Shown: in pieces, positions 1 through 64,000 of the stretch | Numbering within the stretch: the first letter of the stretch is position 1 | Layout: every line of letters starts with the position of its first letter | Source: Corallium rubrum | Taxonomy: Eukaryota; Cnidaria; Anthozoa; Scleralcyonacea; Coralliidae | Assembly: GCA_964035015.1 (NCBI GenBank) | Contig: CAXIUP010000186.1 | Coordinates: forward strand, 248,001-312,000 | Reading direction: 5' to 3' | Length of the DNA stretch: 64,000 nt | The notes under the pieces: model-generated | The model's database searches: none | What the model was told of the DNA's origin: nothing | The model's input: the letters and a program-made list of their open reading frames with translations, nothing else | Translations under genes and position numbers: made by a program

Positions 1-755
1 GTAATAAACAACTATGCGCAACATCTTTGCAACAACTTTTCTGAAACAAGTTTCTACTTTGAGTACCGAGTGTATTTTTTTTTACCTTTTGCTTGCTTGT
101 TTCTTGCTTTAGTTTTCTCTGGTGGACCTTAGTAATCAGAACAAAAATAATATCAATTGCAATATCTAATTTACAAGACTGGTGATTTTGATATAACATG
201 TTCACACACCTTCCCCAGGACACGTTCCCCAGGTGTTGTCGCTCATTTTTGTAAACGCTTTTGTGAACATGGCTGTTTATAAACAATAAAGAGAATATTT
301 AATAACAATATTAATAATAACATCTTACAACATTCGATCCTACTGCATGGGCACAGCCAACATCTAATTTCTAACAAAATATCAATGAAAAAAACGACAA
401 AGTAGTCACTGACTTAAATCATGAAAGCTGTTGGCAAGGACTAAAGTCTAGACATTGATACATCTTTACCGAAACACAACAAATAACAAAAATAGGCATG
501 CTACGCGTGCATATGTCCACCGCGCAGTTGCATTGTTACCCCGATCGCGCCTTTTGCCTCCATTTTTCTCAAGAGCTTTTGCACGTACGTTTCGTATTTT
601 GGAAATGTTTGCAGCAACAGAGGATGCCTCACATGGCATATACGAAAGACCTACGTCTAAACGAGAAAAGTTATAGAGTATTTGATCAATATCTATAAAA
701 ATCTCCAAGTCAACCAAAAAGGATTCCTTGCGAACATGTGTGAAGTTATGACATA
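1..755. other. No convincing gene
   Basis: AT-rich sequence with only short overlapping reading frames (for example around 455-717) on both strands and no recognisable motif. It may hold the last exon or the 3' end of the kinase-helicase gene, but I cannot identify it. Confidence 0.4.
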
Positions 756-823
756 TTATTCGGGGTTTATGAAAATGTTAAATAAACTGAATACGATAAA
801 CTTGTTTATACTATTCAAATTAC

Positions 824-1766
824 CTTTCTGAAGCTGACTGGCCGTTCGGGAAGGTTCTGTGCAGACAGCCTCGGTTAGATCATTTTGTAATTTGGTTGGA
901 ATACCATGTGGGCTAGGTTTCTCGTGACTGTGATAAGTAGGTCTGTCAACTTCGTTAGAAATCGTTATGAGCCATCTCCTACGGTCTTCCGTTTCTGTTG
1001 GTGTGACATACACCAAGTTAACGGGACAGGGCCCTGTCACAACTAACTGCACTTTGGGACCATGCTTGCTACAGCGGTTAGCATGCTGCGCTCTAGAGAC
1101 TACATAATTACAATTACTAGTTTGACATCTTTTTACTCCTTGACAAACACCGCGTCGAATTGATACTTCTGTTTCTTTGCCATCAATAGCAATCATCTTG
1201 GTTTGGATGGTGGTACTTCCAATGGCCAGTTGACAGTCTCTCATCAAGAAGTCATCACATCCAGATTGACAGTCCCTCCAATTGTGGCATACCAGAATGT
1301 TAGCTCCATTTTGGTTACTGCTGCCAGTTTCTTCAAAACCAGGAAACATGTATTCCTCGGATTTGGTTATAGCTTTCCAGCTTTGAGAAGATGCCAGTAA
1401 TTCTCGGACCAAAGGAAGATATTGACGGCCACCACCTTTACTTCTGGCACCTACTGATTTCCCAACCTTGGACACCGGCAACTGATTTTTGTTATCTGGA
1501 AGTAACATTTCGCATGGTGCAGAAATTAAATGATTCCCATCAGCTGATACAAAGAATCTACGGCACATTCTGCCCACGCCCTCGAACTTGAATTGCATAA
1601 ACTTAATATCAAGAAATCCAAGCGCGATCAGTTGTTTGAGAAGAGTCTCTAAAACTTCCCTGGAGTTGTTGCTTGCCTTGGAATACGTTCTCGACACTTT
1701 GATCTTGCTGTTGTACTCCTCTGTTTTCACCCACTTCTCTCTCGTCCCTCTTAACCATGAGACAAT
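824..1766 (-). CDS. Exon: RecQ winged-helix-like part and Cys-rich C-terminal domain
   Basis: It starts after acceptor CATTAG with a VSWLRGTREKW segment and LKQLIALGFLDIKF, which resemble the RecQ C-terminal winged helix. Later it has CHNWRDCQSGCDDFL and then CQGVKRC, CNYVV and NRCSKHG, a probable zinc-binding module of Cys and His residues, followed by GPCPVNLVYV. I do not know a named family for the C-terminal module. The exon ends LQK at a GTAATT donor at 823, so at least one more exon is expected at or beyond the window edge. Confidence 0.7.
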
Positions 1767-1893
1767 CTAATGAATTAAATTTCTTGGTGTAAAACTCAGA
1801 AACTACATTCATTCTAAAAGGGGTTTTCCATAACATATATAATATACTTGAAGATTTGTCACGTGTCCGACATCCTTTTTCATGATCACCTAC

Positions 1894-2107
1894 CTTTCGT
1901 TCAATTCTATCTGCAGGTATGCTTCTTGTATGGCATTAAGCATAAGTATTATGTCTTCCTTGGCGTTGTAGGAAGGATGTTCTCTTTTCCTTTTACAGCT
2001 GACGCAACACTGGCCACTGTCATATCTCTACAGCATCTTTATTATCTCCAAAGTAGTCCATCAGAGTTTCTCTTATGCATTTTCCAGCGAGTGGCGAGTA
2101 GATAAAC
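1894..2107 (-). pseudogene. Exon: RecQ zinc-binding region, with a frameshift
   Basis: One frame gives GKCIRETLMDYFGDNKDAV, the first Cys and helix of the RecQ zinc-binding subdomain; the adjacent frame gives QCCVSCKRKR with the remaining cysteines. The break is at about 2021-2030. The exon ends at a GTAGGT donor. Confidence 0.65.
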
Positions 2108-2384
2108 CTGTGGAACAATGATATAAAATAATACAAAAGTAGTAAATTGTAATAAAGCAAATAACAACATAATTAGGTTAATAAATATTAAAAGCCTAGC
2201 AACAACAGAATTGGTAGAATTTTTCCAAAATCACAAGACAATGTGACCGCGGACCACTACAATTCTGCCGCACTGCTCAATTAAATTATTTATTCCGTTC
2301 CCGATAACAAATATTGCAATGATAATTAGAGTAACTTAGAAGATTTTCCCACAAATATCTGTCTATATTTTGCAACGTTCTGCA

Positions 2385-2573
2385 TACCGTAGAACCTCCA
2401 TTAAGGGGGCACCCTCAGGACAAGAAAAAGTGTCTCCTTAATGGAAGTGTCCTTTTAATAGAAATCGAGTTAGCATGGACATTTTGTTTTGCCAGGACTC
2501 AGAATTGTGTTACCTTAATAAATATGTCGCCTAAATATAAAGGTGTGCCAATTAAAGTAGAGATTCTACTGTA
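2385..2573. repeat. Short MITE-like element with imperfect inverted ends
   Basis: The left end TACCGTAGAACCTCCATTAA and the right end (reverse complement TACAGTAGAATCTCTACTTT) are related inverted repeats of about 29 bp with TA at both termini, about 190 bp apart. It has no coding capacity. It lies in the intron between the RecQ exons ending 3549 and starting 2107. Confidence 0.6.
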
Positions 2574-3161
2574 CTAACCAAATTAAAAACACCACCACAT
2601 CTGTTTAGTCTGTACCCTGGTTGCGTATTGTCCACAAGCCAAATTTTTGAAGTCATGGTTTTATGGGCCCCTTCTATTGGCTATGCTCGCGGTCACTAAA
2701 TAGCCGCTTCGATTCAACCTTCATTGACTTTCACCGTGCAAGGACATGCAATAACTTTTCCACTTGCCTCTTCAGGGCCTGGTCTTGTGTTTTCTATTTT
2801 CCATGTTATTAATGTTTTTATCCGCTGTTTCTATTTTTTTATGTACGTTGTCGTTTCTTTTGCTTTAACCGTTACTTAATTTTCTATCCTCTACAGTTTT
2901 TAACTCATATGGTTATAAGTTTTACAAATAAATTTCGTCCTTCTTCATTATATTTTTTAAGATATAGAACAGCATTGGAGATGTTTTTGGGTTTTTTTAC
3001 TTTTTACCTCCAAGTTTTTTCGTAGTTTTCTAAAATGGTTTTTTTTTCGACATCCCTCACACCAATTGGCCAACGATTAAGTCTTTGATCATCTTTAAAT
3101 TCGTTGTAGTAAAGATAGCCTGCAATTAAGATACATAAGTAATAAATTAGATACAATTGAG

Positions 3162-3231
3162 CGGCCGAACTGTGTGGAATTTACAAGGCAAGCTGAAAGC
3201 GAGCCATTGTAAATTAAATACAGTTCGGCCG
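3162..3231. repeat. Imperfect hairpin, about 32-bp arms, 5-nt loop
   Basis: CGGCCGAACTGTGT... pairs with ...ATACAGTTCGGCCG, and the inner TTTACAA pairs with TTGTAAA, leaving a TGAAA loop. Size and mismatches resemble either a very small MITE or a pre-miRNA-like stem in the host intron. Confidence 0.55.
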
Positions 3232-3548
3232 TGGTCTAAATAACCATCTTTACCAATTATTTTGGAGATTCCAGTCATTTTAGCTAAGTAAACCAAAGGA
3301 AAAGTTCACGTAAACTATATATATAATTAAACATTCGTTTCTTTTGAATTTTCTTCATGAATTATTGATTATTTTAATTCATATTACAGTGTATCCTCCA
3401 AGACCCGTCGCATCTACAGCGACATTGTGGGTATCCGAGAATGAATATATATCGGGTATACGAGTTCTATAGATCAAGGAGGATCAACTTCATACAGTAT
3501 TAATTAAAAAATTATTGTTAGTAATAGTGATCTAGATTTCAAACTTAC

Positions 3549-3706
3549 ATTGAGCAATATTCCCACTTCTACCAGCTCTGCCAAATTCTTGCAGCAAAAC
3601 TGTCAGATTTCGTGGTGCACCCACCCTAAAAACGTTTTGGACATGATCGTTGTGGACACCGACTTCGTATGCTTCAGTGGCAATCAGGTAGTTAAATTCT
3701 CTATTC
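3549..3706 (-). CDS. Exon: RecQ helicase motifs V-VI
   Basis: The exon is open, with acceptor TATATAG and donor GTAAGT. It reads LIATEAYEVGVHNDHVQNV (motif V) and VLLQEFGRAGRSG (motif VI with the arginine finger, QEFGRAGRSG). This identifies the gene as RecQ-type beyond reasonable doubt. Confidence 0.9.
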
Positions 3707-3791
3707 CTATATAAAAAAAGTGCTTTCCGCTCGTCTCTCGTGATCTTTGTTTAATAAATAAAAGTGAAATTTAATTACGTTATTCCTTTAC

Positions 3792-3998
3792 CTGAAGCTT
3801 TGAGCAACCTTGCTCTTTTGTTCAGCTCCCATACCCTTCCCTGTGTACGTTTTAGCAGAAATGTTAAACTTTTGTTGGAAGCACTGCTGAAGCTGCTGGA
3901 CGTTAGAGACAAAGTCCATGTAGATTATGGTTGAGTTTGTTCTACATGGTCCTTGACGTTCTGAGCTACTTCAGTCCACATGTCAATTCCTTGTTGAG
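3792..3998 (-). pseudogene. Exon: RecQ second RecA lobe, motif IV, with a frameshift
   Basis: One frame gives AQQGIDMWTEVAQNV and stops; the next frame gives TIIYMDFVSNVQQLQQ, which matches helicase motif IV, followed by KTYTGKGMGAEQKSKVAQSF. The switch lies around 3945-3965. The donor is GTAAAG at 3791. Confidence 0.65.
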
Positions 3999-4099
3999 CT
4001 GTGAAATAAAACATACTATATACATGTAATTCCTCTTCATTAAATAATTGATAGCATGCATGAATCACAGGAATGTATTAGAAAAGTAGTTTTGCTTAC

Positions 4100-4277
4100 C
4101 GACCTGTATTTCTAGTCTCTTTGCTCGTTGCTACTTTGGTTTCATATCTTTCCAGAGCAATATGCATATTTAACGGTAGATCTTATGACAACTGGCAACC
4201 GTAGGTAGTCATTACATAGCTTCTCAACATTCTTGGGCTGTAAGGTTGCTGTAACTGCCATGATTGGAATACATCTC
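4100..4277 (-). pseudogene. Exon: RecQ helicase motif III, with a frameshift
   Basis: It begins in phase with the previous exon and reads PIMAVTATLQPKNVEKL, the RecQ motif III region (VTAT). Near 4166 the frame is lost; the adjacent frame then continues with a sensible NMHIALERYETKV, so a one-base insertion in an A run is the simplest explanation. The donor is GTAAGC at 4099. Confidence 0.7.
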
Positions 4278-4415
4278 CTAAAATGTTACGCTCTTCATAG
4301 CATTTCCTTCTCCCCAAAAAAGTAAAATGGATAACAAATAGATTTAGTATGCACACAATACATTTACTAAATTTTTACTCTGAAATACTACTGAATATAT
4401 ACAACAGATGTTTAC

Positions 4416-6222
4416 CGGAATTCTCCAGACCTTTCAAAAATCTTGTGACATTCGTCCAACACTATCAGTGCCAATCTATCAGCGCAGCGAAATAGCTTCT
4501 TATAAGCCCCTTCTCTTTCTTTCGTGTCATCTCCCATTAGGTATTCGGGCGTTACATAGATAAGTTTTGGTATGTTTTTATCAGAATAGCCATCTTCAGA
4601 TAACATGTTAAAATCAAAGTGATTTGTCAACGAAGAACCTAAATAAATAGCATCAATTCCGTTTTGACGCATGTTATGAACTTGGGATTCCATTAGTGAA
4701 ATTGTTGGACTCACAACCAGGACAAATTGTCCACTTGGTGACATAATAGCAGGAACTTGAAAGCACGCACTTTTTCCACTTGACGTAGGTTGTATGACAA
4801 CTGTATCTTTTTTGTCACCAAAAGCTTCTATGGCTTGGAACTGAAAGTCCTTCAAAGACATATCTAGTTGTGAAGCATATCCATTAATGAGCACTCTTTT
4901 TTCTTCAGAGCTCAAACCAGAAGCACGATTGCGGTTTTCGGTATTGGATTTCCATTTCGACATGTATGGGTGATTATCATCGTGATCAATGACGTCAGGT
5001 TTCGTTTCAACTTGCATAACTTCAATGTCATCTATGCTCTGCCAGTCTATGTTATTCACCCATTCCATGGCGTCTTCATCTGTTTCTAGCTTCAACTCGA
5101 TTTTAAGTAGGCTCTGTTGTGTGGGACTATCGCCAGATATTCCACATCTGTGTACCAGCCAATCAACCATTTGCTTTCCAACTTCGTTAATACATCCATC
5201 ACTTATTTCAAAACACTTAATAAGGCCATTCATATTGCCACCTAATTCATGTGAAATGCTATGGGTATCTACAATTAAACCCAAGTGTTTACCGTCTTTC
5301 AATCTGATGCCTGCAATGGTCAGTGTGTACGGCGTGAAAACGTAGGCAGCACAGTTTATCTTGCAGGACGTGTCGACTGTCGGCAGATCAAGCAAACGTG
5401 TGATGCCTCTTAAAAGGGCATTGGTATCAGTGTCCAAAATAAGCTCATACTTTTCGTAGGTTGTTGTAATCAAACGAGAGTCGCACAACATGTCAAGTGC
5501 GAAATCAGGAGAATATTGAGTATTGGTATTACGTAGAGTGTTCAAACTTTGTGGACTTTCCGTAATAATTTCTTCAACTTTCCTCGCTAAGCCTCCTTTG
5601 AATAAAAAACTCTCCGTCACGAGTTCCGGATCCGACAACATGTGGTCTATGATCAACATGGTAAAAAACGAACAACCATTGGTACCGTCTCTTTGTAAAA
5701 TTTCGTGACCCATTTCTTCTTCACCTCTAGCCCTCGAGATATCTTTTGGGCAGAGATAGCACCGATTTCGTCAATCGCGCTGCCTTGATGAACCTTAAGA
5801 CAGACGTTTATTACGTTATCATGATCCTTCCACTTCTGCTGCAGCACCTTACTTGCAATTTCAGAGAAATCCGGTCTTGTATCTTGGTCTTGTAGCCAGC
5901 ATTTCTTTATGAGGGGAACAAGCCATTCAGGGCAATCAGTAGGAATGTCATTGGGAATGGAAGGTCTCTTTCCACTCAACACAAACGCTCGGATGCCTTC
6001 TTCATGGTCTGCTTCTGTATCCCAAGGGCTGTCACGAGATGGTACAAGGAGTTCAAATAATATCATAGAAAAACCATAAACATCATGTTTGTAACTTGTC
6101 TTGGAACCTTGCAATGCTTCTGGGGGCATATACTGAAGCGTTCCTATCGGACCATTTGTGCACCCTACAGTGGAGAGTGTTGTCACCTCAAGACACTGCC
6201 TAGATTCTCCGAAATCTGCAAT
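4416..6222 (-). pseudogene. Exon: kinase C-lobe, Cys/His hydrolase-like domain, RecQ motifs I-II
   Basis: The exon starts at an acceptor (GATTAG) with IADFGESR (DFG motif), then the APE-like MPPEAL, the DVYGFSMILFELL helix and RPDFSEIA, all typical of a TKL/tyrosine-like C-lobe. About 25 residues past the kinase the reading frame shifts near 5730. In the new frame DGTNGCSFF and a later DTHSISHELGG could be the Cys and His of an OTU or papain-like fold; the family is not certain. After an acidic linker comes RecQ: Q-motif region DFQFQAIEAFGD, Walker A TSSGKSACF, motif Ib-like SPTISLMESQV, and DEAH-box variant DECHKIF near the end. The donor at 4415 is followed by helicase motif III in the next exon. 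Confidence 0.85.
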
Positions 6223-7359
6223 CTAATCACATTAACAACACGTTAAAATAATACTAGAAATACATAAATGCAATAACCCCGCCTCGCCCGCTTTTACAGC
6301 AACCCCCCTTGCGCTCTTTTTTTATTGGAGGCCTGGAAATAGCTACTCCTGTCGGAATGAAAATATAGTTCTAATTCTGGTAGAACATTTAAAATAAAAA
6401 ACAAAAACTCTATTTTTTTTAAGAAAAAATGCAACAAAAAACAAAGAAAAATTTAAGGATGATTTTCGTAAAATATATTGAGATGAAAAAAATTGCATGT
6501 CGCATCCCAGGTTTCGAACTCGATCTCGTTCGCGTGCAACCCGACGATGTTACCACCACACTACTGAAGCAGGCGTCGTAATTGTATCAAAATATAAGGG
6601 TTATATTTTATATTTCTTTCTTCCCATGTTTACGAAGACCATTGCTTTGTATCTAAAAATATTTGCATTTTGAAAACTACTCAAACTGCCTGGCTGGTAT
6701 TCATTTATTATATTTTAAATTTATTTAAACAAATATAACAAAAACAGTTTTTCATTTCAAAATCTGAATTGCTGAAAATGTTTTCACATACATGTTAATG
6801 GGCCTTAATAAATATTTCAACAGCATTTGTACGTTTTAAAAAAATGTTCCTTTTCATTTTTTATACAAAATTATAAACAACCGCTAAGTCATATTAAGTA
6901 GTTTTGCAAAAAGAAAACTATTTAAAAGAAGATAAGACGGCAGCCACAGGTAAAAAATACAACGGGCATTGGCAAGAAAAAACATGCAATGGATATGGTA
7001 CGTTTAAAACGGACTTCAAGGACACACAAAATGTCATAATATAAAACAAAATTAACAGTGATAGATGTAAACAGGGAAACTGGAACAGTTTTGCTACTAA
7101 GTGTTCGTGATTACTGAGAGCGACTGCTCTATATTTTTACCGTAGCTTAAACTTTTCGGCCTTTATCATCGTTGGTTTTCTATATCTTTTTCCCTCTTTC
7201 GAGGTTCGGTTTGACGGACTTCCTTTAGTCAAGACGTTGATTTGTTTCTGTTCTTTTGAAATGAATGTACGTATCCCAAAAACACCTTTCTCAAGTCTTT
7301 TTGTCAAGAATATATATTACTTCAAATCTTTTTTGTCAAGAACTATATTGTTTCCAGTG
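6223..7359. other. Host intron left of the giant transposon
   Basis: AT-rich intron sequence between the kinase C-lobe exon and the left end of the transposon. I see no gene or repeat that I can name in it. Confidence 0.6.
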
Positions 7360-7365
7360 CCCTAC

Positions 7366-7850
7366 TACGGAAGCCGAGAGGTGTAAATGAAAGTACGTTT
7401 TGAAAACTCGTTTTGAAAACTCGTTTCACAAGTACGTACTTGAAGTTCGTTGGGGAAAACCGAAATTACGTAGTTCAAAAAGTGAAAGTACGTAGTTCGT
7501 AACCTAGCAACCATCTAAAATGTGAAAAGTGAAAGTACGTAGTTCGTAACCTAGCAACCATCTAAAATGTGAAAAGTGAAAGTAAGTAGTTCGTAACCTA
7601 GCAACCATCTCAAATGTGAAAAGTGAAAGTACGTAGTTCGTAACCTAGCAACCATCTCAAATGTGGAAAGTGAAAGTACGTAGTTCGTAACCTAGCAACC
7701 ATCTAAAATGTGAAAAGTGAAAGTAGGTAGTTCGCAACCCTCTCAAATGTGAAAAGTGAAAGTACGTAGTTCGTAACCTAGCAACCATTGGTAGGTTAAA
7801 CAATACTTATGTACAGCGGTTTCTACATGATGAATACACGCTGTTTATTT
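7366..7850. repeat. Left terminal inverted repeat with subterminal tandem array
   Basis: The terminal part 7366-7480 contains the repeated GTTTTGAAAACTC and the palindrome AAGTACGTACTT. From about 7482 to 7790 there are roughly seven copies (one degenerate) of a 47-bp unit with core AAAGTGAAAGTACGTAGTTC followed by GTAACCTAGCAACC. After the array, TTAAACAATACTTAT-TACAGCGGTTT is also shared with the inverted copy near 29600-29640. Such arrays often bind the transposase; that role is inference. Confidence 0.85.
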
Positions 7851-7912
7851 TAATTAACCATATATTTTCGAGGCATTGATGCATTCGCCGCAGTTTATAA
7901 CGCTGTTGGAAA

Positions 7913-8231
7913 ATGAGCATGAAGAAAATACGAGAAGATAAAGAATACTACCGTGCTGTGTGTGCGGGGCAGCTGGAAAGAGGTAAGAAAACGTCGTACA
8001 TTCTGGCAAATTATGAACGAGCAGTTGCTTGCCTAGGTTACTTGGTTTGCATGTTTCATTAGTCTGCATGTGTCAAATTAATTATTTATAATTATAAAAT
8101 TTGACTTCGATTAAGGTGAACGGGAAAAGAAGAATGTAAATGAGCTTCTACTGCAGTACAATCGGATACAAAAACAAAAGAAGGAACCTGTTGGAAAGTC
8201 GTCAAAGAAGGCGGGAAACTCTCCAGTTGTG
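7913..8231 (+). CDS. Alpha-kinase gene, first two exons
   Basis: ATG at 7913 opens MSMKKIREDKEYYRAV...QLERG with a GTAAGA donor after 7982. The second exon 8116-8231 joins in phase 1 and reads EREKKNVNELLLQYN...KSSKKAGNSPVV. Both are strongly charged. The start was chosen as the first in-frame ATG upstream of the donor; MSM at the start gives a second ATG two codons on. Confidence 0.6.
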
Positions 8232-11200
8232 GTATAAAGCATTATAAAGCCGAAAGGCCCATGTTTCACACGATCCGATTAATCGGATCAGATTGTGCTT
8301 CTGATGCATGTAATTTAGTCACGAAATAGCAGCACAAAGTTGCGAGCAAATGATCCAATACTATTGCCAGTCAATCCACTAAATAAATTTGTGTGAACAG
8401 GTGCACGTGGAGGAGGTTGGATGGGCCAGGGAGGCGAACGACCCCCCCAAGTCTTATTCTGTGGGGTCCATCAGGATTTGTAATTTTTTATGAAGTTCAT
8501 ACTGATGTTTGTTAATTCCCCACCCCCAGGTGCAAGGCTAAAAATGTAATTTAAGAAATACCTAAAGAAATTGCCAGTGAATGAAAGATGTTAGAATATT
8601 TCTACCTGGAGTATGTAAAAAATGCATACAGGTAGAACAACAATTATCACTGGCATTTTGCGTACTATACCACCTGGAAGCAAGCAGTTTTCCCACATGC
8701 AACCACTGATTTTTCTGATAAGTTGCATAGACAGATTTTCTGGGGGGTGGGGTGGTGCAGGGGGGTGCTACCTCCCAAATCTTTGTTTTCACACCCCCCC
8801 CCCCCCCCAAACGAAACGTTCACCACACAGATTCAAACAACACAGTAATTTGATAGAACCCTATTTTGGGTTTACAGGGTCATTTAACTCTCTCAAAGGA
8901 CCGGCCAAATTCATTGACTTGACAACTTCAAAAACCTTAGGTTTTTGCTTCGAATGCCTTCTGATGTGCTCTAGAAACCTGGATTTTTTTCCCAAATTTT
9001 CCGGGGGTGCTTTGCTTTCTAGCCTCCCACCAGCGGCTCCACCCCTGGACCTCCCAGGGGGATGAGCCCTGCAGCACAACGTTTGGCGACGCCTTGTGTT
9101 ACCTCACCAGCTCACCCCCCTAAAATTTTTGGCACCCCCCCTAGTAATAAATATGAAAATCCATCTATGATAAGTTGGCCACATAGTAAATCAGTAACTA
9201 TGCCTTTAGATGAATGACAACAACTCTTGGATAAAGTTTACATTGCTTATTGGATGAAAATCCATACATCCCCACCCTTACCTCCAGGGGTGACATTAAA
9301 AGAGCAATTCCCCACCCCAGGATCAATTCTTTTGCATAGTCCCCGGGTTTGCCAGAGGGGGTGGTGACTAGAAATCCATTGCAGCATTGCTGCTACACAT
9401 GTACAGCATCATTGGGAAAAGTAGAACCTGACTCCATGCACTGCAACCTTTGCTGCAACAAAAAATTTGCTGTTGCAACAAAGATGTTGCAAGACTGGCA
9501 TGGGGACTGCAGAGTATCTTACACTAGTATATTATGCAATTTTTTCTGGCACAAATTGGATGCGAAGTTTGGTAATTGTAACAGCTAGCACCATAATATA
9601 GCAAACAAGTTTATAAGAAAGTAATTCTAATTTTTATGGTGTGATTGAGTGTATGGAGTTGTGTGATTATCATAGCTGACATAGCAAGTTAAGGCAAAAT
9701 TGCTGGGTGATTTAGGAGAAATTCTGTTATTATTTAGTTCAATGCGATATAGGGTTATCAAGTAGTTTTGTTTAATTTAGTTTGGTTGTTGCGAGGCCAC
9801 TAGTTAAGCCATGCATGCTTTTGAAAAAAAATAAATTAAGGAAATATGCAAATAATCAACATCTATAAATAACATTTTGTATGAATTTTTAGATTTCTGT
9901 GACTCCTCTGAAACTAACCAGATTGAACACAATTGCTAATGAGGCACCGCCAGAGGATATTATAATTGACTCGCAAATGACAACGTGGCCTACTAAATAA
10001 AGCTAAAACGTTATTTAAAATGGAACATCAACTTAGATAGTATACATTCAGGCATGGAGCTAAATGGACAGCTGCACCAGATGCCCAATACACAATTGTA
10101 GAACTTGTTAACCTTCTCAAGACTACTAGATTTGGCATTCTACCAAAATCAGGGGCAGATGATAACAGCAAGAAAGGTTTGGTGAAGAGTTCGGTAATGT
10201 TACTATACTGTTTAGGGCTGAGATACTGCATAATTGATAGGTAGTTTCTAGATTGAGTGATTTTATGTGGAATCTACAATTTTTATATAGTCAGGCATAG
10301 ACTCAAGTCAACCATCAAGTGCTCCTAATAGCATTGATGATCTTCCTTCACTTGATGAAATGTTTAAATGTGAGTAAATGGATGGAGTAGATAAAGATGG
10401 ATGCACAGATAAGTGGGCAGATAAACAGACTGAGAGAGGGAAGGTTCGATATAGAGACATATCGATACAAAAACAGATAGATCTAGGCACTGAGAGGAAG
10501 GGAGAGTGATGGAACAGAGTTGTATTATATGTGTGTGATGTACTGTCCTTTATGCATGTGTGTAGTGCTTTTATGGGCACTGGATGTGTAAAATAATAGC
10601 ACATACAAATGTTTAAAGTTACATGTATTGTAATGTTTAAATACAGCTTATGGACCTGCAGCTACAAGTACAGAAAGGAAGAAAATTGCCAAACTTGTAC
10701 TAAGTGATGAGTGGTTAGTGTGCGACTACTCTATACAATAACTTTAATAAGAATTTAAATTTAAAACCATGCTGAAATATGCATGAGTTGTGCAACCACA
10801 TTATCTCTCTCTATCTCTCTATCAAAGTATGTAAATATCTACTTTGTAAATAGATCCAGATCTATTTACAAAGTAGCTATTTACTAGCTGTGCTTGCATG
10901 AAAATCAATCTATGATTAGTGATGTTGTTCTGAGTTTAAATAAATTTTCTTTCTCTGATCTCTCTCTCTATATGTTATATAATTACATTTCAGTCTGTAT
11001 ATATGTAATACTTTTGACAATACTGTATGGCAATATGAGTGGCAATGTTGTATCGGATATACAAGGTCAAGCCGAAAACGATAACTTGATATTAACTGAT
11101 AACTGAAAAACAGATAACTGAAAAAGGCTAAATTGGCAAAATGTCTTTTAATTAAAGGATACGAGAAGTTGCCTCCTTCAATTCTGCTTTTGTATCGCCA

Positions 11201-12401
11201 GAGGGTTGGTAAGTATGTGATTTTTGTGTGGATACCAATCACTGCTTACTATATTTTTACTGTTTTGCATGCATAGGGAGCCAGGAGCACAGGAGTTGTT
11301 ACAAAAAGGGAACAAGCGTGATAAAGGTAATTTTAAGAATTAATGCCCTTCTTTTCATATATATTGGTAAAAGCCCTGCATGCAGATGTCATTCAAGTGC
11401 CACTTACCCCAAAAACTTTTTCTCGCAAATCTAAGAGCCCTTATTGAGTGGATTAGGCCAGTTAATAAATTATTGGTATTGGACGTTTCGTTGATCTTCT
11501 GTAGACGACCAAAGTTGCATCTGCATGTCCCATGGCGGAGTAGGAAAGGGAATGGGTATATTCCTGGTGTTACGTCAGGCAAGTCAAACAAGGAACTCCT
11601 TTGAGCTCTGTCTGGTGAATACATAGAATTTTTTGGGTTGAAAATTCATTTCCCCAACTAACTCAATGTAAAAATTCTATGCATTCAGCAGACAGAGCTC
11701 AAATGAGTTCCTTGTTTGGCTTGTCTGACGTCACACCAGGAATATACCCATTCCCTTTCCTTCTCCGCCATGGGACATGCATATGCCAATTTTTGCAACT
11801 TTGGTGGTCTTCAGAAGACCAAAGAAATGTCCAATACCAATAATTTATTCACTGGACTAATCCACTCAATAAGGGCTTTTAGATTTGCGAAAAAATTTTT
11901 TTGGGTTAGTGGCACTTTAATATTGTTCATTGTAGCAGTTTATCCGACTTCGTTGGCATTAATTACCGAATCCCAAACAATAGGAAAAAATACATGTTGA
12001 ATATCTTGATAACCCATTTTTTTCATGAGGAGAGGAAAGGATGGTTTGATGATTAAAAGTAAAATTAAAATATTATATTGTGGAATAAAGTACTGGTTAA
12101 TTAACCATACTGTATGTTGCATAATTGTTCATCAATTATACTTGACTAAAATTTATTTTCTTTAATTTGACGTTATAATTGTATATAAGGTGGAGCAATA
12201 AAAGGAAATCAATTGCATAGCAAGAAGGTATTTATGTTTGATAACATAGGTTACTGCTATAATAAAATAGCCTGCCTGAATCCTGTTCTGAAAAGTTCTG
12301 TAAATTTAACTATTGAGGATTCTCCGGGCGTAGTGGTGGACAGGCGATCTGCCATGCAATCATGTGCTAGAGATGACAAGGTGATATATAGTTATATATA
12401 T

Positions 12402-12434
<33 letters not shown>

Positions 12435-15400
12435 TACACGTCAACAAATTGATTCTGATATTTTGAACGTTAAGACAAACCTCTCTAACGTTTGTCCTAC
12501 TGTCATATATTCAGGCATCACCCAGTTTATTCGCTCGTTGAACTCGAAATTTTACACGTTTCTCAAGGCGAGTAAAACTTCGAAATTCAACACTCTTGTA
12601 GGCCCTCGTCCCGTTTCGAATTCTAGCCACACTAACTCCACCAGTAATGTCAATTTAGTGGTCACGATTCCTCCTGATTTGCCCTTGTCTGACCCTGAGA
12701 GATCTGTCCTTGCAAAAGGTCTCAAACTTGTTCCCAACCCTGGGCCCATAGACTCCTTCTCAGTGAAGGAGGACACCGAAACTTTCCTTAGAAGACTAAG
12801 ACTTAAGGCACATTTTCACAATAATTCCTCCATCCAACAAAAGGATGTTTTTGAGGCTGCTAATCCTAAAAAGTCTTCCTGGTCTCCTCCGGAAGGCCAA
12901 TTTGGCTCCCTTGATCTTTTTCGACAATGTCGACATGATATAGATCACCTCCCACCTTTTAGGCCCAAAAGGCCATCTAATCTCAGCTCTAGTGAATTAA
13001 GTGCTTTAAAATCATTGCGTAGCCGGAATGATATTGTCATCGAACCTGCTGACAAAGGTGGTGCTTTGGTTGTCTGGAGAGCTGATTTGTACCGCGAAGA
13101 CGCTCAAAGGCAACTAAACGACACTGCTTTTTACAGCAGAGTTGATGGTGATTTGACATCCCAACACAACACCACCATTCGATCCACCATCAACAACCTC
13201 ATCACCACTGGGGAATTGCCTGATACAGCAAGCAATCTCCTAACCACCACTCCACGCACACCTGTCATGTACTTCCTTCCCAAAATTCACAAACCCAACA
13301 ACCCAGGTAGACCTATAGTGTCTGCTTGTGGTTGCCCTACCCAAGCCATTTCATCCTACCTTGACCACATCATGGCGCCCTTGGTTAAGAATTTACCTTC
13401 TTACATCAAGGACACCAAACATGCTCTGAAAATTTGTGACCACATTAGTTTTCAGGGTTCACATCATTTCATCTTCACCATGGATGTCAAATCACTCTAC
13501 ACTGTCATCCCGCTTCACGATGGTCTTCAAGCACTTAAATATTTCTTTGATCAACGCACAACTCGGGAGCCATCGACCACTACTTTGTTACGCCTGGCCG
13601 AGTTAGTGCTCACCCTCAACAATTTTTCATTTGATGGTGAGCATTACCAACAAGTTAGTGGTGTAGCCATGGGTACCAAAATGGGCCCTAACTATGCCAA
13701 CTTATTTGTTGGTTATGTGGAAAAACAAATCTTTGAACAATACACTGGTTTCCTACCTGACTACTATGGTCGGTTCATTGATGATTGCTTAGGCACTGCA
13801 TCATGTTCGCGCGCTGACCTGGTTTGCTTCATTAACTATGTTAATGACTTCCACACAGCACTCCAGTTCACATGGGAGATCAGTGAGACTAGTGTGTCGT
13901 TCTTAGATATTCTCGTCTCCATTAATGGTAATAAGGTGAGCACTTCTGTCTTTTACAAGACCACTGACTCTCATAGCTACCTCCTCTTCTCCTCTCATCA
14001 TCCTAAACACACCAAAACTTCCATTCCTTTCTCTCAATTTCTTCGTCTTCGCCGCCTCTGCAGTGAAGATGACGATTTCAATGCCAAATGTTTGGAAATG
14101 AGAAACTTTTTTGTTAATCGCGGTTATCCTTCCCACCTCTTAGACACTGCCTTACACAAGGTCTCCAACATTTCCCGTTCAGACACCTTAAGCGAACCTT
14201 TGGCTACCATTTCTAATGAAAAAGTACCTCCAGTTCTCACTTTTCATCCCTTCAATTTCAAAGTAAGGGACATCATTAGCCGCAATTTCGACCTCATTAA
14301 AAATGACCCAGAAACATCTTCCATTTTCTCTGAGAAACCCCTAGTATCTTTTCGGCATAGCAAAAACATCCGGGAAAACGTTGTTCACAGCTCACTGCAG
14401 CAAGCCTTGGTATCACATGTTGGCACCAGCTCTTGCTGTCGTGGTAGGTGCAACACCTGTAAATATTTAGACTCCTCAATTTCAATTTCGGCTCCAAAAT
14501 GTAGGTTCAACATAACCCACAGTTTCACTTGCACTTCCTCCAACCTCATTTACTGTATCTCTTGCAGTAAATGTCCCATGCTTTACATCGGAGAAACTGG
14601 AAGACGTTTAGGTGACAGGTTTGTTAAACACCTTCGTGATGTCAAAAACAATGTGCAAAACAAACCTGTTGCCAGGCACTTCAACAGTGCCAACCACTCC
14701 TTTTCCAACATGAAAATCTGTGCCATTCAGCCCATTACAGGTTGTAACGATACTCGTCGTAGACAAGAAATGCGTCTCATTTACAAACTTGGTACCATTC
14801 ACCCTCACGGCCTCAATGAGCGATTCTCTTTCATTTAGCTCACTCCACCACCATATTCCACACCTTTTCCTTAACCTTTTTCTGATGATTTAAATAGTAA
14901 TTTATAACCTGTTTCTTTGCCTATTTGCAGGTAGCTGACCCACAAATTGGGTCAGCACCTGCACACAGGCTAAAATTACATATTAATTTATTTGTTTACT
15001 TTGTTTTTATTGGCTTACATGTGTTCACGTGATTCCCATTGTAGCTCTGCTATAAATACGCGTGACCACATGTGAGTTGTTTACTAATTTCTCCTGACGA
15101 AGAGCCTTCGCTCGAAACGTCGAGAAGATTTTTCTCTGTTTTTCAGGCCAACGTGACTTAACCCTGGTAATATTTGGATTTCAACCGTGGCCGACGCTGT
15201 CCTAGAAGCTTTTAACTATATATATATATATATATATAGTTTTTGATTCTTTCCTTCAAGTCAGCTTATGGCTTGAACCCTTGTTGGACCCTTCCCACTA
15301 TTTGGTTGTAATCGGTGTACTCTAAAATCATTTTCAGAAAAACGTTCATGGTGGGCGGCAGTCATTCAGTGCTGGGAGTGATAAAAAAGGTATAACCACA

Positions 15401-18400
15401 AATTATTGTGTGTACTCACTGCTCTGTGCTGCACTGTACATGTACGTTCGACCACAAGGTGCGATTTTATAGTCCCAAAGAATGTTGCATTGGGTAGAAG
15501 TGTAATAAAATTAGTGAAACTCTTTTCACGAAAGGATAATTATATAAGGTATCGCTACTACATTTGCGATTTTAATTTCTGTAGTTATGAAGGAATTGGA
15601 TGGTTCAATCCTAGAAAATCTGATGGACAGTGGGAAAACGTGTTATCGTTTTGACGACAAAGAAGGTAAATAATTAATTAAACCTTTTAACATACCAACG
15701 GGCTTGCGCCCACTTTGCTGAATAAATTTGTCAGGTGTTGCCGGAATTGAATGTTAAAGTGCGTCCTTGCCTTTTATATAATTATCTATCATACAAATAA
15801 CGAGACAACAAATATCATGCAATTGAATACGCAAAAAACACGGTCTACATTTAGGCAACAGTTTTATCCCAGATTCTCAGTCTGTGATTCTTGCGACAGA
15901 TATGTTCACACTAGGGGAAAGCGTTGATTTATTCGTGCGAAAGTCTTAATCGGCCCCGTCACACGTAGGCTAGCTTTTTTTCATGCAACTTGCATCAAGA
16001 AAACGAAGTTCAAGTTGCACGAGCATTTTTAGTGTGTAATGCCCCTCCAATTGCTCGTGCAACCTGAACGTTGTTTTTGCAACGCAAGTTGTGGCAACTT
16101 GCAGTTCATACATTAACGGCGAGACGGGAAAATTCTTACGACAAGTGTGAGCATGCAGTCTTGACTGCGCAAGCTGGCGAGATGAGTTCATGATCATTAA
16201 TAAAAAATGAGTGTGCTGACAGGCCCCAATTTCATCATTTGTTGCAGGCTTAGGAATTTCTGAAGATGATTAGTCAGTGCTGCTACCTTTTGTAATGGTG
16301 GCCTTCTTTGCTCGCTGTTAAATCAGTAACGGATTGTTATTATAGTAGTGTGAAAAAGTTAAATTCCTTTTTTTTTTATGTAGACATTTTCACCATATCG
16401 ACATTTGATGTGGATCCTTCCACACTTGCAGGTCGATGGGTTGACGTTGCCCAATGCAAATTGGAGAAAGGAAACCTGTTGGGGAAAGGGGGCCTTCGCG
16501 GTTGTTTCGATGCAATTATTAAATTGGACACAGCAATACCAGACAAGAAACACAAGGAGGTCTTTAAAGAGCCTGTTGTTGTTAAGAAGTTCTTAAAGAA
16601 GACTGTGGATACATTAAAGCGTGATCACGTTTACTTGTGTCGAAAGGTGGGTTCTTGGCATTATACTATAACTACACGCGTAAGCTCTCACCATGCTTTT
16701 CCCGCTTAAAGTTTAAGATTTTGGGTTTTTTAGTGTATAATATTGGTGGCATATAACATGCAATACTGTTACAACGTGGCAATCAGTACTGAACAACATT
16801 TTTGAACCATGTCTATCTACTCTGGGGTAACATTGTCTAAGCAGCGCGTTCTAAATTTGGACAATATAGTTTTTATCTTGCGTATTATATGGGCAGTGCC
16901 CGAAACGTCGAAGAAATAGGGTTTTTTTTAAAAACGTTTATACGCCCCATTTACATTTGCCATGTTCGCTGACATTCATTTGTGATTTCTTTAATAATAG
17001 GAGGTGCAACAAAAGAGTATAGCCAACACCTTGTGCACGCATTTTAAAGAAGACAAAGGTCCATATATTGGACAATTCCCAAGGTATACGATCGATAATA
17101 ATCATGGCGAGATACAGTAGTTGTACTCGTCGTAAACAAGAAATGCGTCTCATTTACAAACTTGGTACCATTCACCCTCACGGCCTCAATGAGCGATTCT
17201 CTTTCATTTAGCTCACTCCACCACCATATTCCACACCTTTTCCTTAACCTTTTTCTGATGATTTAAATAGTAATTTATAACCTGTTTCTTTGCCTATTTG
17301 CAGGTACCTGACCCACAAATTGGGTCAGCACCTGCACACAGGCTAAAATTACATATTAATTTATTTGTTTACTTTGTTTTTATTGGCTTACATGTGTTCA
17401 CGTGATTCCCATTGTAGCTCTGCTATAAATACGCGTGACCACATGTGAGTTGTTTACTAATTTCTCCTGACGAAGGGCCTTCGCTCGAAACGTCGAGAAG
17501 ATTTTTCTCTGTTTTTCAGGCCAACGTGACTTAACCCTGGTAATATTTGGATTTCAACCGTGGCCGACACTGTCCTAGAAGCTTTTTACAGTAGTTGTAG
17601 ATGTTCAGTCAATATTGATTGATTAACGTATCTGCATATAATACCTATATTTCAGCGTTCTTCCATGCTATCTCCTTGTTGGCCAGTCTGGTCGCACTGC
17701 CTACTGCCTTGAGCCCAAAATAAATGTGCATGTGTTCAAGAAGTATTTGAATAACACTGGAAAGGCAACTGCAACTGGAGTAACAGAAGAGATGGGGTTG
17801 AAATGCCTGGCATTTTCACATTGGAGTTTGTCCTTCTCGAAAGGAGCGCTGTTGCTCACTGACCTTCAAGGTATGAAATATATGATAAATGGTAGTCTAT
17901 TTATCTCTGGTGTTCAAGTAACTCCCCATGCAGATTTCCAATTTTTTTATGCTAGCGCTATATTAATTATGTTATTATACGCGCGGGAAAAATGTAACAG
18001 GTCTGATGTACAGTTTTTTCAGAGCTGTTAAAATTATGTCATAGCTGTATCAAACTAATCAAAGTGCAGGCATCATCAGGTTGTCCAGGTCTGGTTGTAA
18101 CTGGTCTGAACTAACGTAACATACCTTGTTATCCACAGGCACAGGAGAGGACAACATGTCTGTTATGTCTAACAGGATGTATGAACAGGCTGTACCCACA
18201 GTGACCTGGTAACATTGATGTATTAGACATAATAATTATAAATGATAGCATGAAGTGTATTCCCTATTATTTTTCACATGGCAAGGTTGACAGGATTTCA
18301 TGAGATAAGGAGTGGTGCGGCGGATATTAGACGGGAAGATTGGAGGAGAATATTATAGCGAGGAATGGTAGAGGGGAATATTAGAGCCTTAGAGGGGAAT

Positions 18401-19891
18401 ATTAGAGGGGAATATTAATCTATTGTTTTGCCAGGGGCTATTGAATGTATTCCCCTCAAAGAACAAAGGAAACCGAGGCATGTGAAAAATATGTATAGAT
18501 CGTTTTCACTCACGTGATCGGTGACCCCACTGGGGTTGTGAAACAATACGAAATATTTGAATAAGAAAGAGCTAATTCCCATACCGTACACCAATATGGC
18601 CGCCATTTCATTGTTTTGGTACACCAATATGGCCGCCGTGACGTCAGATGAAAACGATCTATAAGTTATTTTGAGGCCACGAGGGGATATGTAATTTATT
18701 CACCAAGGGCGAAGCCCGAGGTGAATAAACACATATCCCCCGAGGGGCCTCAAAATAACCTATACCGTTATACCTCCATTTCGAGGAGGGTCATTTAGTA
18801 GGGCCTTAATTATGACTGCGACGTCTCTGAAACAAAATGATTCTTCATGCAAAACAAAAAGAATGAATAATTTTATTCGAAAGAGCAATTTTAGAGCCAT
18901 CTTCGCGCTACTGAGATAATTTCTACGTCTTCAGGACGACGTGAACTGACGGAAAGATACGAGCTGGTCTTTATGACTTGAACGCAGACGCTTCAATCGT
19001 TTTAGCAGCATTGATGATGCATTTTGGAGGTCGTAAAACAAGCTTCCAATACCGAATACGGTAGTCACAATTAATTGCTGCTTTTTGGATACTAAAATTA
19101 CATTGAGTATTAATAGGCGCTGCCGTCATAAATTGTAAGGTTCCTAATAAAATTCCCGAGGACCGAAGGCCCGATGGAATTTTACTAAATCGCCCGAATC
19201 AAACGGGAACTTTGATAGGTATTACAGCTCATTCCATGCTATTACTTATAATCATAAGGCTGAAGCAGGCGTATCTACTGTATCAGTTTAATTTGTGTCA
19301 GAGACAGAGGTCATTGTGATCTCATATCTGTATATACACGATATCAGCCTGTACTCGTCAGGGGTCAGAGCGGCTCCCCGTTTACCTGAATAAACCTAAC
19401 CACATCATCACGAAAAACATACCTGATGCAGATTATTATCAAATTCACCTGTCTTCAAACGATAGCATCGCTTAAGTTACAGTTAGGTTACAGTAAGAAT
19501 ATTTTACAGACAATATGAAGTGCGTTGTAACGACTGTGCCTTTCTCATAGGAACAGATGTTTACCTAACCAATTTTGAAATCGCGACATGCGATAGGAGG
19601 TAAGATTATAAAGCAAGTGCTGTATTTTCAGATATGAGTTTTCACACAATACATTTCCCTGTACGAGCTTTCTTAATACTAACCTGTCATTTATTTAGAC
19701 TGTTTTCCGTTGGAAACTACGGTAGTGCAGCCTTCGCTAATTTCTTCAAAGGCCATGTGTGCAATAGATATTGCACGAGGATGAAATTGGAAGGACCAAC
19801 CGGTAGGAGTATTGCACGTTTGTACATGCTGCATGGAGCAGCAACATGGGCGGCATTATTCGAAATGGCAATGTTAATTATTTCTGAGTAA
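7913..19891 (+). CDS. Alpha-kinase gene carried by the giant transposon (multi-exon)
   Basis: Exons: 7913-7982, 8116-8231, 9893-9984, 10052-10176, 10295-10369, 10647-10713, 11158-11208, 11277-11326, 12190-12227, about 12271-12380, 15338-15389, 15585-15665, 16384-16646, 17001-17083, 17656-17870, 19551-19599, 19699-19891. Phases agree at every junction except into the exon near 12271, where a small exon or another splice site is missing. The N-terminal half is low in recognisable motifs; the C-terminal half is an alpha-type protein kinase (Ser/Thr kinase of the eEF2K/TRPM/vWKA class). The start ATG at 7913 lies just inside the left terminal repeat, as expected if the terminal repeat holds the promoter. 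Two Penelope insertions sit in its introns. The protein would be roughly 570-600 residues. Function in the element is unknown. Confidence 0.8.
8232..9892. other. Long second intron with G/C tracts
   Basis: It holds G-rich (about 8740-8770) and C-rich (about 8796-8810) tracts and further CCCC-rich patches to about 9320; no coding exon seen. The G runs might form quadruplexes on transcripts; this is inference. Confidence 0.45.
10839..10876. repeat. Perfect 18-bp inverted repeat
   Basis: CTACTTTGTAAATAGATC and its exact reverse complement are separated by CA, in an intron of the alpha-kinase gene. Confidence 0.7.
11395..11917. mobile_element. Foldback/MITE, about 520 bp, long inverted arms
   Basis: The left AAGTGCCACTTACCCCAAAA and right (inverted) AAAGTGCCACTAACCCAAAA begin arms of about 240 bp that match along most of their length (for example CCATGGCGGAG versus CTCCGCCATGG) around a short centre. 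It is non-coding; the reading frames across it are mirror images. It lies in an alpha-kinase intron. Confidence 0.75.
12463..14838 (+). CDS. Penelope-like reverse transcriptase with GIY-YIG endonuclease
   Basis: An intact frame of about 790 residues. The RT region shows PADKGGALVVW, PKIHKPNNPGRPIVS, FTMDVKSLYT, GVAMGTKMGPNYANLFVG and FIDDCLG (the catalytic aspartates). A Cys-rich linker (CCRGRCNTCKY, CISCSKCPM) follows, then the GIY-YIG nuclease: LYIGETGRRLGDRFVKHL with later RRRQEMRLIYKLGTI. PLEs prime with nuclease-nicked DNA and lack the AP endonuclease of LINEs. The first codon in the frame is not certain (the frame opens at 12463 with a non-ATG-like start; the first clear Met may be internal). 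The frame appears free of breaks, so the copy may be young. Confidence 0.9.
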   Translation: MNVKTNLSNVCPTVIYSGITQFIRSLNSKFYTFLKASKTSKFNTLVGPRPVSNSSHTNSTSNVNLVVTIPPDLPLSDPERSVLAKGLKLVPNPGPIDSFSVKEDTETFLRRLRLKAHFHNNSSIQQKDVFEAANPKKSSWSPPEGQFGSLDLFRQCRHDIDHLPPFRPKRPSNLSSSELSALKSLRSRNDIVIEPADKGGALVVWRADLYREDAQRQLNDTAFYSRVDGDLTSQHNTTIRSTINNLITTGELPDTASNLLTTTPRTPVMYFLPKIHKPNNPGRPIVSACGCPTQAISSYLDHIMAPLVKNLPSYIKDTKHALKICDHISFQGSHHFIFTMDVKSLYTVIPLHDGLQALKYFFDQRTTREPSTTTLLRLAELVLTLNNFSFDGEHYQQVSGVAMGTKMGPNYANLFVGYVEKQIFEQYTGFLPDYYGRFIDDCLGTASCSRADLVCFINYVNDFHTALQFTWEISETSVSFLDILVSINGNKVSTSVFYKTTDSHSYLLFSSHHPKHTKTSIPFSQFLRLRRLCSEDDDFNAKCLEMRNFFVNRGYPSHLLDTALHKVSNISRSDTLSEPLATISNEKVPPVLTFHPFNFKVRDIISRNFDLIKNDPETSSIFSEKPLVSFRHSKNIRENVVHSSLQQALVSHVGTSSCCRGRCNTCKYLDSSISISAPKCRFNITHSFTCTSSNLIYCISCSKCPMLYIGETGRRLGDRFVKHLRDVKNNVQNKPVARHFNSANHSFSNMKICAIQPITGCNDTRRRQEMRLIYKLGTIHPHGLNERFSFI
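15094..15125 (+). ncRNA. Hammerhead ribozyme-like motif in the Penelope 3' region
   Basis: CTGACGA at 15094-15100, a short GAG/CTC stem with a small loop, and GAAAC at 15114-15118 make the conserved hammerhead core. Hammerhead motifs are known from Penelope-like terminal repeats. The same motif is present in the copy at 17126-17586 and both halves of the 63.7-kb repeat. Confidence 0.65.
15952..16227. repeat. MITE-like element with internal hairpin
   Basis: Weakly inverted ends (GGCCCCGTCACAC and GTGTGCTGACAGGCCCC) flank an inner hairpin in which GTTCAAGTTGCACGAGCA pairs with TGCTCGTGCAACCTGAAC. It is non-coding. Confidence 0.45.
16384..16646 (+). CDS. Exon: alpha-kinase N-lobe
   Basis: After acceptor TGTAG the exon enters in phase 1. 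It reads LLGKGGLRGCFDA, the glycine-rich GKGG-R loop of alpha-kinases, and then EPVVVKKFLKKT with the ATP-binding lysine. It ends RK at a GTGGGT donor. This separates it from conventional kinases, which have GxGxxG and VAIK. Confidence 0.8.
17126..17586 (+). mobile_element. 5'-truncated Penelope copy, 461 bp
   Basis: It matches 14753-15213 with only a handful of differences (for example AGACAAG to AAACAAG). It is flanked by TACAGTAGTTGTA at 17113-17125 and 17587-17599, a 13-bp target duplication. It lies in the intron between alpha-kinase exons ending 17083 and starting 17656, and holds the last codons of the GIY-YIG domain plus the terminal region. Confidence 0.9.
17656..17870 (+). CDS. Exon: alpha-kinase core
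   Basis: It reads CYLLVGQSGRTAYCLEPKI (alpha-kinases have a VEP motif here), FKKYLNNTG (K-N-N-x-G motif), then FSHWSLSFSKGALLLTDLQG, the hallmark FSHFTY...L-V-DLQG signature with the metal-binding Asp. The donor is GTATGA. Confidence 0.9.
18139..18208 (+). other. Candidate alternative (frame-breaking) exon in the alpha-kinase gene
   Basis: A 70-nt segment with acceptor CCACAG and donor GTAACA is open in the frame following DLQ (GTGEDNMSVMSNRMYEQ). It leaves phase 2, and splicing on to 19551 would hit a stop within about 10 codons, while skipping it keeps the kinase frame. It would be a poison exon if used, or a cryptic look-alike. Confidence 0.35.
18494..18664. repeat. MITE with TATAGATCGTTTTCA ends
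   Basis: TATAGATCGTTTTCA at the left is inverted at the right (TGAAAACGATCTATA). The body repeats ACACCAATATGGCCGCC and includes ACGTCA. It is non-coding and lies in an alpha-kinase intron. Confidence 0.65.
18664..18765. repeat. Hairpin repeat rich in CGAGGGG
   Basis: TAAGTTATTTTGAGGCC pairs with GGCCTCAAAATAACCTATA, and inner CACCAAGGGCGAAGCCCGAGGTG folds on itself. It directly abuts the MITE at 18494-18664. A related palindromic piece (AAATTCCCGAGG...) lies at about 19148-19185. Confidence 0.6.
19551..19891 (+). CDS. Exons: alpha-kinase C-terminal zinc module
   Basis: Exon 19551-19599 reads TDVYLTNFEIATCDR (alpha-kinase YLTDP-I segment). Exon 19699-19891 reads VGNYGSAAFANFFKGHVCNR and YC, matching the N-G-x-x-x-x-x-FF-x-x-H-x-CN-x-x-C zinc-binding motif that closes alpha-kinase domains. 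The stop is TAA at 19889. It joins the 17870 donor directly in phase. Confidence 0.85.
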
Positions 19892-20863
19892 AATTAATCG
19901 TGTTTTCGTTCAACACCTATCCGTCAATGATGGATAGCGCCATGGGTACTGCCAAGAGAGCATATATATAGGTAAGAGGAAATTTGTAGTAATGCCCTCC
20001 TAGTTCAATCCTAATTTTTCTTAAATTATTTTTAGATCTCGTGCTGTAATTTGCGACCTATTGAGCGGCGCAGAAAGAGATTAAATGTCCAGTCTAAAGA
20101 CCTGGGAACGATAAAACTGATTTATAGTCAAAAGGAGTCACTGTCTTCAAATCTTACAGCATATGAAACTTTTAACAAAACCTCGTAACACAGTTCTTTT
20201 ACGAAACGTACTTCACTCCTTACCCTCTGTTCAGACTACGGTGCTCGGGTATACGGTGCTTGCATGGGCACGGGACCTTGTTCACATTCACGGTGCCTGG
20301 ATCTGATAAGCGTTCACACAGAAAGCTTTTCATGGCTTTTGCAGCTATTTTGTCACTTTAAGCCTCCCAATTACAAAGAATATTGAGTAAGAAGCGTGGG
20401 CACCACTTTGAGCACTGAAGACGTGTGCAGGGGGTAAGACTTTTATTCCCACCATTTTGTTTTCGCAAAAGGAAGCGTAACCTCCACAAAAAAATGAAGA
20501 TGGGAGTCATATGTTATGAGTAGCCTTTGATGATTGGCTATCGCAAGATGTAAAATTAATTTCAGATGAATTAGCATTGGACTAGACCATTACTGTACAT
20601 TCCTTCTCTTACCTTTATGTTCTCTTGACTAGACCATTACTATACATTCCTTCTTTTACCTTTATGCTCTCTTCGTAATACATGTTATAGCTACGGTATA
20701 TAACTGAAAATTGAACATGCCCCTTTGGTAAAATGCTGGACTTTTCCAGTTCCAGGACAACAAGCGCCCATTAAACCTATGACTAGTTTGTCTTATTGTT
20801 ACCATGCAGGCATTTGATATTGCTTTCTCCATCCTAATTGTTGTCAGTGTTTGCTTTCAATAG

Positions 20864-23800
20864 ATGTAGAAATAAATCCTCAAATTGTGTTGGATCACCA
20901 AGAATTAACTATCCAGGACTTTGTCTACAACCTGCAGGTAATGTATACCAACGTCATGCATCACGGGTGTTATCTTACGTAGCGACATCGGCGCCGCGAC
21001 AGTCTCGTGTGTTTTGTATGGATCACATGGTCTTGCAAGACTGTTGCTCCCGTATATGCTAGCTTGTATAACATATGTGCGTGTTTTACTCACACATTTC
21101 TTTCGCACATTTTTATATAGGATTTATTGCTTGATGTCGTACGCAAGAAGAAAACAAATAGACGCATGCAAGACTTCGAGGTCAAGCAACGACGCAACGG
21201 AATGCTCCGACCGCCGGAAAATAAAATGGCACGTGTTTATTATGTTTTACACTTTTCTCCGTTGAACTGTACATGTGCGGTGTATATGTGCATACCACAT
21301 GTGTATGTTTGCCATGTACACTTGCCATTTTGTTTCCTAACGTGTGTATACTATAATCTTTTGTACAGACTGACAGCATAAAGCTTCAAATAAGAAAGAT
21401 AACGGGATTTGACGCTACAGATGAGATGCTAGACCTCGTTTTAGTGCCTGAGGTAAGCACAGTGTTTCATGTATCAACCAATCCGCATGGAACTACACAG
21501 TAATTACTGAAACGACTGAATATTTAAGTACAGAACGGTAGCTCCGCGCATAGTGGAAACATATTTATTGAGAAATTCAATGTTTTGACTTTAAGTAGAT
21601 TTTAGTCAGCGGCAGCAGCAATGCACTTAGTTACGAGCATTCTTGATGATAACTAAAATCCAGTCGCAGAGATGGAAACGTTTTTTCTTCCTGGGAACCT
21701 GTGTTTAAGAGTAAAAATTTCTGCAAAAGTTTGCAAGAGTAAATAACAAAATCTTGGTTTGTGCTATTTTACTTACTATGCATTGTGAAAACAAGTTTAC
21801 GTTCTAATTCAATACGTTCAAATGAACGTAAATTCCTGATATTAACAACAGACAACAACAGACAACAACAGGTGATGGTTGGTTACTGACACTTGCGGAT
21901 CCCAATCATGAGAACTCACAAAGTATATCCCATATGCAGTAACTTACCCCGAAAGCTCTGGTATCGTTATGCTCCGACTGGGTTTCTTTCTGCCTGCATG
22001 TGTTACGGATTTATGGCGTCCTTCCTAAGACTGATTATTCATCTTCGGAATCGTATACCATTTCGTTATGTTGTTTTCTCCCACCTGTGTTCCTGTCTGG
22101 TATCGTCATATAAACTTGTGTTGAAATCTTCCTCATGCGCGAGGTTGGGTGGAAGAGATTTCTGCATTCAAGTCGAACTGCTTGTGACTGGTTTTCTTTG
22201 TATCTTAACTTTCCTCTTTTACTTCGATTCTTGCTCCAAAATAATCATTCTTGTTGGACTTCAGTTCCTCCGCATTACCGACTAAACAAAGCTCTACAGT
22301 CTGACTTCGGTTTTCTGACAGGCCCAAGAACTGTTGTAGGATCGCGAGTGAGGATGATTTGGGCGCGGCTGTACTGTCCCTTTTGTAGTTCTGTTAACAA
22401 TATATAGGTATACCCCTTGAGCAAATATGCTGTGTTCAGCATAATATAGACCACATCTTCCATACCCGCGGAAAATACGTGTGTAATAGTTACTATGGAA
22501 ACATGAAATCAAATACTATGAGACAAATTTGAAAATTGGCGAGGGTAAAATTTTTAATTATGTGACTCAGCTATTGAGTATAAACCAACATAACTATTTA
22601 ATTACATAACTCTTTAAGTACTCTCTGGTTTAAAATATTTATTTAGTTTACAAGCTTTCGACTGCCAGTCTGCAGTCTTCGACGGGTGAATTACAATGAA
22701 AAAAGTGATATGTCAGTGGTTTACAATTACATATAGAGACAAACAGATAGTATAGTGACATGCAAGTGACAGTTCCGCCTACGTATAAGGTTAACGACTA
22801 AATTTAAATGTTTATGGTATTTAGAGTTTTTTAATAAGGAAGCGGTATTGTTCGGGCAAATGTTTAGAATTATTATCCGAATTGTTTGTGCTTGCGGTGT
22901 GCCATGATTCTAATGTTGTTCTATGCCGATAGTTATGCCTAAATAAATATTTTAAACCAGAGAACGTCTAAAAACCTAATATGAATAATCCTGGTTTCGC
23001 TTCAAACATCTTTAAATCTTTAAGTACTGTCAGGAAACACTGTTACAGTACGTAACTTAGGTAGTTAAACAATGGTATTGAATATTCAGTTAGTACTAGA
23101 GTTGTACATTAAACGTAAAGTAAATGTTATTTCAATTAAGTGAAATGTTTTCCTGAAACCTCAAAAACTTTCCGTGAAAATTTATACCCAAAGTATTTCC
23201 TGGGAACTATAAACGTTCCCATGCAGGGTTCGATAATTTTTCCAGTTACCGTATTTTAAGTTACCGTTTTTCTGTATTTAGAACTATATATGTATAGGTT
23301 TTTCAAGATTGCGAAGCTCGGCGTGGCGATGTAGTCATACAAGAATACAAAATGTTTGCAGCTCCATTTTTGTGAGGAAATAGGACTATTTTATATCATT
23401 CGCTCACTCGAGATATCCTGATCAACACTCGAAATAAATTTCATATTTCCGCACATCCATGTATTATTCTCGATTTATGTTGCATTTATTTAACGCCCAT
23501 TGCATTGTTTTTTTAAGGTTTATGACAGCTTGCAGAGAACCTATCACACTGTGGTTCTAGGTTTATCACCTATTAATGTTGGTGACGACTCGCACAATCA
23601 GTCTGAAGAAAACATGGAGGAAGACAACCTTGCTAAATTACTATGTAAGAGGTCACCTACCATCAACGAAGTCTACGAAGACGACCCAAAATCAAGACCG
23701 AAAACTAAGTCACAACGTCCTCATAGCGATGCCTCGAAGCAGGAGGCAGAAAAGCCGCAGAAAAAGGATGCACCAATAATCAAGAAGGTGAAAACACAAC

Positions 23801-24447
23801 CCACTGACAGTCAGCAAATTATGTCACCGACCGACATCCTGATTGCTGTAGAAAATGCAGTAGCCCCTCTGTATGTCACGAGCAAAGCACTAGTGGAGCA
23901 GCTTGGGGCACTTCAGGTGGAAGTAAGGAACTTGCAACAACAAGCACATGAGAGATCATTGGCTCCTGTTATGCATCAAGAAGTACAACCGTCTAAGTAC
24001 AATCATTTGCAGTTCACCGAGAACGTCGCAACTGGTTATGTGCAACCAGGGCCATCAGGTCCAAAGATGCCCTCATACGTTATTCAACCCATGCGGCCGA
24101 ATGCCGTTGGGGCAAGCAACAACGTATGTGCCTTACCTCAAGCTCATGCAGGTCAGCCAAATCCGACTGAGAACGTCCCGATAGATACCCAGCCTATGAA
24201 AATGATGGAAATGTTGCAAAGGTTTACTGGAAATACATCTACATCCAATGTGACAATGCCGGGACCAGTACAAAATCTCGGGTATTACCATCCGTTTCAG
24301 GTTCATGCTCCTACAGGCGCTGTTACTGCTGGTATCTTTCCTGAAAATGTGAACGTGCAGAATGCGCAACCGTCACAAGGCGTTCTTTTCCCCAACGGTT
24401 TAAACCCATCACGTAACCTCACTGGAAGCGATCATGGACTTCAGTGA
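20864..24447 (+). CDS. Second cargo gene of the transposon, unknown protein
   Basis: Visible exons: 20864-20937, 21121 to about 21232, 21369-21452 and 23518-24447 (last, with stop). The phases agree (the exon 21121 donor is weak). The protein has a basic segment (VRKKKTNRRMQDFEVKQRRN), then VYDSLQRTYHTVVLGLSPIN, an acidic-then-basic disordered stretch (about residues 20-95 of the last exon), a predicted short coiled coil (VSK...LVEQLGALQVEVRNLQQQ) and a Pro/Gln/Asn-rich tail. Nothing matches a family that I recognise. The first exon lies upstream of 20864 and was not found. It lies head-to-tail behind the alpha-kinase gene in the same transposon. Confidence 0.6.
22623..22962. repeat. MITE with 24-bp perfect inverted ends
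   Basis: CTCTGGTTTAAAATATTTAT... at 22623 is exactly inverted at 22939-22962. It is non-coding, about 340 bp, in the long intron before the last exon of the unknown cargo gene. Confidence 0.75.
23518..24447 (+). CDS. Last exon of the unknown cargo gene
   Basis: A 310-codon exon after acceptor TTTTTAAG, ending TGA. The region SPTDILIAVENAVAPLYVTS followed by heptad-like leucines may form a helix or coiled coil; the tail after it is low-complexity and rich in P, Q, N, M and G. Composition is unlike the flanking non-coding DNA, supporting real coding. Confidence 0.65.
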   Translation, partial: VYDSLQRTYHTVVLGLSPINVGDDSHNQSEENMEEDNLAKLLCKRSPTINEVYEDDPKSRPKTKSQRPHSDASKQEAEKPQKKDAPIIKKVKTQPTDSQQIMSPTDILIAVENAVAPLYVTSKALVEQLGALQVEVRNLQQQAHERSLAPVMHQEVQPSKYNHLQFTENVATGYVQPGPSGPKMPSYVIQPMRPNAVGASNNVCALPQAHAGQPNPTENVPIDTQPMKMMEMLQRFTGNTSTSNVTMPGPVQNLGYYHPFQVHAPTGAVTAGIFPENVNVQNAQPSQGVLFPNGLNPSRNLTGSDHGLQ

Positions 24448-25692
24448 TACAACAGTTTGTACTTCACAAGGAAAACTACTAAAATTTACTATACTAGTAT
24501 ATTTACGTTCACGTTGTTATACAGTTTAGTTAAACCTTTTATATTTTTTTAAACCGTTCAAATCTAAAATGCATCTTAATTAAACAAAGAAAACGAATAA
24601 CCAATAAAATAATTTGTTATTTAGTTGGGATTTTGTTTTATTGGATATAATTCGATGTAAGCCTGAGTAAGCGAACCAAAAACTATCGTATGAAAGTTTG
24701 CCAGTTGATGGGATTGCATATATAACTTATAAAGTAGATACTGTAGATCCGGTAAGCACTATAAACTTCTTTCTCCTCCTTGAATCTACCACAAATCAAA
24801 ATCTTAATTTAAGTTATTGTTCTACGTTGGTAATTATCGTTTTATAAATAAGTGAGGACGAACATTGGTCAATGTAATTTTGTAAAATGCCCAATTTCCA
24901 ATGTAACAAATAATCACATAATTCTTTCAATTCATCCGGATAAAATGGCACTTCGTTCCGGCTGAGTTCGTTTTGTCCATGTTGAAGTATGGGGATGCTT
25001 AATATTTTTTGCTGGTTTCTTCTGCCTGCAACGCAAATAAGAAAGTTTAATAAATAAATGCAATTTCCAACATGATGCTATACAAGCACAACGCCCGCCA
25101 TAAGCAGAGCATGTGCGCAGTATATGCACATACTGTACATGTCGTAACATTAAAACAACAATTGAATAATTGAGTTACAAACTTTAGATAAGTTTGATTT
25201 TCAAACAGAATGCCAAGCCAATGTTGCAGTTCTTCATATTGAAAAGAGTGGGCTGTACTGCAGATTCCGAAATATCAAATAGCACGACATATTTAATACA
25301 TCGTTTAATTTTTTGTGCGCACCAATGTAATGTCTTTATGAAGGAAAATTCGAGTGTAGAATATATACATTTTAAGACCAAACCGGGACCAGTTGCGAAA
25401 AATGCAACTACACAGGCCTTCCGGCAGGAATTGAACCCACGACCTTGCGATTCGCAACTGGTCCCGGTTTGGTCTTAAAATGTATATATTCTACACTCGA
25501 ATTTTCCTTCACCCAAACTGCTAGAACATGCTATGTAATCGAGTGAAATGCCCAATATTATTTATAAATGTCTGTATGTCTTGTTGAACGATGAAGGACA
25601 AGTACATTGTTACTAACTACATGTGTATTACACTAAATAATTTAGATCATGAGCAAGTAGACTGAGGTGGGGTTAGATTTTGTAAGGATTTT
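24448..25692. other. Gap between the convergent cargo and integrase genes
   Basis: No exon seen. It holds the 25340-25510 hairpin and is otherwise AT-rich. Confidence 0.5.
25340..25510. repeat. Perfect 60-bp hairpin with a tRNA-like loop
   Basis: The arms 25340-25399 and 25451-25510 are exact reverse complements. The 51-nt loop, read on the minus strand, contains GGTCGTGGGTTCAATTCCTG, which resembles a tRNA T-arm / B-box, though no complete tRNA is present. Confidence 0.8.
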
Positions 25693-28600
25693 CTAGAAGT
25701 ATAAGAAAGCCATAGATAAACAATACACACCATAGATTTCTGGGACAAGGTACATATCATTGGGAACCCCATGTGGTCCATAGCTGTACTTAGTTGGTCG
25801 AATGAGATGCGTATTCCACCAATATACAAATTCATTAAGCTCTGAGCGAAGAAGTGGAACAAACACATATGCCATAACATGCCTACAATGATATTGCAAT
25901 GATGTCATTATCATTCTGCTTGTAATTGCATACTCAGAAAATTAAAATAATACTGCCATTATTCTATAAAATACTTAGTCACCAACTAGTGACAGACCTG
26001 TGGAGTTCATTCAGCATTATAATATCCATCTTCAGCTAAAGACTAAAAGTTAAAGTAAAATAAAATGAGTAACATGTAACAAACTTCATTTGGTAACTGG
26101 TTGAAATTGTGGTGCGGTTCAAGAGCACAATTTGTCAAACCAATTTAATCTTATTGCCAGAGAAAGGTTAGGTTTTATTTGTTTAGGTCTGCTAGCTAGA
26201 CTACTTATTCTGTCAAAAATTTTCACCTCGAAAATGCCAAAATTGAATCTATCCTGTAAATTTTGGAAATTCACGAGGCTTTGCCCACCTACAGAAAATC
26301 AGTGTGAATGTTCACCTCTGTATCGGTATACTGTAAACATCATCATAGAAATCCTAGGATCCTTACATTAAGTTCCTTTATCCACCATCCAGTCTTCTGG
26401 CGAACTAAGTGAGACCACACATCGACTCTGAACGCTGATAAAGAGGATTTTAAGAAATAATTAGTATATAAATAATACATTTCAATGAACCAAAAATTCA
26501 CAATGTTCACGTCACACACCAAATTGTCTGTGGATTTTACATAACGATAACTTTTCTCTCCACTCCAATGGTCATTGTGGTTGTGTCGAAGCATCATATG
26601 CAATGTTGCAACATTACAGTTTTCAGTGCCATAATCTGAAACAACCATTGTTGGTATTCCTACGAGAAACAGAAATAAAAAGTCCTGACATGTACACATA
26701 AATATAGTACAAGTAAACAACATCAAAAAATTACAGACAAAAGCCTGAATTCTCACCATTTATCTCTTGAACTGCCTTTATGTAGAAGTCAGCAATTACA
26801 TATGGATCGCTGTTAGATGGAGTTACATTCATCCAAATTATCTTTCTTGAAAATCTATATGGGAGTATTTGACTTTAATAATAAAACTGAGAGACACAAA
26901 TAAATGGTTAATAGTTACTTCTGTAGTTCTGTAGCTACAATTAACAAAAATTAATGGATGTCTAACATGCATACCCATCCACACAAGCATGAATATCAAG
27001 ACCAAATCTATGCAGCTTGTCATATTCATCCATATGCCATGCAAAGTTAGGACCCTGGATTGGAGGAAACACATAATATCAGGTAAATGCACATGAATGA
27101 ACTCACATGCACAGACCATAACGTAATATATTATTACATAATTATACAAATATGCAAGATTTGTCACAGGTAACATTCATAAACCCAAAACCAATGCAAA
27201 GACAACCATAACAACTAAGTAAAATGTTATCATGGTGATATATACTGTAGCTATAACTAAATTTTAAAATGATCTCTTATCCCACAGTAACTACAAGGCA
27301 GCACTATGTCATCTTCAAGATCCTAATAATTATATACATATATATATATATATATATAGATGAAGATGCCCAGATGATTTACAGTACCCAAAATGCATTT
27401 CAAACTGAATTTCACTTATGCAAATCATTCATCACTGTAATAAATGAACAATAGAACAGCAGCTTAAAATTGAGGTCAAGCATTAGGATAACTCATTGAA
27501 CGAATTTATGATATTACTGCCAACATGGATTTTCAGCCATTGTTTTGTAAGTCTTAAAAAAATTAATAAATTCATTCAAAGATAATAACTACCCAATTAT
27601 GAAGACCGCATGGAATCTGTAGTGTCAGCAACGTTATGTAAAACTACATGTTTCCATGTTTCCATCTCACTCTTGAACTGTTTTAAACATACTTAACTTA
27701 ACTACGTAATAATTAAATCACAGTTTGTGATTAACTTATGCACTGCCCAGCAGTAACAATTTGACTTATATGGTCAGTGTTTGTTTCTATTTGCCAAACT
27801 GACTTGACATTTATCTTGCATCAAAACATATTGCATAAAATAGCATCACCCCAGTTTGGCAGATGAAAAGAAGTATTAATTGTGAATGGTCTGGATGTGT
27901 TGTACTTTTTCTTAAATACCCATTGAAGTAAAAAATGTGATGTCATTAGCCATTGATTGAAATATTATTACTGGTAACCCATTAACAGGCAAGGGCACAT
28001 CCTAGCACCTCATTGCTGAATGAAATAATCTGGCATTACCAGAATAAAATGTTATAAAGTGCACCCTTGCTTGTTAATGTGTTAATTAATATTATAATAA
28101 ATGATATTAATAACATAATATGATATAACAATTATAATAAATAATGATTATTTTTACATAATAAATAAATTAATCCTAATTATTTATTACACTTGCAACA
28201 GGTACCATTATATTGCTCATTCATCTATATTAATGGCATTACCATACCTTTGAGCGATATGGGTGGTGCACAAACCTTCTTTTTCTCTTAATGTCACGGA
28301 TATCTGGTGCAAGTACTGCCCACAACATCATAACAGTGTCCCTTTAGATGAGACAAAATATATTTAATTTGGGATTCAACAAAAAAATATTTGACCAGGT
28401 GCACCAAAATTAATTACATCTTAAATGATTCACTTTATGACCTACCTACACACAACTAAGTCATACTTGTCTCGAAGTAGCTTCCAAACCGAACGATAGC
28501 CTTTCAAGATGTTTGAGGAATTCAGTTCAAACTTAAAAGTCAAAATAAACACTTTAGAAATATATGCTTAACTCTTTTTACCCTGTTTCTTACTTCACCT

Positions 28601-29466
28601 CCCTCCTCCCTGATTTCAACATTATGTTCTTTTATCATTTCAATTTTAATTACTCCTTCCTCCCTGACTTCAACATTACGTTATTTTATTATTTCAATTT
28701 TAATTATCTCAAACCCCTCCATCACTTACATTCCCTCATTATTATATTATTTAGATATCTTTCTAAATTGCACTATATAAATGTTTAATTTTAATTTATA
28801 TTATACTACCAGCAAGATTTGCCGAACTAAGTCAAGAGGAGGATCTGGCCTTCTTCTCTCCAGTCCAAGAGCTTTAAACTTCTTTTTTAGCCACGAAAGA
28901 CTATGAAGTATTTTATATAGATATAAGTGCATGCCCAATAAATAGGTTTTAACTAACAACACTGTATCAGATGCAGTACCAGCCACCAGGAATTAAATTA
29001 ACAGTATTTTGGGATGACACAATATTTTGAGTGGACACAAATAGGGATGTACACTCAAATAAACAAGAAAAATTAACATGAAAAAAAAGGACACTCAATA
29101 TTTTTTGTAGGCACACTATATTTTGGGTTGCAGCCCACTAGGCCCCTCGCTGGAGCTACCAATAAACTGTACAGACTAATATTACCAAGTAAAAATTAAA
29201 CATTTCAGTTGCAAAAAAAGAAAGTTGAATACCTTCGGCTGATTCCTTGTTCTTTGCGTAAATAAATAAGAATAAGTGTATACGGTTTCCACTGCTTCCA
29301 ATACTTTACAATACATCCTTTTAAATAAAAGGCGAACAGACCTTTTAATATACAGACAGAACCATCGCCATTGGGCATCCAGAGCATCAAACTGATCAAA
29401 GCATCACGGAACTAAACTTTAGATAGCATTTATATTGGTATACTTACTGTTTATATCAGCCTCCAT
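25693..29466 (-). CDS. Integrase/DDE transposase of the giant transposon (multi-exon)
   Basis: Exons: 29466-29448 (MEADIN), about 29395-29233, about 28950-28810, 28531-28446, 28341-28248, 27054-26975, 26854-26757, 26659-26518, 26427-26367, 26035-25998, 25882-25693. Most junctions keep phase; those around the second exon and the exact 26518/26427 junction are uncertain. N-terminal parts include WLKKKFKALGLERRRPDP (helix-turn-helix-like) and ILKGYRSVWKLLRDKYDLVV. The integrase core follows: GPNFAWHMDEYDKL (first Asp), FSRKIIWMNV, GIPTMVVSDYGTENCNV (second Asp), then WSHLVRQKTGWWIKELN and the C-terminal FVPLLRSELNEFVYWWNTH with HLIRPTK. This is the rve-like family widespread in invertebrate genomes. 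The usual NQRIE-WW Glu position reads VDVW here. Confidence 0.8.
27055..28247. other. Intron of the integrase gene with TA repeat
   Basis: A (TA)n microsatellite lies at about 27319-27358. No coding exon is evident in the rest. Confidence 0.5.
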
Positions 29467-29599
29467 TGCTCCAAAAGAAAGGAAAAGATACTTTCTTTGC
29501 AATCAAATAGTTGGCTGAATCAAAACAATTTAAACCCGTCCTGTTAAACGACTTAAACCCCCCTGACTTAAACAGTATAAAAGTATAAGCGCCCTGGTA

Positions 29600-29888
29600 T
29601 AAACCGCTGTAGATAAGTATTGTTTAACAAAGCAATGGTTGCTAGGTTACGAACTACGTACTTTCACTTTTCACATTTGAGATGGTTGCTAGGTTACGAA
29701 CTACGTACTTTCACTTTTCACCTTTTAGATGGTTGCTAGGTTACGAACTACGTACTTTCACTTTTCACATTTTACATTTTAGATGGTTGCTAGGTTACGA
29801 ACTACGTACTTTCACTTTTCACATTTTAGATGGTTGCTAGGTTACGAACTACGTACTTTCACTTTTCACATTTTAGATGGTTGCTAGG
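29600..29888. repeat. Right terminal inverted repeat, inner part
   Basis: About six inverted copies of the 47-bp unit. Its inner flank (AACCGCTGTAGATAAGTATT region) matches the inner flank of the left repeat, so this is the inner half of the right repeat and not a third independent array. Confidence 0.8.
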
Positions 29889-32203
29889 CAGAAGAGGCCG
29901 GACAAGTATCATGTGATTGTCCGAATATTATGCTTTTGTCATTCATTTTTTTCTTTAAAAAAAGCAGCGATATCGTTTGATATATTGTTGGACTATCCAT
30001 ATCTGCAGGATTTTGCAAGGTAAATGTATTTTTCTACTTTATTTTGATCGTTTATGTGGGTCGTGTCGCGCTAAGCGAAGACCCCACTTCCGGTTCATCA
30101 ACAATCTTCAAAGCAAAAAATCTCGAATTCCCATGGTTCGAATTCTCTAATTTTTGAGTAATAAGTTGAAGAAATGTCAAATCTTGGATTCTACCCGGAC
30201 GGCCCCACTCGCCCCCGCAACTGTTTTCGAGATATTCGCCGTTGAACCGACCATGGTATTTCGGATTTCGCTCAGATGGCGCCAATAAGTTTGAGAGAGA
30301 CTTTCGCCACTAAAGTTTGTTTTTTTCTCAAGAATTTTGGAAGTTTCCTAATATTTAGAGCTTTATGCTTGTATAATGAGTGGTGGACTATTATTAAAGA
30401 GTAAAATTTGGTATTTGTCTGTTTTTATGGTCCAAAACGCTTGTCCTAGCTCGCTGTATAAAAAACACCATCAGTCTGGAAAAATTGTATACATAATACA
30501 TATCAGACCTGCATACATTTGTAATTATTACAGAATGTACTGAACTTTTTTAAAGATCTACTATATCTGTATACAGAACTGATACGTATAGATATTTTTC
30601 ATTTATTAAATAACATTGTGTTCCACCCATTTGTTTGTACACCCATGCAGTGCATACAATAGTTAGGCATTGGCTGTACAGTCAACTCTTAAGACATGAA
30701 AGGGTTAATAATTCTATCTCACATCCTATTTTTTACAGGAAGTGAAGATATACAGTACAGATGTCAGTGTTGGAATAACTTTACTTTGGTGGTGTTCAGA
30801 CTGAGTGCCCGGGCACGAGCACCAATCTGAACAGGATTTTTACAATGAAAAATTGATGGATTCTCTTTTACTAAATAACATTCAATAATATGTAGTTTGA
30901 AGTTTTGCATGTTGTCATGTTGTATAATTACATAAGGCAATGCATAAATATAATTGTGGACATAACTAATAAAATTTTATTCATCCCTTTGCTTTTGAGT
31001 GCTAGTGCATGTACATACTGATAAACAGTGAACTATGCCTCTAAGACAGACACCCTTGGGCTGGACTTTGTCTGTCTTATAGTTCATTCACATGTCTACC
31101 TTAATACAGTAACTTTTCTGATGCCCTCTTTAAATGTGCCAAAGTTGACATTTTCTTGGCAGACAGGGGGGTGCATCACTGAAAAATGTTGGACCAATCA
31201 CCAATGTCAAAATGTTAACAGTGCCCCTGATTGAATACCTATATGAGTGTCAATACAGTAGCACTTTAGAAGTAACCAAGATCAATATTGAGATAAAACG
31301 TTTTAATTTTATTCAAGTTCCTTATTTACATATACGTTGAGGATACAGGAAATACACTTTATTTGATAAAATAGAAATATTTGAACATTTGACCAATTAT
31401 ATAGGAGGCAATCCAATAAATTATCTTGATTTTGAATTCATCTTAATACAAAGAAAAATACAAGATTGTTATTGAATAATAAATTTTAAGCTAGCTTTAT
31501 TCACAATTTTATTAAATTTGGAATACACAGTAAAGGAAATAAGAGTGTTTGTTAAAAAATTGAACACCCCCCCCCCCCCCCCCCCAAGGATGATAGTTGT
31601 ATCTATCAGCAATTGTCTGGATCGGCTAGATTATTGACCAGATAATTGCTACACACAACGATTAGAAGTTCACAGTAATACTGCAGAATGCAAAACATTA
31701 AACCACGGAAAATGCATCATAAGGTTAGAATGGGAAGAATTTGAGAGGGAAATCATTAACCATTAAAAACAACAATGTTGATTTCTCACCTAAGGCTTTT
31801 CTGTCTTTTCTCCAGTTGTAACGAAGTACACGTTGCACAGCACAACCGAATCCTTCTTCGTTGTAAATATCTAATTCGTTTCTGATTTGTTCCAACATAA
31901 AATGCGTAGAATCCGAATGAATGCCCATCCGCCATAACGCCATTCTCACGAATATACGCCAAATAAAGCACAATCTGATCATATTAATTGTCCATGAAAA
32001 CCACGAATTGTTCTCGTATTTTGCTGACCATCAGATTTATCAATTCTGGATCAACTGTGACGAGTTTTCAAACGTTTTTGCGCATCTAGCCGACCGGGCA
32101 GAGTTCATTCCTTCGTCTGAGGTCAGAGGTAGAGTGAGACGCCCACGCAAAAATGGAAGCCAGCTGACCATGATGCTTTGTGCGGCTTGTCCAACCTCCT
32201 CTG
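29889..32203. mobile_element. Nested 2.3-kb DNA element inside the right repeat array
   Basis: It starts CAGAAGAGGCCGGACAAG and ends with the inverted CTTGTCCAACCTCCTCTG, matching at 15 of 18 positions. It is flanked by GTTGCTAGG at 29880-29888 and 32204-32212, a 9-bp duplication of the array unit. CAG...CTG ends suggest hAT; a 9-bp duplication suggests Mutator-like; I cannot choose. No transposase is recognisable. Short reading frames at 30052-30285 and 31725-31982 (minus) are the only coding-like parts, and a 20-base C run lies at about 31566-31585. Confidence 0.75.
31790..31982 (-). CDS. Possible captured exon, unknown protein
   Basis: An open stretch reads ...EQIRNELDIYNEEGFGCAVQ and ...VLRYNWRKDRKALG, then a GTGAGA donor at about 31790. 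It looks exon-like and lies near the right end of the nested element, so it may be a captured host exon. I recognise no family. Confidence 0.3.
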
Positions 32204-32528
32204 GTTGCTAGGTTACCAACTACGTACTTTCACTTTTCACATTTTAGATGGTTGCTAGGTTACGAACTACGTATTTTCACTTTTCACATTTGAGATGGTT
32301 GCTAGGTTACGAACTACGTACTTTCACTTTTCACATTTTAGATGGTTGCTAGGTTACCAACTACGTACTTTTACTTTTCACATTCTAGATGGTTGCTAGG
32401 ACGTACTTTCACTTTTTGAACTACGTACTTTCGGTTTTCACCAACGAACTTCAAGTACGTACTTGTGAAACGAGTTTTCAAAACGAGTTTTCAAAACGTA
32501 CTTTTATTTACACCTCTCGGCTTCCGTA
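32204..32528. repeat. Right terminal inverted repeat, outer part
   Basis: Inverted relative to the left end, with about five copies of the 47-bp unit followed by the GAGTTTTCAAAAC repeats and the terminal sequence. It is separated from its inner continuation (29600-29888) by an inserted 2.3-kb element. Confidence 0.85.
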
Positions 32529-32639
32529 CCCTACAATCTTCACCGCGCGTGGTCCGTCCGTCCACACATATATATATATACAAATATTCAGATCGCTCAA
32601 ACTGATTTGCATTTTAACACGCGTGTAAAGTGGACTCCA

Positions 32640-32981
32640 CGCATGTCGAGATTAGCACCCTCACCGGCTCCGGGCCTTCGGCCCTACACCCGGCTCGGGG
32701 ATAAAATAATTTGTATATATAATTTTGAGCCTTTTAATTATATATGTACGTGCATTATCAAAAGTATATAAAATTTATGAAATATATTACTGTTACATTA
32801 ACTTCCTAATATTTTTGTGATTTTTTTTGGAAATCTCCTATATACAATTTCTTATATACTTTTGGTAAACTAAAAACAAAAAATTATAACTAAACTGCAT
32901 TTGGGGATTCCAGTATGGAATATACATGGATTTTCCTAGTTTTCCACGTTTATATATTAGAATTATTGTCAACTTCCTTAC
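32640..32981. other. Host intron right of the giant transposon
   Basis: It holds a short GC-rich palindromic patch (CCGGGCCTTCGGCCC region at about 32679-32694) and otherwise AT-rich intron. Confidence 0.5.
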
Positions 32982-33571
32982 CTTTACTTGAAATTCATCA
33001 CAATTCTGACCATTAATCAAGATATTAGCAGATTTAATGTTTCTGTGTATGATATTTTGATCATGCAAATATTTTATACCACTGACACATTGGCGAATAA
33101 TAGATGATCTTGACCTCCACGGTAAATCATCACTAAGATGGTTTATAAGTTCTCTAAGATTGTTGCCATTTAATAGATCACCGTCCCTATCTGTAATGCT
33201 AAAACTTGACAACTCAGAGACAAGAGCTACTTGCGTTTGCTCTTTGGATACTCCTAAATACTTAAGCACGTTAGGGTGATTAAGCATGCGAATCATTTTC
33301 AGCTCCTCGATAATTTTTTTAAATTTTTGTTTGTTGATAGAAATGGGATAGCATTTGACTGCGACAGTTTGATTTCCATATTTGGCAGAATGTACGTTGG
33401 CACTATGACCTCTGCCAATTATCTGTTCCAAGGCCAAAGAACCCCAAGGAATCTCTGGATAATCTGCCAACAAAAGAAATGTTCTTAACCCATCATCAGT
33501 TTCGACTTTATCTACAACAAAACGTTGGCCGTCGGATATATGAAACCTGACATATGAGATTAAGCGACAAG
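32982..33571 (-). CDS. Exon: protein kinase N-lobe and catalytic loop (TKL-like)
   Basis: The exon is open from an acceptor near 33571 (or 33583) to a GTAAGG donor at 32981. It shows a glycine-rich loop (IGRGHSANVHSAKYG), the ATP-anchoring lysine in VAVKCYP, an alphaC region (EELKMIRMLNHPNVLKYLGV), and a catalytic loop HRNIKSANIL. Canonical kinases have HRD there; the catalytic base Asp is Asn here, so the domain may be a pseudokinase. Just before the kinase is a conserved-looking lead (about 45 residues) ending in YPEIPWGSL, typical of TKL kinases that follow another domain. The next kinase motif (DFG) is at 6222, on the other side of the 25-kb transposon. Confidence 0.85.
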
Positions 33572-34287
33572 CTGCAATTTTCTATATATTTACAGCTTCA
33601 TAAAGCAAATTGAAGCCATCTCAGCATTTAGTAATATATGTGAAGCACTTTACAGCAAATGACTGTGTAAACATTAGAGGGTTTTTAAATATTGATAGTC
33701 ATTACTAGTGAAATAACTTTGATAGCTATACTGGTTCATTCCCACACTCTTTTTACCAAAAAAGAACAAATGTAACATATACTGCATCATATACTTCAAA
33801 ATATACCTTCATCGATCTGGAAATGTATATTTAGTGTACAAATACTACATTGTTCTAGAAGGAAAGTCGTCCAAACGTCGAAAATTGAAAAATTATCTTT
33901 ATTAAGAACGACTAAACTTTGTCGACAACATAGTCAAACTGCCAAATTTAATGTTTAGAAATTAACAAAGCAAAGTTCCGAACTCGTTTCCTAAAAACTT
34001 TCAGATGTGCAATTATTCAAAAATATCAGGCAGTCAAATAGTCACAACACTGTTAATTTTAGAAATTTCACTGAGATGGTGGCGGGTATTCACACATTTA
34101 CAAAACACAAATACAGAGAGAGAAAATAACTACTACACACCACCAGGAGCTTTATTTACTTTGGTTTATATAAAAAATAAAAATATTAAAAAAAATAAAT
34201 ATTAAGAACAAAACAAAAAACTATGATATAAATTTTTATCAAATATTTGAAAAGGAAAATTATTTAGCAAATATTATTGGAAGGAAT

Positions 34288-35345
34288 TTAATAGTTATTA
34301 ATTAAGCTAGTTTTTAAATTCTTTTTCAATTGAGAAATGGAGAATTTTTTTTTACTTTCATCAAGGGAGTTCCAAATTTTGGCTCCTTGATATCTCATAT
34401 TAAAAATTCCATAATTAGTTCTAGTTTTAGGAATAGAATAAGTTTGTTTAGATGCAAGTCTAGTATTATAATTATGTATTTTACTGACAGGAGTAAAAAA
34501 AATTTTGAATACAGTTGGCAATGTATAATTATGGTATTTATGCATAAATATTGTAAGTATGTAAGGTAACAATGTCCTGAAACTTGATTATCTTAAGACA
34601 TTTAAATAGAGGACTTGAGTGCGCATCAAATTTAGAAAAAGTCATTATACGTGTTGCTTTTTGAGTTTTTTCTGTAAATTATGTAATGGACTCAGAGTAG
34701 TTGAATAAGTATTATCCCAAGCAAGTGTACCATAAATTAAAAAGGGGTATATTAAAGCATAATAAAGGTTGATATGAGTATTTAAATTTACAATAGAAAC
34801 GAAGTTTGGAAAGGATACTAATAGTTCTCTTAATTTTTTTCCGCAATGTAATCAACTTGGCTTTTCCAGATCTTTCCAGTTTAGATGTGAATCCAATTAA
34901 GATACCAAGGTACTTAATACAGTGATGTCTTTTTAATTCTTTGGCCTTTGCCATTAATTTCTAATTTTATATCATTTATTATTTTCTTTTGTGGAGGATG
35001 AAATATAACAAAGTGTTACTTCTCTACATTTAAAGACAGCTTATTAGCACACAACAAAACGTGAATATCCTGGAGAATCAAAATATTTTTATGTTGATAA
35101 AATAAGTTAGAATCATCTGCAAAGAGATGAAAATCCAAGAGCTCTGAACACTTATTAAAATCATTTATGTATAATAAGAACAATAGAGGATCGAGAACTG
35201 AACCCTGAGGAATTCCACAAGAAACTATATTTGAATCAGACAAAATATTAGACTGAAAGCCAGCCACCGATCTCATCCCGTTCTCACTGGCTGAGAGAGG
35301 CGTCTGTGATGAATAGGCGGTAATGGCATCCAGTGACGTCACTAC
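34288..35345 (-). pseudogene. 5'-truncated LINE reverse transcriptase fragment (CR1/L2-type)
   Basis: The segment at 35348-35016 holds GIPQGSVLDPLLFLLYIND and LFADDSNLF (RT catalytic motif F-ADD). The segment at 34954-34712 has HHCIKYLGILIGF. The 3' part (34572-34288) ends in the conserved HNYNTRLASKQTYSIPKTRT and NYG-F-MRYQGAKIWNSL tail. Several frameshifts separate them. The sequence is close to the LINE at 53.2-57.9 kb. Confidence 0.8.
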
Positions 35346-35705
35346 CAAGAAACCTTGGGATAATTATGGAATTATAGAATGTAATAAACAATCTGAATTC
35401 CTTCCATCTTGTCAAATATACGGCGGCTGGTTTTCATACTAAGAATACTCTCAACTTGGTAGCTATTTAATGCAGGGCTGTGATATTTTGGTCCCCGATG
35501 CCCATGGACTTTCATATTGACGACTTTTGAATGGTTCCGAGGGGAGAAGCGGTGAGTATATCAAGTGGCATGGCATATTTCGCGCGGCATATTGTCAGTT
35601 GTGGAACAGGATGGCTAGTAATTTCAGAACTACTCATTGTTAAAATATATTGTGTACGTATGTTATCAGATGTTGAATAAGCTTTCATTCGATGTATATA
35701 TAATT

Positions 35706-36489
35706 CAAGTTTCTCCGTTATGTGAAACTTGTTAAAATGTCAAACCGTTCAAATGTGCGAACCGTTCTTTGAAATAATATTATACAAATAGACAGGAAAT
35801 TGACTTCTCACAAGTGTTAATACAGAATTTTAGATATTTTTTTAAATACTTAACGCGCAACATCGACATATATATATAAAACAAAAGCTATTGAAAAATA
35901 CTATGATCTTGCCATTATGAAGCTTTTGAAACGTTTGCGGCTTTCTAGCCAAAACAGAAAAATTTCCAGGAACTTCGCGTTTGAATTTATAGCTTTAATT
36001 TAACCCCATCGCCTCCCAGGCAGGGACGCGTAAAATCGCCTGGTGTAGGCGGCCAGAGTATAAAAAAAAATATTAAAGCCTCAGCCGTCAGAGTAGGTTT
36101 TGGTATATAAACCGTAACTCTTTAACCTTAGTGGCCTAACTTCTAGAATAGTTTGCCGTTAATAATATAGCCAGAGTGAAATACTAAAATACAGAATAAA
36201 AGTGGACTTTAGCGTTCAGAAAGTTTACACTAATAATTCGAACTCAACAATACATTCACGCAATGAATCAAATGACAGACGTTTCCCCATTTAAAAAATA
36301 TTTTCCATTTAGCTAAAAACTAGAAATTTCTACCCCAAATAGCATTTTTCAATAGCTTCTGTTTGATATATACCTCGTGGGAATATAATACTTGTGAGAA
36401 GTCAATTTCCTGTCTATTTGTAATATTATTTCAAACAACGGTTCGCACATTTTTGACATTTTAACAAGTTTCACATAACGGAGAAATTG
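35706..36489. mobile_element. Foldback element with inverted ends
   Basis: The left TTTCTCCGTTATGTGAAACT region (35707-35830) is inverted at 36380-36489, and an inner CTATTGAAAAATACTAT also has an inverted partner. The centre holds short GC-richer sequence (CGGGACGCGTAAAATCGCC). Non-coding. Confidence 0.65.
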
Positions 36490-36585
36490 GAAAATATATA
36501 TATAAATATATATATATAAATATATATATATAAAGTATATAAATAAGAAATATATATATAAATATATATATATAAAGTATATAAA
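36490..36585. repeat. AT microsatellite
   Basis: TATATATAAATA repeats, directly at the edge of the foldback and near the 3' end of the following LINE. Confidence 0.8.
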
Positions 36586-36636
36586 AACTTAACTAAACTA
36601 TTATTAAACTAACAATAAATTTAAAGTGAAGAATAT

Positions 36637-39571
36637 TTACAGATTATTTTCAATTTTTGTCAAACCCAGTTTAAATGAGCGTAGGTTAGTTTTATCTCTA
36701 ACCTCAACAGGGATTTTATTCCAAAGGACAGAGCCCCTATATTGAAGGCTACATTTTCCTTTTTCGGATTTATATCTAGGAATGTGTAGATTTTTTTCAG
36801 AATTTCTCACATTGTAAGAATGTACATTTGACGTTTTTGCAAAAATCTTCCTCAAGTACAATGGAGAAAGGTTGTTGTAGATTTTGTACATTAGCACAGC
36901 AAGTTGCATACTTCTTCTGTGTTCTAGTTTTTCCCAACCCAGATCATCCAGTATTTCATTAGAGTGACTATTTATCATAACTTGAGAGTGTCACTATCCT
37001 TGCAGCCCTATTTTGCAATTTTTGGAGTCTTTCAGATAGACCTTTCCCAATGTTGCCCCATACTGGGCTGCAATAATCAAAATATGGCAAGATCAGTGCC
37101 TTGTACATATTTAATCTTGTCTCAAATGGTATCATTGGGCTTACACGTTTCAAAACTGCAAGACCTGCAGAAATGTTCTTGGAAACTATGTCGATGTGTT
37201 TTCCACGTTAGACTTTCATCTATATGGATCCCAAGAGATTTATACTTTGTTTCTCTTATAAGGGATACATTGTTAATCTGTATCTTAAAATCTTTTGGTA
37301 TTTGAGATAGCATAAACTGACTCCCTATTATCATGTACTTTGTTTTCCCAACATTTAAGGTTAATTTGTTTGCTTTTAACCATTCATGAATCACATTGAT
37401 ATCATGAGTCATTTGAGCATTAAGGATATTTGCATCTGCATTTGCTGAAGTCATGGTGGTATCATCTGCATACATTCTAGGTTTTGAAAACAATTTACAT
37501 GAAGGGAGATCATTTATATATAGAATAAATAGTAGTGGTCCTAGAATGGACCCTTGTGGTATTCCACAATTTAATGAACAAACATCTGACAGCACTCCAT
37601 TAACCAAGGTTTGCTGTCTTCTTTCAGTTAGGTAAGATTTAAACCAATCAAGAGATTCAAACCTTACTCCATAAAGTTCTAGCTTTTTTATCATAATTGA
37701 GTGGTCCATGGTGTCGAAAGCTTTTTTTAGATCCAGAAATATCACACCATTTAAAAGGTTGTCATCAATATTATTGTACCATTCATTGGTACTTTCAAGT
37801 AATGTTGTTTCAGTGGAAAACATAGGCCTGAAACCTGATTGAGATTCAGTTAAAAGATTATTTTCATTTAAATAAGTATAAAGCTGATTGAATACAATCT
37901 TTTCAATCAGTTTACTTATAATAGGTAGGACAGAGATTGGTCTATAGTTATTGGGATCAGCCTGGTTATCTTCTTTGAAAATTGGCAAGACCTTTGCGAG
38001 CTTCCATGCATTGGGGAAAATTCCAGTGGTGATTGATAGATTAATTATATATGTTAAGGATTGTATAACTACAGGAGCAGCTTCCTTTAATAGGCGACTA
38101 GATATGTTATCAAGCCCAGTAGCTTTATTGTTGGGCAGTTTGTTGATTAAATGTAATATCACTTCACAAGAAGTTTGTTCTAAAGTAAATGTATGATTTG
38201 AAGGAGTGATATAATCTTTAAAATTAGAAGGAGTATCAGGTATCTTTGAAGCTAGAGAAGGTCCAATTTCAGAGAAATGTTTGTTTAAACTTGCACTAAT
38301 ATCACTAGGGGTATTATATGTAATATTCCCTATGTCAAGTTTATTTATTTTGGTGGTTTTGGGTTCATTTCCTATTACTTTGTTTATTCCTTTCCAGGTT
38401 TTCCTGATATCTCCATAATTTACTTTAAAATAATTATTAAAATAGTCAGTTTTTGCTGTTTTAATATCATAGTTAACTTTGTTTTTTAGAAATTTGTAGT
38501 TTGCCCAATTTTCATCAGAAGAAAATTTCAAAGCTACTTTTTTGGATTTGTCTCTTTCAAACATTTGTTTTTTTAGTTCATGCGTGATCCATGGTGAGGG
38601 TTTTCCCCGAATTCTCTTTGTCTTACATGGTGCATGTTTATCAGCAGTGTCCAAAAACATCTGCTGCCATATGTTCCATGCTCTATCTGGATTGTTTTCA
38701 ATCTCTATAAGATGCCAGGGGGCTATAGCGAGATCATTTCTGAATTTCAAAGGATCAAATTTTCTAAAGCATCTACATTTTACTAATTTAGGACTTGATT
38801 TTGAAATACAAATATTTCTTATTGCATATATAAGACTATGATCACTCAATCCAATATTTGACACTCCAATATGAGAGTATTTGAGGGGATCATTTGTTAA
38901 AAATAAGTCAATTATGGAAGATGTGTCCTTAGTAATACGTGTAGGCTGCTCAATTAATTGGCTATACTGATACATATTGCAAATATCCAATAATTTTATA
39001 GTTTTATGATCTGGTGGTGAGGCTCCAACATTACAATTTAGATCACCTATAATATTTACTTCCATATTATAAACTTCTAAATTTTCAAGAACCATTTCAA
39101 AATTATTTATAGTTTCAATTGTTGTTCCTGGTGGTCTATACCAGGTTCCTACAATGAAGGGTTTGGTTTTAGGTTTTGTTACCTGAATAAAAAGCATCTC
39201 AAGGTCGTTTTCTTTGAGATTTGTCAGACATTTGTAGTTAATGGAGCTTCTAATGTAAAGTCCTACACCACCCCCAAATCTGTTCCGATCTTTTCTCTCA
39301 AAATCATAACCCGGAATATTAATTTCACATTTGAAATAGTATGGTCAAGACGTGTCTCGTTTACAGCTAGAATGTCAATAGCTTTGTTAAGCATATAAAT
39401 TCTAAGTTGATCAATATGCTTATACAGACTAACCAGGTTAATGGAGGCTATCTTGAAACCCCTGGTATTAGGAATACCAAAGGATGGTAATGACATATAA
39501 TGGGATTCATATGTATTATGGGTGGGAGTTTCCGGAATCACTGGATGATCTAGGTTAGTATTATTTTCCAC
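36637..39571 (-). pseudogene. LINE ORF2: AP endonuclease and reverse transcriptase
   Basis: The endonuclease starts with KIASINLVSLYKHIDQLR and NETRLD, then after a frame break near 39330 continues with GTWYRPPG, NIIGDLNCN and GLSDHSLIYA. RT motifs: LPIFKEDNQADPNNYRPISV, FLDLKKAFDTMDH, GIPQGSILGPLLFILYIND, MYADDTT. A second break is near 37150, after which the C-terminal region (LILPYFDYCSPVWG, HSYNVRN, RGSVLWNKIP) follows in other frames. The breaks mark it as probably inactive. It would nick and copy by target-primed reverse transcription. Confidence 0.85.
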
Positions 39572-39592
39572 CCTGTTGAGGTTGGCATGAGA

Positions 39593-41128
39593 TCAAGCAA
39601 ACATACCTAAACAATTAACAAAATTATTACACATAATATTGTTACTTGTTTCATTAAGGTGTACACCACTATTGTTTAGATTGTTACCTCTAATGTTTTT
39701 GTGTTCAATCAATTGCCAACCATTTTCTTTACATGACTTCTTCAGTCTCTTGTTGACATCTTTCACTGCCTCATTCAGCTGGTCTTTGTCACTTCTCGTA
39801 ACTAGCTCAGAGATAATGACACTTGTGTTGCTCTTGTTCTCAATCTGATTTGCAAGGTCTACTATGTTCTCAACAACCTTTGCTGGTTCAGAATGACGAA
39901 GATCGTTGGTTCCAATATGAAGAACAACTTGTTCAGGTTTTCTCTCAATGGTTGGTTTGAGGTAGTGCCTCGTGTCGGATGTACTGGCACCTGAAAAAGA
40001 TTTCACAACTACCTTGCGTTTTACTCGCTTGCCAATGTTCCATCCTTGGACCTTTTTGATCATGGAATCCCCAATGATCACTGTTGTTGGTACTGGCTTG
40101 GATTGGGTAGATGGATGCTTGTGCTGATTTTCCTTTGTCTGAGATTTCATCTTATCAGTATCACCTGGCTTGTTGTTTTCCCTCATGTGTTGTCGTGCTC
40201 CAGTCTTCGAGCTTGGAACATTTTGACGATTTTGATTTTCTTCCTCCCTGTTGACCGTTGTCTTGGATTCTTTGGTTGTCTTGGCTTCTTTGGTTTTCTT
40301 TTCTTTTCGAGGATCTTGGTTTTCTTTAGGTTTTGGGTGTTCATTGTTCAACAATCGTAGTGCAGTGATAAGACTATTTTTTTCTTCTGTAATTATTCTT
40401 GCCTCTTGTTTGAGGTCGCAATAGCATGTTTCTAATTGTTCAAGTCTTGATTTTAGGTGTTTGTTTTCAGTTTGTAGTGACAATATTAACTCTTCATCAT
40501 CACGTGTTGGAGCTTGTGGCTTGTGAAGGCTATGGCAGATTTCATTTTTAATATTTTCCATTTCGCTGTGGCATATTTCTTTCATTTTGTTTTCGATAAA
40601 CGAATAAATGTCATGGACATTTTTGTTGTTCATACCTGTGTTCGATGGCCCGACCTCAATTCCACTACACGAAATGCTTGCGTCGTCATCTATTTTCGGT
40701 GGATACAAGTCATCAAGTTCGACTTCGCCTTCGAGATTCAGATTGACTCCGGCTTTGGGTTTGGCAATGGCGGTTTTAAGTCGTTCAACCAGGGTCGATT
40801 TGTTTCCAGATATCTTTAGACCTCTTTTCCCCAGCTCTACTTTTAGTTCTTGGGACTTGAACGAAGACAGGTCCTTTACAAGAAGGGGAAACAGATCAGA
40901 ATTTGGTTTGATTATAGACTCCACGTGGTCGTCTTTGGGCAGCTCATTTCTTCCCTCTTTCTTCGCTAAATCTACGTCTCCGTAGCTCTCATTGACTTCA
41001 ATTGAAGGCTTCTCAGGTTGGCTGTCGGTTCCACATATCGTAAATGTGTTTTTCCTTGAGGATGTTTCACTTTGCGGTAACAAAGTGGCTTCACTTGAGG
41101 AGCTCAAAAGGTCACAACCTTCCGCCAT
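39593..41128 (-). CDS. LINE ORF1 protein: SAP domain, coiled coil, SGNH hydrolase
   Basis: About 511 residues, uninterrupted. Residues about 90-125 form a SAP-like DNA-binding motif (SSFKSQELKVELGKRGLKIS). Residues about 175-265 are a charged coiled coil (MKEICHSEMENIKNEICHS; LQTENKHLKSRLEQLE). A Lys/Glu/Thr/Asn-rich linker follows. From about 345 comes an SGNH/GDSL esterase-like domain: VIIGDSMIKKVQGW (GDS nucleophile), VLHIGTNDL (Asn of the oxyanion block), and a late GVHLNETSNN (the usual Asp/His block). ORF1 esterases are known in several CR1/L2-like LINEs; SAP there is less usual. Confidence 0.8.
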   Translation of the reverse strand: MAEGCDLLSSSSEATLLPQSETSSRKNTFTICGTDSQPEKPSIEVNESYGDVDLAKKEGRNELPKDDHVESIIKPNSDLFPLLVKDLSSFKSQELKVELGKRGLKISGNKSTLVERLKTAIAKPKAGVNLNLEGEVELDDLYPPKIDDDASISCSGIEVGPSNTGMNNKNVHDIYSFIENKMKEICHSEMENIKNEICHSLHKPQAPTRDDEELILSLQTENKHLKSRLEQLETCYCDLKQEARIITEEKNSLITALRLLNNEHPKPKENQDPRKEKKTKEAKTTKESKTTVNREEENQNRQNVPSSKTGARQHMRENNKPGDTDKMKSQTKENQHKHPSTQSKPVPTTVIIGDSMIKKVQGWNIGKRVKRKVVVKSFSGASTSDTRHYLKPTIERKPEQVVLHIGTNDLRHSEPAKVVENIVDLANQIENKSNTSVIISELVTRSDKDQLNEAVKDVNKRLKKSCKENGWQLIEHKNIRGNNLNNSGVHLNETSNNIMCNNFVNCLGMFA

Positions 41129-41509
41129 TTTGTAAACCGGAAATCAGCTAATTCATTTTGCGCTTTGTTAGTATAAAATCAAATATCTCCGTCGACGATT
41201 TACTCCCTTATATCTGCTATCACGCTACTTTAACGCCACTGAGTTTCTCATTACCTACTCTAAAACTTATAAATTAGGATTGTTTACCGACTTCAAACGA
41301 GCACACAGATTTTACGCAAATACAGGGAAAACCCCAACTTGCATGCCCGCAGCCAGACGTATTTTGAAATTGAAATTGAAACCAAAACCCTGAATAAATT
41401 TAATAATTCTAGCAGTCGTTTATATCGTTGAACGACCATAAACACGGGAATAATGAATCGTGTAGTCAGATATTTCACGTATCTATCATAATGAATATAT
41501 GAAAACATT

Positions 41510-41701
41510 TTAAATTAAACTTGCCTTGGACTTTTTGAGCGATAGAATGCCCTTCACTGATTCACGTGTTGAGATATTTATATTAGGTAAAGCAGTCTTG
41601 AGAAAATATTCTTCTTTACCGAGAACTCGATAAACCATGACGCTTTCAGATGCAATCGATGTATATATTTGTCGCAATAACACCTTGTTGTTGCTTTCCA
41701 A
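41510..41701 (-). CDS. Possible first exon of a minus-strand gene
   Basis: ATG at 41701 opens MESNNKVLLRQIYTS and ESVMVYRVLGKEEYF and stays open for about 60 codons; a possible GC-type donor (AAG|GCAAGT) lies near 41522. It could be an upstream exon of the kinase-helicase gene, which would make that gene span over 40 kb. No family recognised; low certainty. Confidence 0.3.
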   Translation of the reverse strand: MESNNKVLLRQIYTSIASESVMVYRVLGKEEYFLKTALPNINISTRESVKGILSLKKSKASLI

Positions 41702-41724
41702 AGCTGATCGTGCGCGGTCAAATA

Positions 41725-42110
41725 TGCTTATAGAAGCCTGGGCTCGATTTCCAGCCTGATCTCGACTCGCGGGACTTTACCCGAAATAAGGCTGGAAACC
41801 GAGCCTAGTAGAAGCCATGATCGAGGCAAACAGATCGCACACTTGGTGGCTGGCAAGTTAGGCAGGCAATCAAGGTTCTGCATAGCCAATCAGATTGCTC
41901 AATTTGAGGTAAATCAGGCAAGATTTGGAGCAAGCCGTATTCAGCCAATGAGAATGGCTAAATCGGGTCAAATACGGAAAAATGGTTGCCAGATACGGCA
42001 AACCAATCAGTGCTCAGAATTTACCTTGTTTTGACCAATCAGAGTGGCTAAAACGGGGTAAATAAGTCAAAATGGCTGCCAAATTCGGCAAACCTAATCA
42101 GTACCACCAG
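41725..42110. repeat. Degenerate promoter-like repeats
   Basis: Repeated CCAATCAG-type motifs (AGCCAATCAGA, ACCAATCAGTG, GACCAATCAGAG) and AAATGG-TGCCA-AT-CGGCAAACC repeats; CCAATCAG is a classic CCAAT-box context. A hairpin GGGCTCGATTTCCAGCC / GGCTGGAAACCGAGCC lies at about 41741-41807. Divergent promoter function is inference. Confidence 0.4.
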
Positions 42111-45100
42111 GAGGTATAAAACGTCCGCGCACCTTCCGCGAATGGTCCTGGTGACGAATTAGATTTTCTGCGATTGTTCTCGCTGCTATTACATCGTTTT
42201 TAACCGGGCTTTTTTTTACAATCGTTATTTTTTTACCTTAGTCGTCTGACTTATTTGACTAACTTATTTGACTAACGCTAGATCCGCCCCTGGAGTACTG
42301 TATTAATTGGTTTTTAGTAGAATTGCTGGTTTTATGCATTTATATCTCTTTAACATTTTGAAGCTTGACGACGAATCAACAAAAAGGGTGCTTGTCCCGC
42401 CTATAGATATATCCCTTTTTGAAAAAAATATGTTTTTAATTAATATAAATAGTGCCTCACAGAGAATCTTTTTTAAAGATAACACAAAACTATTTATACA
42501 ATTATTTATTATAATAATTTTAAGCACACTTTAATTTCTCTATGTACAGTTCTCAAACTGATCTAAAAAAAATTAACTAACTGAAAAACAAATTTAGTTT
42601 ATGAAAATTTACCAAATTTCTTGGCAGTTTACACAAAGCCACTGACTAGGAACGTCACCCTAAATTAGGCTTAAACTGAAAGTGCCTCTATGGCCTGTGG
42701 GATCTTTACATATTTAAATAACTTAATAGGTTAAAAGAAAATGTTTCCCGAAATTTTTTCTCAAAAATATTAAATCGCCACCCATTAACAGCACTTCAAA
42801 GTTGGTACCTCTATAACTGTGACCGTGCATTAGGGACATGGTGCGAGTTTACTGTGTGACGTCACGGTTGGAACCGAACTTCTGACTATTTAGTGTGTTT
42901 TTGGTATTGCGTCTCTTAAACCTTTATTTAAGCAATGAAAACTTTAGATCTATTCATCAATATGTTCCAAGATGGTACGACTGACTCAGACTTGGAGGAA
43001 GAAATTTTGGTGTTCTGACTGTGACACAAATGTGACGTAGATCTATCAATTAGAGCCCAGGCCCAAGAAAACGGTCTAACTTTCAAAATGGTGTGATTTT
43101 GGCTGATTTGACCAACTTCGGAGCACTGTTAATTGGCGAGCATTTAATATTTTTGGTCAAATGGTCCAATGTCCCCAGGTACATGTAGCTTGTGTTAAAA
43201 AGCATGTTGCCCATAGGCGTACAAGCACAAATTTATAAGGGTGCAGAGAACATTTTGCCTGACTGAAATGGAAATTGCCCGACTTTTGATATAAAAACCC
43301 CACTATTAAGTGCCTGTTGTTCAATATACTTTTTCTCTTACAATACACAGATATTAAATTGTTTGATTACTTTTCCTTATTTTCATCCTATTTTCCCCCT
43401 ATATTTTTGCTTGACTTAGCTTGAAAATTTGCCCGACTTTTTCCATTCCACTCTATTCCTTGCCTCCCCCCCCCCCCCCCCCACCTCGTACGCCTATAAA
43501 TGTTGCCAAATGTCTCCAACCTCAGGTTGTCATCAATGAGCAAAAGCTTGACCAAAAGGATAGCATCTCATGTCAAATCCCCTATTGTTGCTCCCCTCCC
43601 CCCCTCAGGCTTTAAACATTGATAGGTGCCCCCTTCCCAAAATCCTTTATGTGAAAGATGCAGAGATTAATCATCTGATCTAAAGATTAGTTTTACTAGT
43701 TTATTATATTTCATCAACTGATCAATGGCATAAATAATATTCATATTTAAATAAAAGTTCCTTATAGTACAGAACTTTTACAGCTACATTAGACTAGTAT
43801 ATCAATATAATATTCACTATAAGTATAAACCAGTTGTTGATTTGAAGAATATTTTATTTGTTGTGTTTTGCACTTTAATTTCTAGCTGAGAAAGTATTAA
43901 ATCAGCTTCTTTGGGCTAGTGAATAAGTATATATAATGTGATAAAAAGAATAGTATTTTAATTTATGGAATTTTACCATTATACTGGAAAGATAGTTCAT
44001 TGTGATGACCAGTGGCCATGGTTAAAATGAAAGTAAAGCCAAATATTGCATTATGTAGTATAACATCTCAAGTTAAATGTATAACAATATAACCATATTT
44101 CAAACCACTTTTGAGTGCTTTGATACAATTTTTCCTCTATTGTGTAATTCTCCCTCCATTGACAAATTTCACTTAGATCTTTTGTTGAAATTTATCCCCC
44201 TATGAGCAATGCTAAAAAAGTTTGAACCCCCTTTATACAGTAATCTGAAAAAATTACTTGCCCCCTATTTTTCCACCAGTCCCCCCCCCATACAGAATAA
44301 ACCTTGTTGTAGCTAGGGGCAGGCAGGCTATAGTCCCCCCCCCCCCACCTACAATTTGATATTTGTCCAATTTCTTGGACATTTTGTGGTTGTCAGTTAA
44401 ATATGCTTTGATTCCTTAAAAGTATATATGTACCTGTCAGAAAATTTTGGACTTGAGTCCCCCCTGTTAACAGCTCCCGGTCCCCACTGTTACACTGTAA
44501 CCTTCCCTAGCCGATTCTACATATTCAACATACATCAGCAATATATTTTCTATAACTTTGGGAATACTTTGGGAGGCAAAACAGTCAGATTTCTTGAGAT
44601 GAAGTAAGAAAAAAAAATAAACTAAGGCAATACGAATGTCAGTGCGTATTGTCAGTAAAGTGTTATGCTCTCTTTTCACGATTTCTAACTGTAGCAAGTC
44701 AGGGTATTTTGTCCAAACGGGCTGTATTAAAATTCGGCACAAGTTTTATCCCGTTATCACAAATGAATATTTATAATCAGCAATTCTAATTCAATTTCAA
44801 TAATTTACAATTGAATTGCCATTCCAGCAAAAATATATTCTTGAACAATAAATAGTTTATAAATTTTCTTACCTTTTAACACGCCTTGAGACATTGACAA
44901 AACATATGCAAAAACTTACAGGGAAAATCGAGATCACTTCACGTGGCACTAACCACAGGTAGCCCAAAATGAAAAAACCTGGCAGTTGCAATTGTGGGTA
45001 ATTTGTCTGCGCTGACCAAAAACAAAAAAAACAAACCGCGGGCGTATTTGACACATTTGTTCTTTATTGCCATTTTCTTTTTAATACTATTAAATTATCT

Positions 45101-45160
45101 TTATGCAAAAGTCAAAATACGATTTTAATAGTGAGTTATCTGAGCTTTGCTTCGTTTTAA
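42110..45160. other. Long stretch without a supported gene
   Basis: AT-rich DNA with several poly-C runs (about 43465-43482, 44281-44289, 44335-44346). Short reading frames such as 44742-44467 (minus) have no recognisable motif. Confidence 0.5.
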
Positions 45161-45163
45161 TAT

Positions 45164-45231
45164 GGCTTCCAAGCTGGTCGATCCAGCGGTTTGCTGTTCG
45201 AATGGGGGGTTTTCGTTGAAGCTGCAAAGGT
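45164..45231 (+). CDS. Possible isolated first exon
   Basis: ATG at 45164 opens MASKLVDPAVCCSNGGFSLK to a GTGCGT donor after 45231. Exon-like, but no partner exon was found; low confidence. Confidence 0.25.
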
Positions 45232-45611
45232 GCGTAATCGGAGCAGCGGAAGTACGGTATTTTACGCCAGCAAGAAGACTATTAGAGGACACCCACATGG
45301 ACACGTCAGATCACGTCAGCTGACTTGCTTTTTTCTTTCTTTTATGAAGATGATCTTAAAGAAAATTGATTTCAACTCCTCGCGTCCTTTCTGTTCGACC
45401 TCACAGTATCAACTAAACGTTTTCTTTTACCTCAAGATAAGTTCAGATATTTAGCTCATACTTTTATGTTCCCTGTTTAGATAATTTTTATTTTTTCTAT
45501 GTATCTCTTCTTTTCGTATTGACTTTTTATCTTTTATAAGACTGTACAAGGGCCACTTGGAAGAATACTGTTTAAGTAAAAGTGTATAAATTTACCCCCG
45601 ACAAATAAAGA

Positions 45612-45712
45612 TTATTATTATTATTATTATTATTATTAGTAGTAGTAGTAGTAGTAGTATTATTATTATTATTATTACTGATTATCATCATCATCATCAT
45701 CATTATTTATCG
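45612..45712. repeat. Trinucleotide microsatellites
   Basis: Consecutive (ATT)n, (AGT)n, (ATT)n and (CAT)n tracts. Confidence 0.9.
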
Positions 45713-46802
45713 AATCTAATACTCTATTTTCAACGAAAACAGCAATTAACCTTCCTCTTTGACGAAGGATAGCAAAAAATCTAGTCGTTCGCAACACTTT
45801 CAGATAGCTTTAAGGCAGTTTATGTTTATTCATCTGTTTTGTTGAACCATAATTATCTTCGGGGAAAATGCGACATACGTTCAAAAATCGCTCACGATGA
45901 TCCATGGTCGATGCAAGCAGAATATAGGTCAATATAGTAGGTTTGAATACTGAGCAAAAAACCATATCTGTTTTGACAACGGTAATTTTTGAAGACGCTT
46001 TGACTGTTATCGCTACGTATCTTTTCCCAACTATGTGATTTTATTACAAATCAAGCTTCAATATTGTGTAGTTCTGGGGGAACGTCATGTTCAGCCGTTG
46101 ATTGTAGGGAAATTCGAAGGACAAATAAACTGAGAAATGCAAAAATACATCGAAAACTAGACGTTCGCATTACCTTCAGACCGTGATTTTATTAATCTCT
46201 CGTTGGCAATTGAACTGCTAAGTCTGTAATTCATTCGGTAAAAAATGCGCCAAGTGGATTAATTTGACATTGAAAATGACATTTTGTTTATTTACCTTTC
46301 AATTTTCGCGAGCGTTTCACGAACCCACGCGAAATCCACGCATTGATCTTGATTTCGCGTATGTGCAGACAAATTGCCCACCTGTTCAATCACATCAAAT
46401 TTGTCTATATACGTTTTAAACTTTTCGAGAAAAAATAATAAAGTTCAATTTCGTTAATACCGATGCAAAAAGTTAAAGTTCATGACGTAAAAGATATAAT
46501 CACAGGCAGCCCAATTTCAAGTTGTATGCATGCAGCATGCCCTGCGGGCGCGGTATTTCAACGGCGATTTCAAAATACAATTATGGTTTCAAATATAAAA
46601 TTTTAACGATAAATCGGTTTTGTAGCACGAAAACCCTGTAAAGTCCGATAATTGTTCTTCCTATTTCAACCCTCAGTCTCGAAAACCCCCCATGAATACC
46701 TTTGAAGAACACGGATTTATTAACAAAGTTCGCTTTCCGGCAGTTTATCAGTTCATATATACGCGACGCGGCTAATTCAAAGCATCTCACAAGGGGGGAT
46801 GC

Positions 46803-47290
46803 AAAAAGTTGCAAAATGCGAAAGTTTCGTATTTTGCGAACTTTTTTTTATTAGTAGTAAGGAATTATATACGGATGGAAAAAGTCGCAAGATGCGACAG
46901 TTTCGTATTTTGCGAACTTTTTTTTATTAGTAGTAAGAAATTATATACGGATGGAAAAAGTCGCAAGATGCGACAGTTTCGTATTTTGCGAACTTTTTTT
47001 TATTAGTAGTAAGAAATTATATACGGATGGAAAAAGTCGAAAAATGCGAAAGTTTCGTATTTTGCGAACTTTTTTTTATTAGTAGTAAGGAATTATATAC
47101 GGATGGAAAAAGTCGCAATATGCGAAAGTTTCGTATTTTGCGAACTTTTTTTTATTAGTAGTAAGGAATTATATACGGATGGAAAAAGTCGCAAAATGCG
47201 AAAGTTTCGTATTTTGCGAACTTTTTTTTATTAGTAACAAAAATTTATATACAGATGCAAATATCTTACGAACTTTTTTTTATTAGTACT
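46803..47290. repeat. 76-bp tandem satellite, about six units
   Basis: The unit starts ATGGAAAAAGTCGCAA and includes TTTCGTATTTTGCGAACTTT then TTATTAGTAGTAAG. Unit starts are 76 bp apart (ATGG at 46875, 46951, 47027). Each unit contains an inverted repeat (GCAAAATGCGAAA versus TTTCGTATTTTGC). Confidence 0.9.
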
Positions 47291-47310
47291 GTTGAAATAT
47301 TTTGCGAAGT

Positions 47311-47386
47311 TTGCAAATATATTGATTCCCGACAACGAGGGCGAGTGACAACTCGCCCTCGTTGTCGGGAATTAATATATTTGCAA
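47311..47386. repeat. Strong hairpin, 36-bp arms, 4-nt loop
   Basis: TTGCAAATATATT...CGAGGGCGAGT pairs with its reverse complement around GACA, with one mismatch. The GC-rich half stands out from AT-rich surroundings, just after the 76-bp satellite. Confidence 0.85.
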
Positions 47387-47777
47387 TTAATTAGTATCGG
47401 GAATTAGTATAAATTTACCAGCAAAAGTTAAATAAATTCTCGACCATAACATATTCTTTGAGGCTCGTTTAATACATTTTTTAACTGCCAACAACAAACG
47501 TTCAACAGTCATTTCGGACATCTCCTTGGCTCATACAATAACTGATGGAAAAGTAAAGTTTTCTTGCATAATTTAGTATGGATTTTCACGTACAATATTG
47601 AAACAATATATATCCACTCATTTGATTTGTAAAAGTGACAAAAAGTTGAAAGAAACATTCAATTTAGCATATAGTTTACATCACGAAATCTGTCAACACA
47701 AGCGTAATTTTGAAATGTGTTTTGTTTGCAGTTATTTCGTTTTAAACGAACACAGATAAACAATTTAACGCTCTTAC

Positions 47778-47868
47778 CATTAATAATTTCCATTCTAACC
47801 ATTTTGTAGCCGTTTTTGTTTTCTATAGAACGTATTGCTTCGCCTAAATGTTCAATTTCTTCTTTCAT
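47778..47868 (-). CDS. Possible exon adjoining the Gypsy fragment
   Basis: ATG at 47868 opens KEEIEHLGEAIRSIENKNGY and KMVRMEIING to a clean GTAAGA donor. It sits right at the truncated end of the Gypsy sequence. It may be a host first exon; the next exon was not found. Confidence 0.35.
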
Positions 47869-47869
47869 T

Positions 47870-48829
47870 CGCCAACTCCGTTATAATTTCGGCGCCATTG
47901 TTGCTTAACAGAACAACCGCTGGCTCTAATGATAATTGTTCGTGCCCCATGGTGGGTGAGACTACGGAGTGGCATGCTTAACTCCGAGAAATTGGGGATG
48001 AAACGAGATGAATACTGGGCCATCCCAAGTAGGGATCTGACTTCAGTGACATTCTTCGGTGGATCCATTTCCTTCAGCACGTGAACTTTGCTTGGAGATG
48101 GTTTGCTCCCGTCTTTGGTGAACACAAAACCAAAGTATTCGATCTCCCGCTTGCAAAACTTGCATTTCCTCGGGTTGAATGTAAGACCACATTCTCTAAA
48201 TCTTTGCAGTAGATGTCCCAAAGCCTCATCACGTGACTTGTTATCTTTGCCATACACGATGAAGTCATCCCTGATGTGTAGTACACCGTCCAAACCTTCG
48301 ATGTATCTGATATGGCTTTGTCGAATATATCCCCTGTGCCGATATTGTTCCGTAATTAAGCCTTGTATATCTCAACTCGGTCGACGTGCCGTAAAATGTT
48401 GTAAGATGTCTACTGTCCTCATCTAGCTCCAACTGATGATAGCCTTCATTCATATCTAGGACGCTAAACACAGTAGCCCCTTCGAGCTTGAATTTGATAT
48501 CTTCCACCGTCATTGCTTCAGTAATTGGTCATTTAATAGCGGTATTTGGCATTCTCATGTCCGAGCAGTAGCGTATTGCTTCGGGGTTATGGGGTTTTGG
48601 TGCGATCACCGGGTTTGTGCACCAGGTAGTAGGTTGACTGTCCGGGACCCTCTTCGATCACCCCGAGCTCTTCCAATCGTTGCTCCTCTTCCTTCGCTTT
48701 CTTGTCTAAGTTGTATAGTATTTTGCGCTGCTTGTGGATTACAGGAGTTACACTTTCATCCACTATCAGCTTGGCTTTTATCTTTGTGTGTTTTCCTAGG
48801 CCGGTAAACACATCAGGATACTCCTCCAT
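47870..48829 (-). pseudogene. Gypsy reverse transcriptase, broken
   Basis: EEYPDVFTGLGK and VIHKQRKILYNL (RT entry region), FSVLDMNEGYHQLELDEDS (motif A), then IRDDFIVYGK where the catalytic YVDD box reads IRDD. NPRKCKFCKREIEYFGFVFT and SLLGMAQYSSRFIPNFSEL follow. Frames change at about 48590 and 48300. Confidence 0.8.
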
Positions 48830-49555
48830 TAGTTTGTCCTAAGCGTGGTGCTTTGCTTACAGGTTGCTTTTCAGGCAGGATTGGTTTGGTTTGGGTCATA
48901 TTTTTGATGTGCAATATACCCAACTTACTGCATGTTTCCCAACTTAAGAGTGGTCGGGATTTTGTAGCTCCTTTCACCACCAGGAAAACTGCAGTGGTTT
49001 CTTTTCCTGTGCTGAGGCTTTCGATCTTGGCATTAAAACAACCGATAAGTGGTACGGGTTTCGCCTGCGCATATGTAAACAACTTTGTTTCTGTCGGTTT
49101 TAAAGTTATTTTGTCCACTAACCGGTTTGCAACTTGTTAAGCCTGCTTTCATCGATGACGTTTGCTGACGAGCACGAGTCGGCTTCCATCTTTCCTTTGA
49201 CGCCGTTGATTTTGACTTCCACTGTAGGTGGCTCATTATCCTTCGAGCTTACTTGGAATACGAATTCTGAGTCGCTGGAACTGGGTGTCTCGTTTTGCTT
49301 CTCGGTGCGGTTAGCTTTTGAATGGAGACTCTCTTTCGCCTTCTTTCTACAAACGCGTTCGAAATGACCAACCTTTTCACAAGAGCGACACACTTTCCCA
49401 TATGCTGGACAGGATGTTCGGGGCCCTTTGTGAGTTTTGCCACAGTACGAACAAACTTGGCCTTTTGTACGGGAAGCTGTGCTGTCGTCCCCGTTTGGCT
49501 TTTTGTTGAAACCCCTACCCTTATTTACACGGTACTGTGGTTTCTTTTCATACAC
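48813..49555 (-). pseudogene. Gypsy zinc knuckle and protease-like region
   Basis: Cys-rich CSYCGKTHKGPRTSC and CRSCEKVGHFERVC (CCHC knuckles), then KGKMEADSCSSANVI where the aspartic protease D-T/S-G motif reads DSC. Downstream segments are in another frame (KPVPLIGCFNAKIES). Confidence 0.7.
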
Positions 49556-49699
49556 CCGATTGGTCTCTTTTACATTTAGAGATTCCTCAATCGATCATGC
49601 TTGTCGGTCCACATCCTCTTTGCTCGAAGCATGCTTAAGTAAATCTGTAAGAGTGTATTTCTTTACCATCGCTTCGCGGCGCAATTTATTATCTCTCAT

Positions 49700-50205
49700 A
49701 GTTTGTAAGAGTTGCTTCGTATTGCATCGTCTGTGTCGGCAAATTGGCATTTTAGAGCTTGCTTTTTCAATCGTACATAATATTGAGCTACCAACTCACC
49801 TTCGTTTTGATGCATCTTGTCGAGCTTACTGCGAGCACTGTCCTTGTTTACCATCAGTGTAAAATGATTGTTGAGCTTTGCCATAATCTTCTCATATTCG
49901 TTTGGTTCAGCAATACTTGGTGTAGGAACATCTGGCAATGTGTTGATCAGTTCCCGTATTCGTTCACCTCCATAAATATTAATTGCATCTACACGATCCT
50001 GTGTATTAGTAATGCGAAAGTACCTGAACCTCGTTGTCAATTCCTTCTCCCATTTCTTCCATCGTTGACCTGTCTCATCGGGATCGACGTCGGGAGCAAA
50101 GGCATGCATTTTAATATCTCGAGGCCCATGAGTCGAAGCTTCATTTTGGATATTTTGAGCCGCTACACCCGATGGTCCTGGCTCTATACCATCTTGTTGA
50201 TCCAT
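49700..50205 (-). pseudogene. Gypsy gag-like region
   Basis: ATG at 50205 opens a capsid-like frame: FAPDVDPDETGQRWKKWEKE, RFRYFRITNTQDRVDAIN, SARSKLDKMHQNEGELVAQY. The frame is lost near 49700. Confidence 0.75.
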
Positions 50206-50514
50206 TGTGTTGCTTTACATGCGATTATAAATCCTCGTCGCCAATATAAAGTCGGTTATGTACTCGAAAAACACGCATAATACAATGATAAGATATTTAT
50301 TAATCAACAGTATGGCCGCTCCAAAAGGAACGTCCAAAGAACGTATACCTATTCCCGCTGACCCCATTTACTGCGGACGTGTACTCACGTGTACACCGCT
50401 GGTCAGCATGACTGCTTACACATAAACACTACACCCATCTCATCCCCATCTCATGCCCATCTCATGCCCATCTCATGCCCATCTCATCGCCATCTCATCC
50501 CCATCCCCATCTCA

Positions 50515-50880
50515 TCTCCATCTCATCTCAATCTCTCATCTCAATCTCTCATCTCAATCTCTCATCTCAATCTCTCATCTCAATCTCTCATCTCAATCTC
50601 TCATCTCAATCTCTCATCTCAATCTCTCATCTCAATCTCTCATCTCAATCTCTCATCTCAATCTCTCATCTCAATCTCTCATCTCAATCTCGTTCTCATC
50701 TCAACCTCATCTCAACCATCTCCATCTCATCTCCATCTCATCTCCATCTCCATCTCCATCTCATCTCCATCTCCATCTCCATCTCCATCTCATCTCCATC
50801 TCATCTCAATCTCATCGCAGTCTCATCTCAATCTCATCTCAATCTCATCTCAATCTCATCTCATCTCAATCTCAATCTCA
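50515..50880. repeat. CTCATCTCAATCT minisatellite and CTCCAT repeats
   Basis: About 13 copies of the 13-bp unit CTCATCTCAATCT, followed by irregular CATCTC / CAATCTC repeats. The long open frames in all three plus frames are an artefact of the repeat. Confidence 0.95.
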
Positions 50881-50883
50881 TCT

Positions 50884-51500
50884 TATATTATATATAGTAG
50901 TAAGCTTTCCTTTTCCATTGTTATATATTTACATTCCTAGTAGTGGTAGCACTTCCTAAAAATGCCTAACATTACCTGGAGTCAGGAAGATGCATGGATA
51001 TATTGGGAAGACAGACCAGTGCATTTCGTCTATCGAGACGAGGGGAGGGAACAGAAAAAACAACGATATGGAAGAGATAAGGTGCAAGAAGTGACAAGGC
51101 AAGAAGGGGAACGCGCGGCTTTCATGCAACAGTGGGACGTGCAACCGGCCGTGAACGATCTATTCGAAATAATGTGACCTCCATTTCATCTCATCTTATA
51201 TTATATATAGTAGTAAGCTTCCTTTTCCATTGTTATATATTTACATTCCTAGTAGTGGTAGCACTTCCTGAAAATGCCTAACATTACCTGGAGTCAGGAA
51301 GATGCATGGATATATTGGGAAGACAGACCAGTGCATTTCGTCTATCGAGACGAGGGGAGGGAACAGAAAAAACAACGATATGGAAGAGATAAGGTGCAAG
51401 AAGTGACAAGGCAAGAAGGGGAACGCGCGGCTTTCATGCAACAGTGGGACGTGCAACCGGCCGTGAACGATCTATTCGAAATAATGTGACCTCCATTTCA
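50884..51500 (+). repeat. 312-bp tandem duplication with a 71-codon ORF in each copy
   Basis: 50884-51188 and 51196-51500 are near-identical. Each holds ATG...TGA (50962-51177, 51274-51489) for a Trp- and Glu-rich peptide (MPNITWSQEDAWIYW, RDEGREQKKQRYGRDK). The downstream Helitron-like frame begins right after copy 2, so the peptide may be the element's N-terminus. Confidence 0.85.
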
Positions 51501-53237
51501 GATGACCTAACATTTTGGGCTGAGAACTGTTCCTGGTGTTACTGCGAAAAGTGCAATTCACTGTTCACTGTAAAGCTGATGCCAACTTTCAGTAACAAGA
51601 ATGCACCAAGACGCAGTGTGCCATGTACATATGTTGCAACGGTCGGTATGTAATCCCACGCATGGAAAGCATTCCGTTACCCCTTCGGGATTTGTCCAAA
51701 GACAACATTTTAACACTTCGGCCCTTTAATATTGATTATGGTGTGCACCAGCGTGAAGCGCACGGGTACCGGGTTAAGACAGGCATGACAAAAATCATAC
51801 CCTCGGAAATATCAGTTGAGGAAAAAATCGCTCGTCTAACCTGCAAAGCTGATCAACAGAAGTGCCAAAGTGCATTCCACTATTTAATGCAATCGAAAGA
51901 CTCTTCGGCTTATGCTCATTTCGTTGAACTTCGTGAACAGCTCGTTCGAGATGAGGTAGCATTAAATACTTTCGATCTGGAAAAGACAAAAGGTATCGAG
52001 TGTGCACTTTGGCCCAACCTCTATCCGTTTACGGACTGGTGCGAAAGCATGTTATGTGGCACGACATCTCGCCTCAGTGTCAAAGTGGCATTCATGGCAA
52101 AGGTCATGTCCGAGTTGGTAGATTACTCCCTCCACTTTGACTTGCTGCAGTATCAGTACGATAGGTGGTTGTACAAAGTCGTAAGTGGTGCTATAAACAG
52201 TGCACGTCTTTTGAACTGTTCGCCAGCTCGTGCACTAGACACGAAAACGTTCTCGGCCACTTACTGGCAATGGCAACACCGTTTCCTACTCGATGCTGTA
52301 GCACAATTCGGTTGGCCGGATGTCTTTGTAACACTAAGTCCATTTGAATGGTCCTTTCCTTTCCCGAAGTGGTTGAACAAAGTTCGGGAAAATACTGGTA
52401 AAGGATCGACTGAACTCGCTGCCTTTGAAACGAGGCACATTGCTCATGTTCTCGAACAAATAGTTAAAGGATATCTTTGTGGAAGTAACAGCAAGCGTTG
52501 GATGAAGCACGTTTTCAGTTACAACCGCATTGCCTCTACCTCAAACGTTAAGACTTTTATCGTTTTGAGTTCCAACAGAGAGGAACTGTTCATCTTCACT
52601 TACTTGTTTGGCTTCGAGACACGACAAAAATACAACACACCAATTAATACGAGCGGACATACCAACTTCCAACGAGGAGCTGGCTTTCTCGTTTCACTTT
52701 TTTCACTCGTTAGGTCTTCAAGAATCCGACTCTTATTTTTCGTCAGCAGAAGGTAAAACGGACCCTTCACCTGAAACATCCCGCGCATGAGTTTGGCTTA
52801 AATCTGCGCACATACATTTAGACTTTAATGCCGATGTTGAAATGTTCAATGGACGTTCAAACAACTGATGGCAAGGCTAGGCTTCTGCGCTATGTGACAT
52901 CGTATGTCACAAAGTAGTCCCAGGATGCCATCTTCGAGCGGTAAACGCCGACGACAAACAACTAAAAGGATATAAATCGGGCACAACAACATTACTGGGG
53001 TTGAAAACTCTTTCAATTTTTAATTGCCAGCATTTCTTCCAGTACACGTTGCTCAATCTTCCTCACAGAACTGTTCGCGATATTGCACATCCACTTCACG
53101 AAACTATACTGGAAAGATTGAAATGGTTTGCTGCATGCGTGTTTCACCATCCGGTTTTGTGCAAGAATGCTGCGAACATTAGGGAGCATATGGAACTGCA
53201 AGGTCATCGAGACGTAATATATCAACAACGAGTTTGA
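51491..53237 (+). pseudogene. Helitron-like Rep protein fragment, frameshifted
   Basis: A Cys-rich start (FWAENCSWCYCEKCNS) shifts frame near 51650 into IPLPLRDLSKDNILTLRP, then ALWPNLYPFTDWC, WLYKVVSGAINSARLLNC, TYWQWQHRFLLDAVAQFGW, PDVFVTLSPFEWSFPFPKWL and AHVLEQIVKGYLCGS. After about 52590 other frames continue with TSYVT-K-like and GLKTLSIFNCQHFFQYTLLN. This resembles the Helitron-like N-terminal/Rep region (rolling-circle transposition); the helicase half is absent. Assignment is from pattern only. Confidence 0.6.
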
Positions 53238-53486
53238 GTGTTTCATCAGGGGATCCAAACACGAGAAAACATGATGAAAACACGAGGCCGAAGGCCGAGT
53301 GTTTTTGTTGTTTTCGAGTGTTAGGATTCCCCTGATGAAACATGGAAAGGGAGAGCATGGGTCGGAAAGATGGCGGAGGTGTATTTCATCGCTCCAGACA
53401 AATAGTAATATTTTTGATAAATATTACTGCTTTTTGATAAATTTTGTCTGTATTTTTATGTTTATGTGTTGTTTGTCTGATCTACA

Positions 53487-54260
53487 ATGACTAAATACTT
53501 AACAGCAGAGCAATTGAAGCTAATATTAGATGAAACACTGGACCAGAAATTATCACCATTGAACTCGAAAGTCTCTGATGTAAATACTAAACTTGAAGAA
53601 GCAATGCGTTTTATAGACATGGCAAATGAAAAGTATGAAGAAGTGATTTTGAAGCTTAACTCTCATGAAATGGAGAGAATCGAGATCCAGGCTGAAAATA
53701 AAATCCTAAAGTCTGCCCTCCATCAAACAGAGAGTCAGCTTCTTCAACTAAAAGATTCTTATAATGATCTTGAGCAGTATTCGCGAAGGGATTGTGTAGA
53801 AATCCAAGGTATACCAGTCGTCGAAAATTCATTCATGAAATCTACCAACGATATTGTAGTGAAAATTGCCGAACTTGTGGATGTTGAAATCGTCGAGGAA
53901 GATATATCTGTGAGTCACCGCTTGCCTGTTAACAAACGATATAAAGGGAAGCGCCTAGAACCGGCAATCATTGTCAAGTTTGTCCGTCGTGACAATAAAG
54001 AAGCTTTCTATCGAGCCAGAAACAGGTTAAGGTTCAAAACAGCGAAAGATCTTGGATACAATATCTCTAATAGGATCTATATCAATGAAAGCCTTACTGA
54101 GAAGAATAAAGATTTATTCAAGTGCTGTCTGAAATCCAAGAAAGATCTTAACTATAAGTTCATTTGGACATCCAATGGCAGAATTTATTTAAGGAAGAAT
54201 GAGGAGAGTCAAGTTATCTATATCAAGAATAAAGATGAACTAACTAAGCTATCGAGCTAA
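53487..54260 (+). CDS. LINE ORF1 protein: coiled coil and RRM-like domain
   Basis: Intact 257-residue frame. Residues about 30-100 form a coiled coil (NEKYEEVILKLNSHEMERIE; LHQTESQLLQLKDSYNDLEQ). Then YSRRDCVEIQGIPV, ISVSHRLPVN and IIVKFVRRDNKEAFYRARN match the RRM and C-terminal region of L1-type (Transposase_22-like) ORF1 proteins, which bind RNA as trimers. Confidence 0.8.
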   Translation: MTKYLTAEQLKLILDETLDQKLSPLNSKVSDVNTKLEEAMRFIDMANEKYEEVILKLNSHEMERIEIQAENKILKSALHQTESQLLQLKDSYNDLEQYSRRDCVEIQGIPVVENSFMKSTNDIVVKIAELVDVEIVEEDISVSHRLPVNKRYKGKRLEPAIIVKFVRRDNKEAFYRARNRLRFKTAKDLGYNISNRIYINESLTEKNKDLFKCCLKSKKDLNYKFIWTSNGRIYLRKNEESQVIYIKNKDELTKLSS

Positions 54261-54313
54261 GTACATATACAAATATATCATATATTATATTCTTTAATTA
54301 TAATAATCTTAAT

Positions 54314-57300
54314 ATGTGTGATTCAAGTGTGAATTGCCTTAGATGTTCAACATCTATATCAACATCTACATCTCACCTTGATTATAGTCTATTAGAACTG
54401 AACAGCTTACCTTGTTTAAGTATTACTTCGCCTATAACTAATATTCCTCATTTAACTGACCTTGATATAGATCTGAATATGCCTTCAGATCAAAATTTTT
54501 CTTATTATACTACACATGATTATCATAATAATTCTGATATTAATGAGTGTTTATCTGACCGTAGATCATTCTCTGCATTGCAATATTAGGAGTTTGTCAG
54601 CCAATCACGATAGTCTTGTAGATATGTTATCTGCATTGTATTTCCCCTTTTCATTAATTGGGCTTTCTGAAATTAAGTTTAGAGAGAATCAGGATTCCTT
54701 GATTAATACACAAATAACTGGATATGAGTTTGTTTTTAAGCATAGCCTCTCAAATGCAGGAGGTGTAGCTTTTTATATCAGAAATAACTTAAACTTCAAA
54801 ATTAGAAATGAAATATCAGTTACTGACCTAGACTTTGAGTCTCTTTGGATTGAAATTGAAACTGATGGCCAACCAAATTTAATATGCGGGGTAGTTTATA
54901 GACATCCAAATGGTAATTTGGATAAGTTTATGGAATATCTTGACTCTACAGTTGACATACTCCATAGAGAAAATAAACTTTGTTTATTAATGGGGGATTT
55001 TAATATTGACCTTTTGAAAATAAATTCACACACAGTTCTGACAATTTTATAAATCTACTTGGTTCCTTTTTTTTTCAACCACAAATTTTACAACCAACTA
55101 GTATAACTAACCACTCTTCAACATTGATTGATAACATTTTTTTAAATTCAATTGAACACTTTGTTATTAGTGGTAATTTGGCCTATGATCTGACAGATCA
55201 TTTGCCAAATTTTATCATAATTAACAAATTTTCTTCCCTCCCTGCAAATGTTAAGATGTATAAGAGAGATTATTCTACGTTTAATGAAGAAGATTTTATT
55301 ACTGAATTTCAATGTGTCAATTGGCAAACAATTTATGCATCGAACGAAGATCCATCTCTTATGTTTGATCTTTTTTATGCTAAAACACTTGAAGTAATTG
55401 ATAAACATATTCCTGTTAAACAATTATCTAGAAAAGAAATAAAATTGAAATCTAAACCCTGGATTACACGTGCAATTCAAAAATCAATTTATGTTAAAAA
55501 TAGATTATATAAGAAATTTCTAAAAACAAAGTCTTCTTATTATCATTCAAAATTTAAATTTTATAGAAATAAATTAAATCACATCTTGAAAATTAGTAAA
55601 AAAAAAAATTATAATCACTATTTTATACAGAACATTAAAGATACCAAGAGAGTATGGAAAGGTATCAAACAAATAATTCATTTTAAGTCTAAAACAAATC
55701 ATAAAATTACGAAAATCATGGAGGGAAATAATGCAATAACTGATTCGATGACAATTGCAAATGCTTTTAATAATTATTTTGCTAATATTGGAAATAGTTT
55801 ATCCAATTCAATACCAAATGTACAAATGTCACCCTTTGATTATTTTAACTGATTCTCCATGTAGCAGTTTTTATATTTCACCTGTTACCTCTGAGGAAAT
55901 TGAAAATGAAATTTATAACCTGAAACTTGGAAAGGCCACTGGCCCATTCAGTATACCAATCTCAGTTCTTAAAATTCTTAGATTTGTAATTTCAAAGCCA
56001 CTGGAGACTTTATTCAATGTTTCTTTTTCAGTTGGCATTGTGCCAAGCAACTTTAAATTAGCTAACGTTTTACCAATTTATAAAAAAGGTCCTCAAACAA
56101 GTCTTTGCAATTATCGTCCAATTTCCCTCCTTTCAGTATTTAATAAGCTATTGGAAAAACTAATGTCTAGAAGACTGCTTGATTTTGTTCAAAATAAAGC
56201 AATCTTGTTTGACAATCAGTTTGGTTTTCGTCCTAAACATTCCACAGATCATGCAGTTCTTAGTATAATTGATAAATTCAAAAAGCAATCGATGAACGAG
56301 ACTGGTCATGTGGAATATTCTTAGATTTTAGTAAAGCATTTGATACGGTCAATCATGAAATCTTAATAAAAAAATTAGAGCATTATGGAATAAGGGGTGT
56401 GGCCAAATCCTGGTTCACTTCTTATCTTCGTGACCGTCAACAAACTGTGACAGTAAATAATACCACATCTTTGCCTAAAAATATTTCTTGTGGTGTACCT
56501 CAGGGATCAGTTCTTGGCCCTATACTATTCCTGCTGTATGTCAATGATTTCCATCAGAGTTCTACTCTTTTTGATTTTCATTTATTTGCTGATGATGCAA
56601 ATCTGTTCTATAGACATAAAAATATTAATATCTTGCAATCAAATATTAATGCTGAATTAAATAACATTAATGTTTGGCTATGCGCAAATAAGTTGTCACT
56701 TAATATTGAAAAATCAAATTTCGTCCTCTTCCATCCACCTCAACGGAAAATAGGGATAAACTTTGAATTAACAATAAATGATAAAATTTTAAAACAATGT
56801 TATTCGGTTAAATATCTTGGGATCCTGATTGACTCTAACCTGACATGGAAATCCCAAATTGAAAGTATTTCTAAAAAAATCAAGAGAAGTATTGGAATTT
56901 TATCTAAATTACGGTACTATGTCCATATTAATATTTTAATTAACCTTTATTATGCTTTGATTTATCCTTTTTTAATATATGGAATAATTACTTGGGGTAA
57001 TACGTATCCCACTACTCTACAACCTCTTTTTGTCTTACAAAAAAAGGCCACGCGTATAATAACTTTTTCTAAGTACGATGAACACTCAAGTCCTTTGTTT
57101 AAGTCATTAAATATAATTAAGATAATGGATCTGGTAACTCTTCACAATGCATTATTTATGTACAAATTCCACCATCAACTATTACCTGCAGCTTTTGATA
57201 AATTCTTTACTTCAATAGATAGAGTTCATAATTATAATACAAGACTGGCATCAAAACGGTCTTATTACCTTCCTAAAGCAAGAACTAACTATGGCCTATT

Positions 57301-57415
57301 TAGCATAAAATTTCAAGGATCAAAATTATGGAATTCTATAGATGATAACATGAAATTGTTTTCCCTTTCAAAATTAAAAAAAAAGATGAAAAATGATTTA
57401 TTAGAAGATTATTAA
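54314..57415 (+). pseudogene. LINE ORF2: endonuclease and reverse transcriptase, frameshifted
   Basis: HCNIRSLSANHDSLVDML and LIGLSEIKF start the endonuclease; GVVYRHPNGN, LLMGDFNID and, in another frame, DLTDHLPNFI follow. RT motifs: LGKATGPFSIPISVLKI, CNYRPISLLSVFNKLLEK, LDFSKAFDTVNHE, GVPQGSVLGPILFLLYVND, LFADDANLF. C-terminal HNYNTRLASKRSYYLPKART and SIKFQGSKLWNSI. Breaks at about 54575, 55040, 55850 and 56325 make it inactive. Very AT-rich coding. Confidence 0.85.
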
Positions 57416-57946
57416 AAATGTATAATGAAGTTATTTTCCTTCTTTCCTTCCTTGCTTATCTTGCTTTGAGAGTTAGAGGCTGTTCTGATCGTTTTTCATC
57501 CTTTTTCTTTTTAAGTATGCGGTGTTAATTTGCATTGTTATTACAATGTTGATTAACATTGCACCATACTACTAAAAAATATTCTTAACTATAATAGTGT
57601 AGATCTGTCTGTGTAAGTTTGTTTTCTGTGTTATGTGTGCAGTGATATTTGGCTTTTCTGATTATGTATGTAAAAATGAATAAGTTAAATATAGCTGCAA
57701 CGTGTTTGTATCCTTTGTAAATATTCCGACCATGTAATTTAATTTCAACTTTATGAACTGGCTTCCTGGCATTTTTAGCCCATTAAGGTTATTTCTGGAA
57801 GTCAGTACCCTAACTTATCAAAATAATTTATGTAATTCTATTCATGATATTTTTCAAAGGGTACAATAAATTGTTGTTGTTGTTGTTGTTGTTGTTGATA
57901 AACGAGTTGTTGATATGGCATCTCAATCGAAGACAATTTTGATTGG

Positions 57947-59394
57947 ATGTTTGATTCAAGTGCAATTAGAAATACACTCTCATGGGATTCTATTCTAGGG
58001 TGTGTAAAATTTATTCGTAAAATGAACAATTCTCTGTTTGTGAGGATGAGCGAAGGAGATAGGGCGTTTCGTTCGCCAAGAAGCGAAAAGGAAGAAGATA
58101 AAGCAATCGAAAAGCCTATTCCTTCGTCCACTCGTTACAAAACAAAGTGGGCAGTTTCAGTGTATCACGAGTGGCAAACTTCGAGAGGAGAAAGTAGCGA
58201 AGAGGGAGTGGGCTTACAAGACGTTAGTACGCCGCTGGAGTGTTTGGAAGCCGAAAGCTTGGCGTATTGGTTGGGAAAATTTGTTCAAGAGGTTGTTAAT
58301 AAAGAAGGCGGGAAATATCCAGCTCGTACACTATACAGTTTGATAACAGGCATCAAACGATTCCTTTCTGATAGAAATGTTATGTTCAATCCGTTAGACA
58401 AGGCAGACGACCGGTGTGTATTTACCTAAAGACAATTGTGCTACTTGTATTCTAAAATGTAGGTGCTATTTGTATAAATATCTAAAACGAAGGTCCTATA
58501 TTTTTATTTTGTTTGTAGTTTTCATAGGTTTAGACAGTTACTCGATTGTGAAATGAAAATGTGTACACGAGAAGGCGTTGCTCTGGCCTCGAAGAAGATT
58601 GAGAGAGAAGCTATAACCGAAGAAGAAGAGCAATTATTTTGGGAGAAGGAGCTGCTCGGCGCTTCCTCGTCACAATCTTTATTGAATACTGTGTATTTTT
58701 ATAACGGGAAACTGTTTGGTCTCAGAAGTGCAGAACATAGACAGATAACATTGAGTAATTTTGAAATCGGAGAAAATTTCATCAAATTTGAGGAGAATGT
58801 TTCGAAGACCTTTCACGGAGGCTTGGATGATTAAATTTAAAATATGAGCCAAGAGTCGTCCGTCATATTTGTCACCAAGAGGGCGAGAGACATGAAATGC
58901 GTTGTTTAGTTGATATTTACAAGCTGTATATTGGGTTAGCAAAAGTTAGCAATAAGAATAAGAATAGTAATGCATTTTACTACCGACCGGACAGAAAAGA
59001 ATTGGGTTTCCACAAAAGTGCAGTAGGAGTGAATACGCTTTCGAAGATTTTGCCTAATATGTGTAAAGCTGCTGGCTTGAAAGAGAAAACTTCACATAGT
59101 CTAAGAGTAACGTGCGCTACTGCTTTATTTCAACAAGGCGTGGAGGAGAAACTTATTAGGGAGAGAACAGGTCATAAGTCAAACGCTTTACTTAAATATC
59201 AGAGAAGTAGTGTTAAGCAGAGCAAATGTGTTTCAAGTATCTTAGGTCCTGTAAGTTCGGAAAAGGTGAGCGATACCAATGAGATTAATGAAAGTTATTC
59301 GTGTGAAATAGATGATGTTAAACGCGAGGTAAGTTTATTAGAGAAGCCGGTATTTAACAACTGTCATGTTACGTTCTTTGTTAAAAAAAGTTGA
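57947..59394 (+). pseudogene. Tyrosine recombinase (Crypton/DUF3504-like), one intron and a frame break
   Basis: Exon 1 to about 58414: RYKTKWAVSVYHEWQTSR and LAYWLGKFVQEVVNKEGG and YPARTLYSLITGIKRFL (N-terminal SAM-like core-binding domain). Exon 2 from about 58520 has FGLRSAEHRQI (first catalytic Arg) and is broken at about 58834. The frame then continues to HSLRVTCATALFQQGVEE (H-x-x-R), RERTGHKS (His) and KYQRSS (candidate Tyr). All catalytic positions are visible. Related proteins include vertebrate Crypton-derived KCTD1-/QRICH1-like domains. A short intron with GTGTGT donor explains 58415-58519. Confidence 0.75.
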
Positions 59395-59695
59395 GTTCGT
59401 GTGAAAATAAAATTTTGTGTGGCATAAATCGTTTGACTATTTTGCATTTACTCGACTTACTAATTAAGATGTCAAAAATTAGATGAAAACCGGTTTTCAT
59501 CTAATATCTGGAGTGGTATACGATTTTAGCGTGTTTTCCTGGCGTATCCAACGTCAATCAGGTGATTGAGTGGACTATTGTAATTGGCTGATTATCTCAT
59601 GAATTATTAATGAGTTTTACATTGTTACATAACGACCGCACAATCGTACGTGCAGAGTATGCGAGACCTTTTGCATCTGTGGCAGACGAACATCA

Positions 59696-60000
59696 GTAGT
59701 ATAGTAAATGGGGGGTACGAGCACACTTTTTATTTTTTACCGCTCCTGTTACTTTTTAAAAAATATATGAAGTATTTCAGTTTAGAAATCCCCTGGTAGA
59801 TCTGTAAAAGTTTTATCACCACTTTAGAGGTACATGGAGGTGTGGGAATATTTTACTGCTCCCTTACAAATTTCCGTTATACACTCTAAGACAGATCTAT
59901 CAGAGGATTCTAAGCTGAAATACTTCACATATTTTTAAAAAATTAATAGTAGTGGCTAAAAAATAAAAAGATTTGCTCGTACCCCCATTTACTATACTAC
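59696..60000. mobile_element. MITE, about 305 bp, GTAGTATAGTAAATGGGG ends
   Basis: GTAGTATAGTAAATGGGGG... at the left is inverted at the right (...CCATTTACTATACTAC), and inner AAGTATTTCAG/CTGAAATACTT also pair. Non-coding. Confidence 0.8.
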
Positions 60001-60182
60001 ACAACAACAGAAGTAAATATATTTTTTCTACTATTGCTGCTGTTGGTGTAGGCCTTTTTTTCTACTGCATCTAATTAATAAATGCATATTTTCTAAATGT
60101 TTCTCTGATTTCAGTAATTTTTATTTTCTTATGTCCGTATGCATAACTATTAATGCCGTCTTCCAGTAGGTATCTCTTATCG

Positions 60183-61306
60183 TCAAAACAACTCAGAGAC
60201 ACTATTAATTTCATAACTACTTATCTGGTGATTCACACTTCTAATAGTTTTCATCTTATGTAAAAGCTGCTTTTTACCCATCAGAACTTCTTTATAGTTT
60301 TCATGTTTCATATTTTTCTTTATGACAACCTTTTTAATACCTTTTGCCTTTTTGTCACCTTTGTCGTTGTCTTTCATATATGAGTACATTTTACTTCTGA
60401 GTCCAACAAATTCTACAATGGGAACTCCTGCAGCCTCGTCCTTCATTTTGCCAATTACTTTTTTATTCTCCCTGAAGAAGTATTGCGAATCTTCTGGATA
60501 GTCGCTGTTATCAAATAGTGATTTACCTTTTTCAAGAAATCAGCGTAAGTGTCTTCAGCAGTAATTTCATAAAGTAGACTGTCTGTGTCAGTGAATAACA
60601 AATTTGCTTTTCTACCATACATTTTTCTAATATAGTTATAGTGAAAATCATACATAAGTGTTTTAGACAGATCTAGAATACACATACCAACAAATGCAGG
60701 TCTATTCAGTGTCAGACATTCTTTTATCTTATGAACAGCCACAAGGTCATCGTTAAATATTTTACTAATGAAAAAAGTAGGTTTAGATGCTAGTTTCAGT
60801 ACTTTTTTCTCATCAGTCACAAGTCTAACGTCAACCCTTTTTCTTAGATTTTCCATAGTTTTACCAAATACACTATTGTTCATCAGTTTAAAGAAGTCTT
60901 TTTGAAAAGCGTTTTTTGCCAGTGTTCTTTTTCCTGTATTGTAGTCTATATATTGCTTTAACCACGGAGATTGATTGAATTCTAATGCCCTATGGATTTT
61001 TGTTAACTTCATTCCTAACTCTGTATGAAGTCTCAGATTTCTGTAGTGTAGGACATATTTACTTTTGTTCATAAGACTGGGTACTAATTTTCCAACTCCG
61101 CCTACAGTTATATTAAATTTATTTCTGATCTGTTCACAGTAGTGAGAAAGCACTTCTTCTTTCACTTTCATTTTCTCAGGAGCTAATGGATAGTCATGTC
61201 TGTTGTGTAGTTTTTCTGGGTACTCTAGATCTACTTCTAGAATTAGACCCTTATTAGGGTCGTTCTTATAGTTACTTAGTGCCTCTCCGTCTATATCCTT
61301 TCTCCC
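60183..61306 (-). pseudogene. Family-B DNA polymerase fragment (protein-primed type)
   Basis: The frame 61171-60455 reads KNAFQKDFFKLMNNSVFGKT and MYGRKANLLFTDTDSLLYEI; the D-T-D catalytic motif and the K-x3-NSxFGK-like motif are those of DNA_pol_B_2, as in Polintons and linear plasmids. Upstream, GRKDIDGEAL to PEKLHNRHDYPLAPEK continues to about 61306, where a foldback element starts. Downstream, a Lys-rich segment (60446-60183) is in another frame. The N-terminal exonuclease half and all other Polinton genes are absent, so this is a remnant. Confidence 0.75.
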
Positions 61307-61745
61307 TTACAAAAATAAACTATAGTTTTTATGGAACAAAACTATAGTTTTCAAAACTAAAGTATTTTGGAACAAACTATAGTTGTAAAGACTATAGTTT
61401 TTAAACCAAAACTATAGTTTCATAAACTATAGTTAATGCTTTAAACTATAGTTTTTTTTAACTATAGTTTTAAAACCATGAAAGTATTTTGGAACAAAAC
61501 TATAGTTAATTCTTTGAACGTTTTCATGGCGATAAAGTAATATAAATAAGTTTTGTGGAAACACCACGTAAAATATTTCTTTGCTAATATTTCTTTTCAA
61601 AGAAATATTTTACGTGGTGTTTCCACAAAACTTATTTATAAAACTATAGTTTTCAAAACAAACTTTCGTTTAACAAACTATAGTTTTAAAGAAAACTATA
61701 CTGAAGAAAATTATAGTTTGCAGAATGCCAGAATCATAGTTTTCT
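61307..61745. mobile_element. Foldback element made of AACTATAGTT palindromes and a perfect hairpin
   Basis: At least ten copies of AAACTATAGTTT-like palindromes surround a perfect 42-bp inverted repeat (61541-61582 and 61599-61640) with a 16-nt loop. It interrupts the polymerase remnant at its left. Confidence 0.7.
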
Positions 61746-62294
61746 TTACGTTTATTATTTTCCAACCAGTGTTTTTTGCGAGAATGAAATATTTTTGTGG
61801 GGAATAAACAAGCCTCTAGGCTTCACCTTTGGCATTTTCAGGCACCTTAATAATTGGTTTACACAAGCACATAGTCTTTCCCTGGTTGATAACATAATTG
61901 GCTAAGATATGCTTTGCCAACTGTGTAATCAAACAGGGAAACACTATTTTGCAAGTTGGATTCAAAGTAATAAATAACAGCATTTTAATTTCATATATTT
62001 AAAGGTTTATTAACTTGATAAAAACATGCAATAAAGTTAACCTACTAAGTACAAAGTTAACATGCAACATTTTTTTAATGGAAATAATAATAAATATAAA
62101 ATAATTTTAAATCAAGTTGAATGTTTTCATTTTGAGGGGCAGTGTTCTCTTTTGATGCCACATCTTCAACTAGAGTTGAATAATTAAGGTTGTGACAAAG
62201 TCAAAGCTAATTGGTACAAGTGAAACTTTCTTTTATCCAAAAAATGCTAACTCAGAGATCACACCATCTTGTTGGACCCATGAATTAGAATAAC

Positions 62295-62485
62295 TCACTC
62301 TAAGAAAAGGTGTGTTAAATAATTAACACAACTTTTTTGTCCAAATTTTAACACACCTTAAGTTAGGTTTTCTAACACACCTTAAGAGTTGGTTATTTAA
62401 CACACATTGGTATGTTATATATTAACACATGTTAAGATGTGTTACTGTATACTGTAGGTGTGTTAATACAAAGGTGTGCTACGCA
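62295..62485. repeat. Cluster of GTGTTAA / TTAACAC motifs
   Basis: More than eight copies in both orientations of GTGTGTTAA / TTAACACACC with AAGGTGTG at both edges (62306 and 62471). Likely a short MITE with internal repeats. Confidence 0.6.
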
Positions 62486-62699
62486 ACATGCCCTGTTTAA
62501 CATTGTCAACATAATTAATATATTTTAACACATGAACTGTGAGTGTTTACATCAGGATGACATTAAAGTATATGTATACAGTCACTTACTAAAATTATAC
62601 CAATATTATTAGTATGACATTATACCAGTTTGAGTCTTATATTTTATCAAACCGATCAACTTTCTAAAATATCCAGATGTGTGATATGTGTTCCTAGCA

Positions 62700-63050
<351 letters not shown>

Positions 63051-63060
63051 AGTATATATA

Positions 63061-63562
63061 CAGGGTGTATCAAAAAAAAGGCTACCCTTAGAAAATATAA
63101 TTAACATTCTTTTCAAATAACCTATTGTATATTGACAGCCCTGGACACCTCTGAAGTCACGGATGCGTAAAAACAAATGGTTTTATACACCTGGGAAATT
63201 AAGATAACTTGAAGTGTATGCATGGTGAAAGTATTAACTATTCAGTAACAGCTTTCCTTCTTGTTTAACTGATGTGCTGATGAATTTGTGTCTGGGTATA
63301 AGTTACTACAATAAATACGCGTTGCTCTGTGGTCAGTTGAACCATTTTTAATCGAACTGATATGAATATAATTAACATTTTTATTTCAGTTATGCTCCTT
63401 CATACGTTTAGAAGTTATCGTAATTTCCCAGGTGTATACGACCATTTGTTTTTTACGCATCCGTTACTTCAGAGGTGTCCAGGGCTGTCAATATACAATA
63501 GGTTATTTGAAAAGAATGTTAATTATATTTTCTAAGGGTAGCCTTTTTTTTTATACACCCTG
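63061..63562. mobile_element. Mariner-like MITE, 502 bp, 145-bp inverted ends
   Basis: CAGGGTGTATCAAAAAAAAG starts the element; the other end is ...TTTTATACACCCTG. TA lies on both sides. The inverted arms run about 145 bp with small differences. CAGGGTGT ends and a TA site are typical of Tc1/mariner; no transposase is present. Confidence 0.85.
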
Positions 63563-63599
63563 TATATATATATACATAAATATATACATAAATATACAC

Positions 63600-63648
<49 letters not shown>
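63600..63648. repeat. AT microsatellite
   Basis: (TA)n between the mariner-like MITE and the Penelope terminal repeats; another (TA)n starts at 63953 and runs to near the window end. Confidence 0.9.
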
Positions 63649-63654
<6 letters not shown>

Positions 63655-63740
63655 GGTATAGTAGGTTAATACTGCCGAAACAGAACGTTTCGATTGTTGT
63701 TTCAACACTGCCTACGCAGCACACTACTTTTATTACACTA

Positions 63741-63944
63741 AATATTACCAGGGTTAAGTCACGTTGGCCTGAAAAACAGAGAAAAATCTTCTCGACGTTT
63801 CGAGCGAAGGCCCTTCGTCAGGAGAAATTAGTGGGCCTTCGCTCGAAACATCGAGAAGGTTTTTCTCTGTTTTTCAGGCCAACGTGACTTAACCTTGGTA
63901 ATATTTGGATTTCAACCATGGCCGACGCTGTCCTAGAAGCTTTT
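63741..63944. mobile_element. Head-to-head Penelope terminal repeats
   Basis: 63741 to about 63829 is the inverted terminal region (…TTCAGGCCAACGTGACTT on the minus strand with CTGACGA) and about 63830-63944 the direct one, ending AGAAGCTTTT. TATTACACTA is present at both edges (63731-63740 and 63944-63953), so it is one insertion. Confidence 0.8.
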
Positions 63945-63948
63945 ATTA

Positions 63949-64000
<52 letters not shown>

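Follow-up and report, generated by a model that had tools for sequence, protein, structure and literature searches.

The window analysed here, a stretch of 64,000 nucleotides of Corallium rubrum, contains about 25 kb of DNA that is enclosed by inverted ends and carries an integrase gene, and it raises the question of whether this interval represents a new kind of giant transposon loaded with host-like cargo, a remnant of a Polinton, or an unusual member of a superfamily that is already described.

Ends and target-site duplications

The element extends over positions 7366-32528 (25,163 bp), with long inverted ends of the form TACGG..CCGTA (Table 1). The core of the terminal inverted repeat (TIR; 7366-7493 and 32401-32528) is 128 bp long, with 98% identity, and is followed inward by arrays of a 47-bp repeat; aligned over 1-336 and 1-327, the two ends are 94% identical along ~330 bp, in agreement with the inverted ends of several hundred bp and the identical CCCTAC flanks that had been reported in an initial annotation of this DNA. 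In the 474-Mb host genome, the end sequence is matched at least 30 times, often in inverted pairs, and the inverted ends of the window are therefore not a product of chance. The 6-bp flanks are identical in eight of the nine pairs in which both termini could be read (window, CCCTAC; C56:3.8M, TAGTTG; C82, CGTAGA; C124, TTTAAG; C31, CACAAC; C1:16.9M, AGCAAC; C248, TACGAT; C188, CAGAAC) and agree at five of six positions in the ninth (C56:2173302); further copies comprise two with one damaged end and three without a partner in the stretch examined. Paired ends and duplications thus recur elsewhere in the genome, a recurrence on which the initial annotation had made its reading depend. TACGG..CCGTA termini were found in the window and in seven of the eight other readable pairs, the left end of the remaining pair being CACGG, and the ends of copy K are 803 bp long and 99.6% identical.

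Table 1. Features of the window element and of the insertions within it (exons are predicted)
Feature	Positions	Strand	Evidence or remarks
Left target-site duplication, CCCTAC	7360..7365	.	Exact 6-bp match to right copy
Left TIR, TACGGAAGCCGAGAGG...	7366..7701	+	Reaches into the subterminal array of 47-bp repeats (7478-7788)
Alpha-kinase exons 1-2 (7913-7982, 8116-8231)	7913..8231	+	GT/AG borders, phases shared with copy D; E and F have exon 1 too
Penelope-like element, 817-aa RT frame	12385..14838	+	RVT_1, weak GIY-YIG match
Alpha-kinase exons 3-6, kinase domain (15338-15389, 15585-15665, 16384-16646, 17001-17083)	within 15338..19802	+	PF02816, splice phases
Second, partial Penelope-like copy (3' end)	17124..17586	+	Missing from copy D
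Alpha-kinase exons 7-9, kinase domain (17656-17870, 19551-19599, 19699-19802)	within 15338..19802	+	PF02816, splice phases
Alpha-kinase exons 10-12, tail and stop (20864-20937, 21369-21452, 23518-24447)	20864..24447	+	Splice phases as in E and F
Integrase/transposase, 10 exons common to two families (24814-25025, 25729-25884, 26001-26045, 26367-26432, 26520-26657, 26755-26853, 26974-27054, 28248-28343, 28448-28531, 28810-28878)	24814..28878	-	PF24764, weak HTH_21, exon conservation
Right subterminal 47-bp array, inner part	29635..29888	-	A nested insertion lies between it and the end
Nested 2.3-kb DNA transposon	29889..32203	.	Imperfect 18-bp ends CAGARGAGGYYGGACAAG; largely common to copy D
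Right TIR, with the outer section of the subterminal array	32202..32528	-	
Right target-site duplication, CCCTAC	32529..32534	.	

Two convergent genes

The element contains two convergent genes, for a DDE integrase of the rva_4 type (PF24764) and for an alpha-kinase (PF02816, E 2.2e-34), a member of an uncommon class of protein kinases. Two multi-exon genes besides the integrase had been counted initially. The exons ascribed to the third gene join the last kinase exon in splice phase in both families, so that the three-gene reading was rejected; judging from these phases, the alpha-kinase is most likely a single gene of 12 exons, of which the supposed third gene is the long C-terminal tail. 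Exon 3 was seen in copies A (the window copy in all comparisons) and D only, and the tail is 30% identical between the window and copy E. The window kinase has N at a position where all four other readable copies have D. A protein search with the giant kinase gave no match at 1e-3.

The integrase gene reported earlier is indeed present (PF24764, E 4.1e-27), but comparison with copies D, E, F and M shows two breaks in its frame, in exons 26367-26432 and 26001-26045. With these breaks and the N-for-D difference in the kinase, the window copy would no longer be autonomous. Weaker matches of the integrase, under their cut-offs, are to rve (5.3e-4) and HTH_21 (0.005), and no zinc-domain family appears among its profile matches at E 1. 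The catalytic D, D and E positions and the exon borders are common to the families; no family other than that of the window showed the possible first exon at 29341-29388. The giant integrase gave three distant matches (35-36%) among 5.8 billion proteins, in a search that is poor at multi-exon genes, and no match in PDB at E 1.

Copies and families in the genome

Complete copies fall into three families and measure 17.8-25.2 kb, with both genes present (one copy being read in part), and the order and orientation of kinase and integrase are the same in the six gene-bearing copies examined (A, D, E, F, M, K). The gene content thus recurs elsewhere in the genome, as two genes and not the three first counted. 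Of the long TIR pairs, two (B, 15.6 kb, and C, 14.5 kb) hold other transposon-like frames and lack both genes, only pieces of the first integrase exons being left. Synonymous sites are saturated between A and E (pS 0.75-0.78), with pN of 0.12 in the integrase, 0.24 in the kinase and 0.41 in the tail; because families at such divergence share the kinase, its capture was not recent. The dN/dS values of recent pairs indicate weak or no constraint (A-D, kinase 0.47 and integrase 1.05; E-F, kinase 0.61; E-M, kinase 0.85 and tail 1.09), which is to be expected of copies in decay and does not prove function.

A compact element and the kinase-integrase partnership

The genome also contains a compact IS3EU element (L037, reverse strand, 3098-6977), which is 3,880 bp long, intronless and bounded by TATGG..CCATA ends. 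Exact 6-bp duplications flank four of the five copies with both ends; in copy C22, which has both, the 6-bp flanks do not match. Giant and compact elements are alike in these duplications and in the convergent arrangement of an alpha-kinase and an rva_4 integrase, whereas the two proteins of the compact element belong to other sublineages and its kinase frame stops soon after the domain, in contrast to the long tail of the giant kinase. Among named proteins, the closest relatives of the compact kinase are from animals.

Of the 144 alpha-kinase matches in the genome, 78 have a compact-type integrase no more than 5 kb away, 74 of these in convergent orientation, and for 34 of the best 100 kinase matches there is no listed compact-type integrase within 6 kb. 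An association of kinases with the best-scoring rva_4 integrases was also considered and discarded, only one of the 144 kinase matches being located within 6 kb of the best 150 of 1,351 candidates.

Assignment to IS3EU and alternative explanations

By comparison of structure, domains and gene layout with published descriptions, the window element is a cut-and-paste DNA transposon with the structure that defines IS3EU. Excerpts of these descriptions give TAYGG..CCRTA ends, 6-bp duplications and an IS3-like DDE integrase without the HHCC domain (PMC10045372, PMC12730594), and the giant element resembles this Repbase superfamily (IS3EU/GingerRoot lineage) in its TA..TA termini, duplication and integrase type, no zinc-domain match being seen here either. 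The excerpted text of PMC12730594, from 2025, also reports transposase and alpha-kinase in opposite orientations in fungal IS3EU, with a TET/JBP gene between the two in the TET+ elements of rust fungi. The opposite kinase, a feature of fungal TET+ families there and no stated requirement of IS3EU, is shared by the coral element, in which weak Pfam scans gave no TET/JBP gene. Unlike the IS3EU of these descriptions, giant elements measure 17.8-25 kb; their ends are 330-800 bp long, in the window's family with subterminal arrays, and the two genes of the window copy have some 22 exons between them. Because TACGG..CCGTA termini, a 6-bp duplication, an HTH_21/rva_4 integrase and an opposite alpha-kinase match the published IS3EU, no new superfamily is needed; the earlier proposal of a new family of giant integrase transposon, perhaps related to IS3EU, is supported in part, namely in the giant size, the integrase, the distinction from Polintons and the relationship to IS3EU.

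A giant integrase superfamily apart from IS3EU, with a recently captured host kinase, would accord with the size, the many introns, the scarcity of database matches (multi-exon genes being poorly seen) and the clade of their own that giant integrases form in the integrase tree (100/100). It appears improbable, given that another 100/100 branch of this tree sets giant and compact integrases together apart from the best-scoring rva_4 class, that termini, duplication length and kinase layout are as in the excerpted IS3EU descriptions, and that the kinase is common to families with saturated synonymous divergence. Large size, long inverted ends, an integrase and 6-bp duplications are also features of Polintons/Mavericks, and a degenerate Polinton, having lost the genes for polymerase, protease, ATPase and capsid, would explain the size, integrase and duplication of the window element. 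We consider this very improbable: a six-frame Pfam scan at E 0.01, of limited sensitivity since it missed the RT too, gave alpha-kinase and rva_4 only and, as initially stated, no PolB, protease, packaging ATPase or capsid; the RT is the single open frame above 317 aa; and the integrase matches rva_4/HTH_21. Target duplications of Ginger1 and Ginger2 are 4-5 bp long, in contrast to the 6 bp observed here, and no match to the HHCC N-terminal domain (Ginger1) was obtained.

It is possible, but less likely than not, that IS3EU-type elements captured kinases independently at least twice, the giant ones a TRPM7-like kinase and the compact ones a different kinase, as suggested by their best PDB matches (TRPM7, 2.6e-18, and MHCK A/eEF2K, respectively) and by a first kinase tree that joined giant kinases with TRPM7 (96/94). 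This tree was not kept, because its topology changed once the long-branch row L046 was left out, giant kinases then joining compact ones (44/70) with the grouping of giant and TRPM7 likewise not rejected (p-AU 0.34), and the convergent two-gene layout is identical in both elements. Since the grouping of giant with compact kinases is insecure and that with TRPM7 was not rejected, either one or two captures could have taken place.

Proposed mechanism and role of the kinase

Our main reading, to which we give a probability of nearly 0.9, is that of a giant intron-rich IS3EU-type transposon that is mobilised by its integrase and carries a selected, convergent alpha-kinase, the window copy being non-autonomous. 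The multi-exon integrase would bind the long inverted ends with their subterminal repeats, excise the element and reinsert it, duplicating 6 bp of the target. The ends, the duplications and the enzyme domain are observed; the reaction is assumed from the family. The long-tailed kinase would be kept by selection across families in the genome and could phosphorylate the transposase or a host factor, thereby regulating transposition, which is the predicted role that we favour, or shielding the element. The host-like gene cargo noted initially amounts to this single kinase gene, whose company with IS3EU is known from fungi and which three families of the genome retain. Since fungal IS3EU also pairs an alpha-kinase with the transposase, in the excerpts of PMC12730594, the kinase is probably a standing IS3EU component rather than casual cargo.

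Two things are new here: a lineage of giant elements rich in introns and, outside fungi, a partnership of kinase and integrase that extends through the genome. Signalling kinases are seldom kept by transposons. That one has stayed beside the transposase through saturating divergence, with two integrase lineages of this genome and also in rusts, suggests a control of transposition by kinase signalling. Transposon-borne kinases may also explain alpha-kinase expansions, such as the 144 matches of this genome, 78 of them close to one integrase type, and the label TRPM6-like on an animal protein may denote the product of a transposon; the alpha-kinase family is described as highly expanded in rusts in the excerpted text of PMC4469406. 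The chances seem to us evenly balanced that in fungi and animals alike the IS3EU transposase has long had the alpha-kinase as a functional partner, acting in transposition control or host evasion, that most alpha-kinase "expansions" and many TRPM6-like, MHCK-like and vwkA-like animal genes are transposon genes, and that the giant lineage is a separate, undescribed branch.

Nested insertions

Part of the 25 kb of the window element consists of nested insertions. An ORF near 31.7-32.0 kb led us to consider the 2.3-kb segment as a first integrase exon, a reading that was rejected because the segment has its own 18-bp ends and is found by itself, as a repeat, in locus N. Its 9-bp flanks GTTGCTAGG (29880-29888 and 32204-32212) give weak support, because the array unit contains them as well. 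The first Penelope-like insertion (about 12437-15221) is missing from the related copy D.

Element termini, target duplications and copies

The inverted ends and identical CCCTAC flanks described in the initial annotation were borne out. In copy A, the 25,163-bp element of the window, the inverted ends extend over 128 bp at 98% identity, with 47-bp repeat arrays directly inside them, and end-to-end alignment gives terminal repeats of about 330 bp at 94%. The first bases are TACGGAAGCCGAGAGG, the last bases are the complement of TACGGAAGCCGAGAGG, and CCCTAC lies on each side. Paired ends were found elsewhere as well: 7366-7480, searched against the host genome (474 Mb, 312 contigs), rendered at least 30 matches, many of them as inverted pairs, and 13 further places, named B to N, were fetched. 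Counting the window, the 6-bp flanks are identical in eight of the nine pairs with both termini readable, and agree at five of six bases in the ninth. The hexamers vary by locus (CCCTAC, TAGTTG, CGTAGA, TTTAAG, CACAAC, AGCAAC, TACGAT, CAGAAC). One end is damaged in copy C, and likewise in D, and the partner end of L, M and N is absent from the fetched stretch. The element is thus a mobile one.

Complete copies that bear the genes are A (25.2 kb), E (22.4 kb), F (17.8 kb) and K (25.1 kb); the genes are also present in D (about 23 kb) and M, in which both ends are not present as read. Copies A and D are mostly 95-97% identical over the aligned parts, and E, F and M mostly 94-98% identical to one another. 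Copy K represents a third family, and is young, since its 803-bp ends are 99.6% identical. The end pairs H, I and J, spanning 1.1-2.5 kb, look like non-autonomous derivatives. Neither of two long pairs, B and C, has the genes beyond pieces of the first integrase exons, and the frames that they enclose resemble other transposons. By eye, the IS3EU ends of B and C (loci L009-L012) surround a 683-aa frame that looks hAT-like, and further frames there look Harbinger/Myb-like.

A kinase gene convergent with an integrase gene

The joined exons of the plus strand match Pfam Alpha_kinase (2.2e-34). On the minus strand the joined exons match the integrase core rva_4 (4.1e-27); their matches to rve and HTH_21 are below threshold. 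The integrase gene, with 10 recognised exons, is opposite and convergent to the kinase gene. Compared exon by exon, D, E and F share these borders and phases, and K shares part of them; kinase exon 3 was seen in A and D only. Three genes had been proposed for the element, of which the integrase and the kinase recur in D, E, F, K and M, but the third reads as the end of the kinase gene. In A, and alike in E/F, the final kinase-domain exon leads through a phase 1 splice into the supposed separate gene, and because of this junction we read kinase and tail (the long C-terminal part) as one predicted gene, which in copy A has 12 exons. Copies A, D, E, F and M all run kinase, tail, integrase; in K, part of whose integrase falls in N, the kinase likewise precedes the integrase, and the last kinase exons and the tail were not detected.

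Copy A is broken. Its integrase reading frame is disturbed in two exons with reference to D, E, F and M, and the kinase exon after DLQG reads LTN in A versus LTD in those four copies, the D being what we take to be the catalytic residue of alpha-kinases. Other copies are faulty as well, with stops in the kinase of F, the tail of D and the integrase of E.

The comparison of A with E gives a pN of 0.12 (integrase), 0.24 (kinase) and 0.41 (tail), against a pS of 0.75-0.78 at which synonymous sites are saturated; the three have therefore been under long-term purifying selection, weakest on the tail. The ratios for kinase, tail and integrase are 0.47, 0.65 and 1.05 for A-D, 0.61, 0.67 and 0.07 for E-F, and 0.85, 1.09 and 0.26 for E-M. 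Such mixed values between recent copies fit decay after insertion.

Compact elements and origin of the kinase

Alpha-kinase (PF02816) rendered at least 144 matches in the host genome (150 scored of 161 candidates), which take in fragments and so do not amount to 144 genes. A compact IS3EU element, read at C1:13857500-13866000 and belonging to a repeated group, measures 3,880 bp, has ends TATGGTGGCCGAGAACTGCC and carries an alpha-kinase without introns, convergent with an integrase. Both ends were found at the predicted positions in this and four more copies, with exact 6-bp duplications in four of the five (GAGCTG, CACCTC, CACGTC, CATCTC); the C22 copy has both ends and no 6-bp duplication. 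When the 150 compact-type integrases listed of 666 candidates were considered, 78 of the 144 kinase matches lay within 5 kb of one (74 convergent, 3 codirectional and 1 divergent), whereas uniform placement would put about 0.5 within 6 kb and, in a control with the best 150 of 1,351 rva_4 candidates, 1 of 144 was within 6 kb. Of the 100 best-scoring kinase matches, 34 have none of the listed compact-type integrases within 6 kb, among them the six top-scoring ones, which may be host genes. The genome holds a large set of intronless alpha-kinase frames, over half of them within 5 kb of a compact IS3EU-type integrase. Candidates for rva_4 (PF24764) are very numerous in it, and the best-scoring 150 of the 1,351 mostly have open frames of 200-650 aa.

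In the integrase tree (22 rows), the giants (the large, intron-rich elements), the kinase-linked compact type and the best-scoring type form three separate groups, each at 100/100, and giants and compact elements are not resolved as sisters. The giant kinases form a single group (100/99). With 30 rows, after the long-branch row L046 was dropped, giant and compact kinases are joined at 44/70, and a topology uniting giant kinases with TRPM7 has a p-AU of 0.34; with L046 kept, giants and TRPM7 are joined at 96/94. Either one or two kinase captures would fit these trees.

The protein database contains three distant matches to the giant integrase; a search of it with the giant kinase found none. 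The compact kinase has 320 relatives, and those named among the best 120 belong to Actinia, Paramuricea, Dendronephthya, Desmophyllum, Exaiptasia and Saccoglossus; the usual labels are TRPM6-like, MHCK D-like, vwkA-like or eEF2K. To judge from these relatives, the host is probably a cnidarian. We infer that labels of this kind often conceal transposon genes.

Comparison with published IS3EU

According to PMC10045372, TA..TA termini are present in every complete IS3EU family, 6-bp duplications are usual and the HHCC motif is lacking. PMC12730594 describes TAYGG..CCRTA ends with 6-bp duplications in rust fungi and, in all TET+ elements, a TET/JBP gene between an oppositely oriented transposase and alpha-kinase. 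The alpha-kinase family is described as highly expanded in rusts (PMC4469406), and PF02816 is among the domains tabulated in a rust comparison (PMC5295586). No report of an alpha-kinase in animal IS3EU was found in the literature searched, which excludes Repbase and most subscription papers. By analogy with the DDE family, the integrase would excise the element and perform strand transfer at the repeated ends. One role of the kinase could be to tune transposition, with the integrase or a host factor as its substrate; alternatively, it might protect the element, as has been proposed for TET/JBP in fungi (PMC12730594).

Nested insertions and element size

Without its nested insertions, copy A would be about 19.6 kb long, and introns appear to be the main source of the giant size.

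Features of the window inside and beyond copy A
Feature	Position	Remarks
Target duplications	7360-7365 / 32529-32534	
Inverted ends	7366-7493 / 32401-32528	
Fold-back (palindromic) repeats	11405-11908, 25339-25511	Related sequence in D
Penelope-like element	about 12437-15221	Absent from D
Penelope-like element, open RT frame	12385-14838	817 aa, inside kinase gene; RVT_1 5.6e-7, weak GIY-YIG match
Penelope-like element, partial second copy	17124-17586	Absent from D
Possible alternative exon	18120-18209	GTGEDN..., stop at end; after kinase DLQ exon; would truncate product
Disturbed integrase exons	26367-26432, 26001-26045	
2.3-kb DNA transposon	29889-32203	18-bp ends CAGARGAGGYYGGACAAG; splits right subterminal array; contains an ORF (about 100 aa) around 31.7-32.0 kb
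Exon-like frame, minus strand	32838-33581	Just beyond copy A; resembles conventional protein kinase (by eye)
Tandem repeats	46797-47261; 50435-51500	76-bp repeat, six copies; minisatellite adjoining a 312-bp tandem duplication at 99%
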